64,000 bases of DNA from Ruminococcus sp. (lineage in GTDB: Bacteria; Bacillota; Clostridia; Oscillospirales; Acutalibacteraceae), in NCBI GenBank assembly GCA_017411835.1, contig JAFQPG010000014.1, positions 1 through 64,000 of the forward strand. The letters run 5' to 3'. Below are positions 1 to 64,000 of the stretch, one piece after another. A program made the position numbers and the translations under genes. How positions within the stretch are numbered: the stretch's first letter is position 1; each line of letters opens with the position of its first letter. Under the pieces are notes generated by a model, which was not told where the DNA came from, did not search any database, and worked only from the letters and a program-made list of their open reading frames with translations.

Positions 1-276
1 ATAGGAAACAAAATATTCAACAGCGTTGTCAGGAAAAAACTCTTTAAACTCAGAACAAAGCTGAGCCGCAAGCGTTTTATTATGGGCAAGCACTAAGGTC
101 GGACGGTTAACCTTTTCGATTATATTAGCCATAGTAAAGGTTTTACCCGAACCTGTTACACCCAACAAGGTTTGCTCTTTATACCCTTTATTTATTGAAT
201 TTACGAGCGCATCTATAGCCTTAGGCTGGTCGCCAAATGGTTTATACTGTGAAGTAAGTTTAAACTTATTTTCCAT
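1..276 (-). CDS. uvrB: Excinuclease ABC subunit B, N-terminal part (gene runs off the left edge)
   Basis: The 92 visible residues are the start of UvrB, the damage-verifying helicase of nucleotide excision repair. Visible signatures are the N-terminal phrase [11 protein letters not shown], a Walker A motif GVTGSGKT at about residues 39-46, and [13 protein letters not shown], all diagnostic of UvrB. The ATG at 276 has a good Shine-Dalgarno (AAAGGAG) about 9 bases upstream. The remaining roughly 570 residues lie beyond position 1. The membrane acyltransferase gene ends only about 20 bases upstream, so the two may be co-transcribed, although their functions are unrelated. Confidence 0.95.
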
Positions 277-297
277 ATAGACACGCTCCTTTATAGT

Positions 298-1353
298 TTA
301 ATTAGTTTGCTTTATCTGTTTTTTCTTATTCGGCTTAGTGATTAATTTAATCAGCAGCTCTGCAGCATAAGCCACTACAACGAAAATAACCATCATAACT
401 AGAAAATGCCACAGATGTTTATCGTCCATAAGCGGTGACATCTGGTACACCTTGATAACCATAATGTGTGACACATACAGGTTGAGCGATATACTTCCTA
501 AAAATGCAAAGAACTTATTAATCGGCTTACATTTAATAAGATTTAGCACCCACACAATGACAAATGTAAGCGGGATACCACCAACCATATAGAACCATCT
601 GCGCCATACATTGCTAAAAACGTTCAGCTCTAAAATAACAAATGTAAAAACAACAAGTGCTAAGCAAATAAGATAGGTGTACCACGGTAAGGTTTTCTTT
701 TCATACACGAGCTTGCCAAAATAACAACCGATAAAAAACACAGGAAATCTAGTGAGTGCGATTTCAATGTTTTTGTAAACATCAGGGTAAGTCGCTCTTA
801 AAGTAAGTGTCAACAAAGCAGTTACCGCAAGTAAAACAAGTAATCGCAAAAATGCAGTCTTTAAAAACTTATTATCAAACAGGTATGAATAGATGTATGG
901 GTAGATAAGGTAGCATACCAAAATGCATGCAACAAACCAAATTTGCTGGTCGCCCGATACCCAAAAATCCATCATAGTAAGTTTGCTTACAAACAAAGAT
1001 TTATCGTGCTGAATGAAAAGATATTTATACACCCAGAAAAGTCCGGTAATGATAATCACAGGCCAGAAAAGTCTGGACAAACGCTTTTTGATAAAAACAA
1101 GGATATCAGGATTTCTGAAAAATGAAAAATACAGAAAAACACCTGAACAGAAAAGGAAAATCTCAACACCCATATTGCCGTAGCCGATAAAAGCATCAAG
1201 CGGTTTTAAAAACTTTAAGCCTAAATCAAAATCTAATTTCAGCATTGCAGAACCATGGAAGATCATAATCCACAAAATACTGATGCCGTAAATTTCGCTC
1301 TTATACTTGCTTAAATCTGCAAGCTGTAATGGTTTAAACTTACTTGACTTCAT
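298..1353 (-). CDS. Acyltransferase 3 family integral membrane protein
   Basis: This 351-residue protein has about ten hydrophobic segments and the acyltransferase 3 layout. The conserved histidine in the first membrane segment is seen as IMIFHGSAM near residue 33. Such proteins transfer acetyl or other acyl groups to cell-surface glycans or act in related membrane acylation. Its start overlaps the end of the upstream teichoic-acid-type polymerase by 14 bases, so the pair is translationally coupled and the likely substrate is the same surface polymer. The exact acyl donor and acceptor cannot be read from the sequence. A basic lysine-rich tail ends the protein on the cytoplasmic side. Confidence 0.8.
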   Translation of the reverse strand: MKSSKFKPLQLADLSKYKSEIYGISILWIMIFHGSAMLKLDFDLGLKFLKPLDAFIGYGNMGVEIFLFCSGVFLYFSFFRNPDILVFIKKRLSRLFWPVIIITGLFWVYKYLFIQHDKSLFVSKLTMMDFWVSGDQQIWFVACILVCYLIYPYIYSYLFDNKFLKTAFLRLLVLLAVTALLTLTLRATYPDVYKNIEIALTRFPVFFIGCYFGKLVYEKKTLPWYTYLICLALVVFTFVILELNVFSNVWRRWFYMVGGIPLTFVIVWVLNLIKCKPINKFFAFLGSISLNLYVSHIMVIKVYQMSPLMDDKHLWHFLVMMVIFVVVAYAAELLIKLITKPNKKKQIKQTN

Positions 1354-4096
1354 ATTCTTTCCTCTCGTTAGTCCATTTTAATACTGCATCGTAAATACGC
1401 TCACAGCTATTAAAGTCATCAAATGCAAAGAAATCGTCTGCGCGTTTTTTGTATTCATCAGGCATTTTGCACTCGTTGCTCATATATTCACAAATGAGTT
1501 TGACTGCTTCTTCGTACTCGTCGCACACAGGACCAAAGCCCATAGTCGCAAACTTCATACCACCCTCTTCAAAACGCATCGGAACTTCCTTTGGCTGATA
1601 GTAGACAATCGGCTTTCTCATATAGCCAAAGTCATAGTGAATACCAGAATAGTCGGTAACCATAAGGCTTGATTCGGTAAGGATTTTCTCGTAATTGAGG
1701 TCACCGCTTGCCTGTATAAGCTTTACATATTCGTTTTTGTCGTAGTCGTCAATTTGAGCACTCATCGCAGGGTGCAGTAAGAAGATAATCTTGTAACCTG
1801 TTTTCTTTGCAACCTCAATGATGCGCGGGTCATTTATAAGACTATTGTAAATTTTATAATAGCTTGTCTTTTTAAATGCGTCAGAATATTGTCTTGTTGA
1901 GTTTCGCTGAGCGCCACCCACCAAATTTCTACGCCAAGTAGGAGTAATAAGAATTTGCTTTTGGTCATTATTCTTAAGCCCATCAAATCTAGCAAGTCCT
2001 GTAAGCGCAACCTCATCTTCGCGATAACCGTAAACAGGCCTTAGAATATGTTCTACCTCGTATTTAGAACTTGTTGTATAGAACATAGTATTATCATACA
2101 GACGGTTTTGATAATCGGCGTTTTTCTGAATGGTAATGCCGTGCGCGATACATACAAGATTAGGATTGTAAAGGTCTTTTACAACAGTCGCGAGTTTAGG
2201 ATTAATGCTACAGAACTCAATGATATCAGGATGTGTAGCAATAATATTTTCAGCCATAAGAGAATAAAGCTGACATTCAAATGAGTTGTAAATCAAAAGA
2301 TTATCAGGAAACTCTTCTTTTAAACGAGGATAGTCAAGCGAATCTGCGTTAATGATATAGTAGCACTCAATGTTGTCGTTTTGCTTCATCGCATATCTGA
2401 AAGCATATTCACCGTTGTCACCTGCTTTGTAGAGCTTATCAAAGAACAGCCAGATGCGTCTGTCTTTAAACTCATCTTTACGCCTAAAATATGCTTTTCT
2501 GAGCTTTAGCATATTAAGACAATTCTCAAGCTTAGTCTTAATACCAAGAGTAACATTATACACAGCCTTTAAAGCTTCTTTGACATACTGTTTCTCACGC
2601 TTTTTACGCTGTGCAGGAGTCAGACTAATCACCTTGAGCATTTTATCCTCATATACAAGGGCTAAATCCTTTGACACCATAAAGTAGGAATGCGGACAGT
2701 TTGTATTAAGCTTTGAAGGTGGTCTGTAAAACTCAAGCTCCATAGGCTGGGTTTTACCGTTTAACGTCACAAAGAACTCAATTTTTGTACCTTCGTTTAA
2801 AAATACATTTAGAGGAATATCTACAGAGAAGGTGTACGAGCTTGCAATCGAGACGCCAAACACCTTATCAAGGTAGTAAATATCGTTTCTGTTACAAGGG
2901 AAGTCTTCGCCATTTACTTTTACAGATATAACATTGTTATCGTAATCGTAAAGCAAACGGGTGAAAAATCTTAAATCGATTGAAAAATTACCTTTTCTGA
3001 AATTGAAGGCTCTGACAGTAAGATTCTTATGTGAAGACAAATCGTAAGTACAGCCTAAACGATTGAAATACATTTTATTCTCATCATGTGAAAAACTGTA
3101 CTTTAGCTTTTCCTTATCGCCATCGTACTTAAGATGTGTAAACAATACTCTCAAATCAAAAGGTGGTACAAACTGCTCAGATTTCGCGTTATTTAAAATA
3201 AGCTTGTCAGGAACAAACTGTAGCAACTGCTTTGACAAATCAAAGAACTCTTTAATTTCTACATCATTTAAAAGGAATTTATTTCTAACATTAAAGTTTG
3301 AATAGAATTTAAAATACAAGCGATAATATGCAAGCTTTACAAGCCATACAGGCAAGTCTAAGCCATTATCGGTATATGAGTTTATAAATTTAAGATAAAT
3401 ATCTTTTAATGAATTGATGTAGAAATCTTTGTTATTACAGCCGTAATAGGACGTAGATGCAAGAGAAATATAAGCGCTATCGTAACGGCAGTAGGTTTTT
3501 TCAAAAAGTACAACCATGCTGTCCTTTTTGTATAAATTCATCAAGAAAAGTGTTGCGCTTTCTTCTTCGCAGACATCTTCAAACTTAATATCACCTATAA
3601 AATCCGCTTTGACAAATACAGCAGGTAGAAAAGAATATACATTCTGGATTTTATTGATATCAACATAACGCATAGAGAAATTGTATCTCTTGATATGGAT
3701 ATCAAGGTCAGGATTTTTCTTTTTGTAATTGAGTGAAACAAGGTTTGCATCAGGATGATTCTTTATCGACTTATTAATAGCAATAACTGACAGGTCATCA
3801 TAAATGCAATACTGATTTGTAAAGCAGACGTACTGACCTTTTATTAAAGAAATTGCATTATTGTAGCACTGCGGTATGGTAGTATCAGACGGCATTTGCA
3901 AATAGTCATAGCCTTTTTTATTAGCATAGCTTTTAGCGTTTTCAGACTCGATATCGGTCATATCAGCTCTGTTTACAATAACAGTCTGTACGCTGCTTTT
4001 ATTAAGTATGCCTGTTTTGAAGTTAGTGCTTAAATTAATTAAGCCATCATAAGTGTCTATAAGAATAACAAAAGTACATTTAGTTTGATTTTGCAT
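1340..4096 (-). CDS. Teichoic-acid-type polymerase: glycosyltransferase-like N-terminus plus CDP-glycerol glycerophosphotransferase domain
   Basis: This is a 918-residue peripheral membrane enzyme. Residues about 1-130 resemble a GT2-type fold (FVILIDTYDG start, then a QYVCFTNQYCIYDD acceptor-like segment). The C-terminal half, about 590-910, matches the glycerophosphotransferase family of TagB/TagF. It has RIWLFFDKLYKAGDN, ATHPD and LLHPAM histidine motifs, ILITPTWRR, and VTDYSGIHYDFGYM followed by KPIVYYQ. These enzymes add glycerol- or ribitol-phosphate units from CDP-activated donors to a lipid-linked wall polymer. The middle, about 300-500, is unassigned and beta-rich. A strong Shine-Dalgarno AGGAGG precedes the ATG. 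The overlapping acyltransferase gene suggests the polymer is acylated. Confidence 0.8.
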   Translation of the reverse strand: MQNQTKCTFVILIDTYDGLINLSTNFKTGILNKSSVQTVIVNRADMTDIESENAKSYANKKGYDYLQMPSDTTIPQCYNNAISLIKGQYVCFTNQYCIYDDLSVIAINKSIKNHPDANLVSLNYKKKNPDLDIHIKRYNFSMRYVDINKIQNVYSFLPAVFVKADFIGDIKFEDVCEEESATLFLMNLYKKDSMVVLFEKTYCRYDSAYISLASTSYYGCNNKDFYINSLKDIYLKFINSYTDNGLDLPVWLVKLAYYRLYFKFYSNFNVRNKFLLNDVEIKEFFDLSKQLLQFVPDKLILNNAKSEQFVPPFDLRVLFTHLKYDGDKEKLKYSFSHDENKMYFNRLGCTYDLSSHKNLTVRAFNFRKGNFSIDLRFFTRLLYDYDNNVISVKVNGEDFPCNRNDIYYLDKVFGVSIASSYTFSVDIPLNVFLNEGTKIEFFVTLNGKTQPMELEFYRPPSKLNTNCPHSYFMVSKDLALVYEDKMLKVISLTPAQRKKREKQYVKEALKAVYNVTLGIKTKLENCLNMLKLRKAYFRRKDEFKDRRIWLFFDKLYKAGDNGEYAFRYAMKQNDNIECYYIINADSLDYPRLKEEFPDNLLIYNSFECQLYSLMAENIIATHPDIIEFCSINPKLATVVKDLYNPNLVCIAHGITIQKNADYQNRLYDNTMFYTTSSKYEVEHILRPVYGYREDEVALTGLARFDGLKNNDQKQILITPTWRRNLVGGAQRNSTRQYSDAFKKTSYYKIYNSLINDPRIIEVAKKTGYKIIFLLHPAMSAQIDDYDKNEYVKLIQASGDLNYEKILTESSLMVTDYSGIHYDFGYMRKPIVYYQPKEVPMRFEEGGMKFATMGFGPVCDEYEEAVKLICEYMSNECKMPDEYKKRADDFFAFDDFNSCERIYDAVLKWTNERKEYEVK

Positions 4097-4133
4097 AGTA
4101 ATGTCCTCCTAGTTATAAATAAGAAAAATATAA

Positions 4134-4832
4134 TTAAAAGCTATCGAAAAGGTCTCCTGATAAATTACTTTGAGCAAGAGAAACATAATCGTTATCAGCA
4201 ACGATAAAATGGTCAATCAGTCTTACACCGATAAGATTAAGTGCATTTTTTACATTTATAGTAGCGTTGATGTCTTCTTTTGACGGAAGTGCAATTCCAC
4301 TTGGGTGGTTGTGAGCAATGATAGCAAACTTAGAATTGTATCGCATAGCGAAATCAACGATTTTTCTAATAGGTAAGGTTGTATCGTTTATAGATCCTTT
4401 TGATACAATGCCACAATAAAGCTCTTTACCCTTTGCATCAAGCAACAAAAGCAGTACGTTTTCATTTTCTCTGCCGATGAACTTGTTTAAAATGCTTTGT
4501 CCTGCAGTTTTGTAATTAAAGACTTTGTCGCGATTATTATGTTTGTCATCAATATAAAGGCGGGAGATTTCAGGCATAAGCTTCAAATAAGCTGCTTGCG
4601 TTTCTGTAAGACCGAACTGACACAACGCATTAAACGGAGCATCAAACACAGCAGACAAGGAACCGAACTCGTCTAAAAGTCTATGAGCAAGCTCGCTTGT
4701 GTTTTTATATGGTACACAGTAAAAAAGCAAAAATTCAAGCGACTCGTGCATTTCAAAGTTATCAAGTCCGTTATCCAAGAACTTCTTTCTTACTCTAGAA
4801 CGGTGATTTTTGTGCACATTATCTGTTGCCAC
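4134..4832 (-). CDS. radC: RadC/YeeS family JAMM-domain protein
   Basis: This 232-residue protein has an N-terminal helix-hairpin-helix-like part (about 30-75) and a C-terminal MPN/JAMM metalloprotease-like domain. The metal-binding motif is intact: HNHPSG at 174-179 with Asp187 in LPSKED. RadC is conserved in bacteria. It was once tied to DNA repair, but its biochemical role is still uncertain. The start is a GTG at 4832 preceded by a G-rich Shine-Dalgarno. The gene stands between the surface-polymer genes and the terminator of the large accessory locus, and there is no sign that it belongs to either. Confidence 0.9.
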   Translation of the reverse strand: MATDNVHKNHRSRVRKKFLDNGLDNFEMHESLEFLLFYCVPYKNTSELAHRLLDEFGSLSAVFDAPFNALCQFGLTETQAAYLKLMPEISRLYIDDKHNNRDKVFNYKTAGQSILNKFIGRENENVLLLLLDAKGKELYCGIVSKGSINDTTLPIRKIVDFAMRYNSKFAIIAHNHPSGIALPSKEDINATINVKNALNLIGVRLIDHFIVADNDYVSLAQSNLSGDLFDSF

Positions 4833-4974
4833 AAGCCTTCCCCCTTCCCAAAAAAATGATATAATTACTCATACTAACCCAATATATAGCCATTATAAGA
4901 GCATTTTATCACAATTTGTTGATATATATATTACTATAAAGAAAATCAAGATAAAAATTTGTTGTATAAACAAA

Positions 4975-5010
4975 CAAAAAAACAGCCCAAGCAAGTAAAG
5001 CTTAGGCTGT
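4975..5010 (-). terminator. Rho-independent terminator of the surface-fibre locus
   Basis: Reading the minus strand, ACAGCCTAAGC and GCTTGGGCTGT form a stem of about 11 base pairs with one mismatch and a 7-base loop. A run of seven T follows. It lies 18 bases after the stop of the last gene of the locus (the signal peptidase ending at 5029) and separates it from radC. Confidence 0.8.
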
Positions 5011-5028
5011 AAATAAAACTGAATAATA

Positions 5029-5664
5029 TTAAGTTGTATCAGGTTCAGTGTCAGACGGATTATTTTCTTCTATAGAATTATTCCCCTCTTGTTCATCGGC
5101 TTCTTCACTGTCGTCAGTTTCGTTAGTATCGTCTAAAGAATTGTACGAAACGATAAGTGAAATAAGCTCGTAACCGAAGAGAACAACAATAATAAGAACA
5201 AAGGTAATTAAACCGTAAGGTTTTAAAAAGAAGTTGTATATCCCATTAATAAAAGGGACTTTACACTTCATAACGCCAAGCAACTGGTCCTCGTCCCACA
5301 ACGGGTCAGCTATCGCACCATTTGCAATACCCTGTGTCTGGAAAACATACTCTCCGTTAACATATTGAGGCGTTGCGATAACCTTATGGGTAATGAATTT
5401 ATCAGCAAGGTCCCCCTCTTCGCCTTTATAGGTAACGGTATCACCCATTTTTACCTCTTCGGGCTGTACCTGCTTAACAAGTATGACATCGCCAACAAGA
5501 AGCTCAGGCTCCATACTACCAGAGGAGACTCTGAAAATCTGATAACCGAAAACATTTGGTGCTTCTCCCGAAATGCGGGCATCAAACATAACAACAACAA
5601 CCGCAAGTAAAATCACCAAAAGTACAGTACCTAGAATGTTAAAAACCTTTCTAACCTTATCCAC
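5029..5664 (-). CDS. SipW-type signal peptidase I (first of two in the locus)
   Basis: This 211-residue membrane protease has a membrane anchor at about 9-27 and a second one at about 150-172, followed by an acidic Asp/Glu-rich cytoplasmic tail. The catalytic serine is Ser50 in SSGSMEP. The general base is a histidine, His93 in FITHKV, not lysine, which places it in the ER-like S26B group of SipW. SipW enzymes remove the signal anchors of TasA/camelysin-type proteins. It is the last gene of the locus and starts 9 bases after the small SipW-type substrate at 5674-6276. The start is a GTG with AAGGTGA upstream. Its substrates are probably the neighbouring proteins. Confidence 0.9.
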   Translation of the reverse strand: MDKVRKVFNILGTVLLVILLAVVVVMFDARISGEAPNVFGYQIFRVSSGSMEPELLVGDVILVKQVQPEEVKMGDTVTYKGEEGDLADKFITHKVIATPQYVNGEYVFQTQGIANGAIADPLWDEDQLLGVMKCKVPFINGIYNFFLKPYGLITFVLIIVVLFGYELISLIVSYNSLDDTNETDDSEEADEQEGNNSIEENNPSDTEPDTT

Positions 5665-5673
5665 GCAGTCACC

Positions 5674-6276
5674 TTAATTATACATCAGGTAAAGGTCACC
5701 AGGATTAAATGTTACAGAACCGCTATCGCATTTGACAAACCACTCAACAACCAATTCACCTGTACGAGCTTCGTTTTGAACTCTGTATGAAATGTGAGCA
5801 TTTCTGACAATGTGCAGGTCAGACTGTGTAGCTGAAAAAGTTCTGAAAGAGTTAGTCGGTACAGCAACACCTAGACTAGAAGAACCATTGCTAATTGTAA
5901 AAGATTTAAGATATAGCGAAACCACAGTGTCTTTATCGGCATTCTTATTAGTAACTACAGTTTTATAATAAGCATAACTCGGGGTGACATTTTCGCCTGA
6001 ACCGGAAGCGCTTACAGTAACATTAGCAGAAGAAATTGCTGTGTCACCGTACTGAACTAAACCATATTCAGGAGTACCTTCTGTATTGTTCAAAGTGCCG
6101 CTAAATGTTTCAAATTCACAGTTTTCAGCACGAAGCAACGTGCTATCATTAAACTGGAGGCCTACGCCTTCCTTAGTGTCAGGTTCAAACCATGAGAAAG
6201 AAACCGTAGTCATACCGATGATAAGTATGAGAAACGCCAGTATTAGACAAATTGGTATCAATAATTTACTTTTCAT
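5674..6276 (-). CDS. Small exported protein with SipW-dependent-type signal anchor
   Basis: This protein of about 200 residues has one N-terminal hydrophobic segment ending in VSFSWF, the same block seen in the larger neighbours. Mature residues are rich in Ser, Thr, Asn and beta-prone sequence. A strand VTNKNADKDTVVSLYLKSF resembles the equivalent strand in the paralogues. It has no recognised enzymatic motif and lacks the EGxDPxC motif. The ATG at 6276 is chosen because GGAGGTGA lies 5 bases upstream; an in-frame GTG at 6285 lies within that Shine-Dalgarno. It sits 9 bases before the terminal signal peptidase, typical of a SipW-substrate pair. It could be a minor or tip subunit; that is inferred. 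Confidence 0.7.
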   Translation of the reverse strand: MKSKLLIPICLILAFLILIIGMTTVSFSWFEPDTKEGVGLQFNDSTLLRAENCEFETFSGTLNNTEGTPEYGLVQYGDTAISSANVTVSASGSGENVTPSYAYYKTVVTNKNADKDTVVSLYLKSFTISNGSSSLGVAVPTNSFRTFSATQSDLHIVRNAHISYRVQNEARTGELVVEWFVKCDSGSVTFNPGDLYLMYN

Positions 6277-6296
6277 GGTTTTCACCTCCCGTTTTT

Positions 6297-9200
6297 TTAC
6301 TCAATTTCATTGCTGAAGTTGACAAATTCGCCTGCAACACCTTCGGTGTTAATAGAATAAACAGAGTAAACAATGTTTGCTGTATCTTCTGTAGGTACAG
6401 GAACATTAACTATAGCATAGTCACAGTACTCTTTGTAACCCATATAATCTAATGAATTTGTAAATTTGTTATTCTTAGCAAGATAGATATTCACTTTTGC
6501 TTCGTATCCTGTAGGAATAGTCGCGCGATAGTAACCTGTTGTACCAACATTTTGCATAGTTGCCCAGATTTTTTCATCTTGACTATTAAAGAAGCATACA
6601 CGAATATCGTATTTTGAAACATCAACATTAGTGTTGTTATAAAGGTAGAAGCATCTGTCACCTACATGTGTGTTGGTGCCAAACAGAGTTCTCTGATATG
6701 CTGTAGCTGTTTTGCCGTTAGCATCCTGTGCTTTAACCTTGTAAAACTTAACACCGGACATTGAGTTAACAGCGTACTCCAATGTAAAGTTATTGAGATA
6801 TCCCTGTAATGTATCAGAAAACTCAAAAACATTTGCTTTGCCAATATAACTATATGAACTTACAGGATTATCAGGATCAGCTAAGTTTAATCCGTTGGTA
6901 TCAGATACAAAATACTCAGCCATATAATTCAGCACACCACCATTTAAGATTGTTTGTAGCTGAATATTATTTAAAACACTAGAGTTGTAAATCTTACGAA
7001 TACCGGAGAAATCGGTAATTTCAAAGTTCTCTACACGAATGAGATAGTACTTTTGAGTACCTGTAATAGCCGATGTAACCTTAACAAGAGAAACATCGCG
7101 TGTATTCTCTGTAGGTGTGATAATAAGCTCACCGCTATCGAAGTCAAAAGTACAAGCGTTACCATCTACAACCTCTGCAGATAAAATCTTGTCACCAAAG
7201 TCACAGGTGTATTTGAAAGTAACAGGCGCATTCTTTGAGGTTGAAGCCTGCTGGATAGATGTTACTCTGTCAGTAGCTACATAGTCAGAGTAGTACTGGG
7301 TCCATGTTCCGATTGGATACGGAGTACTACCTGTATTAGCGAAAAATGCATTACAGGTGTTATCAATAGTAGCTGTAGAAGTGTAATTAGTTGATGTGTT
7401 AAAATCAAAGAATACTACGTACTTCTTATCATACGGAATATCGCAGTAGTAAACATTCTGGTCATAATCGTTCTCATAGTAGAAAGTCATACCAAAATTA
7501 TTCTTCGAAAAGTCGCGGTCATCATAAGTATTGCTGACGTGAGCTGTTACGTCACTTCCCCAACCAAGGGAATCAGTGAAGAAAATTCTGCGGTAGCCGT
7601 AAGCAAGAGTACCTTCGAAATTATCATAGCCGGCAGTTAGTGAGATATCTGCAGTTGCAGTAGAGTCAGCTACAATACTAAATGTAGAGCCGTCTGCAGT
7701 TCCAATAGAAGATCCGTTAATCTTAACGTTTGTTACAGTATTGCTCTGGTTGTCTTTCTTTACATTTACAGTAAGAAGTGTACCATAGCCAACAGACTCA
7801 CCGTTAAAGTAATATCTGCCGCTGTCGTCATTTATATAAATAGAGCCGTATTGTGGCTGCTCAATATAAATCTTAGGGTTAGCTACAAACTTTACAGAGT
7901 ATTCAGCGTTTGTGCCCTTGAGTGTTACTTCGAATGTTGCTTTACCATCTGTTGAAATTGATGGAGAAATATCAACCCCGGAGGCCTTAGTAACCTGAGC
8001 ATAGTAGCCCTCTGGCGGAGTAACCACCAAGGTGGTTGCAACTCCGTAATTAAGAGGAGCCGCATGACCGAAATCATACATTACTCCATCTATAGTAAGG
8101 CTTGCACCTTCTTTAGTTTCAGAGGTTTCATCAACATTTACAGTAACAGTTTTGTTCTGTGTAATACCTGCGGTAACAGGATCAATATTAGCAGTTACAT
8201 TAGCTTTTGTACCGATAGACTGGGTTGATGACCAGCTACTACCTGACGCAAGAGATACGCCGGTAAAGCTTGATACATAGTAGCCATTCATTGGGGCTAC
8301 AGTGTATTTAATAGTTGAATTATAGTCAACATAGTAAGAACCAGCTGTGCTTACATCGGTAGAAACACCGTCTTTGTAATAATTAAATGTAATTGCCAGT
8401 GCATTAGTCGGTTTTTCGACTTCAACTGTTGGCTTTACATTAATTTTGTACTCAATAGAAACAGCAGATTTAACATTTTCGATAACAAGTTTATCGGTAA
8501 TATTGCTGTTAAGGTTTGTAAGAACATTAGTGCCGTTTACTTTAAGGTATTCAAAATAACAGTTAACATTAGGTCTTGTAATAGAAACAGAAAGAGGACT
8601 ATTTGACAAAATCTGATTGTCTGTGATTGTTGTACCGTCAGTCATCAATGTTACTGTACCGTTTTGACTACCCTGTCCTTTTGTAACAGTGATAGGATAG
8701 TACACAGTACTTTGAGTTACTGTAACAGTCTGTGATGTAGAGTAAACTGTCTCCCCTGTTTTTGTGTTAGTTGTTTTTACTCTGAAGTAATATGTACCAG
8801 TTGCGTTAGGTGTCCAAGTGCTACCTGAAATATCGGAAAATGCAGAATTGTCTGTGCTTACCTGATATGACTGGGTAATAGACTTAAGCTCGGTGGCGGT
8901 AAACGCAGCACCGGTATCATCGTTAACATATGGATTAGAGAAAGAGATAGACTCAGCATCTGTAATGCTGTCGCTGCTTATAGTAAAGCCGGTATTAGCG
9001 CCATTAAGGTGGTTAAATACCAAGTAATAAGCTGTTGCACTCTTAGGATTTGTTGAGTAAATGCTGTTAGCATAAGCCTTTGCATATACAGTATATGAAA
9101 GTGGATTATCAACATCAGCAGCTATATTTGCCACACTAGGATTAAATGTCTTGTTATTAGCAGAGTAGCCACTTGATGATGCTGTGCTGTAATGTGCAAC

Positions 9201-10547
9201 TGAACCAGTAGGTACTGTTGAAGTAGGGGTTAGTGTGAAACCACCATTTTTAAATACTATATAAGGATTAGCTTTTGTACCGGTACCACTTGTGCCAGAT
9301 GCTACGTTAGATGCAGTAAGTGTCAAAGCTGAAGGAGTATTTGGACGGAAGATAGCCTTGACCGATGCATTGTCGGCAGTTGGTTTAAGCGTAGTAGTAG
9401 CTGAAGTAGTTGAGCTAAGCGTAGCATTTGTCAGACCAGTCCAGTTAGCAAAAGTATAGCCAGTGGAAGGGGTTGCAGTAATAGACACACCTGTAGTCGG
9501 TGAAGCAGTACCGCTTTCAGGAGAAACTGTACCGCCGGTACCGGCAGTAACAGTAAATGTAGGATTTTTCTCAAAACGTGCATAGTAGCTTGTAGCACTA
9601 CTAATTTTATTAACGGTATATGTAGCACTAGTAGACAAACTAGTTCCACTGCTGTTATACCAGCCTTTAAAGGTATAGCCGGAGTTTGCTGTAGCAGTTA
9701 ATGTTATGGTAGAACTGCGGGCAAAAGACGAGTTAGTAGTAGCGTTTGAAGAAGTAGTATTTACATTACTAGAAGAAGTACCGGTAGCGCTAGAAACATA
9801 GTAGCCCGAAATCTTTGCAGTACCAGCCTTAGCATCGTTAGAGTAAGTCGTAGAGCCATAAGAAGCAGAACGAACATATATAGTCTGGGTTAAATTTAAA
9901 GAGGTATAGCTAGTGATACTTGAATTAGTAAGTGTAGCAGAAGAGTTTGCGGTAAGTAATCTATAACCGCTTAAGTTAGAAGAAACAGTCAATACAGATG
10001 TAGAAGCAGGAGCATATTGCTTACGATGAGAAACAGAGTTTCCTTCACCGCCCCATTCGCCATCAGTACCAAATACAGCCAATTGAGAAAGGCCATCCCA
10101 TTTTGGCATTTTTACATAGTACAAGTTAGTGTTTGAGATTTGGGTCATTTGATAGCCCTGTGACCAAGAACTGTGACCAACCATAAGCTGGATACAATTA
10201 TTTGTCCAACCTAAGGTAGAGTTGTCAAAATAGAAATACGTATCAGCTGCAATATTAGCTTTGGACTGAGCAATATCAACATTTGCAGATGTATCAGCGA
10301 GGTCCTCTTTTTCACGTTGTTTAACAGTATTAGTCTGAATTTCTGCAACGAGGGAGCCTTTTTGTGAAGACTGCTGAGGAATAAATGCAGAGAAGGTTGT
10401 TGAAACCAAGCCTACTACGAGTAAAATGAGCATTGCAAAAATTGTGATATTCTTTTGTAATGCAAACATTTTTGCTTGTTTCTTAGCAGCAAGTTTAGCT
10501 TGTTTTTTAGATGCACTTTGCTTTTTTCTTGAATTTTTACGGCTCAT
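6297..10547 (-). CDS. Giant Ser/Thr-rich surface protein with CBM26-like region and InlB-type repeats
   Basis: This 1416-residue protein has a very basic cytoplasmic start (residues 1-30, Lys-rich) and a signal anchor at about 31-54 ending in STTFSAF. A starch-binding-module-like segment at about 103-190 begins TYFYFDNSTLGW. Two divergent InlB B-type repeats at about 230-330 and 330-400 show SGYTFKGWYNSSG, TGYTFANWTG and YYARF. Long beta-rich Ser/Thr/Asn stretches follow. A second module-like segment near 970-1050 (RIFFTDSLGWGSD) and a third near 1310-1400 recall carbohydrate-binding folds. InlB-type repeats are extended surface stalks. No LPXTG anchor is visible. The start follows AAGGAGGTG. 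It is probably a long surface adhesin of the same system. Confidence 0.7.
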   Translation of the reverse strand: MSRKNSRKKQSASKKQAKLAAKKQAKMFALQKNITIFAMLILLVVGLVSTTFSAFIPQQSSQKGSLVAEIQTNTVKQREKEDLADTSANVDIAQSKANIAADTYFYFDNSTLGWTNNCIQLMVGHSSWSQGYQMTQISNTNLYYVKMPKWDGLSQLAVFGTDGEWGGEGNSVSHRKQYAPASTSVLTVSSNLSGYRLLTANSSATLTNSSITSYTSLNLTQTIYVRSASYGSTTYSNDAKAGTAKISGYYVSSATGTSSSNVNTTSSNATTNSSFARSSTITLTATANSGYTFKGWYNSSGTSLSTSATYTVNKISSATSYYARFEKNPTFTVTAGTGGTVSPESGTASPTTGVSITATPSTGYTFANWTGLTNATLSSTTSATTTLKPTADNASVKAIFRPNTPSALTLTASNVASGTSGTGTKANPYIVFKNGGFTLTPTSTVPTGSVAHYSTASSSGYSANNKTFNPSVANIAADVDNPLSYTVYAKAYANSIYSTNPKSATAYYLVFNHLNGANTGFTISSDSITDAESISFSNPYVNDDTGAAFTATELKSITQSYQVSTDNSAFSDISGSTWTPNATGTYYFRVKTTNTKTGETVYSTSQTVTVTQSTVYYPITVTKGQGSQNGTVTLMTDGTTITDNQILSNSPLSVSITRPNVNCYFEYLKVNGTNVLTNLNSNITDKLVIENVKSAVSIEYKINVKPTVEVEKPTNALAITFNYYKDGVSTDVSTAGSYYVDYNSTIKYTVAPMNGYYVSSFTGVSLASGSSWSSTQSIGTKANVTANIDPVTAGITQNKTVTVNVDETSETKEGASLTIDGVMYDFGHAAPLNYGVATTLVVTPPEGYYAQVTKASGVDISPSISTDGKATFEVTLKGTNAEYSVKFVANPKIYIEQPQYGSIYINDDSGRYYFNGESVGYGTLLTVNVKKDNQSNTVTNVKINGSSIGTADGSTFSIVADSTATADISLTAGYDNFEGTLAYGYRRIFFTDSLGWGSDVTAHVSNTYDDRDFSKNNFGMTFYYENDYDQNVYYCDIPYDKKYVVFFDFNTSTNYTSTATIDNTCNAFFANTGSTPYPIGTWTQYYSDYVATDRVTSIQQASTSKNAPVTFKYTCDFGDKILSAEVVDGNACTFDFDSGELIITPTENTRDVSLVKVTSAITGTQKYYLIRVENFEITDFSGIRKIYNSSVLNNIQLQTILNGGVLNYMAEYFVSDTNGLNLADPDNPVSSYSYIGKANVFEFSDTLQGYLNNFTLEYAVNSMSGVKFYKVKAQDANGKTATAYQRTLFGTNTHVGDRCFYLYNNTNVDVSKYDIRVCFFNSQDEKIWATMQNVGTTGYYRATIPTGYEAKVNIYLAKNNKFTNSLDYMGYKEYCDYAIVNVPVPTEDTANIVYSVYSINTEGVAGEFVNFSNEIE

Positions 10548-10600
10548 TTCAACACCTCCTTATGTAATATTTAAAAATAAACTTAAAAGTATAAAAGAAA

Positions 10601-12883
10601 TTATTCTGTGATATTTAAGTAAATGCCGTTTGCAAGGTCGTGATTATACGAGAATATAGCACCGTCCTGTGCAGTTACAGAAGAGTTTGGATACGCTGTG
10701 TATCGGTAATATAGCCGGCTTATACTGCCGCCAAAATCTTCTGTATACCAGCGATAGTCATCGAGTTTTATCATAGGCATCCAGTTAATCTGGTCAGTAG
10801 AATACTCAAGTTTTGCACCTGTAACATTGGTTAATGTATCATTAACCACGCCATTAGCAGAACCGTCTACAACGACCGCGATATGCCACTGACCTGTATT
10901 TCTACCCGTTAAGTAATATGTATCACTTGAGTCACGCAGAGCGCTGTTTACGGTATTCCAAGTTGAACCCGCCTGCGTCTGTGTAGGAGAATCATAATAC
11001 TGGAACGCAAGTGCATTAGCGGTTGCATTGCCAGCGTCCTTCGTAACATAAGCAAAGTAATGTAAATCAGTTTTATCTTTAGTCATATAGTAGTAGGTTG
11101 TACCATCAGCAAAACCTACTTTATATCTGTAATTGCTATTCAAACTTGCATCAAGCAACTCAGTAGAAAGACATATTTTTTCGACCTTTCCCCAAGTGCC
11201 GACACCAGAGGTTGTGCCTGCTTTAGAGAAATTTGAAGTAAAGTTATTTACAACGCCACAGTCAGAATAGCCAAGAGCTGTGTAAATGTAGTTACCATCG
11301 TCATCCTTGTTAGAATCAGAAGCGTTCCATACACACTTGATATTATTACCACATTTTTTATCTGACGAATACATAAACTTCAACGAGTTTATACTATCTG
11401 CAAGATAATATCCTTTCCAGATATCGTTTGCAGAATCATAATACATAGTTGTAGTTTGAGTTTCATAAAGACCATAGTCGTTTAAGTAAAGAGAGCCTTG
11501 ACCGCCTTTTACTAAAAACTGATATGCGTCTCTATTATAGGCTTTTTCAGAAGCAAATGTTGTGCGGTCAACAAACTGGATAAGCTCGACCTTCTTATTG
11601 CCCCAAACGCCAAAGCCGATTGACGCATCAGTATAGTTCTTCGTTACGCTAAGTGCCTGATAGATGTAGGAACCTGCATCGTTTTGTACAGGTTTTGTAT
11701 TTTCATCAAATGCCCATTGATATGTTATAACAGGCTGATTTGATGAGCTAACGCTACCGTAGAAAAAGTAGCCTTTTGTAGGATTTGCTGAAATATCATC
11801 CAAAATATCCTTAGATATACGAGGTGCTGCGTTACCATCACCGTCAGATGTAATCCAGCGAAGTGCTCCACCCTCATTTTCCGTAATCATCATAGGAACG
11901 ATTTCTATGGATGAACCACCTGTATAGCAGAAATACAAACTGCTGTCAGGATCTTCGGTAGTCATCGGTTTACCTTCATGACCTGATACGGTGCTAAAGG
12001 TATAGTCATCGAACATAATGGTCTGGAAGTCAGACGCAGAGTTCTTAAATACAAGATTAATCTTGATAGTACAGCCAAGAGCTGCTTTCTTTTCATCAGC
12101 TGTAAGAGCCAACCAGTTAGGGTCTTTTTCTTCAAACCAGATTTTAACATTGACCTTGGTGTCCTCGCCGCCATGGGTCGACTTAAATACAGCATGGCTC
12201 TCTGTGCTATTACTATTGTAAACGTAGTTAGAACCTTTAAGTGTTTTAGGAATGACTTCCTGTATACCACCAGCAGTTGAATTAACCGCACCGTAGTCTC
12301 TGCTTTCTTTTGAGAACATCAAAGAGGTTTTTGATGTTGTACCGGATGTAACGCAAATACGCATTGCGTCGGCAATAGTAGTCTTAATCTCATCAGTAAC
12401 AGCCTCATCTTCAGATGTTACTGTAAAGATGTTAGCAGAATCAAAGAAGTAGTTATAATTTTTGACAGTCGCGTTGTGCACTTGAAAATCAAAATTGTAG
12501 TAACTTGTGTTATAGTCTGTTGTATCACCTTTGCGGTAGGTTGACTGTCCATCCTTTTTGAAATAGAAGTTAGTACCATCTGGACTAGAGCATTGCGCAA
12601 GCTGATAAAGAGCAGTTGGTCTAAAATAAGTAGACAAGTCAACAAGAGTTGTACCTGACTCCTGGACATCAAAACGATAGTTTAGATTAGAAGAAATCGG
12701 CAGATTCTCACCCTTGATTACGAGTGATGAGGACGACTCGATCCACGCAAAGGTTGTAAGACCTAAAAGAATAATACACTCGATAAGTGCCACAACAGAA
12801 ATTATTAAATTGTTTTTATTTTTGAAAAACTTTTTATCAGTAAAGTATTTTTTTAGATTAAAAATATCTTTTACTTTTTTCAT
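10601..12883 (-). CDS. Large TasA-like surface protein, paralogue of the CBM26-bearing protein
   Basis: This 760-residue protein has a basic N-terminus, a signal anchor at about 25-48 ending in TTFAWIE, and a large extracellular part. It shares the family marks: a strand YNFDFQVHNATV (about 129-140), AMRI at 173-176, and KIWFEEKDP at 247-255, a degenerate form of the EGxDP motif without its cysteine. The region after about 270 contains two blocks with a conserved WG-x-x-x-V-x-L-type strand, such as GVWGNKKVELIQF. The neighbouring 1050-residue protein has a matching block (GLWGNHDVQLVTV). It has no CBM26 insertion. The start is preceded by AAAAGGAGGTG. Confidence 0.7.
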   Translation of the reverse strand: MKKVKDIFNLKKYFTDKKFFKNKNNLIISVVALIECIILLGLTTFAWIESSSSLVIKGENLPISSNLNYRFDVQESGTTLVDLSTYFRPTALYQLAQCSSPDGTNFYFKKDGQSTYRKGDTTDYNTSYYNFDFQVHNATVKNYNYFFDSANIFTVTSEDEAVTDEIKTTIADAMRICVTSGTTSKTSLMFSKESRDYGAVNSTAGGIQEVIPKTLKGSNYVYNSNSTESHAVFKSTHGGEDTKVNVKIWFEEKDPNWLALTADEKKAALGCTIKINLVFKNSASDFQTIMFDDYTFSTVSGHEGKPMTTEDPDSSLYFCYTGGSSIEIVPMMITENEGGALRWITSDGDGNAAPRISKDILDDISANPTKGYFFYGSVSSSNQPVITYQWAFDENTKPVQNDAGSYIYQALSVTKNYTDASIGFGVWGNKKVELIQFVDRTTFASEKAYNRDAYQFLVKGGQGSLYLNDYGLYETQTTTMYYDSANDIWKGYYLADSINSLKFMYSSDKKCGNNIKCVWNASDSNKDDDGNYIYTALGYSDCGVVNNFTSNFSKAGTTSGVGTWGKVEKICLSTELLDASLNSNYRYKVGFADGTTYYYMTKDKTDLHYFAYVTKDAGNATANALAFQYYDSPTQTQAGSTWNTVNSALRDSSDTYYLTGRNTGQWHIAVVVDGSANGVVNDTLTNVTGAKLEYSTDQINWMPMIKLDDYRWYTEDFGGSISRLYYRYTAYPNSSVTAQDGAIFSYNHDLANGIYLNITE

Positions 12884-12923
12884 CGTGGCACCTCCTTTTC
12901 GTGTGTTTTAGTTAAAATTTAAA

Positions 12924-15900
12924 TTATGGCCAGTCTTTAGAATTATATAAAACTGTGAATAAAGATTCGTTAGTTGGTACGCCAGATTTGGCAGTACCAC
13001 GCCATCTACTATCGTTATCCCATTCGTAAATCTTACCACTGACAATACCATCGAGAGGAATATCGGCTGTTTGCTGACCGTTGTTATTAAAAATAATGCT
13101 GTCATAACGAGATGTGTCAACATAGATATAATACTGCTGATAATTTCCATCACCAGTTTCAGAAGTAGCTTGCTCATATTTCATTGTTGCACCAGGCCAT
13201 CCATTGTTGACATTTGTATCATCCTTATCCCACATATAACACTCTGGGTCATTATTAAGTCCACAGTAAGATTTAGAACAATCCAAATAAATTTTACGAC
13301 AGTAGTTCTCGATAGAGCAGATATTGTTAGCTACACAGTTTGGATAGTTAACATTATTGGATTCATACTGAACAACCTCGTGAAGTGGAGAAATATTCCA
13401 CTTTGTATCGTGATAATTAGGGTCACAGCGTTCAACACGGTAGTCGTAGTAGGTTCTGTCACTCGGTACTACACAAGCATAACCGATACCGTTACCATCA
13501 GGTTTAAAGTTATCATTCTTATACAGATATGAGTAAAAATCAGCACCAGGCGCATCTGTACCATTGTCATTCGCGTAGAAATGCACTTGCATAAATGCAT
13601 TATTCATATCGTTGCTTACTATATCCTTTGCCTGAACATAGAGCATATCATATCCCCAGTAGCAGTGATCATCTCCACCTGATGTTCTGCTAATTTCAAA
13701 GAACTTACCATTACAAGCACCAGCATTCCACTTACGGTGATAGGTAATATCAGGATTTCTGTCAGAATTAAGCGCGTACTTTGTATTAAAGTTATAGTAA
13801 CGCTTGAATGTAATAGCTGGACGTGAGGAATTCTGACTAGTATAAACATTTGCAGGAACAATAAAGTAGTACACATCGATGCCAGAGCCGGAAGCTTTAT
13901 ACTCAACAGTCTGTCCGTTATACGTATAGTTCATGGTAAGAACAGAGGTTGTATTTTCAATATTGGAATTTTTAATCCAATGTCCGTCTGTACCATCGTA
14001 TACAGTAACAAGTTGGACGTCGTGGTTGCCCCATAAACCGCCACAAGAGTATTCAGGAGCCCCTGCCTCTTCTGTTGCATCTTTGTCTTTCTTAGACTTT
14101 GAAGGAGCACCATCGGAAAAAGCAGTAAAGTAAACTGTAGAGTTTTCACCTTCACCACCGGCAACAATAACACTGTCAGTTGTCGTATCATCAAGATAAC
14201 CAAAGCCTTTTGTCTCCCAATAGTTCCATACTTCATTTTCATCCATCGGGTTAACACGTCGGAAGATGATATGATCAGAATTAATAAGGTCCTGTGGAGC
14301 GTCTACAGTCCATGTATATCCGTCCGGCAAAAGCTTCATCAGATAACCTTTTTGATTATCAGAGTCGTAGAGCTGCATAACAGGGTTGAACGATACACCA
14401 GTTTCTGTTTCGATTTTATCATCAATCCAGTTTTCTTTTGTTTTATCAAGGAATTTATATGTATACATATCCTCGCCACCGGTACCAGAGGTAGCGAAAA
14501 TAAGATTCATATCAATATCTTTACCGGAATAAACATCCTCGGTACAATCAGGATCTGTACCTTCAAGCCACACAATCATAGAAAGAGAAAGTGTCTTACC
14601 TTTTGCTATACTGAACAGCTTTTTAGAACCAAAGTTGTAGTCATCAATAGAAGACGCAAATGCTGGAACAACAACGGTAGAACTTCCAGAACTATTATCT
14701 ATTTGTGTAACGGGTGCGTATGGACGCTCAAAACCGGTAGATACACCAGGTGAAATAACAGGATATGTACCGCCTTCTACTGAGCTGTTGTAGTCTTCTT
14801 CTGTCCATCCATAACCATTATCATTGGTGCCAGAAATCATATATATGTGGCCGTCTTTAACCTTAATATCTTTGGTTTTAACGGCACCACCCTCACTATT
14901 ACCATCATTAAAAATGATATAGTCATATTTTGAATTGAAGGTGTAATAATAAATACTGCCGGAAATGTGGGTCATCGGCTTACCCGGCCACTTAGAAAGC
15001 TCAACGTCAGGATCGCCATCTTGCCAGATGTAAGCATACGGCTGTTTCCAACCGAGCGTGTTATTAAAATATACGGTGGTCTTGCCTTCGTTACTATCAT
15101 CGCCATCAGAGCCTGAACCCGAGCTACCAGAACCAGAGGAAGTTCCGTCTTCCACCAAAGTACCACCTTGAATATCAATATGATCAAGGGCCCAAGTTCC
15201 ACTACGACCTTCTTCTAACACATAAGTTGCACCATCATAGACGTCTAGGTTAACAGTTTGGTTCTGATTACCATTGCAATTTAAAATCAATTTGTTATAT
15301 GCTCTGTCATATGAGTAAGAAAATAATTTTGTGTTAGGATCATAGTTCATAACAACACCAGGGAATGAACCGTTATTCTTTCCCTCTTTGTCCCATACAT
15401 ATGCTCTTACATTACTTGGATCATTCTCCCAATCCGTCGGTGCATCTAAGTACACAGTATATGTACCGCTTGTATTTCCACCGGAAGAACCATCATCGCC
15501 GCCATCTTCAGGGACATCACCGTCATACTGTTGAGATAATATTGAAGACGAAACTGCGCCTGATGAGCCGTCGTTCTGATAAAAAGCAAGACGCAGAGCC
15601 TTACCGTTTGCAGAGTCAGCAAATTTAAAATATGACTTTGAATTAAGATATACATCCATATTTTCTTCACCAGTATTAGTAAGAGTGAAGTCGATATTGA
15701 TGTATTTTGAGTTCATATCATTTACAGTTGCTTCTCTGAACTTGATATTAGTAGTGTCAGTTGAGTTGAAAGTACCGGTAGTAGGAACAAAGATATTACG
15801 ACCATCAAGCGATGTAACAGGCTCAAAAGTAAATTCTTCAAGATAGTTCCAAATATTGATATAATCACTATCATTAGCCTCGTTAAAGTCAATCTCTAAA

Positions 15901-16076
15901 CCTGAGTCCGGCTCAACAGAAATAAAATCTGTGTTAGCTTTGTTATTTTCAGCGAAAACAAACCATGCAAAGGTACTTACACAGATCAGGATAATAACCT
16001 CTAAAATGGCAATCGCACTAATAAGTGGTGAGGTTTTAAAAATATTCAGTTTTTTGGAAATAGATTTTTTAGTCAT
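12924..16076 (-). CDS. TasA-like surface protein carrying three CBM26-like starch-binding modules
   Basis: This 1050-residue protein has a signal anchor at about 16-39 ending in STFAWF, then a TasA-like core: NIDFTLTNTGEE (about 127-138), ALRLAF (160-165) and WLEGTDPDC (503-511). Between the last two lie two modules, at about 205-298 and 332-425, joined by a Gly/Ser/Asp linker. A third lies at about 928-1030. Each has a VY[FL] or IYLD start, an aromatic YAY[IV]W-type strand, W/F-PG-x-x-M and a YDxIIFN-like strand. The same pattern occurs in the CBM26 of the dockerin amylase at 58925-61225. CBM26 binds starch. A starch-adhesion role follows from these modules but is untested. Confidence 0.8.
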   Translation of the reverse strand: MTKKSISKKLNIFKTSPLISAIAILEVIILICVSTFAWFVFAENNKANTDFISVEPDSGLEIDFNEANDSDYINIWNYLEEFTFEPVTSLDGRNIFVPTTGTFNSTDTTNIKFREATVNDMNSKYINIDFTLTNTGEENMDVYLNSKSYFKFADSANGKALRLAFYQNDGSSGAVSSSILSQQYDGDVPEDGGDDGSSGGNTSGTYTVYLDAPTDWENDPSNVRAYVWDKEGKNNGSFPGVVMNYDPNTKLFSYSYDRAYNKLILNCNGNQNQTVNLDVYDGATYVLEEGRSGTWALDHIDIQGGTLVEDGTSSGSGSSGSGSDGDDSNEGKTTVYFNNTLGWKQPYAYIWQDGDPDVELSKWPGKPMTHISGSIYYYTFNSKYDYIIFNDGNSEGGAVKTKDIKVKDGHIYMISGTNDNGYGWTEEDYNSSVEGGTYPVISPGVSTGFERPYAPVTQIDNSSGSSTVVVPAFASSIDDYNFGSKKLFSIAKGKTLSLSMIVWLEGTDPDCTEDVYSGKDIDMNLIFATSGTGGEDMYTYKFLDKTKENWIDDKIETETGVSFNPVMQLYDSDNQKGYLMKLLPDGYTWTVDAPQDLINSDHIIFRRVNPMDENEVWNYWETKGFGYLDDTTTDSVIVAGGEGENSTVYFTAFSDGAPSKSKKDKDATEEAGAPEYSCGGLWGNHDVQLVTVYDGTDGHWIKNSNIENTTSVLTMNYTYNGQTVEYKASGSGIDVYYFIVPANVYTSQNSSRPAITFKRYYNFNTKYALNSDRNPDITYHRKWNAGACNGKFFEISRTSGGDDHCYWGYDMLYVQAKDIVSNDMNNAFMQVHFYANDNGTDAPGADFYSYLYKNDNFKPDGNGIGYACVVPSDRTYYDYRVERCDPNYHDTKWNISPLHEVVQYESNNVNYPNCVANNICSIENYCRKIYLDCSKSYCGLNNDPECYMWDKDDTNVNNGWPGATMKYEQATSETGDGNYQQYYIYVDTSRYDSIIFNNNGQQTADIPLDGIVSGKIYEWDNDSRWRGTAKSGVPTNESLFTVLYNSKDWP

Positions 16077-16114
16077 CGTTTTCTCCTAAAAACTAAAGTT
16101 TATGTAAAGACGAA

Positions 16115-17155
16115 TTAACCGCCTCGTAAATCAAAATTAACTAAGAACTGACCACCTGAAATAGCACGACGAGCTTCAGTATCACAGCCTTCAACCCAGA
16201 TGTTAACCTGCGTTTTACCATAATAGTAACCGTCGGTGTGAATTTCGTCTACTACACAAATAACATCTTTATTTGTTTGTGTTACAGTGTTTTCATAATT
16301 GAAGTCAGTACCAACAATTTTTCCTTCACTGTTTTCAGCAAAAGCGTAGTAGTGGTGAGTGTATGTATCACGTGCTAAGTCGCCTTCGCCAACGATATAT
16401 TGGTTAGGAACAGCATCTGTATGTAGTACCCAACCGCTAGAAGTAGCGTTAGACTCAAGATAAATATCAGGGCGTGGCAACCACAAAGCTGTAGGAGTTG
16501 TAGCGCGATGGTCGTAATCTTCTTCTTCGATTACTCTGTCATACTCAACAAAAGAAACTCGTATAGCACCAACAACGGCATCCTTGGAAAAATCACCGTA
16601 AGAAGATTTTCTTTCCGTGTCAGTAAGCAAGCCATCCTCGTTGATAGTACCGTCAGGATTCAATTCACACTTGCCTATAGCGTAAGAGTCTTTATCAAGA
16701 TAAACACTACAAGGGTCGTTTGACCTGAAGTACATATCAACAGAAATATACTCTTTGTTAGGTGTTACTGTATTATAAACGTTACTGTTGCGATCTATTT
16801 CTAAGTTCTTATTCTTAAGTGTAGGACGAATAAGAGTAACGCCGTCACCTGTAACGTCGATAGGGCTGAAATCGTGCAACGCGTCTTTTCTTGTTGCACC
16901 AAATTTAAGAGATCTGAAATTGAGAGTTTTTTCATAATCAGAGATGACGTATTTATAGCCGTTTTGTGAGGTTTTAAAACCAACAGCCATCTCAAACTCG
17001 GCAACACCAATAGTTTTTGCCTGAACACCTGTTGCAGATTTAGGTTCAGACACATTAGAAAACCAAGCAAGCGTCGCAACAAAGACCATTACAATTAAAG
17101 CGAGCAATAACATGATAGCTTTAACGATCAAAGATGTAGTTTGCTTACTTTTCAT
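16115..17155 (-). CDS. TasA-like exported subunit
   Basis: This 346-residue protein has one signal anchor at about 10-32 ending in ATLAWF. The mature part shows the locus family marks: ISVDMYFRSND (137-147), AIRVSF (197-202) and WVEGCDTE near 320, where the cysteine sits one step after the Gly instead of after the Asp-Pro. It has no carbohydrate-binding insertion. It starts with GAAAGGAGC upstream, 25 bases after the coiled-coil gene. It may be a structural subunit of the proposed fibre. This rests on shared motifs and position, not on recognition of a named family. Confidence 0.7.
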   Translation of the reverse strand: MKSKQTTSLIVKAIMLLLALIVMVFVATLAWFSNVSEPKSATGVQAKTIGVAEFEMAVGFKTSQNGYKYVISDYEKTLNFRSLKFGATRKDALHDFSPIDVTGDGVTLIRPTLKNKNLEIDRNSNVYNTVTPNKEYISVDMYFRSNDPCSVYLDKDSYAIGKCELNPDGTINEDGLLTDTERKSSYGDFSKDAVVGAIRVSFVEYDRVIEEEDYDHRATTPTALWLPRPDIYLESNATSSGWVLHTDAVPNQYIVGEGDLARDTYTHHYYAFAENSEGKIVGTDFNYENTVTQTNKDVICVVDEIHTDGYYYGKTQVNIWVEGCDTEARRAISGGQFLVNFDLRGG

Positions 17156-17180
17156 ATTATTGCTCCTTTCTGTAAAATTT

Positions 17181-19703
17181 TTAGTTATCTAAATATTCTT
17201 CGCCAAGTTCCAAAACCTTTTCCGGTTTGTAGTCAATAAGCACTCTGGCCTTTTTAACAAAAGCTTTTGCCTTCTTCTTAGCATCTTTAAGTTGTTCGTT
17301 ATAAGTCTGCTCGAGAGCTTTCTTCTCTGCATTAAGACGAACAGTATATTTTTCTTCGTCTGTAAACGCGCAAGCGTTCAAGACTTCTTCGTCTTTCTTA
17401 GCAAGTTTTTCTTCAAAATCAGCTTTCATAGCTTCAAATCTTGCTTCGAAATCAGCAGTAATAGAAGCGATAGCTTCGTCTTTTTCGAGCTTTGCTGTAG
17501 CAACAGTCTGCTCCATCTGCGCAATTTTCTCTTCTTTTGCTAAAAGAGTAGCAACCTGAGAGCTTACAGTATTATTAAGTGCAACAGCCTCTGCTTTTGC
17601 TTCATTATATCTTGCTTCATACTTAGCAGATTCTTTCTTGCTGTTTTCAACTGACTCATCGCAGTTATCAATCTTAGACTGCAAAGCAGATTTTTCTTCA
17701 TTTAAGGTTGCAATAATTGCATCCTTAGCGGAAAGCATATTGAGGTGAACTCTGATTTGGTGATTAAGTTCATCTTCCTGTGCTTTGTTATCGCTGATTT
17801 GAGCGTTTAACTGATCTACTTCTTGTTGATGCTTGTCGTATTTATCAACAAGCTCGCTGTGCTCAGCTTCTAAAGTTGTAAGCTGAGTAGAAAGGTTTGA
17901 AATCTGCTCGTTTGCTGTAGAAAGCATTGAAGTCTTTTCAGTAAGCTCGGCACTTTGAGTGCTGATTGTAGCTTCGTGCTGAGCAACTGTTGATTTAAGA
18001 CTGTCGTTTTCAGCATTAATTTGTGTATTAGTATCACGAAGGTCGTTGATGCTTGAATTGAGCACAACAATTTGTGAAGACTGATCTTCAATAGTTTTTG
18101 ACTGAGAAGCAACTGTATCTTCAAGCTCTACGATATGAGCCTTATGCTCTTCAATCTGAGCGTTAAGCTCAGAAACAGTAGCTTCAAGACCAGATACCTT
18201 ATCGTTGAGGAAGTCTATTTGTGTAGCCTGCTCTTTGATAGTCTGAGCCTGCTGTGCAACAGTTTCTTCAAGCTGTGCAATCTTTGCGTTGAGCTCATCA
18301 ATCTTAGCGTTTAATGCGTCGATAGTGTTGTTGAGTTCAACAACCTTAGCCTCAAGAGTAGCAATAGTAGCAAGCTGTGCTGTGATGATAGCAGCCTGTT
18401 CCTCAACCTTAGCTTCGAGCTGTGCAATTTTAGCTTTGCATTCTTCGAGTTCTGTCTCGAGCTCTGCAACACGCTGGAGAGCAACTCTGAGTTCTTCTTT
18501 AGTTTCTTCGAGTTCTTTCTCTCTGACTTTCAGGAGAGTTTCTAACTCTTTAATTTTAATATCTTTTTGTCTGACCTTTTCCTTTTCCTGGTCAAGCTCA
18601 GTGGTGAGCTGAGCAATGATAAGCTCACGGTCTCTGACCTCTTTAAGGCGAATAGCCATTTCTTCGCGACGAGCTTCGTAAATCTGCTCTTCAAGCCATT
18701 TAGCCTGTTCTTCCTCAGGTCTGTTAGCTTCAGCCGCTCTGCGTTCGTTTTCAGCAACATACTCAGCGTGGAGCTTATCTTTAAGGGCTTTGTTGGTACT
18801 GATAGTCATAACAAAGTGTTGGAAAGCCATCACTTCATAAAGCTCTTTCTGAGTATCTGTATCCATTTCGCCGGAGAACTCATTAGCCTCAACAACATAA
18901 CCGGTCTTACGATAAGCTTCAATAAATGACCATAACTCGTTACATTTAGAGAAGTTAGGGTTCTTTTTGATACAGTTTGTTTTATTGATAGGAGAACGAA
19001 CCTGAATACAACCTTTGAGCTGCTGGATAAGGTTTGTATTAACAAAGTCCGTAAGCATCATACGAATACGCTCAATACGCTCGTAGTCAGTAAGATTAGA
19101 AATATCCTCATCTTTATCAATCTTATCACGGTCGTGTGATTCAGCCGCATAAGTCAGCTGGAATGCGAACATCTGATTGTTAAGATTAGCGTATCGCTTC
19201 ATCTCAATGTTCGTATAAGAGTCGTTTGGAGCTTCTTTTAAGGCTCTAAAACGAGCTTCAACGAAAGAAATTGTTTTATAAATAAGTGTGTATAAAAATC
19301 TGTTTTCATATGTAGCGTAGCTATCTTCACGGTGAGTGTTGAGAAGCTTTGATGGTGAAACTAAACCGTCAGCATCAACCTTTTGAATCAAGCTTGTGTG
19401 CTGAGTTAAGTGTCTTACAGCTTCTTTAGTAACCTGCTTAACCTTGTCTACACGGTCAACCTCTTCATAGGTCTCAATGAATTTTCTATCTTCACGGATG
19501 GCTTTGTCCATATAAGGAAGTACTTCCTCAATCTTTTCAACCCATTCCATATCGATGACACGGTTGTATGCGTTACCGGCAAGAATATCCTTTCCGGTAT
19601 CGCTATCTGCGAGAGCCCCTGTTAAATATCCTCTTGTATAGTCGCCGTCCAGTGTCTGCTGCATTTCAGCATACGCTCTGTAATATCTGCTATAGTCTAA
19701 CAT
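17181..19703 (-). CDS. Cytoplasmic long coiled-coil protein with DUF2357-like head, partner of the AAA+ ATPase
   Basis: This protein of about 840 residues has no signal or membrane segment. Residues 1-310 form a globular head containing an ENRF motif (133-136) inside YENRFLYTLIYKT, typical of DUF2357 proteins that accompany McrB-like ATPases. Residues about 320-800 are almost pure heptad coiled coil. It includes three consecutive repeat units beginning at about 429, 478 and 527 (49, 49 and 42 residues) and a lysine-rich end. No PD-(D/E)XK nuclease motif is visible, unlike McrC. The ATG at 19703 is preferred because GGTGAG lies 7 bases upstream; the ATG at 19718 has no well-placed site. It lies 41 bases after the AAA+ gene, so the two probably act together. 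Confidence 0.7.
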   Translation of the reverse strand: MLDYSRYYRAYAEMQQTLDGDYTRGYLTGALADSDTGKDILAGNAYNRVIDMEWVEKIEEVLPYMDKAIREDRKFIETYEEVDRVDKVKQVTKEAVRHLTQHTSLIQKVDADGLVSPSKLLNTHREDSYATYENRFLYTLIYKTISFVEARFRALKEAPNDSYTNIEMKRYANLNNQMFAFQLTYAAESHDRDKIDKDEDISNLTDYERIERIRMMLTDFVNTNLIQQLKGCIQVRSPINKTNCIKKNPNFSKCNELWSFIEAYRKTGYVVEANEFSGEMDTDTQKELYEVMAFQHFVMTISTNKALKDKLHAEYVAENERRAAEANRPEEEQAKWLEEQIYEARREEMAIRLKEVRDRELIIAQLTTELDQEKEKVRQKDIKIKELETLLKVREKELEETKEELRVALQRVAELETELEECKAKIAQLEAKVEEQAAIITAQLATIATLEAKVVELNNTIDALNAKIDELNAKIAQLEETVAQQAQTIKEQATQIDFLNDKVSGLEATVSELNAQIEEHKAHIVELEDTVASQSKTIEDQSSQIVVLNSSINDLRDTNTQINAENDSLKSTVAQHEATISTQSAELTEKTSMLSTANEQISNLSTQLTTLEAEHSELVDKYDKHQQEVDQLNAQISDNKAQEDELNHQIRVHLNMLSAKDAIIATLNEEKSALQSKIDNCDESVENSKKESAKYEARYNEAKAEAVALNNTVSSQVATLLAKEEKIAQMEQTVATAKLEKDEAIASITADFEARFEAMKADFEEKLAKKDEEVLNACAFTDEEKYTVRLNAEKKALEQTYNEQLKDAKKKAKAFVKKARVLIDYKPEKVLELGEEYLDN

Positions 19704-19744
19704 GGGGGCGCTCACCATCCTTTAATTGAAGTTAAATTCTAAAA

Positions 19745-21277
19745 TTACATCATCTTCTGAAGCATACGAACATATTCTTTACACTCGTTCATATTTTCTT
19801 TACCAAAGAGCTGGTCAAGCTGTTGTACAAGACCATCAATTTCATCACGGATATAAGAAATGTTTAATGCTTCGAATTTTCTGAATACCTTTTTAGCAAG
19901 GCAATAGTCAATACCGTCAACCTCTGTACCGCCGCAACCAACGTAAGCAGGTACGAAGTCCTTCATCTGCTTCATAACACGGTTACCAAACGCAATTCTG
20001 AAATGCTCGATAACATAGTCGTCGAGGATCTCAATCTTCTTGAGGTTTTCTTCAGAAATCGGGTTAGCGGCAACAGCTTCTTCTAAAAGCTTTGTAAGGT
20101 ATTTATAGTTAATAAAGATAGGTTCTGTGTCAGGTGCTTCAAATGGCTTACCTTTTGTATTAATATCGATAGGCAGAGCACGGTCGTAAACCTTATCTGT
20201 GATAGCGAATGTAGAGTCGTCGTTGTTAGCTGTACCAACATACCAGATGTTGTCAGGTACAACGATTTTACCGTCTGTAAAGTGTGCAGGGTCATCAGGC
20301 CATGGAGCTGATACGAGCTCGATAATCCACTCGTCGTGAGCAGGCATTTCGAGGATAGACAGCATCTCAGCAAAGTAATACTCGACACGAGCGATGTTCA
20401 TTTCGTCGAGGATAACAACGTAAACGTTTTCGTTATATGAAGCCTCATAAAGAGCACGTAAGAGTTCAGTTTCATTGTACTTCTTTGTAAATTCGTTGAA
20501 GTAACCGAAAAGCTCAGTACGGTCACGCCATGAAGGCTGAACTGATGCGATAATAGCAGGGTTTTGAACAAACTTACCAAATGCGTATGGAAGGGAAGTT
20601 TTACCGGTACCGGAAATACCCTGTAAGATAATCAAACGGGTTGAAGCAAAACCTGCGATAAAGCAACGTAAAATCTTAATATCATAAAAGAGCTTAAGTC
20701 TTGAGCAAGCAAAGTTTCTGAATCTGTCGCAGAACTGCGGAAGTGTGATTTCCCAATCGTACTCTGGTGGCTGATAATCTGCCCACTCTTCGTCGATAGC
20801 GATAAGCTTGTTGAAACGACCGCCTTTTGCTTCTTCTTCGCCGTTGTTTAAAGCTTCCATTTCTTCGCCTGTAAGCTCAGAAATTTCGTTAGGGTTAAGA
20901 CCAATCTGTGAAACTTTCATAGAGAGGATCTTGTCTTTCTCAAGATTAAGACGCATAACCTCTTTAGTTAAAGCGTTAACTTCGTCTATAAGGTCATTAG
21001 TATCCTTAGCTTTTCTCTTAAAGCGTGCAAATTTCTTAAGAGATGTAACAATAAAGAAGATAATGATACCAAGCACAGCAGCAAGCAACACGATTGCGAT
21101 AACCGCAATAACCCATGTTAAGCCTCCGAGTGTTGTAGTATAATTTTCAATAATTTTGATATATTCAGGGAAGTTGAACATACCCAGAATGCCCTTTCCT
21201 ACGCCAACAATAGCGCCCCAGATAGAGCCAAAGAACTGACCTAAAAAGTCAAATAAAAATTTGAAGATGGTATCCAT
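19745..21277 (-). CDS. Membrane-anchored McrB-like AAA+ ATPase
   Basis: This 510-residue protein has two hydrophobic segments at the N-terminus (about 8-34 and 52-80), a basic and coiled linker (81-150), then an AAA+ domain. Walker A is GISGTGKT at 220-227 and Walker B is VVILDEMN at 287-294. A sensor-like GTANND follows, then an arginine in YDRALPIDI. The LDEMNIARVEYYFAEML stretch is typical of the McrB/AAA_5 group. McrB normally drives a restriction nuclease, but here the ATPase is tethered to the membrane. It sits between a signal peptidase gene and a coiled-coil gene. I infer a motor for assembly or export of the surface proteins. Confidence 0.8.
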   Translation of the reverse strand: MDTIFKFLFDFLGQFFGSIWGAIVGVGKGILGMFNFPEYIKIIENYTTTLGGLTWVIAVIAIVLLAAVLGIIIFFIVTSLKKFARFKRKAKDTNDLIDEVNALTKEVMRLNLEKDKILSMKVSQIGLNPNEISELTGEEMEALNNGEEEAKGGRFNKLIAIDEEWADYQPPEYDWEITLPQFCDRFRNFACSRLKLFYDIKILRCFIAGFASTRLIILQGISGTGKTSLPYAFGKFVQNPAIIASVQPSWRDRTELFGYFNEFTKKYNETELLRALYEASYNENVYVVILDEMNIARVEYYFAEMLSILEMPAHDEWIIELVSAPWPDDPAHFTDGKIVVPDNIWYVGTANNDDSTFAITDKVYDRALPIDINTKGKPFEAPDTEPIFINYKYLTKLLEEAVAANPISEENLKKIEILDDYVIEHFRIAFGNRVMKQMKDFVPAYVGCGGTEVDGIDYCLAKKVFRKFEALNISYIRDEIDGLVQQLDQLFGKENMNECKEYVRMLQKMM

Positions 21278-21328
21278 AATACTTGCTCCTTTATCGTTTT
21301 AGCAATCTATAAAATAACGCAACAAACC

Positions 21329-21350
21329 TTTCTGTATATTAATACAGAAA
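21329..21350 (-). other. Intercistronic RNA hairpin between the signal peptidase and AAA+ genes
   Basis: TTTCTGTAT and ATACAGAAA form a perfect 9-bp stem with a 4-base loop, in the 127-base gap after the signal peptidase gene. No T-run follows on the minus strand, so a full terminator is unlikely. It may be a processing or mRNA-stability site that separates the subunit genes from the motor genes. Confidence 0.45.
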
Positions 21351-21404
21351 AGTCGGTTCTGATTATTTCCTAATTTAGAGGGCTTAATCAATTACGTTTT
21401 AAGA

Positions 21405-22241
21405 TTAAGCCTGTGGCTCGTCTGACTTTACTTCTTCCCCATTTTCTGCGGAAGTTTCTTCAGTCTCGATTTTATCGGAAGTTTCACTTACTTCCTGAGC
21501 CTTTTTAAATGCCATAAATTGTTTAAACTGTTCGTATTCTTCAGCAGACATCTGTGGCGCAGAACTGTCTGCATCATTAGATTTATTATTTTCGTTTTCT
21601 TCCTGTGCTTTTGCAGCCTTGTACTGCACAGCGTTGATAACAACCTTAACCAGTACATAAAGGAAGAAGAAAATCATTGGTAAAAGGATGCAAAGGAAGA
21701 AGCCTAGCTGTGAGTTAATAAACTCATAAACCTTGCCAACACCTTTTAACACAGTACCCTGATAGTCATCAGAATAGAAAACTGCACCGATTTTATCGGC
21801 GGTAAGATATCTTTCAACTACTTCTTGATCAGGTAATTGGGAAACTTGACGATTGTCGCCCTGTGTCTGATAAACTGCGTAACCATTATGCTCAGCAACA
21901 TCAACGATTCTATGACAGATAAGCTGTTCGCCTAAATGTTCATTGCCCTGTAAATAGCCTTTATATGTAACGATGTCGCCTTCTTCGTAAGTCTTTTCTA
22001 AATCAAATTTAGTAGCTTTGCCAATAATGACATCGCCACTTTTGAAATCGCCACCCTCATAATCAGGTGAGCCGCCATCCATAGAATCAGACATAACGAC
22101 TTGAATTGTGTAACCAAAAACGGTCGAAATACCGGAAGATTTAGAAGTTAGCGCAAGAGTAGCTACTAAAACAGACACAACTAAAACCAAAACTATTAAA
22201 ATGTTAATTATTGTATTAAAAATACCCTTTACTACCTTCAT
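21405..22241 (-). CDS. SipW-type signal peptidase I (second of two in the locus)
   Basis: This 278-residue membrane protease has an N-terminal anchor at about 10-32 and a second one at about 180-203. A charged cytoplasmic tail rich in Glu, Ala and Lys follows. The catalytic residues are Ser53 in MSDSM and His110 in LICHRI, with Asp129 in QGDN completing the S26B signature. A short Gly/Asp-rich insertion follows the serine (DGGSPDYEGGD), where the first peptidase has a plain MEP. That difference suggests a different substrate range. It follows the major-subunit gene after a 326-base gap filled with palindromes. The start is clear, with AGGAG upstream. Confidence 0.9.
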   Translation of the reverse strand: MKVVKGIFNTIINILIVLVLVVSVLVATLALTSKSSGISTVFGYTIQVVMSDSMDGGSPDYEGGDFKSGDVIIGKATKFDLEKTYEEGDIVTYKGYLQGNEHLGEQLICHRIVDVAEHNGYAVYQTQGDNRQVSQLPDQEVVERYLTADKIGAVFYSDDYQGTVLKGVGKVYEFINSQLGFFLCILLPMIFFFLYVLVKVVINAVQYKAAKAQEENENNKSNDADSSAPQMSAEEYEQFKQFMAFKKAQEVSETSDKIETEETSAENGEEVKSDEPQA

Positions 22242-22261
22242 AAAAACTCCTAAAAAAATAA

Positions 22262-22530
22262 AATAAGCAGGGGCGACCGATGGTCGCTAAAGGGACAATA
22301 GATATCGCCCGATTAAAACATATAGGGACGGATGTCATCCGCCTTTGTGGGACGTCGAGGACGGTACGGCTTTGCCCAAACCCTTTTGTCCTTCGGACAT
22401 TTCCCCTATTAGGAGAATCTCGTCCCCTACATTTAAATATTAAGCATTATTGTCGGGATGGCGTACCTCCCGCAATACACGCCAATAAAAGGTTGTCGTA
22501 TGTGGCTCCCATAAGGGAGCCACGAACAAC
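22262..22530. repeat. Intergenic mosaic of short perfect palindromes
   Basis: This non-coding stretch of about 270 bases is GC-richer than its surroundings. It contains at least five tight hairpins: 22273-22287 (GCGACC/GGTCGC), 22329-22341 (CGGATG/CATCCG), 22387-22399 (TGTCC/GGACA), 22454-22472 (CGGGA/TCCCG) and 22502-22523 (GTGGCTCCC/GGGAGCCAC). It fills the gap between the major-subunit gene and the second signal peptidase. No gene or T-run was found. The style resembles dispersed intergenic repeats of gut Clostridia (the AGGGGCGACC-type start), but family membership cannot be proved from one copy. As RNA it could lower downstream expression relative to the subunit. Confidence 0.6.
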
Positions 22531-22567
22531 ATTCAATTAATAATATCAGTAAAATTTTCAGTTAAAA

Positions 22568-23407
22568 TTAAGCAACGAGTTTGAAGTCAACTTTAACGTC
22601 ACTAATAATCTGAGCAGCGTTAACGCTACCAACGTTGTCAGAGTAGCAAGCGGCATCCTGACCATCGAGGTAAACGTAAACTGTTACTTTCTTAGCAGCA
22701 TTTTCTGCTGTTGAAAGACCTGTGATACCACAATCTAAGCTCTTAACGCCGGTAGCAGCTTCAAGAACTGTAAAGTCTGCAGTTGTACCATCAACAGCTG
22801 TTAATACGCCGTGTGCACCAGCGATGCTTGTAGCGTATGTGCCGAGAACCTTACCGTCAGGACCAGCAATAGCAACACGGATAGCAGAAAGCATTGAAGG
22901 GTTGCCAGTAGCAGCTGTGATTGTTACGCCTGTAAGCTGAATTTTAGCAGCATCTTCTGCAGCAGAACCGTCAGAAAGTCTGAAGAATACGTCCTCAGCA
23001 AAGAAAGACTCGTCAGGAGCAGCACCAAGAGTAACACCATCAGCCTTGCTGTTTTCCCAGCTCTTTGAATCAGCAGCAGCGATAGTTGTCATTGTACCGT
23101 CAGCCTGATTCTGTGTAACTGGCTGGAGGTCTAAGATAGTTTTGTCAGGACCATAAGTTTTAGTCTCTGCACCCTCTTCAGAAGTAACCATAGCATTTAA
23201 GTATGCTGTGTGGCCCCATACTGGGTGAGTTTCTGTCTTAATAACAAGACCTGAAGAAGCTGTTGTTTTGAACGCAAGACCCTGAGCGTCAGCATAAGGG
23301 TTAGCTGCGAACCATGCAAATGTTGCAGAACCAAGAGCTACTAAAGCTACGAGGAGCATAGCAACTGAAGACAATAAAGCCTTCTTTCTGAATGTTGTGT
23401 TTTTCAT
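22568..23407 (-). CDS. Probable major TasA-like fibre subunit
   Basis: This 279-residue protein has a textbook SipW-type signal anchor: basic MKNTTFRKKA, a hydrophobic core to residue 27, then ATFAWF (28-33). The mature part is Ala/Thr/Val-rich, acidic and beta-prone. It carries AIRVAI near 174 and YLDGQDAAC, a variant of the W-x-E-G-x-D-P-x-C motif, near its end. It looks like the main subunit for four reasons. It is compact with no added modules, its codon use is more GC-rich than its neighbours, it has a strong Shine-Dalgarno (AAGGAGGA), and it has its own candidate promoter and a leader hairpin. The nearest known families are TasA and camelysin. The role as fibre subunit is inferred. Confidence 0.75.
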   Translation of the reverse strand: MKNTTFRKKALLSSVAMLLVALVALGSATFAWFAANPYADAQGLAFKTTASSGLVIKTETHPVWGHTAYLNAMVTSEEGAETKTYGPDKTILDLQPVTQNQADGTMTTIAAADSKSWENSKADGVTLGAAPDESFFAEDVFFRLSDGSAAEDAAKIQLTGVTITAATGNPSMLSAIRVAIAGPDGKVLGTYATSIAGAHGVLTAVDGTTADFTVLEAATGVKSLDCGITGLSTAENAAKKVTVYVYLDGQDAACYSDNVGSVNAAQIISDVKVDFKLVA

Positions 23408-23456
23408 GAGAAATTCCTCCTTAAATTGTATCCCCCAAAAACACGCAGGGGATTGT

Positions 23457-23485
23457 TTAATAAATAAATATATTTAACTTTGCAA
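23457..23485 (-). promoter_or_regulatory. Candidate internal promoter for the major subunit gene
   Basis: On the minus strand TTGCAA and TATTAA are 17 bases apart. Transcription would start near 23450, giving a leader of about 43 bases. The leader holds a stem ATCCCC/GGGGAT (about 23430-23453) just before the ribosome-binding site, which could stabilise an abundant message. The -10 box matches the consensus only partly. Confidence 0.45.
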
Positions 23486-23546
23486 GTACGCCTTACAAAG
23501 AAAATACCAAAAGTAAGCGTCCGAGTACACCGTCACAAATAATGCA

Positions 23547-23706
23547 GGCTACGCACCTCGGCTATTAAAGTATCAAGCCTCGTTGTGCTGCGCTGTTCCT
23601 CAAAAGTCCACAGTCTCGCATTGATTTTCTGCGTAGACTTCGTCTACTACGAAAATGCAGACTCATCTTTGACTTTATGAGGGCTACGCACCTCGGCTCT
23701 TAAAGT
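23547..23706. repeat. Pair of 25-base direct repeats flanking an intergenic insert
   Basis: Copies at 23547-23571 and 23682-23706 differ at one base (GGCTACGCACCTCGGCT, then A or C, then TTAAAGT). The right copy runs across the stop codon (23700-23702) of the upstream gene. The unique DNA between them contains the perfect hairpin GTAGAC-TTC-GTCTAC at 23633-23647. No open frame or terminator is visible. The arrangement suggests insertion or duplication at the 3' end of the gene ending at 23700. Confidence 0.65.
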
Positions 23707-24551
23707 TCTTCACCTTCAACATTGAAGAACCACTGCATCTTAACAAAACCACCCATAATGTCGTTGATGCACTCAGGGTCGTTACCCTCAATCCAGGTAA
23801 CGATTGTGTACTTAACGGTTTCGTCAGGCTTGATGTTCTCAGTTTTGTCGTTAAAGATAACGTAGTCTTCGAGGTTTAAATCGTCAGCACCTTCGACAAA
23901 TTCGAAATTAACGATATCCTCAAGCTGTGACTTATCACGATTCTTCTGAGCGTAGATAGTAGGCTCACCGTTTTTATATACCATGATTCTAAGTGCTTCG
24001 TCTGCGTTTTTAGCGATACCAGTAAACTGGAGCGTGCTTTCGTAGTCGAGAGTCTGTGAACCATTGTTTGTAAGATAGAAGGTGTAAGCTAAGTAGTTTT
24101 GTCCGTTGTGGGAACCATCAGCCTCGTCATTTAAGTCTTTTGGCAACCAATCATATGTAATGTTAGTAACTTCGGTTACGTTTTGCGCGGAGAGCTGAAG
24201 CGCAGGGTCATTAACAGAACCATCTTCGTTTAAAGATTCGCTGATAACGATGCCTTCTTTTGCCGCACCGTTTTCAACAGAAATAACAAGGTCACCTATA
24301 GTGGTAAGCAACCAACCAACAAACCATAAGATAAGTAAAACAAGAACAGCGACAACCATCGCAACGCCCAAGCGACGTTTCCAGATAACTGACTTTGCGA
24401 GGTCTTTACTGTCTCTACGAGCAGAATAGCGGTTGAAAATACGGCTTGTACCAGCACGATTAACCTGCGCTTCGCCTTTGTTATCTAATCTCTCAAGCTC
24501 GTGCGGAGAGAACGGCTCATTATTCACTTTATTTTTTCCGAAAATAGGCAT
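23700..24551 (-). CDS. Membrane-anchored TasA-like protein with a cytoplasmic head, possible fibre base
   Basis: This 283-residue protein has a hydrophilic, basic cytoplasmic region (about 1-60), one membrane segment (about 63-88) and an extracellular domain. The extracellular part has a YTFYLTNNGSQTLDY strand, ALRIMVY and WIEGNDPEC near its end, so it belongs to the same family as the other subunits. It lacks the TFAWF cleavage block, so it probably stays in the membrane and could anchor the assembly. The ATG at 24551 is chosen because GGAGG lies 8 bases upstream; an upstream GTG lies inside that site. It follows the first gene by 53 bases. Confidence 0.7.
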   Translation of the reverse strand: MPIFGKNKVNNEPFSPHELERLDNKGEAQVNRAGTSRIFNRYSARRDSKDLAKSVIWKRRLGVAMVVAVLVLLILWFVGWLLTTIGDLVISVENGAAKEGIVISESLNEDGSVNDPALQLSAQNVTEVTNITYDWLPKDLNDEADGSHNGQNYLAYTFYLTNNGSQTLDYESTLQFTGIAKNADEALRIMVYKNGEPTIYAQKNRDKSQLEDIVNFEFVEGADDLNLEDYVIFNDKTENIKPDETVKYTIVTWIEGNDPECINDIMGGFVKMQWFFNVEGEEL

Positions 24552-24604
24552 CAGAGCCACCTCCGTAAACTATGTAAGACTATATACTATATATAATGTA
24601 ATAA

Positions 24605-25417
24605 TTATCCGAATGCTACGTTGTTCTCGTCAGTACCGGAGAACAGAAGATTGAATGTAAGATTTGCAGACTGAACATCGTCGTCACACTGCGGGTCGTT
24701 ACCCTCTGCCCAAACACGAATAGTAACCTTGATTGGTTCAAGCTCGTTTAAGTGGAAAAGACGAGTGTCGTTAGAATAGACCATCGGGGTCTGTAAATCA
24801 AAGGTTGTCTGTCCGTTTACAGCAGAGCCAGATTTATTAGGTTCATAAATTACAGCGTCGCCACTATTTTCAAAGCTGACACGAACAGCCTGTACAATCT
24901 CAGCCTTGAGACCTGTCTCGGTTGTAGAAACAGAGGTGCCTTCCATATCATTGGCATCGTCACTTGACAAATGCACCCACATATCTTTTGAAGCAATAAA
25001 GTAGCATTCAAACTCAAGATACGAAGTTTCGTTTGGCTGACGGGTCGAACCATTTTCACTTTCAAAAGCAATACCGTTACGAGTAGTAACAGGATCTAAA
25101 AGCTGGTCAGCTAAAGTATCCTTACCTTTTGAGGTAAGATAGCCGTTAATCATTTCATTGGTTATTGTCTTTTTATACAGCTCGATATCAGAACCGTGGT
25201 TTTCCATATCAACTCTTAAATCAACACCGGTTGTAATATCCATCTGGATATTCTCAACACTTGAAAAGCTATTGAGCGTAAACCAAGCCATAGTAGATGT
25301 AATAAGCACCAACAACGCAATGATGCACAGCATAAATGTAGTCTTGCGTTTTATCCTGACTTGTGCTTTGTTAAGTTTTTCGATTTCCAACAGAAGTTGC
25401 TGTTGATTTTTATCCAT
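24605..25417 (-). CDS. First gene of the locus: TasA-like exported subunit
   Basis: This protein of 270 residues has a charged cytoplasmic start (EIEKLNKAQVRIKRK) and a signal anchor ending in TMAWF at about 42-46. The mature domain has the family strand YLEFECYFIAS, AVRVSF and WAEGNDPQC (near 236-244). The start at 25417 is preferred because GGTGAT lies 6 bases upstream; the in-frame ATG at 25429 has no ribosome-binding site. It lies about 110 bases downstream of the best promoter of the locus. Its role is probably structural, with no enzyme motif. The same core pattern in several neighbours argues for paralogy by duplication. Confidence 0.7.
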   Translation of the reverse strand: MDKNQQQLLLEIEKLNKAQVRIKRKTTFMLCIIALLVLITSTMAWFTLNSFSSVENIQMDITTGVDLRVDMENHGSDIELYKKTITNEMINGYLTSKGKDTLADQLLDPVTTRNGIAFESENGSTRQPNETSYLEFECYFIASKDMWVHLSSDDANDMEGTSVSTTETGLKAEIVQAVRVSFENSGDAVIYEPNKSGSAVNGQTTFDLQTPMVYSNDTRLFHLNELEPIKVTIRVWAEGNDPQCDDDVQSANLTFNLLFSGTDENNVAFG

Positions 25418-25534
25418 AACAATCACCATTAAATATATATATAAATATGTATAAGACTATTCAAGAGAAGGTTAAATCAGCAGTAAAAACCTAGAAAAGG
25501 GCGCACTGACAGACCTTTACAATATAACACTGTA

Positions 25535-25563
25535 ATTATATATCAAGATTTGGTAAAAAGCAA
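25535..25563 (-). promoter_or_regulatory. Main promoter of the surface-fibre locus
   Basis: On the minus strand a perfect TATAAT (25535-25540) is preceded after exactly 17 bases by TTGCTT (25558-25563). Transcription would start near 25528 and leave a leader of about 110 bases before the first gene at 25417. The leader is AT-rich and shows no clear operator or riboswitch. The rest of the gap, about 25570-25750, is AT-rich and shows nothing else I can support. Confidence 0.7.
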
Positions 25564-25759
25564 TAACAAAAATGTATTATTTTTCTCTTGTGAAAAAATA
25601 TTTGTGTAAAATCACAACAAAATGTGTTTTATTCAATTAAAATAACGAGATATAGAAACCAACTTGTACACAATGCACAAAAGGCTGTACGATTTTTCGT
25701 TAAATAAAGCAGTAAAAAATTACAAATTAATACTATTTTCTGAATAGGAATTTTAACTC

Positions 25760-25788
25760 TTGAAATGAAAAACTGTTTGCAATACAAT
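25760..25788 (+). promoter_or_regulatory. Promoter of the TIGR01212 radical SAM gene
   Basis: TTGAAA (25760-25765) and TACAAT (25783-25788) are 17 bases apart. Transcription would start near 25795. This excludes the earlier in-frame ATG at 25765 as a start codon and supports the one at 25816. Confidence 0.65.
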
Positions 25789-25815
25789 ATTTACATCACA
25801 CAAACGGAGTATTTT

Positions 25816-26700
25816 ATGAAATATCTGTCACTTTCACAATATTTAAAAAACGAATACGGCGAAAAGTATTACAAGCTCTCCCTTGCTTGTTCTACCACCT
25901 GTCCTAATCGCGACGGAAAATGTGGCAGTAACGGATGCATCTTCTGCTCACAAAAAGGCTCGGGCGATTTTGCACAAGACGCCCTGCTTCCTATCGACAT
26001 TCAGATTGATAAAGCAAAAGCGCTTATAAAAAGCAAAAGCGACTGCGACAAATACATCGCATACTTTCAGTCGTTTACTTCTACCTACGCAGATTTAAAT
26101 CACCTTGAAAAGGTGTTTACAAAAACTATAGCACGTGAGGATATAGCGATACTTTCAATAGCTACCAGACCCGACTGCTTAGACGATAATATAATAGAGC
26201 TTATTGCAAAGCTAAATAAAATTAAGCCAGTATGGGTCGAGCTTGGACTGCAAAGTATCCACAAGCAGACAGCTGATTACATAAGACGCGGATATGAAAC
26301 AAAGATTTACTACGATGCTGTTGAAAAGCTTAAAGCGACAGGTGTGCATATTATTACGCATATTATCTTAGGCTTACCGTATGAAACAAAAGAAATGATG
26401 GTGCAAACTGCAAAAGAGATAGGAAAAGCAACCGACGGCGTAAAGCTTCAGCTACTGCATGTGCTTAAGGGCACTGACCTTGCAAAAGAATATGAAGATA
26501 AAAAGTTTGAGGTGCTGACGCTTGAACAATACGCTGACATACTGTGCGAATGTATAAACGCTCTGCCTGAAAACGTTGTTGTGCACCGAATAACAGGCGA
26601 CGGCAACAAAGCAGAGCTTATCGCCCCACTTTGGTCAAGAGATAAAAAGCGGGTACTCAATTTCATAAATCATAAAATCAGCGAATATATAAGGCAATAA
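25816..26700 (+). CDS. TIGR01212 family radical SAM protein (YtqA-like)
   Basis: This protein of 294 residues has a radical SAM cysteine cluster near the N-terminus, in CSTTCPNRDGKCGSNGC followed by IFC (cysteines at about 25, 29, 36, 41 and 44). Further radical SAM marks are ATRPDCLDDNI, WVELGLQSIH and HIILGLPYET. These proteins are related to the Elp3/YtqA group and probably modify tRNA, but the substrate is not established. The ATG at 25816 has GGAG six bases upstream and lies just downstream of the promoter. It is monocistronic, with its own promoter and terminator. Confidence 0.85.
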   Translation: MKYLSLSQYLKNEYGEKYYKLSLACSTTCPNRDGKCGSNGCIFCSQKGSGDFAQDALLPIDIQIDKAKALIKSKSDCDKYIAYFQSFTSTYADLNHLEKVFTKTIAREDIAILSIATRPDCLDDNIIELIAKLNKIKPVWVELGLQSIHKQTADYIRRGYETKIYYDAVEKLKATGVHIITHIILGLPYETKEMMVQTAKEIGKATDGVKLQLLHVLKGTDLAKEYEDKKFEVLTLEQYADILCECINALPENVVVHRITGDGNKAELIAPLWSRDKKRVLNFINHKISEYIRQ

Positions 26701-26736
26701 AAAAAGACAACCAGTAAAAACTGATTGTCTTTTTTA
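26699..26736 (+). terminator. Terminator after the TIGR01212 gene, usable in both directions
   Basis: AAAAAAGACAACCAGT and ACTGATTGTCTTTTTT pair around an AAAA loop, with one mismatch and T-tracts on both strands. It ends the radical SAM gene. It could also stop minus-strand transcription coming from the 26804-27166 gene. Confidence 0.8.
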
Positions 26737-26803
26737 TATGCGAAAGACTACCTAAACGGAGCAGAATTGAGCTAAAAAACATAAAAATATACCAGCCCGT
26801 TCA

Positions 26804-27166
26804 TTAATTGAATTCTTTATTCCGTAAAGGGTGTAGATCTTTTTCTGAACAAGGAGATGTAATTGCCTCATAATACTCATCTTCGGTCAGAGCGTAACGG
26901 TTGGTTGAAAACGAGGAATATAATTCCTGTACATCCGCTTCCGCATCAAAGGCGAGAAAACAATCGATTGCTTCAATCTGAAAGGTCTTTACCTTTTCGC
27001 CATATATGTTTGTATACTCGCAATTCGCATCCTGCATATATTTTCTCGCCTTTTCGTATGCTTCGTCAAAAGATTGCGCCTCAACTCTTAAGATCAACTC
27101 TTCATAAAAACGCTGGGAATCTTCACCAACCATATGCGTATGTATTACTTTTACGCCATAAATCAT
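26804..27166 (-). CDS. DUF4288-like small protein
   Basis: This 120-residue soluble protein has a YGVKVIHTHM start, ELILRVEAQSFDEAYEKA and a later IDCFLAFD strand. That resembles DUF4288 proteins, whose function is unknown. It is acidic and has no membrane or metal motif. A GGTGAG site lies close to the ATG. It stands alone between a terminator and a palindrome-rich gap. The family assignment is by eye. Confidence 0.55.
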   Translation of the reverse strand: MIYGVKVIHTHMVGEDSQRFYEELILRVEAQSFDEAYEKARKYMQDANCEYTNIYGEKVKTFQIEAIDCFLAFDAEADVQELYSSFSTNRYALTEDEYYEAITSPCSEKDLHPLRNKEFN

Positions 27167-27228
27167 ACTCTCACCACCATATTATAAAAATATCATATAG
27201 GAATAAATAAATCAAGAAACCTCTTTTC

Positions 27229-27390
27229 TGGCGTAGAGTGAGGGATAATGCTTTTTCTACGAAAAAACATTCCCGCTTGGCGACCCAACACCCTGTGGTG
27301 TTCGGTACCCGCCTGCGCACCTTTTCGCTACAAAACTGTCCACAGGACACTTTTGTTTAACGCTCAAAGCCCACTTTGGGTTCAAATCCC
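27229..27390. repeat. Structured intergenic block bordered by tRNA-Ser fragments
   Basis: The left edge (27229-27246) repeats exactly the last 18 bases of the tRNA-Ser gene, including its CCA. The right edge (27378-27390) holds GGGTTCAAATCCC, an inverted T-arm-like piece. Between them are short hairpins: ACACC/GGTGT around 27289-27302, a 10-of-11 stem around 27335-27359 and CCCA/TGGG around 27370-27380. No gene is present. It resembles an inserted or rearranged mobile intergenic element. Confidence 0.55.
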
Positions 27391-27401
27391 ATTTATATTA
27401 T

Positions 27402-27432
27402 AAAACAAAAAGCACCCGTAAAGGGTGCTTTT
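27402..27432 (-). terminator. Terminator of tRNA-Ser
   Basis: AAAAGCACCC and GGGTGCTTTT form a perfect 10-bp stem with a 5-base loop. It lies 7 bases beyond the tRNA 3' end and has a T-rich tail on the minus strand. Confidence 0.8.
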
Positions 27433-27438
27433 GCTTTA

Positions 27439-27527
27439 TGGCGTAGAGTGAGGGATTTGAACCCTCGGTACCTGAAAGGTACACAGCATTTCCAGTGCTG
27501 CTCCTTCGGCCGCTCGGACAACTCTAC
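27439..27527 (-). tRNA. tRNA-Ser (anticodon GGA), CCA encoded
   Basis: The minus strand gives a complete 89-base class II tRNA. The acceptor stem is GTAGAGT/ACTCTAC and the anticodon stem is CAGCA/TGCTG with loop CTGGAAA (anticodon GGA, reading UCC/UCU). The long variable arm is GTACC/GGTACC. The T-arm is GAGGG/CCCTC with TTCAAAT. Discriminator G and CCA follow. The long variable arm and D-arm confirm serine identity. Confidence 0.95.
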
Positions 27528-27533
27528 ATATAT

Positions 27534-27549
27534 GCACGCTTAAGCGTGC
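27534..27549. other. 16-base perfect palindrome in the tRNA-Ser leader
   Basis: GCACGCTTAAGCGTGC lies between the tRNA-Ser -10 box and the mature 5' end, so it would cover roughly the first 16 bases of the precursor. It could be a processing hairpin or a protein site. A plus-strand T-rich tail also makes it a weak terminator in that direction, but no plus-strand gene needs one. Confidence 0.5.
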
Positions 27550-27555
27550 TTTTGT

Positions 27556-27584
27556 ATTATAACTAACTTGAATAAAAAAATCAA
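27556..27584 (-). promoter_or_regulatory. Promoter of tRNA-Ser
   Basis: TTGATT (27579-27584) and TATAAT (27556-27561) are 17 bases apart on the minus strand. The -35 box overlaps the stop codon of the HAD phosphatase gene, so the tRNA is expressed independently of it. Confidence 0.65.
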
Positions 27585-28342
27585 GTATTTTTATCATAAG
27601 ATTCTGTATCAAATAATATGTCAAAGAAATCGTTGTAATCACTAATCTGATAATCGCATAAATCGGAGTCGACTAGCTCGCCGCTACGGCTGTAAAGACA
27701 GGTAGTTATTCCTGCGTTTTTGCCACCTTGCATATCAGAGGTTATGCTGTCGCCGACCATAATCACACGCGATTTATCGGTTACACCAATTTTATTGAAA
27801 ATATAGTCAAAATACTCTTTATCAGGTTTTTTAAAACCTATCTGCTCGGATATAAAAATATCCTCAATATAGTCTTTGATTTCACTTTGATAAAAGCGTC
27901 CGTTTTGTGCTTTTGTCAGTCCGTTTGTTGCAAGATAAAGCTTAGCATATTTGCTGAGCTCTTTTACAAACTCTTTTGCACCGTCAATCAAAAAACTACT
28001 GTTTGATAAGTTTGTAAGATAAGTATCGTTCACAGCATCACAGTCGATGTCATTTACACCAATCTCTTTAAAGAACTGTTCAAAGCGCAAAGTCTGCAAG
28101 CGCTTGCGGGTTACCTCTCCCCTTTCAAGCGCTTTCCAAAAAGACAGATTAATCGCGCTATATCGCTTTAGACGTTCGTCGGTGTACTCTACACAAAAGC
28201 TTTCAAGCGTCTGCTTAAACGAATGCGCCTCTGCACGAATAAAGTCAAATATAGTTTCGTCGGCATCAAGCAATACGATATCAAAACGCCTTTTACGGCT
28301 TACATACTTACTCAAAAGGTCTACCATCCGTATCATAAACAT
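27581..28342 (-). CDS. YjjG-type HAD phosphatase (noncanonical pyrimidine nucleotidase family)
   Basis: This protein of up to 253 residues is a haloacid-dehalogenase hydrolase. Motif I is LLDADET (Asp26 and Asp28). Motif II is in YLATNGLT, the lysine motif is in IGFKKPDKEYF, and motif IV is VGDSITSDMQGG. The spacing and TNGLTKAQNGRF match the YjjG/YfnB group, which dephosphorylates unusual pyrimidine and other nucleotides. It overlaps the preceding TIGR03936 gene. The start is uncertain: in-frame ATGs at 28342, 28336 and 28327 all lie in the overlap with no strong ribosome-binding site, which points to coupled translation. Confidence 0.8.
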   Translation of the reverse strand: MFMIRMVDLLSKYVSRKRRFDIVLLDADETIFDFIRAEAHSFKQTLESFCVEYTDERLKRYSAINLSFWKALERGEVTRKRLQTLRFEQFFKEIGVNDIDCDAVNDTYLTNLSNSSFLIDGAKEFVKELSKYAKLYLATNGLTKAQNGRFYQSEIKDYIEDIFISEQIGFKKPDKEYFDYIFNKIGVTDKSRVIMVGDSITSDMQGGKNAGITTCLYSRSGELVDSDLCDYQISDYNDFFDILFDTESYDKNT

Positions 28343-28967
28343 CTACGCGGGTGATATCATAAAAGAGATCCAAACCGTACTTTTCTTTAAAAGCCTTTAT
28401 AAGTAAAGTAGGGTTGATGTTCGTAGTACTGCCTGCAGGTAAAACAACACGTACTACAACATCGTGTTCGGTATCGTAATGCTTTGCGTCTTTAAAGTAA
28501 TCCTTGATATCAATCTTTTTGATGCCTTTTTTAGTCTTCTTATCAACTAAAATTTCGTCGGCATTAAGGAGCTCTTGAAGTTTAGTGTATAATTCTTCTA
28601 CAGAAATATCATCAGAAGATAAACGCATTTTAAATTTTGCACTTGAGATAGAGCCCGGCTTGCATTTTTGCTCGGTTACGTCAAAAACAGTCAAGCCACT
28701 AGGCAGACAAGCATTGAGCTCGTCCTTAATCACATCAAGTTTAAAATCATCATCTAAAATACGCATATCCATACTCTCGCGCTCTCCCCTAAAGCCTAAA
28801 GACAAAGGCAGAGCAAAAGTAATATACGGGTGCACATTAAAGCCCTCGGTGTACCACACAGGAAGCTTGCTTTTAACAATAGCGCGAATCATAACTCTGT
28901 TTAAATCAAGATGGGAGATGTATCTGCATTGCTCGTCTTTTTTAAACCATACTCTGACGTTTTTCAA
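28308..28967 (-). CDS. TIGR03936 family radical SAM-associated protein (DUF2344)
   Basis: This protein of 219 residues starts with NVRVWFKKDEQCRYISHLDL, typical of DUF2344. Other conserved pieces are GFNVHPYITFALPLSLG and a VDVYDTDG end. Its function is unknown; it almost always accompanies the TIGR03960 radical SAM protein, which is the next gene upstream here. The start is a TTG at 28967, decided by AAAGGAGGTG 8 bases upstream. The ATG at 28997 lies before that site and inside the upstream gene. The two genes overlap by 26 bases. Confidence 0.8.
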   Translation of the reverse strand: MKNVRVWFKKDEQCRYISHLDLNRVMIRAIVKSKLPVWYTEGFNVHPYITFALPLSLGFRGERESMDMRILDDDFKLDVIKDELNACLPSGLTVFDVTEQKCKPGSISSAKFKMRLSSDDISVEELYTKLQELLNADEILVDKKTKKGIKKIDIKDYFKDAKHYDTEHDVVVRVVLPAGSTTNINPTLLIKAFKEKYGLDLFYDITRVDVYDTDGRPFE

Positions 28968-30801
28968 AACAGACACCTCCTTTGTGCTTGAGCGCACCGC
29001 AGTTAGAGCATTTTTCTCTGCAATGCGGTGTTGTTTTGTTTTCGTAGGCTTTTTTGCACTCGCCTACTAAAAACTCCTTAGTGACAGAATAGTCGATATG
29101 GTCCCAAGGGAGTATCTCTGAAAAATCACGATGGCGGTTTGCATAAAAATGAGGGTCGATACCGCACTCATTAAATACTTCAAGCCATTTTTCAAGCGAG
29201 AAGCAATCTGACCAGCCGTCAAAGTGCATTCCTTTTTCGCAGGCTTTTTCGAGTACTGCACAGAGCTTTCTGTCGCCACGAGCAAAAACAGCTTCCATAA
29301 ATGAAGTATCAGCATCGTGGTAGTTATACGAGATTTTTTTAGTAGTAAGGTTTTCTCTGATATGCGATTGCTTTTGGTGAATAGTATCGATGCTGTCCTG
29401 CGGTTCCCACTGGAACGGAGTAAACGGCTTTGGAACAAAAGATGACGAAGAAAGAGTAACTCGCACACCCTTGCCCTTTGGTCGGTTTTCGCATTGATAG
29501 AATGTATTTACTACCTTTTGTCCGAGCTCTGCGATACCCTTTACGTCGTCCATTGTTTCTGTTGGCAAACCAATCATAAAGTAAAGTTTTACTGTTGAAT
29601 ATCCACCATCAAAGGCAACGGCACAGGTGTTTAAAAGCTCGTCCTCTCTTACGTTTTTATTGATAACATCGCGAAGACGCTGGGTGCCTGCTTCAGGTGC
29701 AAAGGTAAGACCGCTTTTTCGTACAGATTTAATCTTTGACAAAATGTCGTCGGTAAAGCCGTCAACTCGTAAAGACGGCAAGCTGAGGCTTACATTCTCT
29801 TTTGTTGACCACTGTGAGAGTTTTTCTAAAAGCGGTACAATCTGTGTGTAATCACTTGAGCTAAGACTCGACAAAGAAATCTCGTCGTAGCCGGTATTTT
29901 GACACAAGGTATGGCACTGCTCATTTATACAATCGACAGACTTCTCACGTACAGGTCTGTAGAGAAAACCCGCCTGACAGAAACGACAGCCTCGAATACA
30001 GCCTCTGAAAATTTCTTCGACCGCTCTGTCGTGAACAATCTCGACATTAGGCACGACAAAATTATCAGGATAGTAAGACTTGTCCATATCCATCATAACG
30101 CGTTTTTCTATTTTTTCAGGCACACCGTCAAACTTTGGTGAAAAGCTTTTGATAGTGCCGTCTTCGTTATATTTAACTTCGTAAAGTGCAGGCACGTAAA
30201 CGCCCTTTATCTTTGACGCAAGATGTAAAAATTCGTCTTTTGTTTTGCCCTGCTTTTTGCACTCTCTGAAAAGCTCAATCACCTCGAGGTCTACCTCTTC
30301 ACCATCGCCAATAAAAAAGATGTCGACAAAGTCAGCGATAGGCTCAGGGTTGCACGCACAAGGACCACCGGCTACAACAATGTTTTTAAGTTCTTTACGC
30401 TCGCTTGATTTAAGCGGAACACCGCCCAATTTCAGCATATTAAGAACGTTGGTATAGGACAGCTCGTACTGCAAGGTAAAGCCGATAAAATCAAACTCAT
30501 ATATAGGGTCCATACTCTCAAGCGCATACAGAGGAATATCGTTTTTTATCATCTGCTCTTCCATATCTATCCAAGGCGCAAAAACGCGTTCACACCAGAT
30601 ATATGGCTTAGAATTAAACAGGCTGTAGAGAATCTTCATTCCAAGATGCGACATACCTATTTCGTAGGTATCAGGAAAACAAAAGGCAAAGCGGACATCC
30701 ACCTCGTCTTTATTTTTAATCACAGCGTTTAATTCACCGCCGACATACTTACCCGGTTTTTGAACCTTAAGCAGTATTTTTTCAAGTTTAGATTTAATCA
30801 T
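28942..30801 (-). CDS. TIGR03960 family B12-binding-domain radical SAM protein
   Basis: This 619-residue protein has an N-terminal B12-binding-like region (about 30-200), a radical SAM core with RGCIRGCRFCQAGF (CxxxCxxC) near 268-281, and a cysteine-rich end (CREKCSNCGALK). The family is widespread in Clostridia, with unknown substrate. It begins 10 bases after the M50 protease gene and overlaps the TIGR03936 gene. Together with the phosphatase and the protease these form a tight minus-strand group from 31745 to 27581. The ATG has a GGAGG 7 bases upstream. Confidence 0.85.
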   Translation of the reverse strand: MIKSKLEKILLKVQKPGKYVGGELNAVIKNKDEVDVRFAFCFPDTYEIGMSHLGMKILYSLFNSKPYIWCERVFAPWIDMEEQMIKNDIPLYALESMDPIYEFDFIGFTLQYELSYTNVLNMLKLGGVPLKSSERKELKNIVVAGGPCACNPEPIADFVDIFFIGDGEEVDLEVIELFRECKKQGKTKDEFLHLASKIKGVYVPALYEVKYNEDGTIKSFSPKFDGVPEKIEKRVMMDMDKSYYPDNFVVPNVEIVHDRAVEEIFRGCIRGCRFCQAGFLYRPVREKSVDCINEQCHTLCQNTGYDEISLSSLSSSDYTQIVPLLEKLSQWSTKENVSLSLPSLRVDGFTDDILSKIKSVRKSGLTFAPEAGTQRLRDVINKNVREDELLNTCAVAFDGGYSTVKLYFMIGLPTETMDDVKGIAELGQKVVNTFYQCENRPKGKGVRVTLSSSSFVPKPFTPFQWEPQDSIDTIHQKQSHIRENLTTKKISYNYHDADTSFMEAVFARGDRKLCAVLEKACEKGMHFDGWSDCFSLEKWLEVFNECGIDPHFYANRHRDFSEILPWDHIDYSVTKEFLVGECKKAYENKTTPHCREKCSNCGALKHKGGVCFEKRQSMV

Positions 30802-30811
30802 AATTCCTCCG

Positions 30812-31378
30812 CTATTTTAAAAAGAGAATTGCAAGCAAATACATAGATATAAGTAGCAATGAATAATTGTATTTTGAATAGCAAAGCACCAAAACCCCGA
30901 GTATAAAAATCGGTATCAAAATGATAAAGGTCAGCACTTTAATTATAACATTTGTTGTTTTAAAACTAAGCTTTTTATTTAGCAAAACAGACAGCGCGTG
31001 GCCGCCGTCAAAGCTTTCTACAGGTAAAAGATTAAACAGCCCGATTAAAAGATTAATCATAGAAAAATCAGGTGAAATTTTATAAAACAAGCAAGCAAAA
31101 AGCAAGTTCGATACAGGACCGCAAAGCGCAATCAAAAAATCGCTCAAAAATGATTTATCGGTCTTTGCACAAATAACAATATCAAAGGCTCTAAGCTTTA
31201 TATAATCAGGCTTTATTTTAAAGCAAAGCATTGAAAAAAGATGCCCGCACTCGTGCACTATAGCAGCCAAAATACATAAAAAGATTTTACCGCTATAATC
31301 AAGAATAATCACGCACGATAGTAAAGCAACCGCTAAAAACGGCAACTCCAAAGGTACGCCGAAAAACTTAAATCTCAT
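30812..31378 (-). CDS. M50 family intramembrane metalloprotease (SpoIVFB-like)
   Basis: This protein of 188 residues has about five membrane segments, the zinc motif HECGH in AIVHECGHLFSML, and the second active-site motif NLLPVESFDGGH, where the aspartate completes the zinc site. It resembles site-2 proteases of the SpoIVFB type, which cleave membrane-tethered substrates such as pro-sigma-K. The ATG at 31378 is chosen because it overlaps the stop of the preceding gene (GATGAGATTTAA), implying coupled translation. An earlier in-frame start at 31417 would lie well inside that gene. The substrate is not shown by the sequence. Confidence 0.75.
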   Translation of the reverse strand: MRFKFFGVPLELPFLAVALLSCVIILDYSGKIFLCILAAIVHECGHLFSMLCFKIKPDYIKLRAFDIVICAKTDKSFLSDFLIALCGPVSNLLFACLFYKISPDFSMINLLIGLFNLLPVESFDGGHALSVLLNKKLSFKTTNVIIKVLTFIILIPIFILGVLVLCYSKYNYSLLLISMYLLAILFLK

Positions 31379-31745
31379 CAGTTGAAGCTTTAACCTGGTC
31401 AGTTGTCGCTTTAACAAATTCAGACAAATCTATATCCTCAAAGGTGCTGTTTGAAAGCACTGTATCTTGCATCATATCATTATACCAATCACAGAAATCT
31501 TTATAGGTTTGTGAGTTCATCGCTTTTAGCATAAATACAAAAAAAGCAAGTATAAGACAAATCACAAGCTGGATAGTAATAAGCGCAGGAAAAGAGCGTT
31601 TTTTCTTTTCTTTTTTGTTTTGAGTTTTGTTTGAATCTGTTACCTCTGATTGAGTATTTTCAGAAGCTTTATCGACAATTACAGGGGTATCAATCCTAAG
31701 CCAATCCTCGTCGTATAAAATCTCGTCTTTTCTGAAATCGTCCAC
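31368..31745 (-). CDS. Small single-pass membrane protein, candidate partner of the M50 protease
   Basis: This protein of 125 residues has an acidic then lysine-rich cytoplasmic region (about 1-50), one membrane segment (about 52-75) and a short extracellular tail. I do not recognise a family. It overlaps the M50 protease start by 11 bases. In sporulating Firmicutes SpoIVFB is encoded beside its inhibitor SpoIVFA, also a single-pass protein, but this one lacks the LytM domain. A regulatory-partner role is therefore inferred only from position and topology. The start is a GTG with GAGGTGG upstream. Confidence 0.6.
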   Translation of the reverse strand: MDDFRKDEILYDEDWLRIDTPVIVDKASENTQSEVTDSNKTQNKKEKKKRSFPALITIQLVICLILAFFVFMLKAMNSQTYKDFCDWYNDMMQDTVLSNSTFEDIDLSEFVKATTDQVKASTDEI

Positions 31746-31799
31746 ATAACCACCTCAACAAAATATATGCTCAAATCAAGGTGATTTATGATAAAACGC

Positions 31800-33188
31800 T
31801 TAATCAACTAAAGGTGTTTCAAGTCGCTTAAAATCTTTTTTAAGTAGATTTACAAAGAACAATATCGCAGTAACAAGCGCAACCGCTTCTGCTATAGGGA
31901 ATGAATACCACATAATTTCAAGCGAGTACTGCGCAAGTAAAAACGCAACAGGTAAAAGCACTAAAAGCTGACGCATTATTGACATCAGCATACTGCGCAT
32001 ACCCTTGCCGACTGCCTGAAACAAGGTCGAAAAGGTGATGCCGACTGCAGCAGGTACAAAGCAAAGGCTGATAATCTTAAATGCAGGCACACCAAGCTTT
32101 ACAGTAAGCTCATTTGCTTCAAACAGCGAGAGCAGTAACGGTGAACCAAACTGGAACAAAATAAAGCCTAAAGTCATAATTACCGCGGCAATAAGTAAAG
32201 CAAGCTTTAAAGCAGAATACATACGCTTCATATTTCTAGCGCCGTAGTTATAGCCGATAATCGGAGATGTGCCCTGCGACAAACCGAACACAGGCATAAA
32301 TACAAAGCTTTGCAGTTTAAAGTAGATGCCGAAAACATTGATATAAGCTTCTTTAATTGCCACACTCGAAGCAAATACAGATATAATAGCGTTGATACCG
32401 CTTACCATTACAGAACCGATGCACTGCATAATAATCGCAGGGAAACCCACAACGTAAATTTGCTTTAAAACGCTTAATTTAACTCTAAACTTTTTAAAGC
32501 TGATTTTAATCTCGTGTTTTTTCGTTATAAGAATTATAACAATAAACAGCATCGAACAGAATTGCGCAATTACTGTAGCAAGTGCTGCGCCAACTACCTC
32601 GAGGCGTGGGAATATCCAATAGCCATGGATTAAGAACGGATCGAGCACAATATTGATAACTGCGCCTAAAAGCTGGGTAAGCATCGGGATAATCATATTG
32701 CCCGTTGATTGCAAGGTTTTTTCACCCATTATAGAAATCATACAGCCTAAAGATGCAGTAAGAACGATATTCAAATACTGTGTACCATATGTAAGGATAG
32801 TCTGATTATCCGTAAAAAGCGAAATAAAAGGACCTGCAAAAAATATGCCAATCACAACAAAAACAAGCCACGTAAAAATTGCAATAACTACACCATGAGT
32901 CGCAGCAGAGTTTGCTTCGTCAAAACGTTTTGCGCCAAGTCGTCGTGCAATAAGCGAATTGACACCTACCGCAGTACCGATAGCAAAACTAATCATAACC
33001 ATCTGCAACGGGTAAGCAAGCGACACAGCGTTTAGTGCGTTTGAACCAAGCTGTGATACAAATATACTGTCAACAATGTTATACAACGCCTGTATCAGCA
33101 TCGAAAACATCGCAGGCAGTGACATAGACATAACAAGCGGGAACATCGCTTTTGTTCCCATTTTATTCATTGCTCTTTCATCACTCAT
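31800..33188 (-). CDS. MATE family multidrug/sodium antiporter
   Basis: This 462-residue protein has twelve membrane segments in two homologous halves, which is the usual MATE length and layout. The conserved N-terminal MSLPAMFSMLIQALYNIVDSI and the YNYGARNMKR loop in the second half are visible. MATE proteins export cationic drugs or metabolites using sodium or proton gradients. The stop follows LETPLVD. Its start overlaps the VanZ-like gene by 8 bases, so the two share a promoter. Confidence 0.9.
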   Translation of the reverse strand: MSDERAMNKMGTKAMFPLVMSMSLPAMFSMLIQALYNIVDSIFVSQLGSNALNAVSLAYPLQMVMISFAIGTAVGVNSLIARRLGAKRFDEANSAATHGVVIAIFTWLVFVVIGIFFAGPFISLFTDNQTILTYGTQYLNIVLTASLGCMISIMGEKTLQSTGNMIIPMLTQLLGAVINIVLDPFLIHGYWIFPRLEVVGAALATVIAQFCSMLFIVIILITKKHEIKISFKKFRVKLSVLKQIYVVGFPAIIMQCIGSVMVSGINAIISVFASSVAIKEAYINVFGIYFKLQSFVFMPVFGLSQGTSPIIGYNYGARNMKRMYSALKLALLIAAVIMTLGFILFQFGSPLLLSLFEANELTVKLGVPAFKIISLCFVPAAVGITFSTLFQAVGKGMRSMLMSIMRQLLVLLPVAFLLAQYSLEIMWYSFPIAEAVALVTAILFFVNLLKKDFKRLETPLVD

Positions 33189-33660
33189 TTTTATTTCCCT
33201 TATTCCTTAAACGTTTTTTAATTAATAGCGTCAAAAGCGTAAACAAAGCTGTCGCTGTTGCTACACCTGAAAAATCAAGCAAAACATCTGTAAACTGTGA
33301 TGACCTGCCCGTTGAAAAAAGCTGGAGCGTTTCGTCAATCAAAGCAACAACCAATCCGCTTGATAAAGTCAGCCAAACATTTAAACTTACTTTTGACAAG
33401 AAAGATTTAATCGTATAAAACAGTAAAGTTGCCAGCACAAAGAACTCGGCAAAATGTGCACACTTTCTTATAATGTGCTCGGTAAATTCAAATTTAATAT
33501 TGAGAGAACACAATAATGAATTTACAAACTCTAAAATTCCGGTGCTCTGTGCAGAAGAAGACTCGGCATCAAAAAGTGAATTGATGAATATAAATGAAAT
33601 CATCAAAGCTGTCAGTACACAAAGCGTTACACGAGTAAATAAAAGCTTGTGATTTTTCAA
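33181..33660 (-). CDS. VanZ-like membrane protein
   Basis: This 159-residue protein has four membrane segments. VanZ-family marks are HIIRKCAHFAEFFVLATL and ALIDETLQLF followed by GRSSQFTDVLLDFSG. VanZ gives low-level teicoplanin resistance in enterococci, while most homologues have unknown roles. The start appears to be a TTG at 33660, about 18 bases after the predicted transcription start. It is the first gene of a two-gene unit with the MATE exporter. Confidence 0.8.
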   Translation of the reverse strand: MKNHKLLFTRVTLCVLTALMISFIFINSLFDAESSSAQSTGILEFVNSLLCSLNIKFEFTEHIIRKCAHFAEFFVLATLLFYTIKSFLSKVSLNVWLTLSSGLVVALIDETLQLFSTGRSSQFTDVLLDFSGVATATALFTLLTLLIKKRLRNKGNKNE

Positions 33661-33684
33661 ATAACCACTTCCATTCCAATATAT

Positions 33685-33713
33685 ATTTTATCCTTATAAA
33701 AGCGTGATGTCAA
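33685..33713 (-). promoter_or_regulatory. Promoter of the VanZ-MATE unit
   Basis: On the minus strand a perfect TTGACA (33708-33713) and TAAAAT (33685-33690) are 17 bases apart. The predicted start near 33678 leaves a short leader and supports the TTG start codon at 33660. Confidence 0.75.
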
Positions 33714-33741
33714 TTGACGAAATACCTAAAACAAAATGGTA

Positions 33742-33770
33742 TTGAATTAGTTTTTTATTTAGTGTATAAT
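33742..33770 (+). promoter_or_regulatory. Promoter of the small multidrug export gene
   Basis: TTGAAT (33742-33747) and a perfect TATAAT (33765-33770) are 17 bases apart. It diverges from the VanZ-MATE promoter with the -35 boxes 28 bases apart. Confidence 0.75.
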
Positions 33771-33851
33771 GTTATACAGAAAATTTTGTGCATCTGCAAG
33801 ATTTTGCCTGCAAAAAAATAACTACTATTGTTTTAAGGAGTATATAATTAT

Positions 33852-34340
33852 ATGAACAGTACATTAGGCTACATTATTGTGTTTTTAGTTTCGATGGTGC
33901 CTATCGTTGAGCTTAGAGGCGCGATACCAATTGGTATTGGCTGGAATCTCGACCCTATCGCGGTTTACATCATTTCTATTATCGGCAATATGCTCCCTGT
34001 ACCTTTTATCTATCTTTTTGCAAGAAAGGTACTGCTTTGGGGTAAGGATAAAAAATATATAGGTAAGTTCTTTACCTTCTGTCTTGAAAAGGGCGAAAAA
34101 GGCGGTAGAAAGCTCGAAGAAAAAGCAAGCAAAAACGGTCTTTTCATAGCTCTTATGCTTTTTGTTGCTATTCCGCTTCCCGGTACCGGAGCATGGACAG
34201 GTACGCTGGGGGCTAGTATGCTTGACATCGACTTTAAACGCAGTACACTCGCGGTGCTTTGCGGCGTTTTGATTGCGGGCGTACTTATGGGTCTTGCAAG
34301 TATGGGACTTTTCGGCGCAATCGGTAAAATCTTTATGTAA
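33852..34340 (+). CDS. Small multidrug export family membrane protein
   Basis: This 162-residue protein has about four membrane segments and the family signature VPIVELRGAIPIG near the N-terminus, plus PLPGTGAWTGTLGA. These belong to the putative small multidrug export family (PF06695), whose transport activity is not well proven. The ATG follows AAGGAG, 11 bases upstream. A hairpin just downstream partly separates it from the FAD oxidoreductase genes. Confidence 0.85.
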   Translation: MNSTLGYIIVFLVSMVPIVELRGAIPIGIGWNLDPIAVYIISIIGNMLPVPFIYLFARKVLLWGKDKKYIGKFFTFCLEKGEKGGRKLEEKASKNGLFIALMLFVAIPLPGTGAWTGTLGASMLDIDFKRSTLAVLCGVLIAGVLMGLASMGLFGAIGKIFM

Positions 34341-34355
34341 TATATTTTTAAAATT

Positions 34356-34385
34356 AAAGGGTAGCTTATTTTAAGTTACCCTTTT
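34356..34385 (+). terminator. Weak terminator or attenuator hairpin
   Basis: AAAGGGTAGCTTA and TAAGTTACCCTTT pair with one mismatch around TTT. The T-run after the stem is short (CCCTTTTATAGG). The Shine-Dalgarno of the next gene begins immediately after it. Partial read-through into the oxidoreductase pair is likely. Confidence 0.6.
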
Positions 34386-34398
34386 ATAGGTGAAATTT

Positions 34399-35619
34399 AT
34401 GGAAAAGCTAAATGTTTATGCCGCGATTATCGGCGGTGGCGCATCGGGACTTATGTGCGCTTGTGTTGCTAAACGAAGAAATCCGGATAAAAAAATAGTT
34501 ATTTTAGAGCGTGATAACCGAGTTGGCAAAAAGATTTTAGTCAGCGGTAATTCAAGATGCAATTTGACTAATCTTGACGCTTGTTCTGATAATTACCACA
34601 CAAGCTTTAATGATGGTATCAATTTTCTTTTAAAGAACTATCCGCCAAGCAAGGTGATAGAATACTTTAATAAACTCGGTCTTGTGTGCAAGGAAGACGC
34701 GGACAACAGGGTTTACCCGCTTTCCAGACAAGCAAGTGCAGTACTCAGCGTATTAAGAAACGAATTAAAGCGCAGAAATGTTGATGAGCTCTGCGACACC
34801 GAAGTCCAAAACATCTCGCAAAATAACGGCCTTTACACTATCAGATGTAGCGATAAAATCATTACCGCAAAAAAGGTAGTTATCGCAACAGGCGGTAAAA
34901 ACAACTACGCACAAAAAGTAATCGGCGACACTTTTTTAGTTTCTAAAAGTATAGGTCACAAAATCAACACACTCTCCCCTTCTTTGTGCCCGATTAAAGT
35001 AACCAGCAAGGTTATCAAATCACTTAAAGGTATTCGTGCACAAGGAAAAGTAACCGCTTTGATAAACGGTAAAAAAGTAAAAAGTGAATACGGCGAAATT
35101 CAGTTTGGTGCTGACTGTTTATCGGGAATCTGCGTGTTCAACCTTTCAAGAGAAGTAAACCGCAATAAAAAAGCTCAGATTATCGTTGAGCTTTTGCCCG
35201 ATTATTCTTTAGAAGAAATTAAAGCAATGATAAAAAACAGAATAGCTCTCACCGAAAATGACAGCGTTCAAGAGCTTTTCACAGGACTGTTCCACAAGAA
35301 TATCGGCATAGCTATTTTAAAAGACAGCAAGGTTGATACATCAAAAACGGCTAACAGTCTAAGTGACAGCGAAATTTGTGCTATCGCAAACACTATATTT
35401 GAATGGAAGTTTGATGCAATACCATCAAATGATTTTTCATCTGCACAGGTAACCTGCGGCGGTGTAAACGGCAACGAAATTGATCCAAATACTTTCGAAA
35501 GCAAAAAAGCAAAGAATGTTTATTTATGCGGTGAAGTGATTGATGTTGACGGTGACTGCGGAGGGTTTAATCTGCAGTTTGCTTTTTCAAGCGGTATGTG
35601 CGTAGGTGAACAGTTATGA
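34399..35619 (+). CDS. NAD(P)/FAD-dependent oxidoreductase (HI0933/BaiN-like flavoprotein)
   Basis: This protein of 406 residues has an N-terminal dinucleotide-binding GGGASGLM, VILERDNRVGKKILVSGNSRCNLTN, and a C-terminal FAD contact region (GEVIDVDGDCGGFNLQFAFSSG), all typical of the HI0933/YhiN group. Its physiological substrate is unknown, and some relatives reduce bile-acid intermediates. The ATG at 34399 is supported by AGGTGA five bases upstream; a GTG at 34390 sits inside that site. It shares a 4-base ATGA overlap with the next gene, so the two are translated together. Confidence 0.85.
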   Translation: MEKLNVYAAIIGGGASGLMCACVAKRRNPDKKIVILERDNRVGKKILVSGNSRCNLTNLDACSDNYHTSFNDGINFLLKNYPPSKVIEYFNKLGLVCKEDADNRVYPLSRQASAVLSVLRNELKRRNVDELCDTEVQNISQNNGLYTIRCSDKIITAKKVVIATGGKNNYAQKVIGDTFLVSKSIGHKINTLSPSLCPIKVTSKVIKSLKGIRAQGKVTALINGKKVKSEYGEIQFGADCLSGICVFNLSREVNRNKKAQIIVELLPDYSLEEIKAMIKNRIALTENDSVQELFTGLFHKNIGIAILKDSKVDTSKTANSLSDSEICAIANTIFEWKFDAIPSNDFSSAQVTCGGVNGNEIDPNTFESKKAKNVYLCGEVIDVDGDCGGFNLQFAFSSGMCVGEQL

Positions 35620-37211
35620 TAAGAATAAGCAATCTGCGTCTTAATTTAGGCTACACAGATGACGACATACTAAACGCTGTTTGCAAGGAACTGAGAACAG
35701 ACAAAAATGCGATTAACAGCACTTCAATTTTTAGACGTTCAGTAGATGCAAGACACAAAAACGATGTGCATTTTATTGCAACCGTAGATGTGCAGGTGAA
35801 CTCAAGCGAGAAAAAAGTTGTATCCAAAGTTAAAAGCAAAAATGTAGCTATAGCACAAGAATACCGCTACGAGATACCGTTCAAAAAAGATTTAAGTCAA
35901 AGACCTGTTGTTTGTGGTTTCGGCCCTGCGGGTATGTTTTGTGCGCTGATACTCGCTCAAGCCGGTCAAAGACCGATTGTTATAGAACGCGGTAGCAATG
36001 TAGAAAAGCGCACAGAAAAAGTAAACGCGCTATGGGAAAACGCAGTGCTCGATACAAACACAAATGTGCAATTTGGCGAAGGTGGTGCGGGTACTTTTTC
36101 AGACGGTAAATTAAACACAGGCACCAAAGACCCGCGTGCTAGAAATGTACTGCTTGAATTTGTAAGGCACGGTGCACCCAAGGAGATTTTATACAACTCA
36201 AAGCCTCACATTGGTACAGACAAGCTTCGCGTTACAGTCAAAAATATTCGCGAAAAAATCATTTCGCTCGGTGGCGAAGTACGCTTTAACACAAAGCTTA
36301 TCGGCATAAATACCAAAAATTCGAAAGTGACCTCTGTTACCGTTGAAAACGATACAAACAGCAAGGAAATCATTGAAACTGACAATCTTGTTTTAGCAAT
36401 CGGTCACAGCGCAAGAGATACTTTCGAAATGCTTAAAAATATGCATCTGTTAATAGAGCAAAAGCCTTTTGCGATAGGCGCTAGAATTGAGCATTTAAGA
36501 GATGAAATTGACAAAGCACAATATGGAAGCTTTGCTGAAAACGAGCATCTGGGCGCTGCTGATTACAAAATGAATATCCGCTCAAAATCAGGCAGAGGTG
36601 TCTACACCTTTTGTATGTGTCCGGGCGGTATGGTGGTTGCGGCTCAAAGCGAAGAAAACACCATTGTCACAAACGGTATGAGCAACTTTGCACGAAATGA
36701 GATAAACTCAAACTCTGCACTTCTAGTCAATGTTTTCCCGAGCGATTTCGGCTCTGAAGATGTGCTTGCAGGCGTTATGTTTCAACGTAAAATCGAAAAA
36801 GCCGCGTACCTTTGCGGTGGCGAAAATTATAAAGCTCCTGTTCAGCGTGTTGGCGACTTTTTAAGCAGGAAAAAATCAAGTGCTTTAGGAAGTGTCACTC
36901 CTTCATATAAGCCGGGCTTTACGCTCTCAAGCGTTGACGAATATCTCCCGTCATTTATATCAGACAGTATGCGTGAGGGCATCACTTTAATGGACAGAAA
37001 GCTAAAAGGATTTGCAAGCTATGATGCAATACTGACAGGCGCAGAAACAAGAAGTTCCTCACCTATACGCATTAAGCGTGATGACACTTTACAGAGCATT
37101 ACTCTTAAAGGTTTGTACCCTTGCGGTGAGGGCGCGGGATATGCAGGAGGCATTATATCAGCCGCAGTAGACGGCATCAAATGTGCTGAGCAAATACTTA
37201 TAAATGCATAA
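35616..37211 (+). CDS. COG2509-type FAD-dependent dehydrogenase
   Basis: This 531-residue protein has an N-terminal RNA-binding-like or ferredoxin-like segment (about 1-85). A flavin domain follows, with CGFGPAGMFCALILAQAG, then GGAGTFSDGKLNTG, and a C-terminal YPCGEGAGYAGGI. That composition is usual for the uncharacterised COG2509 dehydrogenases. Electron donor and acceptor are unknown. It overlaps the preceding flavoprotein gene by ATGA, which suggests related redox work. A strong bidirectional terminator follows. Confidence 0.85.
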   Translation: MIRISNLRLNLGYTDDDILNAVCKELRTDKNAINSTSIFRRSVDARHKNDVHFIATVDVQVNSSEKKVVSKVKSKNVAIAQEYRYEIPFKKDLSQRPVVCGFGPAGMFCALILAQAGQRPIVIERGSNVEKRTEKVNALWENAVLDTNTNVQFGEGGAGTFSDGKLNTGTKDPRARNVLLEFVRHGAPKEILYNSKPHIGTDKLRVTVKNIREKIISLGGEVRFNTKLIGINTKNSKVTSVTVENDTNSKEIIETDNLVLAIGHSARDTFEMLKNMHLLIEQKPFAIGARIEHLRDEIDKAQYGSFAENEHLGAADYKMNIRSKSGRGVYTFCMCPGGMVVAAQSEENTIVTNGMSNFARNEINSNSALLVNVFPSDFGSEDVLAGVMFQRKIEKAAYLCGGENYKAPVQRVGDFLSRKKSSALGSVTPSYKPGFTLSSVDEYLPSFISDSMREGITLMDRKLKGFASYDAILTGAETRSSSPIRIKRDDTLQSITLKGLYPCGEGAGYAGGIISAAVDGIKCAEQILINA

Positions 37212-37245
37212 CAAAAACTCCCTGAATTTATCAGGGAGTTTTTTG
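37212..37245 (+). terminator. Bidirectional terminator between convergent genes
   Basis: AACTCCCTGA and TCAGGGAGTT form a perfect 10-bp stem with a 5-base loop. T-rich on both strands, it ends the flavoprotein pair and, from the other side, the DUF4349 gene. Confidence 0.9.
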
Positions 37246-37247
37246 TT

Positions 37248-38195
37248 TTAATCTATTTTGTTTTCGTTGTTGTTCTCTTTATTTTTCTCTCTTTTTTTAC
37301 GACGTTTATTTATTGACGCTTTCACTATTATTACAACAACAAAAGCAACAATGCCAATAAACAGCAGATACGGAATAGCGCTGACTAAGAACACGAAAAA
37401 TTCAACAATAAAGTTGAACACGCCTCTGAAGTTATCAACAAGGTTTGTGCCGATTCTCTGCCATACGCTTTGTCTAGTTACAACTGATGTATGCTCCACC
37501 TCGTATATATCCACCGTGATTTTAGTAAAGTCAATCAGGTTATCCATAGTACGCAAGCGTGACTGATAGGACTCAATCTCGTAAATAACATCAGTCAGCG
37601 TATCTCTGATATCGATTATTTCTTGTGTCGATGTTGCTTTACTAAGGAGTTCTTCGAGCGAGTCTTTCTGAGCTTTCAGCGCGCTGATTCTGCTTTCTAC
37701 ATCAATATATTCCAATGTAACATCTTCTGTGTTTAATCGCTTATTAGTTACTGTTGCATTTTCGGACACAAAGGCTGTAAACTCTTCCACCTTATCCGAT
37801 GGTATGCGAAAAACAAAGCTCGCAAATCGGCTACCCTCATAATCATACGAATTTCCTGAAACATCAGAGCTCTCGATATATCCGTTAAGCGCTTTCGCAC
37901 GCTCTTCTAACGAGCTTGATAAATCATCAAAGGTCTTAGTTTCTACTGAATAATAGATAGTTTCAATAATCTTGCGTGTGCTATTTAATTGAGCAGATTC
38001 CGTGTCAGATTCAGAGTTTAAAGAAGAGTCCGATACAGAGCCATTGTTAACTTCAGTAAGCGAATCTTCGGTTATATAATCATATTTCGAATTTCCAATG
38101 CTTTCTTTCTGGGCACCGCAAGACACCAAAGAAAACGCAAGAATCAGAATAACCAGTAAAAGAGAAGCAAGTTTTAACATTGAATATTTTTTCAT
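37248..38195 (-). CDS. DUF4349 domain lipoprotein
   Basis: This 315-residue protein has a lipoprotein signal with lipobox LVSC at about residues 23-26. The DUF4349 region (about 80-290) has YYSVETKTFDDL, SLEERAKALNGYIE and FRIPSDKVEEF followed by a coiled coil. A C-terminal membrane segment and a Lys/Arg-rich tail follow. DUF4349 proteins are membrane-associated and of unknown function. The start has AAGGAGG upstream. It is monocistronic. Confidence 0.85.
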   Translation of the reverse strand: MKKYSMLKLASLLLVILILAFSLVSCGAQKESIGNSKYDYITEDSLTEVNNGSVSDSSLNSESDTESAQLNSTRKIIETIYYSVETKTFDDLSSSLEERAKALNGYIESSDVSGNSYDYEGSRFASFVFRIPSDKVEEFTAFVSENATVTNKRLNTEDVTLEYIDVESRISALKAQKDSLEELLSKATSTQEIIDIRDTLTDVIYEIESYQSRLRTMDNLIDFTKITVDIYEVEHTSVVTRQSVWQRIGTNLVDNFRGVFNFIVEFFVFLVSAIPYLLFIGIVAFVVVIIVKASINKRRKKREKNKENNNENKID

Positions 38196-38261
38196 ACAAA
38201 GACCTCCTTAGATTTATTTTTGTAAATATATGGTATCACGAAAGCAATGAAAAATTGTGAA

Positions 38262-41200
38262 CTAAATATAAATATAATCACCAAGGTAAACAGAATAGAT
38301 AACGCACTCTTTGACCTTATAATCAGTACATTGCTCCATAGCGTCTTTATAGATTTCAAGCTGGTTGTGATACATATCGTAAAGCAAAGATGCGTCCTTT
38401 ACCCTATCGGTTTTGTAGTCTACTATAACAAGCTCGCCGTTTTCTACAAAAGCAAGGTCTACTGCACCCTGTAATATGATTTTCTCGCCTTTTTGGTCAT
38501 CAGGTAAATCAGGGTCAACCAAAGAGGCATCGACCTTTATAGTAAAGCGATACTCTTTATACACCTCGTTGCTGTTTATGCAACGTGAAATTATATCAGA
38601 CTTTATAAAATTTAAAGCCTTTACCCTATCGATTGAATCAGCCTGCACTTTTGATATATAGCCTTTTTCTAAAAGTCTAACTATTTCTGACTCTATGTCA
38701 TTAAGTGCAAGAGAAAAATCGCAAAACTGCATAAACGCGTGCAAGGCTGTACCCTTTTGCGCGGCTGTTAAGCTTGAGTCGCTCATAAACGCAGGTGTAT
38801 CGAGCGCACGCTCGAACTTTTTATCCGACAGCTTATGCGAAAGTTCTGAAGCAGAAACCTTTGAAGGCAGTTTTGATAGAGCCTGCTTTTTATATTCAAA
38901 CTGTGTACGCTCTACTAAAGCATCGATAACTGCGTTATCAGTTTGAGTAAATTCTTGAATGCTTTCAATAACTTCCTGCACCTGTTCATTCTCTTGCGAT
39001 TCAGGTATTGAAATAACATCGATTTTCATAGGTGCTTTAACATCCTTATCAAAAGTGATGTCGCACGCAGAAAGTTCACGAAGCTTTTCTCCGTTAGGGT
39101 GTATCAAAGCGCACATTAAAAGCCAGTCGTACAGATGTGAGCTGTTTTTTACGCAGTACGGTAAAATCTCCGCTTTATCAGTAATTTTAGAAGCAGCACT
39201 TTTCAAATCTGACAACAGCTTTTTGTGGCTTGACACAAGGATAAGCTTTTGCTTAGCACGAGTCATAGCAACATAAAGAATACGCAGTTCTTCGCTCATT
39301 TCGTCGCGATTTTGTATAAGCGAAATCGCAATTCTCGGCATAGTAGTATCGGAAACATTAGTTTGCTCGTCTTTACGCTTTACTGCCATACCGTATTTTG
39401 AATGCAGGTAAACATTCTGTCTTTTTGAATTTGAACTGAATTCACGAGCATTGTTACATACAAAGCAAATAGGAAACTCCAGACCTTTACTCGAATGAAC
39501 AGACATTACCTGCACAGCGTTGCGTGATAGGCTTGAAACGTCGATAGATGCTTTTACGTCTTTTTTGCTAAGCCTTAAACGGTTAAGGTATGTCACAAAA
39601 CGCGACAAGCCTTTGCTGTTACCGCTTTCAAATTCTTTTGCATACTGCTTTAAAAGCAGTAGATTGTTTAATGCTATGTCGCTGTTTGTAAGAGCTGAAA
39701 CTATCGACAAATAGCCTGTGCGTTCAAAAATAATATCGAGCAGTACTGACACATCAGTTGTAACGCAGATATCACGATAATAAGAAAGCTCTTTTAAAAA
39801 TCTTTCGCATTTTTCGTCGCCTTTTTGCGCTTTTAGCAATACCGATTTATACAAGCTGTCATAGCGTGAATCGCTTTTTATAGAAGCTAAATCGTCAGCA
39901 CTAAAAGAAAAAACGGGACTCATCATTACACTTAAAAGCTCGCAGTCCAATGCAGGGTTATCAATAACGCTCAAAAAATTAGACATGAAAACAATTTCGC
40001 TTGAATTAATAAAGCTCGAGCTAACCTCACAGTAAGCAGGCACCATAAGCGAATTTAACACTTCGGTATAGATAGGTGCTTCTCTTTTAAAGCGCATCAG
40101 CACAGCAAAATCGCCGTAGCAAGCGTCACGGTATGTATCGCCGTCTTTTACCTGATAGCGCTCACTTACCATTTTGTGAATAGTTTGGGCGATATGGGTT
40201 GCTTCAAGTGTTGCTACATCAGGCTTTTCAAACTGCGATAAATCAAGCAGATTATACTCAACACTAGGCTCGTTTTCCTTTTCAAACTTTGCACCGCATT
40301 TTAGACTTTCGGTGTCGTTATACTCAATATCGCCGACCGACTCACTCATAAGCTTTTTAAAGAAAAAGTTTACTATATCGGTGACACCATTTATACTTCT
40401 GAAGTTTTTATCTAAAAAGATTTTAGCAGGAAATTTCGGTGCTTGCTCTTCATATTCAAACGAGCTTTCTTTTCTGTTTAAAAACAGTTGTGGCATCGCT
40501 TGTCTAAAGCCGTAAATGCTTTGCTTTACATCACCAACAAAAAACAGGTTTTCGTCGTTGTTACTTAATGCAGAAAAAATAAGGTCTTGTGTTTCGTTTG
40601 CATCCTGATACTCATCGACCATAATTTCGTCAAAGCGTGTACGTATTTTATACGCAAGCGGTGTAAATTCTCGTGTTTTTTCGTCAACTAAAAGCTTGAT
40701 GGTCCAATGCTCTAAGTCGGAAAAATCTGCTATCTTCTTTGATGCCTTCAAGCGTTTGAAGTTTTCAGAAAACTGCATTACGCAATTCAAAAGCTGTGAT
40801 GATATAACATAAAGCTCAGCGATTTGAACTTTGCACTCAGATTGAGAAAACCTGAATATATTTTGCAGGCTTTTGATAGTATCTTTAAACAAATCGCGAT
40901 TGCGCTGGATAGAAAGCTTTATTGGATGCTCCTTGTAGTCATTTAGTCCCCTGATGCTTCCCGCTACAAAGCTATTTAAAGCATCACTTACGCTGTTGCT
41001 TTCAGGATTATCAAGACAGCTTTTAAATCTTTGTAAAAACTCGCTGTCCTGATTTATAAGGGGAGTAAGCTTTTCGTTAATCACGGGCTCTAAATCAAGC
41101 AGTTCAAAATTTGATTCAAGCAGGGAGCAAAGATAACTATACGCATCGTTTGCGTAATCAAGTAAAAGCTTGTACCATACTGTGTCTTCTACCTTTTCAA

Positions 41201-41804
41201 AATCAGTAAACATAGAAAGCTTTTCGTCTATCCACCACTGCGGGTATGGGTGCGAGGATAAAAACTCAAAGACGCGAAGTACAGCTTCTTGAAGCATAGA
41301 GTCGTCTTTTTCAGAGCCAAATGCTTCTACAAGTCTGAAAAAGTCAGGCTCACCATCTGCATACATAGAGTCGAGTGTCAGTTTTAAAGCATCACGTTTT
41401 ATGATTTCAAGCTCGCCGTCGCCTGCAATTCTGAAATTACGGTCGATATCAAGCTCGTAGAAAAACTCTTTTACTAAAGAGGAGCAATAACCATGAATAG
41501 TATTGATGCTTGCTTTATTTACTAAAGACTGCTGACGCAAAAGTGCTTTATTATACGGGTCTAGTTTTACAAGCTCGTTTATCTTATTTGTAAGACGTTC
41601 TTTGAGCTCGTTTGCAGCAGCACGGGTATAGGTAACAACTAAAATTCTATCAGCATCAACAGGGTTTTCTTTATCTATAATACGCGAGATAACACGCTCA
41701 ACCAAAACGGCGGTTTTACCCGAGCCGGCTGCCGCCGAAACAATAATCGAGCCGCCTTTGGCATCAATCGCCTGTTTCTGACTTTTCGTCCATTCCCTCT
41801 TCAT
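38262..41804 (-). CDS. addA: ATP-dependent helicase/nuclease AddA
   Basis: This 1180-residue protein is the UvrD-type helicase and nuclease subunit of AddAB, which processes double-strand breaks for recombination. Visible motifs are Walker A AAAGSGKT near 20-28, VDEYQDANETQ, VGDVKQSIYGFRQA, VMSVHSSKGLEFP, LRILYVAMTRA, and the C-terminal nuclease motif IVDYKTDR. Its start overlaps the end of addB by 41 bases. The Shine-Dalgarno GAGGAG lies inside addB. Length and motif order are normal. Confidence 0.97.
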   Translation of the reverse strand: MKREWTKSQKQAIDAKGGSIIVSAAAGSGKTAVLVERVISRIIDKENPVDADRILVVTYTRAAANELKERLTNKINELVKLDPYNKALLRQQSLVNKASINTIHGYCSSLVKEFFYELDIDRNFRIAGDGELEIIKRDALKLTLDSMYADGEPDFFRLVEAFGSEKDDSMLQEAVLRVFEFLSSHPYPQWWIDEKLSMFTDFEKVEDTVWYKLLLDYANDAYSYLCSLLESNFELLDLEPVINEKLTPLINQDSEFLQRFKSCLDNPESNSVSDALNSFVAGSIRGLNDYKEHPIKLSIQRNRDLFKDTIKSLQNIFRFSQSECKVQIAELYVISSQLLNCVMQFSENFKRLKASKKIADFSDLEHWTIKLLVDEKTREFTPLAYKIRTRFDEIMVDEYQDANETQDLIFSALSNNDENLFFVGDVKQSIYGFRQAMPQLFLNRKESSFEYEEQAPKFPAKIFLDKNFRSINGVTDIVNFFFKKLMSESVGDIEYNDTESLKCGAKFEKENEPSVEYNLLDLSQFEKPDVATLEATHIAQTIHKMVSERYQVKDGDTYRDACYGDFAVLMRFKREAPIYTEVLNSLMVPAYCEVSSSFINSSEIVFMSNFLSVIDNPALDCELLSVMMSPVFSFSADDLASIKSDSRYDSLYKSVLLKAQKGDEKCERFLKELSYYRDICVTTDVSVLLDIIFERTGYLSIVSALTNSDIALNNLLLLKQYAKEFESGNSKGLSRFVTYLNRLRLSKKDVKASIDVSSLSRNAVQVMSVHSSKGLEFPICFVCNNAREFSSNSKRQNVYLHSKYGMAVKRKDEQTNVSDTTMPRIAISLIQNRDEMSEELRILYVAMTRAKQKLILVSSHKKLLSDLKSAASKITDKAEILPYCVKNSSHLYDWLLMCALIHPNGEKLRELSACDITFDKDVKAPMKIDVISIPESQENEQVQEVIESIQEFTQTDNAVIDALVERTQFEYKKQALSKLPSKVSASELSHKLSDKKFERALDTPAFMSDSSLTAAQKGTALHAFMQFCDFSLALNDIESEIVRLLEKGYISKVQADSIDRVKALNFIKSDIISRCINSNEVYKEYRFTIKVDASLVDPDLPDDQKGEKIILQGAVDLAFVENGELVIVDYKTDRVKDASLLYDMYHNQLEIYKDAMEQCTDYKVKECVIYSVYLGDYIYI

Positions 41805-44800
41805 TTAGCTCCTCCTCTCGTGATAAAATTCTATATACATCTTCCTTGTCGTGTTTTTCGACTGTTATACAAGGGTCGCCGTCCTCATAGCCACAAATAT
41901 TATTATAAATACACCACTGACAAGGGTCGTGAAGCTTCTTTGCAGGTACAGCAGAAATATCGCCATCACATAAGGCAAGTGCCATATCCTTAACAACCGT
42001 ATCAACCTGTGAAAAAAGCAATCCAAACTGCTCTAAGGTCGCAAGGCTTTCTACGCTTCCGACAAGCACATCGCCCTTTAATTTTAGGTGGATATAATCG
42101 CCATTTAAATCTCTGTCAATGCCTTTTACTACATCCATATCATCTAAAATAACACCGTGCATTTTGCGTTTATCTTCAGCCTTAGCTGTTGCTTTTTTTA
42201 GCGGGTCGCTGTCAGACACATTAATGGTCGGAGAAACAGCAGGAACATACAAAACACCTGCAGGAACGATATCGTTGCCGTAGCGCGACTTACCGACGCT
42301 GTTTACAGCGCACATATAAATAAGCATCTGCAGGTTAATGCCATAAAGCACATCACAAAGTTTAAACTGCTTTGTACCGGTTTTATAGTCTAAAACTCTA
42401 ATATACTTTTTGCCGTTGTGCTCCATAATATCAACTCGGTCGATACTACCGCGAATTTTAACATTTATTTCATCGCTTGCTTTAACCTCGTAGTATGGGA
42501 TATCGTCTTTTATAGAAAGCTCAAAATCAACCGGCTTAAAGCTTGACTGTGCAAACTCCTGCACAGTACGGAAAACCACGCTCACGGCGGTTTTCTTCAT
42601 ACGGTGGTACAGATACATAAAGCGTTTTGTTTTTCCTTTTTCCCCACCAAGATGCAGGGTTATATACTTATCAAGAAGTGCACAAACTTCCGTCTCTACA
42701 AGCTCTTTAGTAAGTGCAGAAAAATCGTCGTCCTTATGACTTTTCAGGAAGTTTTCAAAAACATAGTGCATCATAGTTCCGTATTCAAGCGAGTCGATTT
42801 TTGCAACTCTACGCTCTTTTATACGCAAGCCGTAATCGCAAAAATACTGGAACTTACACTGCGAGAACTTGTCTATCTGTGATGCAGACAAATACATCTG
42901 AGTATGGAAAAGCTTTTTAGCAATATCGGTATCATAAATGCGTTTTGGTTCTTTTTTTCTACTATTTTCTATTGCACACAAAATATCTTTATAGTACTCT
43001 TTTTGCATAAAATAATCGTAAAGCTTTTTGATATCACCATCTTGTCTGTTAAGATGCTTTACAAGATACTCAAAAGCAGAGCTCTCGCTATACAAGCTGT
43101 CAAAAATTGTATTTGAGACTGATGTGTTGCGTACTATACCGCTTATAGATTGCTGTAATTCGCTTATAATTGACGAACACGCGAGTTTTTCGCCATCAAG
43201 CGAGAAAGTATAGTAAGACACAAAAAGCTTATCAGACGCGCTTGTAAGAGCTTTATAAGCAAGATACTTTTCAGTAGGCACAAGCTGTTCTATAGAGTCA
43301 GAAAGTTTGATACCAAAAGTATCTAAAATACTGCGCTCATCATCAGAATACATGGTGCTTTCAACAGGTGTATGCGGAAACTCGCCGTCAATCGCACCAA
43401 TTACAAAAACTGCCTTTTTGTTACTTAGTAAGGAACGGTCGGCAGTTGCAACGTCTACCTGATCTATACCATGCGGAATAAATGATATATCGGTATTTAC
43501 AAAGTTAATATGTAAAAGCTCGCTAAAACGCTTTGCAGTCATCAAGCTATCGCCGATAACGCTGACCATTTTATCAAGTATTTCCACAAAAATGTTGTAG
43601 AGTCTGATTTGTTCTGCGCAAAGATTTGAAGAATTGCTTTCTTCAAGCTTATCGCATAAAGCGTTTAAATTTTCTTTTATGTGCAGACGGTTTATAAGCC
43701 TCATTAAAGCCTTGCAAATATCAAGCACCGAAGCGTTCTTCGTATCAAAGTAAAAACTCCTTAGGGCTTCTATGATGATCTTTCGGGTGTTTTCAACGCT
43801 TAAGAGCACAGCTTTGTCGCTGTCTCTGAATTCATCCGCAAAGCCGCTAGGGTTTTGAGTAAACTCTTCAAAAAACTGCTTTGAGCTTATCTCCCACACG
43901 TAAAGGTAGTTTTCAAAATTTGCTATATCTTCAACGCTTATGTCGGTAAGACCTGTTTTTAAAAGAGAAAGCACATCTTCTTTATCAAAGCCACCTGATA
44001 CAACATCAAAGCAAGACATAATAAACTTAATCAAAGGCTTTGTGTCAATGTCCTGCGGTTTGTCCATAAAGTAACTGATACCGTATTTATCAAAGGTTGT
44101 ATCTAAAACGCCGACATATTTATCGCTTGAGCGGGTAATGACGGCGATATCAGAATACTCGTAGTTTTCTTCAATAATTAATTTGCGTATATTACGCGCT
44201 ACAAACTCAGCCTCGTCGTAGATGCTTTTTGCTTCATATACGGTCAACGCTTCACCAGTATAATCAGTTGTTTCCTTTTGCAAACGGAAGATGTTTTCCT
44301 CCACTGATTTAAGTTCTTCGTTATTAAATCGGTGGTTTTCAAAAAGCACAACCGGCTTAGCAATACTAATGCCGTTTTCGTTTGCAATTCTTGTCAGTCG
44401 CTTTTTAGTTCTGTCAGATACAAAGAACAAATCACCGTTACTTGCATCTGCGCAGTCGGTCGTGAGCGCAATATACATATCACTGCTTTGTTTAAGTAAA
44501 AGCGTGAGCAATTCATATTCTTGAGCAGTAAAGCCGTAGTAAGAGTCAATCGCGATAGTATAGCCCTCAAAAAGCGGTATATTACAAAGCACCTTGCAAA
44601 TATGGTTCAAAGAATCAAGCGGGTCAATATAGCTCTTTTCTAAAAGAGCGTTGTATGTATCGTACAAAAGAGCTGTTTCATAAAGCTTTTTAGAAAGCGT
44701 CTCGTCTTCTACTTTCTTAGACACGCTATAGAGCATATCGGACGTGATGAAGCATTTTTTATATTCTTTTATAGAATTAAGCATAAGCTGGGACAAATCG

Positions 44801-45141
44801 GTTGCGGTCGCACGCTTAGAAAAAAGCTCAAGGCTGTCGCTTACCTGCTCAATCGCAATATTCATCACAACGTTACGGATACCTTCATCAGCAAAAGACA
44901 TAAAACGGTTACCCGTTTGCTCAAAAACATAGTCGCACAAACGTGAAAAACCAAAGACCTTTATATTACGGGAAAGCTTTGGACCGAGCAGTTCAAGAAA
45001 AGCCTTTTCAGTTTCAAACGACAGCTGGTCAGGTACAATAAACATCAGCTTATCGTTGCCGTCTTTTGCGAGAGTGCACATAGTATCATACAAATATTTT
45101 GTTTTAGAAACACCTGTAGTGCCAAGCACAAAATGTAACAT
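41764..45141 (-). CDS. addB: ATP-dependent nuclease AddB
   Basis: This protein of 1125 residues is the second AddAB subunit. The N-terminal P-loop is GTTGVSKT. The C-terminal RecB-type nuclease motif is VLDYKTGTK. The cysteines for the iron-sulfur cluster are visible in KFSQCKFQYFC and DPCQWCIYNNIC. It lies directly upstream of addA, the usual order. The ATG at 45141 is preferred because GGTGG lies 5 bases upstream; an in-frame ATG at 45153 immediately precedes that site. A small palindrome (45187-45204, TGTACT/AGTACA) lies in the gap after spoIIR and is unexplained. Confidence 0.95.
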   Translation of the reverse strand: MLHFVLGTTGVSKTKYLYDTMCTLAKDGNDKLMFIVPDQLSFETEKAFLELLGPKLSRNIKVFGFSRLCDYVFEQTGNRFMSFADEGIRNVVMNIAIEQVSDSLELFSKRATATDLSQLMLNSIKEYKKCFITSDMLYSVSKKVEDETLSKKLYETALLYDTYNALLEKSYIDPLDSLNHICKVLCNIPLFEGYTIAIDSYYGFTAQEYELLTLLLKQSSDMYIALTTDCADASNGDLFFVSDRTKKRLTRIANENGISIAKPVVLFENHRFNNEELKSVEENIFRLQKETTDYTGEALTVYEAKSIYDEAEFVARNIRKLIIEENYEYSDIAVITRSSDKYVGVLDTTFDKYGISYFMDKPQDIDTKPLIKFIMSCFDVVSGGFDKEDVLSLLKTGLTDISVEDIANFENYLYVWEISSKQFFEEFTQNPSGFADEFRDSDKAVLLSVENTRKIIIEALRSFYFDTKNASVLDICKALMRLINRLHIKENLNALCDKLEESNSSNLCAEQIRLYNIFVEILDKMVSVIGDSLMTAKRFSELLHINFVNTDISFIPHGIDQVDVATADRSLLSNKKAVFVIGAIDGEFPHTPVESTMYSDDERSILDTFGIKLSDSIEQLVPTEKYLAYKALTSASDKLFVSYYTFSLDGEKLACSSIISELQQSISGIVRNTSVSNTIFDSLYSESSAFEYLVKHLNRQDGDIKKLYDYFMQKEYYKDILCAIENSRKKEPKRIYDTDIAKKLFHTQMYLSASQIDKFSQCKFQYFCDYGLRIKERRVAKIDSLEYGTMMHYVFENFLKSHKDDDFSALTKELVETEVCALLDKYITLHLGGEKGKTKRFMYLYHRMKKTAVSVVFRTVQEFAQSSFKPVDFELSIKDDIPYYEVKASDEINVKIRGSIDRVDIMEHNGKKYIRVLDYKTGTKQFKLCDVLYGINLQMLIYMCAVNSVGKSRYGNDIVPAGVLYVPAVSPTINVSDSDPLKKATAKAEDKRKMHGVILDDMDVVKGIDRDLNGDYIHLKLKGDVLVGSVESLATLEQFGLLFSQVDTVVKDMALALCDGDISAVPAKKLHDPCQWCIYNNICGYEDGDPCITVEKHDKEDVYRILSREEELNEEGMDEKSETGD

Positions 45142-45204
45142 ATTAACCACCATTTATATTTAATATCAAAATTATATCACCTTTGCTGTACTATAAACAG
45201 TACA

Positions 45205-45795
45205 CTATCGGAATAATGAATTAATTTTTTCAAAATATTCTACTATTTTAAATTTAAAAACAACATCTTTATCAGTTATTACGGAATACTCGCTGTCGCT
45301 TAAATCTTCCTTCATTGTGATTTTTGACGATGCACCGACACATAAAGCAGGATACATCACGCACCACCAATTTCTCCCCTTTGCATCACCAATATCAATT
45401 ACCAGAGCATCATACATCCCCGCAGGCATAGTAAAATTTTCGTAGTAGCGAGTATCAAAAAACTTGTTTTCGATTTTCGCAGATACGTTGTAATCAAAAC
45501 CGCTACGCTTAATAGCGTTTTGTGCTACTGACTCAACTAAATCAAGGTTGGCTGCGGTGATTTTTAATGCATCCGCTTTGGAATTTGCGTCATTATAAAG
45601 AGGAGAAATCGTATCTTGCACGCTATCTCGCACCAAAAGCTTTAGATTTTGGTCAACTACTGAATCGGAATTTGCGATAATATGTAATCGCAAAACATCT
45701 TTTTCGAGTTGTTTACAGGTCGACTCGAATGGAATCATAGAAAGTAAAAAGGATACAACAAAGGTGGAAATCAAAATTTTCATAAACATTTTCAT
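45205..45795 (-). CDS. spoIIR: Stage II sporulation protein R
   Basis: This 196-residue secreted protein has an N-terminal signal segment and SpoIIR marks: LEKDVLRLHIIANSDS, VRDSVQDTISPLY and the WWCVMYPALC block. SpoIIR is made in the forespore under sigma F and activates SpoIIGA to process pro-sigma E in the mother cell. Its presence supports a sporulating lineage. The start ATG at 45795 is weakly supported; an ATG at 45789 is possible. A sigma-F-like promoter lies 27-57 bases upstream. Confidence 0.92.
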   Translation of the reverse strand: MKMFMKILISTFVVSFLLSMIPFESTCKQLEKDVLRLHIIANSDSVVDQNLKLLVRDSVQDTISPLYNDANSKADALKITAANLDLVESVAQNAIKRSGFDYNVSAKIENKFFDTRYYENFTMPAGMYDALVIDIGDAKGRNWWCVMYPALCVGASSKITMKEDLSDSEYSVITDKDVVFKFKIVEYFEKINSLFR

Positions 45796-45797
45796 AT

Positions 45798-45840
45798 AAA
45801 AAAACCTGCCTATCTATAGCTTGATTATAGGCAAGTTTTT
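45798..45840 (-). terminator. Terminator of the ispE operon, merged with the spoIIR promoter
   Basis: On the minus strand AACTTGCCTAT and ATAGGCAGGTT form the stem around a loop of about 13 bases, followed by seven T. The run ends two bases before the spoIIR start codon. Confidence 0.8.
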
Positions 45841-45852
45841 TAAAGCTTATAC
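45823..45852 (-). promoter_or_regulatory. Sigma-F-like promoter of spoIIR
   Basis: On the minus strand GTATA (45848-45852) is followed after 15 bases by GCCTATAATC (45823-45832). The Bacillus sigma-F consensus is GYWTA, 15 bases, GGnnAnAHTR. Eight of ten -10 positions agree. The start site would fall in the loop of the ispE terminator, so spoIIR mRNA would not contain the full hairpin. A sigma-A reading with a 19-base spacer is the alternative. Confidence 0.5.
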
Positions 45853-46728
45853 AATTTTACATCCACCGCTTATCGGAGTGCATAAAAAGAGCTTGTCGTA
45901 TGTAGCACTCATTTTATCTTTACAAAGGGTAGCTTTTTTCTCATTTAGAAATATACCGAACACAGCAGAGCCTGAACCGCTCATACACGCGCCCAAGGCC
46001 TTGCCTTTAAGCATAGACTTTTTGATGCTTGATATTTCAGGAATCTGCATAACCGCTTCAAACTCATTATAAAGGCACTGGCTTACTCCTCTTAAGTTGC
46101 GTTTATATAAAAACTTAACAACCTCGTCAGTAACCTTAAAGCCTTTAGGCTCTTTGCTATCCGCTTTTGCGTATGCCTGTGCGGTTGAAACACTAACATC
46201 AGGCTTGCAGATAAGTATATTACACTTTGTAAGCGACGGCAGTTTTTCCATTGTAGTACCAGTACCACTAGCAAGCTTAGTACCGCCAACAATGCAAAAC
46301 GGCACATCAGCACCAACAGTCGCGCCGATTTCGCACATCTGCGATTGACTAAGCTTAGTATCAAACATACGATTAAGCGCAAGAATAACAGCAGCGCCAT
46401 CGGTGCTACCGCCAGCAAGTCCCGCTTGAGACGGGATACGCTTTTGTATATCTATAGATATCTTTTTAGGCTTTATGTCGCAGTATTTAAAATATGCCTT
46501 TGCAGCCTTACAAACGATGTTAGAGTCATCAGTCGGAATACCCGCTACGTCGCAGGTGACTACGATATCGCTGCTGCAGTTTTCATCAACCTCGTCAGAT
46601 ACAGTTACTGTATCATAAAGGGACACAGCCTGCATAACCATAGCGACGTCGTGGTAACCATCGTCACGCTTACCAACAATATCAAGAGATAAATTAATCT
46701 TTGCAGGTGCTAATACCTTAATCTGCAT
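45847..46728 (-). CDS. ispE: 4-diphosphocytidyl-2-C-methyl-D-erythritol kinase
   Basis: This 293-residue GHMP kinase phosphorylates CDP-methylerythritol in the non-mevalonate isoprenoid pathway. Visible motifs are APAKINLSLDIVGKRDDGYH at the N-terminus, PSQAGLAGGSTDGAA (ATP-binding glycine loop) and GACMSGSGSAVFG near the end. It begins 1 base after the aminotransferase gene, so the Lrp-type regulator, the aminotransferase and ispE form one transcript. The start is well supported by AGGAGC. Confidence 0.95.
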   Translation of the reverse strand: MQIKVLAPAKINLSLDIVGKRDDGYHDVAMVMQAVSLYDTVTVSDEVDENCSSDIVVTCDVAGIPTDDSNIVCKAAKAYFKYCDIKPKKISIDIQKRIPSQAGLAGGSTDGAAVILALNRMFDTKLSQSQMCEIGATVGADVPFCIVGGTKLASGTGTTMEKLPSLTKCNILICKPDVSVSTAQAYAKADSKEPKGFKVTDEVVKFLYKRNLRGVSQCLYNEFEAVMQIPEISSIKKSMLKGKALGACMSGSGSAVFGIFLNEKKATLCKDKMSATYDKLFLCTPISGGCKIV

Positions 46729-46729
46729 A

Positions 46730-47899
46730 TTAAAGCTCCTCTAAAAATTCCTCGATAAGTTTAAGTGCTTTTTTAAGATGCTTGAGTGAGTATGAATATG
46801 ACAAACGAACAAAGCCCTCGCCACACTCACCGAAAGCGCTACCCGGAACAAGTGCTACGTGCTTTGAATGAAGCAGCTTGGTACAGAACTCGTCTGATGT
46901 CAAGCCAGTTGATTTGATACAAGGGAAGCAATAAAAAGCACCTTTTGGCTCAAAACAAGTTAGTCCCATATTATTAAGACTGCCGACAACCAATCTGCGA
47001 CGCATATCGTACTCGTCACGCATCAAAGCAATATCATCATCACCGTTTTTCAGCGCTTCAATAGCTGCGTACTGAGCGGTTGTAGGTGCAGACATAATAC
47101 AGAACTGATGAAGCTTTGTCATCATCTCGATTATCTCTTTTGGACCGCAAGCAAAGCCTAAACGCCAGCCTGTCATAGCGTAGCTCTTGGAAAAACCGTT
47201 GATAACAACAGTACGCTCTTTCATACCCTTGATGCACGCTATGGAAATGTGATTATTGATGCCATAAGTAAGCTCAGAGTAAATCTCGTCTGACAACACC
47301 ATAAGGTCGTGCTCAAGCACAAGCTGTGCGATTGCTTCTAAGTCTTCTTTTTCCATTATAGCACCGGTAGGGTTATTAGGATAAGGTAAAATCAACAGCT
47401 TTGTTTTATCTGTGATTTTATCTTTAATATCATCTACAGTCAGTCTGAAATTATTTTCAATTTTTGTTTCGATAATAACAGGAGTTGCTTTAGCCATAAT
47501 GGTTAAAGGCTCGTAGCACACAAAAGACGGCTGAGGAATAAGCACCTCGTCGCCCTCTCCTACTAAGCATCTAATAGCGATATCGATAGCCTCACTACCG
47601 CCGACAGTAACGACTACCTCGCTTTTTGGCTGGTATGTAAGGTCGCATTTACGTTTCATATATTCTGAAATCTCTTCTCTAAGCTCAGCAAAGCCACGGT
47701 TTGGTGTGTACCATGTTCTGCCCATTTCAAGCGACTTGATGCCTGCTTTTCTAATGTGCCAAGGTGTTTTAAAATCAGGCTCACCGATACTTAAAGAGAT
47801 TACATTATCCATTTCATTGACTATATCAAAAAACTTTCTGATACCGGACGGCTTGACGCTTTTGATAGAGTCATTAATTTTACTATTGTAATCTATCAC
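46730..47899 (-). CDS. PLP-dependent aminotransferase (class I/II)
   Basis: This 389-residue enzyme has a pyridoxal-phosphate lysine in NGFSKSYAMTGWRLGFACG. The cofactor contacts are LPYPNNPTGA and DEIYSELTY. This is the aspartate/aromatic aminotransferase fold of the PatA type. The substrate is not fixed by sequence; amino-acid or branched-chain transamination is likely. The start codon is GTG in a GTGA overlap with the Lrp-type regulator, so the regulator probably controls or responds to its product. Confidence 0.88.
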   Translation of the reverse strand: MIDYNSKINDSIKSVKPSGIRKFFDIVNEMDNVISLSIGEPDFKTPWHIRKAGIKSLEMGRTWYTPNRGFAELREEISEYMKRKCDLTYQPKSEVVVTVGGSEAIDIAIRCLVGEGDEVLIPQPSFVCYEPLTIMAKATPVIIETKIENNFRLTVDDIKDKITDKTKLLILPYPNNPTGAIMEKEDLEAIAQLVLEHDLMVLSDEIYSELTYGINNHISIACIKGMKERTVVINGFSKSYAMTGWRLGFACGPKEIIEMMTKLHQFCIMSAPTTAQYAAIEALKNGDDDIALMRDEYDMRRRLVVGSLNNMGLTCFEPKGAFYCFPCIKSTGLTSDEFCTKLLHSKHVALVPGSAFGECGEGFVRLSYSYSLKHLKKALKLIEEFLEEL

Positions 47900-48378
47900 A
47901 AAATCATTTCCCTTCTGTCAGTTGGCTCATCAACGTCAACTAATGCGACAGAACCCTCTTTGTATCTTTTAAGCATAAAATGAGTAGCAGTTGAAACGAT
48001 GCCCTCTAAAGCTGATAATTTTCTAGCAACAAACGACGAAATGTCCTGAATAGTCTCGCCCTTTACAACAAGAGCCAAATCATAAGCGCCCGCCATAAGA
48101 TAGACAGAAGAAACTTCGTCAAACATCATAACCTTTTCTGCGATTTCGTCAAAGCCCTTTTCCTTTTGTGGAGTAACCTTGAGTTCTATAATAGCCATAA
48201 CATCAGCATCAGGAACTTTTTCCCAGTTAACCATAGCCTGATAGCCTCTGATAGTGCCGTTATCCTCGTATTCCTTAATCTGCGCTTTGATGTAATCTTC
48301 AGGCTCGTTGAGCATAAACGCAAGCTGCTGTGGTGTATAAGCAGAATTTTCGCTTAAGATTTTCAATAATTTATCCAT
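47896..48378 (-). CDS. Lrp/AsnC family transcriptional regulator
   Basis: This protein of 160 residues has an N-terminal winged helix-turn-helix (about 8-60, with YTPQQLAFMLNEPEDYI as recognition part) and a C-terminal ligand-binding RAM domain (about 65-140). Lrp-type regulators sense amino acids. It is coupled with the downstream aminotransferase by GTGA. The ATG at 48378 is supported by CGGAGG, 6 bases upstream, and is preferred over an earlier in-frame start at 48426. Confidence 0.9.
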   Translation of the reverse strand: MDKLLKILSENSAYTPQQLAFMLNEPEDYIKAQIKEYEDNGTIRGYQAMVNWEKVPDADVMAIIELKVTPQKEKGFDEIAEKVMMFDEVSSVYLMAGAYDLALVVKGETIQDISSFVARKLSALEGIVSTATHFMLKRYKEGSVALVDVDEPTDRREMIL

Positions 48379-48389
48379 AATAACCTCCG

Positions 48390-48875
48390 TTATGTTGCTT
48401 GTAGTGCCATACTGTCCATCGTACAAACGCTGTCAAGACAGACGGCAGTCGATATACAAGCCAGTTCAAAATTTTTATCATTGATATTAATTTCAAGTGC
48501 ATCAGCAGAGCTGTTAAAACGTCTGCAAACACACGCGACAACCGAGTTGTCGATATTAAGCAGGTCGTAAGACTTAAAAAGTAAATCACCGCGAAGATGA
48601 AAACTAAGCCCGTGAAAGGTGATTGAAGTCTTATTGTTAACGGTAGTGAAAACTAAATGGAAGCTTAAATCAGCTTCTGTGACATAGCAAGTACGTATTG
48701 GTCCCAAGTGTGCATCACGAATCTTTGCAACACAAGCGTCATCTTTCATAATATAGGTACGCTCAACAGACGATTTGCGTTTACCTACAATTTTATAAAG
48801 CACTTGTCCTGTTTCACTATACACGATGTATCTTGAATTTTCTTGTGACTTGTCACGAGTTAGATAAATTTTCAC
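48390..48875 (-). CDS. LURP-one-related/tubby-like domain protein
   Basis: This protein of about 161 residues resembles LURP-one-related proteins, which have a Tubby C-terminal-like beta-barrel: YIVYSETGQVLYKIVGK, then YIMKDDACVAKIRD and LGPIRTCYVTEADL. Its function is unknown. The likely start is a GTG at 48875 (KIYLTRDKSQ follows) with GGTGG 5 bases upstream. A longer form beginning with ATG at 48902 would add only nine hydrophobic residues. It lies 11 bases upstream of the Lrp-type regulator start and about 35 bases after nadE. Confidence 0.7.
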   Translation of the reverse strand: MKIYLTRDKSQENSRYIVYSETGQVLYKIVGKRKSSVERTYIMKDDACVAKIRDAHLGPIRTCYVTEADLSFHLVFTTVNNKTSITFHGLSFHLRGDLLFKSYDLLNIDNSVVACVCRRFNSSADALEININDKNFELACISTAVCLDSVCTMDSMALQAT

Positions 48876-48910
48876 ATATACCACCGCTAATATTATTAAC
48901 AAAAAAAGGT

Positions 48911-50821
48911 TTATAATTCATTTATGCGGTCAAGCCAGAGCTTTGCCTGAACATCAGACGGCATCTTAAAGCCGTTACGAGGCGAAAGACTGATTTCGGT
49001 AACCTTTGGACCGTCAGGCATACAGGAGCGTTTAAACTGCTGAGTAAAGAAACGATAGAAGAACTTCTGCATCCATTTTTTAATGACGTAACGGTCGTAA
49101 TCGTCTTTAAAAGCAGAAAGTGCAAGATAAAATATCTTTTCAGGCGTAAAGCCGTATTTTACAAAATAGTACAAGAAGAAATCGTGAAGCTCGTATGGTC
49201 CGACTACATCCTCTGTAATCTGTGAAATTTCTCCGTTTTTGTCAGGTGGCAAAAGCTCAGGAGATACCGGTGTTGAAAGAATATCGTTTAAAATCGAAAC
49301 AACCTTAGCTGATGCAATAAGTGTTTCGCTTTCAACAAGATGTCTTACAAGCGTCTTAGGCACTGAAGCGTTAACCGCATACATAGACATATGGTCGCCG
49401 TTAAAGGTAGCCCAACCAAGCGCAAGCTCTGATAAGTCACCCGTACCGACAACTAACGCACCGATTTTATTTGCTAAGTCCATCAGCACTAAAGTACGCA
49501 AACGCGCCTGTGCGTTTTCAAAGGTGGTATCAAGGTCTTTTTCGTTATGACCGATATCCTCAAAATGCTGTTTTACAGACTTAGTAATATTGATTTCTTT
49601 AAAATCAGCACCGTAGGCTATAGAAAGCTTTTCAGCGTTGCTCTTTGTTCTTTTTGTGGTGCCAAAGCAAGGCATAGAAACAGCGTGCAATTTATCGTGA
49701 CTAAGCCCTAAAATATCGAGTGCTTTGATGCTGACAATAAGCGCTAAGGTGCTGTCGAGTCCTCCCGATACACCCAAAACTAAATTCTCGATATTTGCGT
49801 TTTTCATACGGGTCGCAAGACCTATCGCCTGCATAGTAAGAGTTTCCTCGCAAAGAGTCTTTTTGTCAACGCATTGCGGGATAAACGGATGCTTTTCAAT
49901 TTTACGCTTAAGCTTAGTTTGCTTTAATGTTAAATCAAAATTAACGTAGCAAATGTCGCTGTCTTCCTTTGATTTGAAAATATTGCTTGTTCTGTGAAGA
50001 GCCATAAGCTTCTGGACATCAACATCAGCGTATGTGATATTTTCAAAGAACTTAACACTTTCGTTAAGCACTTGACCATCTTCGGCAATAATATTATGTG
50101 ATGAATAAACGCAGTCGGTTGTGCTTTCTCCGGGACCTGCACAAGAAAGCAAATACGCACAAGGGTATTTCTTGCTTATAATTCTGACAGCATCTCTGCG
50201 AAGCTGTGACTTCACAGCATACTCGCTGCTTGCAGAAAGGCTGGCAATAACTGTGGCGTTTGAATTAACAAGCAAATCAAACGAGTCAGGTGCAGGTGTC
50301 AAAATATCATTTGTGATATCTATAGCAATTTTAAATTCTTTAAGCTGATTGCAAGAAAATACAAGCTTTGAAGAAAAAAGAGTTTCCTGACCAGCAAATC
50401 TTATTTTTTTATGGATATCTTTACCCGATGTAAAGTAGCGAAGCTCACTGTACTCGCCATGCTCAGGCACGTTAATTTTAGGAACTAAGCCGAGCAACTC
50501 GCCCTTATAGATAACTGCAGCACAGTTATAAAGCGAATCATCTACACAAACAGGAATACCAATAACAGAAAGAATCGGCATCGATTTAGTTTTTAATAAA
50601 ATATGCTCGAGCGCATTTTCTGCCTGTATAAGCAAAAAGTCGTGCAAGAATAAATCACCACAGGTGTAGCCTGTAATACAAAGCTGTGGGAACACAACCA
50701 AAGATGCACCCTGCTGAGCAGCGTATGAAATTTGAGAGATAATCTGCTCGCTGTTATATGTGCAATCAGCTACCCTGATAGTAGGAGTTGCACACGCAGT
50801 TTTTACAAATCCATAATTCAT
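48911..50821 (-). CDS. nadE: Glutamine-dependent NAD+ synthetase
   Basis: This protein of 636 residues has an N-terminal nitrilase-type glutaminase domain (about 1-280; VVFPQLCITGYTCGDLF holds the conserved acidic and aromatic positions) and a C-terminal ATP-pyrophosphatase domain with SGGLDSTLAL near 350. A later VGTGDLSELALGW matches the NadE family. It makes NAD+ from deamido-NAD+, using glutamine as nitrogen source. The ATG at 50821 has GGGTGA upstream; an earlier ATG at 50848 is less likely because it lies in a palindrome. Confidence 0.93.
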   Translation of the reverse strand: MNYGFVKTACATPTIRVADCTYNSEQIISQISYAAQQGASLVVFPQLCITGYTCGDLFLHDFLLIQAENALEHILLKTKSMPILSVIGIPVCVDDSLYNCAAVIYKGELLGLVPKINVPEHGEYSELRYFTSGKDIHKKIRFAGQETLFSSKLVFSCNQLKEFKIAIDITNDILTPAPDSFDLLVNSNATVIASLSASSEYAVKSQLRRDAVRIISKKYPCAYLLSCAGPGESTTDCVYSSHNIIAEDGQVLNESVKFFENITYADVDVQKLMALHRTSNIFKSKEDSDICYVNFDLTLKQTKLKRKIEKHPFIPQCVDKKTLCEETLTMQAIGLATRMKNANIENLVLGVSGGLDSTLALIVSIKALDILGLSHDKLHAVSMPCFGTTKRTKSNAEKLSIAYGADFKEINITKSVKQHFEDIGHNEKDLDTTFENAQARLRTLVLMDLANKIGALVVGTGDLSELALGWATFNGDHMSMYAVNASVPKTLVRHLVESETLIASAKVVSILNDILSTPVSPELLPPDKNGEISQITEDVVGPYELHDFFLYYFVKYGFTPEKIFYLALSAFKDDYDRYVIKKWMQKFFYRFFTQQFKRSCMPDGPKVTEISLSPRNGFKMPSDVQAKLWLDRINEL

Positions 50822-50835
50822 AAAAATCACCCTAT

Positions 50836-50867
50836 AAAAAATATCCATAACTACAGTTATGGATATT
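50836..50867 (-). terminator. Terminator between the polysaccharide genes and nadE
   Basis: AATATCCATAACT (50840-50852) and AGTTATGGATATT (50855-50867) form a perfect 13-bp stem with a 2-base centre. It is followed on the minus strand by TTTTATAGGG, which runs into the nadE Shine-Dalgarno. Confidence 0.65.
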
Positions 50868-50916
50868 ATATACGATATTTATGTTTTTTACAAGTATTTG
50901 CACATATTTATCAATA

Positions 50917-52374
50917 TCAGAAAAGAGATTTTCTGACCTTGCGTTTAAATAAATAGAAGCCGTCCTGATAATCAGGCTCGTACTTACAAAGGAAGCAGCT
51001 AACATATCCCATAATAAGCCAGAAAAACAACACCGTAAACGAAACGTCATACAAAAGTGTTTTTTCAAAAAACGCATAGACAAGATACGCACATAAAAAA
51101 GAATACATACAAGGTAAAATGCTTTCTTTTAAGTTTTTATCCTTAAACACGTGAATAGAAATATGCTTTGCAAATCGCAGTCCGAAAATTGAAAACAAAG
51201 TAAAACCGAATATACCCGAGCATACAAGTATAGTTGCATAACCGTTGTGGAAATCAGTTACAAAGAACGACAAAGCTTCGCCGTAAATATCCGAAAAATG
51301 TATTCCGTTGTCAAATTTGTTTTCACCGTAGTAGTACACATTGCCCTTGCCAATACCAAACAAAGGAAAATCAGAGAAAAGCGAGGCCGCCTGACGCCAA
51401 AGCTTAAAGCGACCGCTATCTAGATTTTGGTTTATGTGGCTGAAGGTGATACGCTCTGTAGCTAAGAACATATCTTCTGAGCCATCAGGTGCTTGAGTCT
51501 GCGTAATCACATCGGCGGTTTCTAAAATTTCAGTAAAGCCTGCCTGAGTAAAATATCTGACAAAAAACGCACTGCCAACAATAAATGTACCGACTAAAAC
51601 AAGTGAAAACAGCTTTAAAACAACCTGCTTTTTAGTAAACTCTTTTTCAGCACCGAACATTTTATAAAGAACAAAGGTGATAACATAAAATATCATCAGA
51701 ACAATAGCGCCGTTAGAGTCACACAAAAACAGCGACATTCCGTTTATCGCAAGCGCACTTGCAAGCCAGATACGCGATACTCGCTCTTCCCCCGAAAGCT
51801 CTATAAAATTGTTTTTTGTCAGCATATGTATACAAAAAAGCGCAACTACAGAAACAAAGCCTAATATGTTAGGATTAGAGTAAATACCCGTAAAGCGGTT
51901 TTCGTAAACTATGAACTTGATAGACATAACCTCGAAGCTTATACCCGCCATAAGACACGCAAGTCCGAGCATACCGACAATAGTGGTTGTATACACAATA
52001 AATCTACAGATAGAGTAAAGCTCTTTTCTGAAATTCAAATGCTTTTCTGTATGTAATGAATAGAATATGAAAAAGCAGATAGCAACGTGTAGCTGAATTA
52101 CAAGATTAAAAAAGAAGTTATCCCTTATGTGAATAATTGCAGTAATCGTCGAGAAGAACAAAAACGCCAAAAGCCATATACCAAAGCGGGTTTTTTCAAA
52201 CACGTGACGACTGCGCTCATTATAAAAAAGTAAGAAAACTCCCCATAAAAACAGTAAAATCAGGCCAACGTAAGCGGGAACCTGGATAAAGGAAACATTG
52301 CAAAAAAACAAACAGATTATGTAACACTTACGAAAAAGCGATGCATCTGTCAGTATAGCTTTGAGCTTATCCAT
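50917..52374 (-). CDS. O-antigen ligase/polymerase-like membrane protein
   Basis: This 485-residue protein has at least ten membrane segments and one large external loop (about 260-380). The layout is that of Wzy/WaaL-type glycan polymerases or ligases. A conserved-like stretch, FPLFGIGKGNVYYYGE, lies in that loop. It is probably for extracellular polysaccharide or wall-glycan assembly. It sits downstream of a polyprenyl-phosphate sugar transferase, its natural partner. The substrate cannot be read. The start has GAGGTGATAG upstream. Confidence 0.75.
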   Translation of the reverse strand: MDKLKAILTDASLFRKCYIICLFFCNVSFIQVPAYVGLILLFLWGVFLLFYNERSRHVFEKTRFGIWLLAFLFFSTITAIIHIRDNFFFNLVIQLHVAICFFIFYSLHTEKHLNFRKELYSICRFIVYTTTIVGMLGLACLMAGISFEVMSIKFIVYENRFTGIYSNPNILGFVSVVALFCIHMLTKNNFIELSGEERVSRIWLASALAINGMSLFLCDSNGAIVLMIFYVITFVLYKMFGAEKEFTKKQVVLKLFSLVLVGTFIVGSAFFVRYFTQAGFTEILETADVITQTQAPDGSEDMFLATERITFSHINQNLDSGRFKLWRQAASLFSDFPLFGIGKGNVYYYGENKFDNGIHFSDIYGEALSFFVTDFHNGYATILVCSGIFGFTLFSIFGLRFAKHISIHVFKDKNLKESILPCMYSFLCAYLVYAFFEKTLLYDVSFTVLFFWLIMGYVSCFLCKYEPDYQDGFYLFKRKVRKSLF

Positions 52375-52422
52375 TCTATCACCTCTTTTATGACCTGATC
52401 TATGTATGTCTGACTTTATAGT

Positions 52423-53118
52423 CTACAGTAAAACCTGCTTGACGGTTTTAAACATAAGGTAGATATCTCTTTTAAAGCCAAACCTCTCAATATATTTTAA
52501 ATTGTATCTCATTTTTTTCGGCAAAATTTCGTTGATGTAGATATCATCAATCTGAGCAGGGTCTTTTACTTCGCCGATAATTCTATCCTCATCCTTGTAC
52601 TTAATACTCGCAAAGGAAGTAATGCCCGCAGGCATAAGCAGAGTAGCGTACATAACAGGTGTGTAGCAATTAACATATTTTGTAACCTCAGGACGAGTGC
52701 CGACAATACTCATTTTACCGGAAAGCACGTGAAAAATCTGTGGCAATTCATCAAGGCGTAATTTACGCAAAATCTTACCGATTTTTGTAATACGGGTATC
52801 GTTTGCATATGTTAAAAGCTCGCCGCAGGAATCAGCACCAACAGTCATCGTACGGAATTTTAAAATCTTAAATTTCTTGCCGTAGGTGGTAACTCGCTCC
52901 TGCTTATAGAGCACCGGTCCCCTTGAAGTACACTTAATGATAACAGAAATAACAAGCATCGGAATTAAAAGAAAAATTATCATAACAACCGCGAGCACAA
53001 CATCAGCAACACGCTTTATCAGAAGGCTCTTACGCTTTTTATATAATATATCGTAGTACTTCTTAACTTCATCGTTTTGAAATTCTTCGGGGAGCTTATC
53101 AAATGGTTTTAGAATCAC
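52423..53118 (-). CDS. Undecaprenyl-phosphate sugar transferase (WcaJ/PglC type)
   Basis: This protein of 231 residues has one membrane segment near 45-70 and the bacterial sugar transferase block: SRGPVLYKQERV, FKILKFRTM, LRKLRLDELPQI and GTRPEV. These enzymes start glycan assembly by transferring a sugar-1-phosphate to undecaprenyl phosphate. The start is a GTG at 53118 with GGAGG 8 bases upstream. It lies about 37 bases after the predicted transcription start, so the earlier ATG at 53151 would leave almost no leader. It forms a unit with the polymerase-like protein. Confidence 0.88.
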   Translation of the reverse strand: MILKPFDKLPEEFQNDEVKKYYDILYKKRKSLLIKRVADVVLAVVMIIFLLIPMLVISVIIKCTSRGPVLYKQERVTTYGKKFKILKFRTMTVGADSCGELLTYANDTRITKIGKILRKLRLDELPQIFHVLSGKMSIVGTRPEVTKYVNCYTPVMYATLLMPAGITSFASIKYKDEDRIIGEVKDPAQIDDIYINEILPKKMRYNLKYIERFGFKRDIYLMFKTVKQVLL

Positions 53119-53161
53119 TTGAAACCTCCAGATAAAATATATATCATTCAAAATTTAGGAT

Positions 53162-53190
53162 ATTATACACCCAAATGCTTATTTTTTCAA
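53162..53190 (-). promoter_or_regulatory. Promoter of the polysaccharide pair
   Basis: TTGAAA (53185-53190) and a perfect TATAAT (53162-53167) are 17 bases apart on the minus strand. Transcription would start near 53155. Confidence 0.75.
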
Positions 53191-53270
53191 TACTTATAAC
53201 AAAATTGGAATTTATAGAGTATTTTGTAGAGATTATTACATTATTGTCAAAATAATGTGGTCGTATTTTC

Positions 53271-53299
53271 TTGACTAAACAGAATATAAAGGGTAAAAT
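53271..53299 (+). promoter_or_regulatory. Promoter of the DUF1292 gene
   Basis: TTGACT (53271-53276) and TAAAAT (53294-53299) are 17 bases apart. It could also supply read-through transcription into the structured RNA and gpsA, as no terminator follows the DUF1292 stop. Confidence 0.7.
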
Positions 53300-53330
53300 T
53301 ATTATATACTAAAAAAGGAGCATAAATACT

Positions 53331-53621
53331 ATGAGCGAAGATTTTGCACCGGATTTAATCACTTTGATTGATGACGAAAATGTTGAGCACAACTTTGAGA
53401 TTCTCGACACTATAGAAAACGAAAAAGGTCTTTTCTATGCACTTTATCCTGTGTTTGATGATGCACAACAAGCGGTATCAGACGAAGGCGAATACTACAT
53501 CTTTGAGGTTATCGAAGAAGACAATGAAGAACAGCTTGCTGAAATCGAGGACGAAGAACTGCTCGACGAGCTTGCACAGATTTTTGAAGAAAGATTTGAG
53601 AAGCTTTTTTCAGAAGAATGA
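53331..53621 (+). CDS. DUF1292 domain protein (YrzB-like)
   Basis: This 96-residue highly acidic soluble protein has the DUF1292 pattern: LIDDENVEHNFEILDTIE, then YALYPV and YYIFEVIEED. Its function is unknown; homologues are widespread in Firmicutes, often near ruvX. The end is a run of acidic residues (FEERFEKLFSEE). The ATG follows AAAGGAGC, 8 bases upstream. It ends just before the structured RNA. Confidence 0.85.
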   Translation: MSEDFAPDLITLIDDENVEHNFEILDTIENEKGLFYALYPVFDDAQQAVSDEGEYYIFEVIEEDNEEQLAEIEDEELLDELAQIFEERFEKLFSEE

Positions 53622-53627
53622 TTTTTG

Positions 53628-53813
53628 CGTCCTGCCTGATGCGTGAATCAGCGAAAATAACCCTACAATCTTTAAATCGGGAGTTTTACTCCTTAAGTGG
53701 TGTGCAGACCTCCCCTTTTATGGGACGAAGGGAGCCTAAAGCTTAAGGGAAGACACCCACCTGTTTACTTGTGTGGGCAGGTTATATTAAGCTGATACGG
53801 TCAGGCGGGTCAA
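53628..53813 (+). ncRNA. ssrS: Structured RNA, candidate 6S RNA
   Basis: The non-coding stretch between the DUF1292 gene and gpsA folds into one long rod of about 185 bases. A closing stem pairs CCTGCCTGA (53631-53639) with TCAGGCGGG (53801-53809). An inner stem pairs ATCAGC (647-652) with GCTGAT (791-796). GGTGT/ACACC arms, a GAGT/ACTC hairpin and CTCCC/GGGAG follow. The size and the long closing stem with an unpaired central part fit 6S RNA, which binds sigma-A RNA polymerase. The alternative is a cis-acting leader of gpsA, 28 bases downstream. No T-run marks its 3' end. Confidence 0.5.
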
Positions 53814-53841
53814 CTATATTACTAACACATCGGAGAATTAT

Positions 53842-54804
53842 ATGAAAATTTCTGTTTTGGGCTGTGGACGTTGGGGCAGCTGTATCGCGTGGTATCTCGA
53901 TAAAATCGGTCACGATGTCATTTCCTGCGGACTTGAAAACGCACCCGAGCTTATCGAGCTTAAATCGACTCATAAAAACGACTATCTTACATATCCTCAG
54001 TCTATCGAGGTTACATCTGATTTAGAGCACGCTATAGACCACGCTCAGGTTATTGTTATCTCTATTTCTTCACAATACTTAAGGTCATATATGCAGGATA
54101 TCTCTAAATATCCACTTGAAAATAAAACTATCGTGCTTTGTATGAAGGGCGTTGAGGTTGACACAGGTTGCAGACTAAGCGAGGTTGTATCCTCTTTTGT
54201 TGACAAAGAAAAAACACCTGTTGCTGTATGGGTTGGACCGGGTCATCCTCAAGACTACGTCAAAGGCATACCAAACTGTATGGTAATCGACTCTGATAAT
54301 GAACAAGTAAAGCAAAAACTTGTTGACGAGTTTTCTTCTGACCTTATCAGATTTTATATAGGCACCGACCTTATCGGTAGCGAAATCGGCGCAGCCGCTA
54401 AAAATGTTATCGGTATTGCTGCGGGTATGCTCGACGGCATCGGTTACACATCACTTAAAGGCGCGCTGATGGCAAGAAGCACTAGAGAAATCAGCAGACT
54501 TATCGACGCTTTAGGCGGTAACGGACTTTCTGCTTACGGGCTGTGCCATTTGGGCGACTACGAAGCTACGCTCTTCTCCCCTTGGAGCCACAACAGACGC
54601 TACGGCGAAAGCTACGCAAAGGGTGATAAGTTCGAAAAGCTTGCTGAGGGCGTTATGACTTCAAAAGCACTTGTAAAGCTGAGCAGAGAATATAACGTTG
54701 ATATGCCGATTACAACAGCAATTTACAATATTTTATTTGAAAATAAAGATTTTAAAGACGAGTTAAGCAAGCTATTTGACCGTTCGGTTAAATCTGAGTT
54801 TTAA
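53842..54804 (+). CDS. gpsA: Glycerol-3-phosphate dehydrogenase [NAD(P)+]
   Basis: This 320-residue protein has the dinucleotide fold GCGRWGSCIAWYL at the N-terminus, CMKGVEVDTG, and the substrate-binding block AAKNVIGIAAGMLDG. It reduces dihydroxyacetone phosphate to glycerol-3-phosphate for phospholipid synthesis. CGGAG lies 7 bases upstream of the ATG. It follows the structured RNA directly and is terminated by a strong hairpin shared with groEL. Confidence 0.95.
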   Translation: MKISVLGCGRWGSCIAWYLDKIGHDVISCGLENAPELIELKSTHKNDYLTYPQSIEVTSDLEHAIDHAQVIVISISSQYLRSYMQDISKYPLENKTIVLCMKGVEVDTGCRLSEVVSSFVDKEKTPVAVWVGPGHPQDYVKGIPNCMVIDSDNEQVKQKLVDEFSSDLIRFYIGTDLIGSEIGAAAKNVIGIAAGMLDGIGYTSLKGALMARSTREISRLIDALGGNGLSAYGLCHLGDYEATLFSPWSHNRRYGESYAKGDKFEKLAEGVMTSKALVKLSREYNVDMPITTAIYNILFENKDFKDELSKLFDRSVKSEF

Positions 54805-54823
54805 TTTTAATTTTGGCACATAA

Positions 54824-54856
54824 AAACGCCGTGAGATTTACTCACGGCGTTTATTT
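54824..54856 (+). terminator. Bidirectional terminator between gpsA and groEL
   Basis: AAACGCCGTGAG and CTCACGGCGTTT form a perfect 12-bp stem with a 5-base loop. T-rich sequence follows on both strands. It ends gpsA from the left and groES-groEL from the right. Confidence 0.92.
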
Positions 54857-54906
54857 TACCATTTATTATTCTTATATCGAATTATTTAATATTGCAATAA
54901 AGAATA

Positions 54907-56538
<1,632 letters not shown>

Positions 56539-56549
56539 TTACCTCCTAC

Positions 56550-56834
56550 TTATTCTACAATAGCTAAAATGTCAGACTGGCGTACGATAGTGTACTCCTC
56601 GCCGTCGATTTTAACCTCTGTGCCTGCGTATTTAGAAGCGATAACCTTATCGCCTACTTTAACGTACATTTTAACTTCGTTGCCGTCAACAAAGCCACCC
56701 GGACCAACAGCAACAACATTTGCGTACTGTGGCTTTTCCTGAGCCTGTGAGGACAAAACAATACCTGAAGCAGTAGTCTGCTCAGCATTATCGAGTTTTA
56801 AAACAACTCTGTCGATAAGCGGTTTAATAGTCAT
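56550..56834 (-). CDS. groES: Co-chaperonin GroES
   Basis: This 94-residue protein is the lid of the chaperonin. TIKPLIDRVVLKLD, the mobile-loop region (TASGIVLSSQAQEKPQ) and the C-terminal EYTIVRQSDILA are visible. It is the first gene of the groES-groEL operon, directly downstream of the CIRCE element. AGGAGGTAA precedes the ATG. Confidence 0.98.
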   Translation of the reverse strand: MTIKPLIDRVVLKLDNAEQTTASGIVLSSQAQEKPQYANVVAVGPGGFVDGNEVKMYVKVGDKVIASKYAGTEVKIDGEEYTIVRQSDILAIVE

Positions 56835-56866
56835 ATATAATTACCTCCTATGATTAGATAAAGAAA

Positions 56867-56893
56867 TTAGCACTCGGCATTTTCGAGTGCTAA
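56867..56893 (-). promoter_or_regulatory. CIRCE operator of groES-groEL
   Basis: A perfect CIRCE: TTAGCACTC, nine bases, GAGTGCTAA. HrcA repressor binds this element and releases it under heat stress. It lies just after the -10 box, between the promoter and groES. Confidence 0.97.
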
Positions 56894-56897
56894 TTAT

Positions 56898-56926
56898 ATT
56901 TTATACCAATTTATGTAAAAAATCAA
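56898..56926 (-). promoter_or_regulatory. Promoter of groES-groEL
   Basis: TTGATT (56921-56926) and TAAAAT (56898-56903) are 17 bases apart on the minus strand. CIRCE begins 5 bases after the -10 box, so bound HrcA would block it. Confidence 0.7.
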
Positions 56927-56968
56927 GTGTATTTTGTCACTTCATAATTAATTTACAATTTGAATACA

Positions 56969-58033
56969 TTATTCGATAACTGCGCTTTCCAGCACCTCGT
57001 CAGGTAAAGCGACTTCGAGCTTCGCCATAGCTTTTTCATTTATATGCAGATAGCAATCGTAAATATACGCAATCGGAATTTGTGCAGGGTCAGCATCATT
57101 ATACAGAATATCGAGTGCCATATCACCCGCCGCACCTCCGATAGACGGATAGTTGATTACGCAGGTAGAGAAGCAACCCTTTTCAAGCATAGCCATATCA
57201 CCGCAAACAACAGGAATTTTGTTGTCATACGAAAAGCTGACAAGCTTTTTGATACGCTTTTTAATAAAGTCGTCAACCGGAGCATAGATAACCTCTACCC
57301 CATCAGAAAGCATAGACTCAAGCGCAGGCTCTAACTCATCAGCGCTTTTAACAGGATACTTTTCATACTCGATATTCACATTTTCTGTTTGAGCTTCTTT
57401 TTCGCCGATAATCGCCTGCGTTACAGCTTCGGCATCTCTCGCATAATAAATTGCACCGATTTTCTGTGTATCGGGTAACATCTGTTTTATCGAGTCAATC
57501 TGCTCAAAGCAAGGGGTGTAGTCAGAAACACCGGTAACATTTCCGCCGGGTGCTTCGTTTGATTTAACAAAATCTTCCTGCTCAGGCTCTTGGACAGCCG
57601 CGAAAACAATAGGAATTTTGTCTGTCATAGATGCTGCAAGCTTTGTAGCGTATGGGCCTATAGTAAAAATCAAATCATAATCATTCTCAATAAATCGGCT
57701 GATAGCTTCCTCGCATTTTGCGTTGTCTTCTTCTAAAACATAGTCAAGTCTGATATTGTTATTGTTTATATAGCCATTAGCGGCAAGCTCGGCAATAAAG
57801 CCCTGATAAACGTTGTTACAGTTTTTAACATCGCTACGCTGTAAAATGCCGATGTCGTATATCTCAGGCGGCGTGGTAGGCTCATCAACCGTTGCTTTTT
57901 CTTCGGTAGCTACAGTTTCGACTTCCTTTTGTGGTTGTGTCATCAAGGACGCTTTATACATAGCATAAAAGATACCACACAAGACAGCTAGAATAAGCAC
58001 GATATTCACGATAAGAACAAGGTGTTTTTTCAT
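56969..58033 (-). CDS. ABC transporter substrate-binding-like protein (PF04392 type)
   Basis: This protein of about 354 residues has an N-terminal hydrophobic segment (about 3-28) and a substrate-binding fold of the TrpX/PF04392 group: VYQGFIAELAANGY, FTIGPYATKLA, PIVFAAVQEPEQ and NVTGVSDY. Such proteins bind amino acids or related metabolites. No permease or ATPase gene lies nearby, so this is an orphan binding protein. The start at 58033 (KKHLVLIV follows) or the ATG at 58042 both fit the promoter; the longer frame to 58099 does not. Confidence 0.8.
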   Translation of the reverse strand: MKKHLVLIVNIVLILAVLCGIFYAMYKASLMTQPQKEVETVATEEKATVDEPTTPPEIYDIGILQRSDVKNCNNVYQGFIAELAANGYINNNNIRLDYVLEEDNAKCEEAISRFIENDYDLIFTIGPYATKLAASMTDKIPIVFAAVQEPEQEDFVKSNEAPGGNVTGVSDYTPCFEQIDSIKQMLPDTQKIGAIYYARDAEAVTQAIIGEKEAQTENVNIEYEKYPVKSADELEPALESMLSDGVEVIYAPVDDFIKKRIKKLVSFSYDNKIPVVCGDMAMLEKGCFSTCVINYPSIGGAAGDMALDILYNDADPAQIPIAYIYDCYLHINEKAMAKLEVALPDEVLESAVIE

Positions 58034-58070
58034 AAAAACCATCCCTTCCCTATTTTTATATACCGCTTGC

Positions 58071-58099
58071 ATTTTACAGTAATTAGTAATTTTTGTCAA
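58071..58099 (-). promoter_or_regulatory. Promoter of the substrate-binding protein gene
   Basis: On the minus strand a perfect TTGACA (58094-58099) and TAAAAT (58071-58076) are 17 bases apart. Transcription would start near 58064, just upstream of the start codon candidates. Confidence 0.75.
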
Positions 58100-58163
58100 A
58101 CTAAGCGGTTAAATGCACATCTAAAAATATAAAAGGCACTGTTACTCAGCGCCCTTAATCAAC

Positions 58164-58781
58164 TTATCTTTTCAAAATTTTTGTGCAGTATGTATCAATA
58201 TCAAAGTTGTCGAGCTTGCTGTCTTTTTTTAAGTAAAGCGGATGGTGAGGATGGCCTTTAACTGATATTTTACCTGCTGTGTACCATAAAGCGTTATACC
58301 TCTTTGAGATTTCAGCCATAGTCAACACACATTCAGAAAGATAATCACGCTTTTCAATAATATTACCCCACGCAGCCCACACAGACGCTCTGCCTTTTGA
58401 AAGCTTAAGCACATACTCAAAGGCTTTCATATTCTCGCTATGCAGAAACTCGTTGAAGTTTTCTTCCATATCGTCGGGATTTGTCGCACGCTGAGCGTAA
58501 ACATTGAACATAATAAAACTATCAAAGCCATTGTTAAGCGCAATACGCTCGACAGATTTCAAGGTGTTGTCAAGGTCGTCGGGCGCGGCAGTAGACGGGT
58601 TTATGCCAATACAGATAAGCGGATTTTCGCCCTTTGTGCCTAAAATGTAACGATACTCGCTGTAAAAATCAGGAACATAAAGCCACCTGCTTGTATCATA
58701 CTCGTCGGGGTGTTTAATTTTTATAGCGTCTTCAAACTTAAGAACAGGAATGCAAAGTGTATCAGATGAAGGTATATGCAT
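58164..58781 (-). CDS. DUF1643 domain protein
   Basis: This protein of 205 residues has the DUF1643 marks LICIGINPSTA, DNTLKSVERIALNNGFDSF and NVYAQRATNPDDM, plus a VWAAWGN strand and a GHPHHPLYL end. Its function is unknown; the fold resembles a glycosylase. The ATG at 58781 is supported by GGAGGAAATT. An in-frame TTG at 58793 overlaps that site. An extended -10 (TGATATAAT, near 58811-58819) probably drives it. Confidence 0.8.
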   Translation of the reverse strand: MHIPSSDTLCIPVLKFEDAIKIKHPDEYDTSRWLYVPDFYSEYRYILGTKGENPLICIGINPSTAAPDDLDNTLKSVERIALNNGFDSFIMFNVYAQRATNPDDMEENFNEFLHSENMKAFEYVLKLSKGRASVWAAWGNIIEKRDYLSECVLTMAEISKRYNALWYTAGKISVKGHPHHPLYLKKDSKLDNFDIDTYCTKILKR

Positions 58782-58841
58782 AATTTCCTCCAATTATTTA
58801 GTCTTTTTTGATTATATCACAAAAGAGAATAAATGTATACA

Positions 58842-58874
58842 CAAAAAGGCGGACGCATAAGCGCCCGCCTAAAA
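58842..58874 (-). terminator. Terminator of the amylase gene
   Basis: AGGCGGGCGC and GCGTCCGCCT pair with one mismatch around TTAT on the minus strand, followed by TTTTTGTG. It lies 51 bases after the amylase stop. Confidence 0.85.
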
Positions 58875-58924
58875 TTCAAGAAACTAATGCTTATTCAGTT
58901 TTAAAGTATCAACCAACAAAAATA

Positions 58925-61225
58925 TTAGATTTCAATACCAGCTAAGCGCTTCTGGATAACAGTAGCGTCAAGAACGTTTACCTCACCGTCAGCGTTAGCA
59001 TCAGCAAGCTTGAGGTTAATCTGATCTTCTGTGAAGATGCTAGCAACAAACTTCTGGATAGTAGTAGCGTCAAGAACGTTTACATCGCCATTGCCGTCAG
59101 CGTCGCCAACCTTGCCGTCATCAGGTACTGTAGGCTTTATTGGGTCTGTAGGGTCTGTAGGGTCTGTTGGCTCTGTTGGGTCATCCTTAGGGAACTCGTA
59201 TGGATAGAAATTTGGACTCCATGTGCCGATTGTCCACTTACCAGCAGCGTTCTGAGATGCCATATACATACCAAGGCTCTCAGTCACTTCAAGGTCGATA
59301 GTCTGCTGACCCTGACCGTTGTTGATAATATAGCAATCATACTCAACAGGAATGTAAGCAACATACTGTCTTTCACCATAATCGTTTACAAGAGCAAACT
59401 TCATGCTTTCACCAGGCCAAGCTGTGATGCAGTTTTCTGTGCCCTTCATCCAAGCGTAAACGTAAGCCTGTGTCCAGTCAGATTTTGCTGAATATACAAC
59501 TGTGTTGTAGCCTTCAATAACTGGATAGTTACCGCTTGAAACATCGATTAACTTTGGATCGTCCGGAACGTCAGGGATAACAGGTTTTGTATCTTCTGCA
59601 TAGTAGATACAAGCAATACCAGTTGAACCGATAGAACCTGTAATTTTATAGCCAGCATCATCGTCGCCAGTTACTTCGAACTCATTACCTGTGATAGAGT
59701 CGATGTATGTACCAGGTGCAAGACGGTTAGATGGCATATTAACAGATTTTGTTGTACCGTTAAGGTTTACAAGAGTAGCACCTAAGCCGCCACGCTCGAT
59801 CATAGTAACCTTATCGTATGTTGAGTTGTGCTCAAAAGCATCGCCGAAGTAGTTGTCAAACTGGTTAACAGCCCTAACTTCAGGAGCAGTCCAACTTGTC
59901 TTAGCAGCATCACCGAGAGTGATGTTAGCGCAGATAGCTTCGATAGCAGCGCGGTTTGCACCGGTTCTGTCGTCTGGACGAGCAAAGTAAACGCCAGTGA
60001 TGAGCTGACGAGCAGCTGTAAGAGCCCAGATTTTGTTTCTCTGCTGAACTGTAAGTGATGATGTACCACCGTCGATGTATGTATCGTGGGATTCGTTCCA
60101 CTGGATTACATTTTCTTTTGTGAAGTTAACAGTCTTTGGATCGCAACCATCAAACTGCTCTGACTGATAGTAAGGTGTTGGGCTACCGCCGTTACCGTTC
60201 TTCTGAACAGCATCTTTAATTGCCCAGTATGATGAAGAGTCAGTAACGTCCATAAGCTCTGTGTACTCACTAAATGGACGGCCGTCACCGCACTTGTTTA
60301 AGATTTCGCCGTATGCGTAACACTCTTTTTGAGGATAGTTTTCTCTAAGCTTTAAGAGTGTATTCTTCCAGAAGTCAGATGCAAAATATGTATCGTGTTC
60401 TGTCTCGATGTGCTTAGCAGCGTCGAAACGGAAGCCGTCAGCACCAGCTTCAACAAGCTCTACAAAGTATTCATAGATAGTATCCTGTACGAGCTTAGTT
60501 TCTGTAGCAAGGTCAGGAAGACCAGATGTACAATGCTGTGTTAAGTCTTCTTCGATGTCGTAATCTGACCAACCATCCCAGTAGTTCTCTTTGTAAGTCA
60601 TATCAACCCATGGAGAATGGAATGCTTTAGCAGCTAAAAGTTCAGGCTCGAACTGTGCAGCACGTGGGTTTACGTGATCCATAGGGTCAGTTGATGTGTT
60701 TGTATAAACGCCAACGTGGTCATCATCAGTACCCATATGGTTGATAACAGCGTCAACGATAACCTTTAATCCTAACTCATGAGCTTTATCGATCATCTCA
60801 ACAAACTCAGATTTTACACCGAGAGCGTTGTCAGTAGACTCATTGAGCTGGAAGCCAGCTGGCTGATAGAACATCCACCAACCGTTTGGAGCGATGCCAT
60901 CAATAGCAGGCTCACAAACCTTAACGCCCTTTGTAGGCATTTTAAGTTCGTTTGGAGGGGATACCTGAATAGTAGTAAAGCCCTGCTCAGCAAGAGTCTC
61001 GAGGTTTGCAATAATGTTTGCGTAAGACCAGTTCCAAGCCTGGATAATCTTACCTTCGTTTACTGTGTCCGCAAGACCGTAATTATTTTCCGGTTTGATG
61101 TCTTCAAGCATTTTTTCGTATTCGTTGTAGTTTTCTGCAGCAGCAACTGATGTAGCACATACAGCGAAGCTCGAAACAACAAGAACAACAGCAAGAAGCA
61201 AGCTAATAAGTTTCTTTGTTTTCAT
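58925..61225 (-). CDS. Secreted GH13 alpha-amylase with CBM26-like module and type I dockerin
   Basis: This 766-residue protein has a signal peptide (about 1-30, ending TSVAAA). The GH13 catalytic domain (about 55-545) has DAVINH at 158-163, nucleophile Asp268 in GFRFDAAKH, acid/base Glu307 in YGEIL and Asp381 in NESHD. A CBM26-like module lies at about 574-668 (VVYSAKSDW, AWPGESM, CYIINNGQGQQT), then a PTD-rich linker (680-703). The dockerin (704-766) has two calcium repeats, DADGNGDVNVLDA and DANADGEVNVLDA. It should cleave starch and dock to a cohesin, as in the Ruminococcus bromii amylosome. Confidence 0.96.
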   Translation of the reverse strand: MKTKKLISLLLAVVLVVSSFAVCATSVAAAENYNEYEKMLEDIKPENNYGLADTVNEGKIIQAWNWSYANIIANLETLAEQGFTTIQVSPPNELKMPTKGVKVCEPAIDGIAPNGWWMFYQPAGFQLNESTDNALGVKSEFVEMIDKAHELGLKVIVDAVINHMGTDDDHVGVYTNTSTDPMDHVNPRAAQFEPELLAAKAFHSPWVDMTYKENYWDGWSDYDIEEDLTQHCTSGLPDLATETKLVQDTIYEYFVELVEAGADGFRFDAAKHIETEHDTYFASDFWKNTLLKLRENYPQKECYAYGEILNKCGDGRPFSEYTELMDVTDSSSYWAIKDAVQKNGNGGSPTPYYQSEQFDGCDPKTVNFTKENVIQWNESHDTYIDGGTSSLTVQQRNKIWALTAARQLITGVYFARPDDRTGANRAAIEAICANITLGDAAKTSWTAPEVRAVNQFDNYFGDAFEHNSTYDKVTMIERGGLGATLVNLNGTTKSVNMPSNRLAPGTYIDSITGNEFEVTGDDDAGYKITGSIGSTGIACIYYAEDTKPVIPDVPDDPKLIDVSSGNYPVIEGYNTVVYSAKSDWTQAYVYAWMKGTENCITAWPGESMKFALVNDYGERQYVAYIPVEYDCYIINNGQGQQTIDLEVTESLGMYMASQNAAGKWTIGTWSPNFYPYEFPKDDPTEPTDPTDPTDPIKPTVPDDGKVGDADGNGDVNVLDATTIQKFVASIFTEDQINLKLADANADGEVNVLDATVIQKRLAGIEI

Positions 61226-61288
61226 GTTTACCTCCTAAGGGAATATAGATTTGGAAGAAAGCATAGTAACTTAATTTTCTTCATTGTT

Positions 61289-61318
61289 ATTATACAACAA
61301 TTCCCATATAATTTTCAA
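61289..61318 (-). promoter_or_regulatory. Promoter of the amylase gene
   Basis: TTGAAA (61313-61318) and a perfect TATAAT (61289-61294) are 18 bases apart on the minus strand. The leader to the start codon at 61225 is about 58 bases. The remaining gap to 61435 is AT-rich with no clear catabolite operator. Confidence 0.7.
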
Positions 61319-61435
61319 TTCATATTTCTTACAAAATAAAATAATTTATTTATTCATTTTAGATAAAAAGATAATTTTTTGGCACTTAATTGTCAAAATA
61401 TAACCTGTTTTTTCAAAGAATTAATATATATTATA

Positions 61436-61464
61436 TTGAAAATAAAAGTTATTTATGTTATCAT
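61436..61464 (+). promoter_or_regulatory. Candidate promoter of the small zinc-ribbon membrane protein gene
   Basis: TTGAAA (61436-61441) and TATCAT (61459-61464) are 17 bases apart. A start near 61471 leaves a leader of about 23 bases to the ATG at 61494 and excludes an earlier ATG at 61455. Confidence 0.45.
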
Positions 61465-61493
61465 TGCGCTATTATATTTTTGAAGGTGAAGCA

Positions 61494-61871
61494 ATGAAAA
61501 AATGCGAATACTGTGCTAAAGAAATTTCATATCACGAGATGTACTGCCGTGATGAATGCCAAACTAAAGCCAACGACTTTTACGATATGCGTGATAAAAT
61601 TTCAAAAATAATCGGCGTATTTAACGGAATCTGCGTTATGTCAATCGGTATAGGTCTTTTTGTTTTCTCGTTTTTAAAAGAAGTCGGTGCATATATGGTT
61701 GCGATTCCGATGGTGATTTTGGGAATACTTTTTTTACTTTTTCCTGTGCCTGCGGATGTTATGATTCAAAAATATAAAATTGAAAAATCTTTGAAAATCA
61801 CAAGAATAATCGCGCTTATACTTTTAGCGCTCGGAATAATTGCAACTATAGTTACGATTATTGCCATTTAA
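61494..61871 (+). CDS. Small membrane protein with N-terminal four-cysteine zinc-ribbon-like motif
   Basis: This 125-residue protein has an N-terminal cysteine set (CEYC and CRDEC, at about 4, 7, 18 and 22), a short charged helix, and about three membrane segments (about 41-60, 63-82 and 100-124). I do not recognise a named family. The cysteines suggest zinc binding on the cytoplasmic side. The ATG at 61494 has AAGGTGAAG upstream. It diverges from the amylase gene. Confidence 0.65.
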   Translation: MKKCEYCAKEISYHEMYCRDECQTKANDFYDMRDKISKIIGVFNGICVMSIGIGLFVFSFLKEVGAYMVAIPMVILGILFLLFPVPADVMIQKYKIEKSLKITRIIALILLALGIIATIVTIIAI

Positions 61872-61939
61872 TTTTTGCATAAATTTAAAGCGATTGCTTA
61901 AACTACTAAAACAACCTATAAAATTCAGGAGGTTTTAGT

Positions 61940-62167
61940 ATGCTAGATAAAATAGCACTGACATTACTTGTTGTCGGCGGTATCAACTGGGGCAGCGTCG
62001 GTCTTTTTAAATTCGACATTGTTGCATGGATATGCGGCGGACAGACAGGTATCATAAGCAGAATAATCTATGTTATCGTCGGTCTTTCTGCTTTATGGTG
62101 TATTTCTCTGCTTTTCAGAGACCACACCGAAGCAGGCGACTCTGACTTAACCAGCAACCCAATATAA
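61940..62167 (+). CDS. DUF378 domain protein
   Basis: This 75-residue membrane protein has two hydrophobic segments and the DUF378 signature LLVVGGINWGSVGLF followed by IIYVIVGLSALW. Its function is unknown; it is common in Firmicutes. The ATG has AGGAGG 8 bases upstream. It is followed by a strong terminator. Confidence 0.88.
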   Translation: MLDKIALTLLVVGGINWGSVGLFKFDIVAWICGGQTGIISRIIYVIVGLSALWCISLLFRDHTEAGDSDLTSNPI

Positions 62168-62202
62168 AAAAATGCCGTCGGAAAACCGACGGCATAATTT
62201 TT
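62166..62202 (+). terminator. Bidirectional terminator between DUF378 and ackA
   Basis: ATGCCGTCGG and CCGACGGCAT form a perfect 10-bp stem around AAAA, with T-rich sequence on both strands. It stops the DUF378 gene and ackA, which converge here. Confidence 0.92.
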
Positions 62203-62237
62203 ATGTATTATTTTTCTTTTAAAGAATTTAGCGTAAA

Positions 62238-63446
62238 TTAAAGAGCGTTTACGATTTCCTGTGTATCTCTTGCGATAACAAGCTCCTCGTTAGTAGCGAT
62301 AAGCTCAACACGAATAGCCGAGTCGTCTGTAGAGAGTTGACCTGTTACACCGCGTTTAGCCTGCTCGTTGAACTCGTCGTTAAATTTAACACCTAAAACC
62401 TTTAAGTATTCACAAACCTTTTTGCGAAGCTGTGGCTGGTTTTCGCCCAAACCTGCTGTAAATACGATAGCATCACAACCGCCCATCGCGATGTAGTACT
62501 GACCGATGTACTTAGCAATCTGATAGTAAAGCATATCGTGAGCAAGCTTAGCTCTAGGGTTACCCGCTTCTTCAGCAGCAGAAACGTCGCGGTCGTCAGA
62601 AGACACGCCGGACACGCCTAAAAGACCAGACTTTTTATTTAAGAGAGTATCCATCTCTTTTGGAGATAAGTTTTCTTTATCAGCAATGAATGTAACAACA
62701 GATGGGTCAAGACAGCCTGTGCGAGTACCCATCATAATACCATCAAGTGGAGTAAGTCCCATTGAAGTATCTACAACCTTACCACCGTCAACAGCAGTGA
62801 TAGATGAACCGTTACCGATATGGCAGGTGATAATTTTCAAATCTTTGATGTCTTTTCCCATAATTTTAGCCATTTGATGAGAAACGTAACGATGGGAAGT
62901 ACCGTGAGCGCCGTATCTTCTTATAGCGTACTTCTCATAAAACTCGTAAGGAACAGCGTACATATATGCTTTTTCAGGCATTGTTGAATGGAAAGATGTA
63001 TCAAATACAGCAACCATAGGTGTATCCTTACCGAAAACCTCTAAACAGCCCTTCATAGCCTGTACGTGAGCAGGGTTGTGAAGCGGTGCGAGTGGGCTTA
63101 AGCCGTCGATATCAGCAAGCACCTTTTCGTCGATAAGCACAGAGCACTTGAAAATAGAACCACCCTGCACTACGCGATGACCGATAGCAGATACTTCATC
63201 AAGACTTTTGATAACGCCATACTGCTCATCTAAAAGCGCATCTTTTACAACCATAAATGCCTGTGCGTGATTGCTCATTGGTGCTTCTTTTTCAAAGCTT
63301 CTGCCGTCAGCAGTCTTATGGCCAATAAAAGAACCCTCCTGACCAACACGCTCACAGTTACCCTTAGCAATCATCTGCTCAGTTTCCATGTCGATAAGCT
63401 GATATTTCAAAGATGAGCTACCAGCATTGATAACTAATATTTTCAT
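62238..63446 (-). CDS. ackA: Acetate kinase
   Basis: This 402-residue enzyme makes ATP and acetate from acetyl phosphate. Visible are VINAGSSSLKYQL at the N-terminus, VFDTSFHSTMPE, RRYGAHGTSHRYV, HIGNGSSITAV and FTAGLGENQP. Length is standard. No pta gene lies in the window; ackA stands alone with its own promoter. The ATG has AGGAGG upstream. Confidence 0.97.
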   Translation of the reverse strand: MKILVINAGSSSLKYQLIDMETEQMIAKGNCERVGQEGSFIGHKTADGRSFEKEAPMSNHAQAFMVVKDALLDEQYGVIKSLDEVSAIGHRVVQGGSIFKCSVLIDEKVLADIDGLSPLAPLHNPAHVQAMKGCLEVFGKDTPMVAVFDTSFHSTMPEKAYMYAVPYEFYEKYAIRRYGAHGTSHRYVSHQMAKIMGKDIKDLKIITCHIGNGSSITAVDGGKVVDTSMGLTPLDGIMMGTRTGCLDPSVVTFIADKENLSPKEMDTLLNKKSGLLGVSGVSSDDRDVSAAEEAGNPRAKLAHDMLYYQIAKYIGQYYIAMGGCDAIVFTAGLGENQPQLRKKVCEYLKVLGVKFNDEFNEQAKRGVTGQLSTDDSAIRVELIATNEELVIARDTQEIVNAL

Positions 63447-63461
63447 AACTATTTCCTCCTA

Positions 63462-63490
63462 TTGAAAATACTCAAAATATACCGTATAAT
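63462..63490 (+). promoter_or_regulatory. Promoter of tmcAL
   Basis: TTGAAA (63462-63467) and a perfect TATAAT (63485-63490) are 17 bases apart. Its -10 box directly abuts the -10 box of the ackA promoter on the other strand. Confidence 0.75.
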
Positions 63491-63519
63491 ATAATAATAC
63501 TTTTGCTTGATTTTTTCAA
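63491..63519 (-). promoter_or_regulatory. Promoter of ackA
   Basis: On the minus strand TTGAAA (63514-63519) and TATTAT (63491-63496) are 17 bases apart. Transcription would start near 63484, inside the opposing tmcAL promoter, giving a leader of about 38 bases. Confidence 0.7.
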
Positions 63520-63544
63520 GTGTTTTCTAAAAGAGGTGATGCAG

Positions 63545-64000
63545 TTGACAGTAGCGGCGGTTATATGCGAGTTCAACCCGTTTCATAACGGGCATAAATA
63601 CCTGATTGATAAAATAAAAAGCGAATATGCTGACTGCGTCATCGCTATAATGAGCGGTAGTTTCGTGCAACGTGGAGATGTCGCGATTGTCGACAAATAC
63701 GAGCGTGCAAAAGCGGCGTTGCAAAACGGCTGTGATTTAGTAGTTGAGCTTCCTACAGTTTATGCGGTATCAAGCGCTGAGTTTTTCTCAAAAGGCGGAG
63801 TAAGTATCGCAAAAGCACTAAATGCCGATATGCTGTGCTTCGGCGCTGAAAACGACAACATCAGTATTCTAAAAGATATTGCAGACGCTTTTTCAAACGA
63901 GCATTTCATCTTTGCTATAAAAGAGCAGATGGAAAACGGCGACTACTATGCAAAAGCTGTAAGCACGATAGTAAGCAAGCATTTATCTAAAGAGCACGCA
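63545..64000 (+). CDS. tmcAL: tRNA(Met) cytidine acetate ligase, N-terminal part (gene runs off the right edge)
   Basis: The 152 visible residues start LTVAAVICEFNPFHNGHKYL, with the nucleotidyltransferase HNGH motif. GSFVQRGDVAIVDKYERA and LVVELPTVYAVSSAEFF follow, typical of TmcAL (YlbM). It acetylates the wobble cytidine of elongator tRNA-Met using acetate and ATP. The TTG at 63545 is preferred, with AGAGGTG about 6 bases upstream; the ATG at 63539 is too close to that site. Its neighbour makes acetate, the substrate of this enzyme. Confidence 0.93.
   Translation, partial: MTVAAVICEFNPFHNGHKYLIDKIKSEYADCVIAIMSGSFVQRGDVAIVDKYERAKAALQNGCDLVVELPTVYAVSSAEFFSKGGVSIAKALNADMLCFGAENDNISILKDIADAFSNEHFIFAIKEQMENGDYYAKAVSTIVSKHLSKEHA

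Follow-up and report, generated by a model that had tools for sequence, protein, structure and literature searches.

The window analysed here (64,000 nucleotides of contig JAFQPG010000014.1 from Ruminococcus sp.) contains a cluster of twelve genes, g1–g12, all located on the minus strand at positions 5029–25429 as in the preliminary description. With about even confidence we read it as a CoCoPALM-type locus, in which a membrane-tied McrBC-derived NTPase pair (g5 and g6) would serve SipW-processed TasA-like proteins in a motor-coupled filament or sheath, here starch-binding. The name CoCoPALM was given in 2024 to McrBC-type motors linked to signal peptidases; the clade is uncharacterised, and the short main-text passage devoted to it names no cargo (PMC11090510).

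The g5 gene (19745..21277) encodes a membrane-tethered McrB-like AAA+ NTPase with one strong transmembrane (TM) segment by hydropathy (residues 59–77, predicted N-out), a following coiled coil judged by eye, and an AAA+ domain predicted to be cytoplasmic. About 50 residues precede the TM segment; they are predicted to lie outside or within the membrane, and closer relatives resemble g5 there. Of the first 50 residues only M1, F11 and F34 are invariant over ten orthologues. The protein carries Walker A (GISGTGKT), Walker B (DEMN) and sensor (NNDD) motifs, which are widely kept in motor copies (Walker A in 95 of 96, DEMN in 93 of 96, NNDD in 94 of the 95 sensors found), and the motor profile searched against PDB at E ≤ 0.01 gave McrB in all three matches. 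The NNDD motif, which also fits NxxD, is in register with NRDE of the CoCoNuT-like locus L043, and the HMMER alignment of g5 with McrB is ungapped at the sensor. The neighbouring g6 (17181..19718) is a McrC-like partner with a DUF2357-type N-terminal domain, a long coiled coil, and no TM segment, so that both the membrane AAA+ protein and the coiled-coil protein announced earlier are present. In Pfam g6 itself does not reach DUF2357 (PF09823), and the link is made via orthologues: among the g6-type proteins 11 of 36 reach the family at E ≤ 0.001, with 2.1e-14 as the best value, and the protein of L039 lies above the PF09823 cut-off.

With the CoCoPALM passage the pair shares an NxD-branch McrB-like GTPase fused to a predicted TM and coiled-coil segment (FtsB-like in that passage, in g5 assigned by hydropathy and by eye) and a coiled-coil DUF2357 partner, adjoining signal peptidase genes (PMC11090510). 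Since the g5/g6 core thus fits this clade in its McrB-like domain with NxD motif, its DUF2357 coiled-coil partner and its signal peptidase association, the union of SipW with a motor is not wholly new, and the earlier statement that SipW-linked systems with a motor were not known is, as worded, not supported in view of that 2024 passage (PMC11090510).

Two SipW-type peptidases accompany the motor, as had been proposed. The g12 product (5029..5664) scores 87.2 bits against the archaeal-type signal peptidase model TIGR02228, above its cut-off of 51.85, and 90.8 bits against the SipW equivalog model, below its cut-off of 190. The g4 product (21405..22241) is a divergent member with two predicted TM segments; its Pfam search gave no peptidase match, and its assignment comes from an orthologue (L032) which aligns to g12 at 32% over 160 aa (E 1.7e-16). 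Pattern counts of the catalytic Ser and His in the SipW-type proteins used motifs that proved too permissive; their outcome was mixed and was set aside. Both elements of SipW-dependent secretion, the archaeal-type peptidase and the cognate cargo motif, are found together. Eight exported or anchored proteins were described previously, and pattern search confirms the TFAWF-type motif in seven of the eight, with g2 as the exception. The label of “anchor” given to this motif is probably wrong, because it resembles a SipW-type signal peptide; the likely membrane anchor is g2, the sole exported subunit without it. The same division is seen by pattern in aligned members (T1 28/28, T3 32/32, T2 0/27), and the SipW-signal model TIGR04088 was weakly matched at E ≤ 0.5 by 5 of 28 T1 and 7 of 32 T3 sequences. 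The alignments used are selections, namely the window with 26 of 61 listed sequences (A2), with 31 of 64 (A3), with 27 of 37 (A4), and with L039 and 34 of 64 (A5).

Among the exported proteins g1 (T1; 24605..25429; signal STMAWF) shows a weak likeness to TapA (TIGR04087, E 1e-4, below cut-off), g3 (T3; 22568..23407; signal SATFAWF) we infer to be a candidate major subunit, and g7 (T7; 16115..17155; signal ATLAWF) is a paralogue of both. The g2 protein (T2; 23700..24560) consists of a predicted cytoplasmic N-tail, a TM segment at residues 64–82 and a remotely TasA/camelysin-like ectodomain, and is a candidate membrane-anchored base subunit. Further members are g9 (10601..12883; signal TTFAWI) with a T domain at aa 22–256, the 1416-aa g10 (6297..10547; signal TTFSAF) with Flg_new_2/InlB B-repeats, and the small g11 (5674..6285; signal VSFSWF) with marginal T-family similarity. 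T1, T2, T3 and T7 are homologous in hhalign comparison (96–100%) with the signal region removed from at least one side, where the T7 set was iterated and overlaps the T1 set, and the T7–T2 alignment spans 31 columns. The T2 ectodomain scored 33.1 against the camelysin/TasA family M73 (probability 45%; maximum of 100 shuffles 15.4), while T1 and T3 match M73 in the signal region and the following strand only. Membership of the cluster proteins in PF12389 (TasA/camelysin) was set aside, as direct HMM search of the own genome gave no match, and PDB search with T1, T2 and T3 profiles gave no convincing TasA match. The companions of the motor are largely one paralogous family, remotely TasA/camelysin-like, a point that is new here. 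Also new is the observation that T2, devoid of the SipW motif, retains a predicted cytoplasmic tail and is found together with the motor: of 150 family genomes searched, 20 have at least one of the two and 18 have both, the two exceptions being incomplete genomes (59% and 75%).

The boundaries of the cluster were proposed to be one promoter and one terminator, of which the second is well founded: an intrinsic terminator of 11 pairs (6 G-C) with a T tail ends the cluster at 4982..5010 on the minus strand. The promoter-like TTGCTT-N17-TATAAT 5' of g1 (25535..25563, minus strand), read by eye, is a consensus match only, and such sites at 16000–26000 are not enriched (21 versus 20.9 in shuffles); the leader region of g1 has similar counterparts in L151 (80% over 143 nt) and L152 (87% over 60 nt). 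Because g3 is flanked by intergenic gaps of 292 and 326 bp, a single transcript is only putative. Directly 5' of g3 a hairpin was seen by eye (23430..23453, minus strand), in a leader resembling those of L151, L152, L025, L058, L064 and L101; the loci L151–L170, several of which are duplicate contigs of L049–L083, served for gene order and leaders alone. The 326-bp g3–g4 gap was also considered as a dispersed repeat and rejected, since the sole genome copy of the 286 bases searched was itself. Rfam at gathering thresholds over the whole window gave no match in the cluster, and elsewhere one 6S RNA and one tRNA.

Non-conservation of gene order in relatives would have spoken against a dedicated system, and the order proved to be conserved in the genus and well beyond. 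Within the genus, 26 of 31 near-complete genomes carry the cluster. From at least 557 relatives the best 80 were kept, which makes the sample of loci lean to close relatives; L035 and L107, where the motor was missed by the gene caller, were left out of the architecture counts (96 loci), and setting aside L034, L057, L073 and L108, whose motor sequence duplicates that of a further locus, gave 92 distinct loci. Among those listed with at least 4.5 kb upstream, the upstream peptidase gene was found in 63/63 distinct loci, T2 in 60/63 (on either side of the motor) and T3 in 58/63, and the coiled-coil gene lies downstream of g5 in 77/79 distinct loci listed (66/66, 63/66, 61/66 and 80/82, respectively, before removing repeats). 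An EAL-domain gene is upstream in 24/63 distinct loci listed (Pfam EAL E 1.7e-46 for L036). The exported subunits differ widely in size and number among lineages, including proteins of 2000–3600 aa. Of 150 family genomes 22 were found motor-positive and 19 were counted as orthologues, G029, G048 (whose locus is L044) and G106 being set aside with E between 1e-12 and 1e-23. At class level 13 of 21 genomes matched the whole model, the others being without the N-terminal part or cut, and in the phylum-level draw the motor was found in the own genome only (1/299).

The starch-binding modules belong to a narrower circle. The exported g8 protein (12924..16076) has a T domain at aa 18–175 and 464–529 and CBM26 modules at aa 208–277, 335–404 and 929–1006 (100 bits in three stretches, cut-off 28.1), so that the first two modules interrupt the fibre-type T domain. 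The amylase with a dockerin and the same module type, mentioned before, was indeed found at 58925–61225, and the own genome holds at least 36 CBM26 matches. In 23 of the 40 distinct T7-type loci listed (25/42 before removing repeats), CBM26 lies in downstream exported proteins that show either similarity to T or the SipW-type motif; counting any same-strand gene of the locus gives 27/42. A locus was called T7-type if it covers at least 9 kb, has a T7-like gene downstream and lacks an EAL gene, and a few such loci fall outside the Ruminococcus-like group. This recurrence of CBM26 in exported proteins of the cluster, and in the window its insertion into a fibre-type domain, is a third new point. 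CBM26 was also present in 25 of 50 large proteins scanned, 3 from the window and 47 others mostly picked from 148 listed. Across 150 genomes it is associated with the motor, occurring in 10 of 19 motor-positive and 7 of 131 motor-negative ones (kinship ignored and in-cluster CBM26 counted), which leaves 9 of 19 motor-positive genomes without it. Since 0 of 18 EAL-type loci carry CBM26, starch binding is, judged from these sequences, a trait of one lineage and not the core function. Of the starch-holding fibre or sheath proposed initially there stands a dedicated conserved system of SipW-type peptidases, TasA-like paralogues, motor and starch-binding modules, while the fibre is deduced and the starch part is lineage-specific.

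The amylosome of the starch specialist Ruminococcus bromii reportedly combines CBM26 modules and dockerin amylase; here CBM26 is placed in a SipW-type fibre-like subunit and not in an enzyme or scaffoldin. The tapA-sipW-tasA operon of B. subtilis shares the SipW-type peptidase and signals and TasA-like proteins, but as described it has three genes without motor or carbohydrate-binding modules, and the TasA match here is remote (PMC9674648). The C. perfringens sipW-bsaABCRSD operon is likewise a SipW-dependent clostridial polymer system with several secreted proteins, described without the AAA+ and coiled-coil genes seen here, and its BsaA polymerises alone when produced in E. coli (PMC7395162), so that a motor is not needed for such polymers, a point against the motor-coupled reading. 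In comparison with the CoCoPALM passage, the probable cargo here is a TasA-like paralogue family with one uncleaved member and CBM26 inserts, and related loci elsewhere add EAL-domain genes and giant proteins (PMC11090510). In open-licence literature CoCoPALM was found in one work (eLife paper and preprint); searches judged by title or abstract start gave no relevant paper on SipW with McrB, and those judged by title gave none on topic for SipW with AAA ATPase and signal peptide or with TasA and Ruminococcus, and none joining CBM26 and TasA. The open-licence search for R. bromii with signal peptidase and biofilm also gave none.

Several other functions may be considered for these genes. A regulatory role of g5/g6, in which the pair would sense the state of the envelope through g5's N-out segment and the tail of g2 and gate T-protein processing, secretion or release, is rather unlikely. 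It agrees with the similarity, among closer relatives, of the residues before the g5 TM segment and with the predicted cytoplasmic T2 tail, and in other lineages the upstream EAL-domain gene points to an input from signalling; however, searches of the window's cluster found nothing convincing that resembles a receptor, kinase or regulator, and the pair has kept Walker A and B, the sensor motif and a McrC-type partner, more than a passive sensor would require. It is unlikely, too, that the exported proteins build a coat or S-layer-like sheath, or act as independent surface adhesins, instead of making a fibre, with the motor serving in export or turnover: the remote TasA homology and the highly variable subunits are consistent with this, while against it stand the several TasA-like paralogues in each cluster, almost all bearing SipW-type signals like the subunits of known SipW-dependent polymers, and the lack of an LPxTG motif in all twelve cluster proteins.

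A defence role, that is, a CoCoNuT-type anti-phage system with a surface part, is disfavoured and very improbable, and it is retained as a low rival because g5 matches the PADLOC candidate-defence model PDC-M26A (E 2.4e-37). The L043 locus holds a related AAA+ and DUF2357 protein, and g6 weakly matches 16 PADLOC models via its coiled coil. McrBC and CoCoNuT restriction systems share with our pair the motor domain, the activating DUF2357 domain and the sensor-motif register, and CoCoNuTs without the McrC nuclease are described as always adjoining HEPN or other nucleases (PMC11090510), whereas here the motor has a membrane tether and a surface-protein context, and sequence profiles gave no nuclease match in g6 or its neighbours, either in Pfam (g3–g12, g1 and g6 relatives) or in NCBIfam (ten of the twelve proteins, including g2). 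Presence in most near-complete genomes of the genus and the constant partnership with a peptidase and exported proteins also speak against defence.

According to the preferred reading of a motor-coupled polymer, SipW cleavage would free N-terminal donor strands, and T1, T3 and T7 would then polymerise on the outer side of the membrane in the manner of TasA, whose donor-strand polymerisation (PMC9674648) is the model applied here. Uncleaved g2 would supply the first donor strand and anchor the polymer, and a ring of g5 enclosing g6 in the pore would use NTP to act on the g2 tail and so start, drive, hold or release it; both fibre formation and the motor role are thus deduced from sequence. The larger subunits g8–g10 may decorate the polymer, and the CBM26 loops of g8 may bind starch and thereby complement the dockerin amylase that is secreted. 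In a bolder and clearly tentative version, a McrBC restriction motor would have been turned into an energised donor-strand fibre assembly machine, in which the g5/g6 ring works on the g2 tail and cytoplasmic NTP hydrolysis starts, extends, retracts or releases a TasA-type polymer with starch-binding loops as a starch-gripping organelle of rumen and gut Ruminococcus.

McrBC motors are familiar as restriction enzymes, and the constant link of this tethered, nuclease-match-free version to SipW-type peptidases and TasA-like proteins suggests a motor-assisted surface structure in clostridia. The likely cargo and the likely coupling subunit (T2) are named here, neither of which is given in the published CoCoPALM passage (PMC11090510). 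For the Ruminococcus-type lineage, CBM26 within a fibre-type subunit provides a concrete hypothesis of how starch may be held beside the dockerin amylases.

The twelve cluster genes, g1 to g12 in transcription order, all lie on the minus strand at 5029–25429 of the window and are separated by gaps of 9–127 bp, except for 292 and 326 bp flanking g3. The series opens with g1 (24605–25429), g2 (23700–24560) and g3 (22568–23407), continues with a SipW-type signal peptidase (g4; 21405–22241), an AAA+ motor (g5; 19745–21277) and a coiled-coil protein (g6; 17181–19718), and ends with g7 (16115–17155), the CBM26-bearing g8 (12924–16076), g9 (10601–12883), g10 (6297–10547), g11 (5674–6285) and a further SipW-type peptidase (g12; 5029–5664). 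A terminator sits 3' of g12, and the promoter upstream of g1 is a consensus match only. In the g3 leader (23408–23480) a short hairpin stands immediately 5' of the ribosome site and may stabilise, or separately start, a message for g3, a candidate major subunit; similar leaders were found in loci L151, L152, L025, L058, L064 and L101 of other genomes. The 326-bp g3–g4 gap (22242–22567) contains several stems, is single copy in the genome and has only partial similarity in the nearest relatives. Divergently from the cluster, on the plus strand, runs a gene which by eye is radical-SAM-like (25816–26700), and its match to PADLOC candidate model PDC-M51A (E 1.2e-8) is probably a generic enzyme match.

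The motor is McrB-like: when a profile of ten g5 orthologues was compared with solved structures, three distinct sequences reached E <= 0.01, all of them McrB (best E 2e-6). Walker A is GISGTGKT in 95/96 locus copies, Walker B ends in DEMN in 93/96, and the sensor motif NNDD is present in 94 of the 95 copies, among the 96, where it could be located. A single strong transmembrane segment is predicted at residues 59–77 of g5, and since K/R residues are absent from the preceding 15 positions and number seven in the following 15, the N-terminus is predicted to be outside and the AAA+ domain inside. For the g6 product no transmembrane segment is predicted, and its long coiled coil draws numerous non-specific matches. 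DUF2357, the McrC domain that binds the McrB GTPase and stimulates it (PMC11090510), was matched in the N-terminal part by 11 of 36 aligned g6-family members at E <= 0.001 (best 2.1e-14), the L039 protein exceeding the curated cut-off; g6 itself is not among these matches, and its link to DUF2357 comes via orthologues.

The exported proteins form a largely related set, in which seven of the eight window members carry the TFAWF-type motif. With the signal region cut, the profiles of g1-, g2- and g3-type proteins (T1, T2, T3) matched one another at 97–98% probability. The g7-type profile (T7) matched them at 96–100%, with 31 columns for T2, which is weaker evidence, as that profile was iterated and overlaps T1. 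The T domain is also contained in g8 and g9, similarity of g11 to the family is marginal, and membership of g10 was not established by the comparisons made. Against 15 camelysin/TasA-family (PF12389) proteins from other genomes, T1 and T3 aligned only over the signal and the following strand, and the T2 ectodomain aligned over 143 columns (score 33.1, probability 45%, E 2e-4 for a single comparison; maximum 15.4 in 100 column shuffles). For these reasons the T family is designated TasA-like and remote, which is short of proven TasA family membership.

The candidate coupler between the motor and these proteins is T2, where the SipW-type motif occurs in 0/27 aligned members vs 28/28 of T1 and 32/32 of T3, and where a cytoplasmic tail is predicted, six of the 15 residues ahead of the transmembrane segment being K or R. 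In the 150-genome family set T2 (E <= 1e-12) and the motor (three weak matches excluded) were each found in 19 genomes and together in 18 (Fisher p = 4e-21, kinship ignored). One exception, G019 (59% complete), has the motor without T2 and a contig end just upstream; the other, G029 (75% complete), has T2 and a weak motor match.

TasA polymerises via an N-terminal donor strand, the first of which may be provided by TapA (PMC9674648), and the extracellular BsaA polymer of C. perfringens requires SipW (PMC7395162). A comparable mechanism may be proposed here, with its observed basis in the genes present and how they are arranged, the domains they encode, the predicted topology and the presence/absence patterns. 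SipW cleavage would free the donor strands of T1, T3 and T7, uncleaved T2 would supply a membrane-held first donor strand, and a g5–g6 ring would act on the T2 tail, possibly driving, gating or releasing the polymer. That the NTPase pair has instead a regulatory role is conceivable but doubtful, and a coat or sheath in place of a fibre is rather unlikely. A defence system is highly improbable: it has one strong datum, the match to PADLOC candidate model PDC-M26A (E 2.4e-37), but no nuclease was matched in Pfam (g3–g12, g1, g6 relatives) or in NCBIfam (ten proteins including g2), and exported proteins are constantly linked to the motor.

The linkage of exported proteins to the motor was followed in 98 loci with genes called, 18 from family genomes and 80 from genome contigs (the best 80 of at least 557 relatives), of which 96 were kept and 92 were distinct after repeated motor sequences were dropped. 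Among the 63 distinct loci with at least 4.5 kb upstream present, a SipW-type gene was upstream in all 63, and T3 (58 loci), T1 (34) and an EAL-domain gene (24) were there less often; T2, whether before or after the motor, was present in 60 (absent from L056, L115 and L123); a g6-type gene was present in 77/79 distinct loci with at least 3 kb downstream. Many loci, also within the genus, share the order T1, T2, T3, Sip (SipW-type peptidase), AAA+, coiled coil, T7 ... T11 (g11-type), Sip, or have T2 after Sip. Other lineages have EAL, T2, T3, Sip, AAA+ and coiled coil, followed by proteins of 2000–3600 aa or by other Sip genes. The arrangement differs in L114 (titled Bacilli), L115 (Bacillales), L117 (Erysipelotrichaceae) and L123 (Firmicutes), and L106 (titled Tenericutes) has a near-usual order. 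The motor was found in 40/60 genomes of the genus (26/31 of the near-complete ones), in 21/391 class genomes at E <= 1e-60 (13 of these over the whole model), and at the same threshold in 1/299 genomes of the phylum draw, the window's own.

Several features accompany these loci. The 2000–3600-aa proteins replace g7–g11 genes in L033, L034, L093, L097, L100, L103, L104, L109, L111, L116 and L124; by eye their N-termini are signal-like, several are cut by the stretch end, and the one scanned (L093) had no Pfam match. Similar 74–76-aa proteins follow shortly after the downstream SipW-type gene at L039:9383–9613 (no Pfam match), L038:6211–6438 and L041:10137–10361. The EAL-domain genes that head the cluster in other lineages, upstream of T2 (e.g. 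L036:11093–11902, Pfam EAL E 1.7e-46; L033:1554–2303), seem by eye to have the usual catalytic motif replaced, as might be expected of a c-di-GMP receptor that governs the cluster's activity.

The nearest published counterpart is CoCoPALM, a McrBC-type clade tied to signal peptidases, which PMC11090510 introduces in a brief passage, announcing more detail for a later paper; a search of open-licence literature returned the name only from this work and its preprint. No title linking SipW or TasA to McrB or CBM26 was found in that literature, absence being unproven. The core is thus of a kind already named, and that passage describes neither its cargo nor a coupling candidate nor any starch-binding decoration. 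A CoCoNuT-like locus, of the related nuclease-linked restriction systems, was also observed (L043; G110:C303:1-14262); it comprises a gene that looks VWA-like by eye, genes for a protein kinase and a helicase, and a McrB-like AAA+, and DUF2357 is matched there weakly (E 0.005). Its NRDE stands in register with the g5-type NNDD, which fits the NxD type of PMC11090510, NNDD being compatible with NxxD as well. Because the fragmented L043 assembly also has the surface cluster, both kinds of McrBC relatives may occur in one cell.

The starch-binding module CBM26 is matched by g8 at 100 bits in three stretches. Two of them (aa 208–277 and 335–404) stand between the two parts of the T domain (18–175 and 464–529), and therefore in a loop of the fibre-type domain; the third is at 929–1006. 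CBM26 was found in 25/50 large proteins of a selected set scanned with Pfam, and in downstream proteins with T similarity or the SipW-type motif in 23/40 distinct T7-type loci (T7-like gene downstream, at least 9 kb present, no EAL gene) vs 0/18 EAL-type loci. Among family genomes it occurs in 17/150, namely 10/19 motor-positive vs 7/131 motor-negative ones (Fisher p = 1e-6, kinship ignored and in-cluster copies counted). According to this distribution, starch recurs as a theme within one lineage but does not represent what the system is centrally for. The window's genome (1.72 Mb, 20 contigs) encodes an amylase with dockerin and CBM26 at 58925–61225 and has at least 36 CBM26 matches, which for 1.7 Mb is a large commitment to starch binding.
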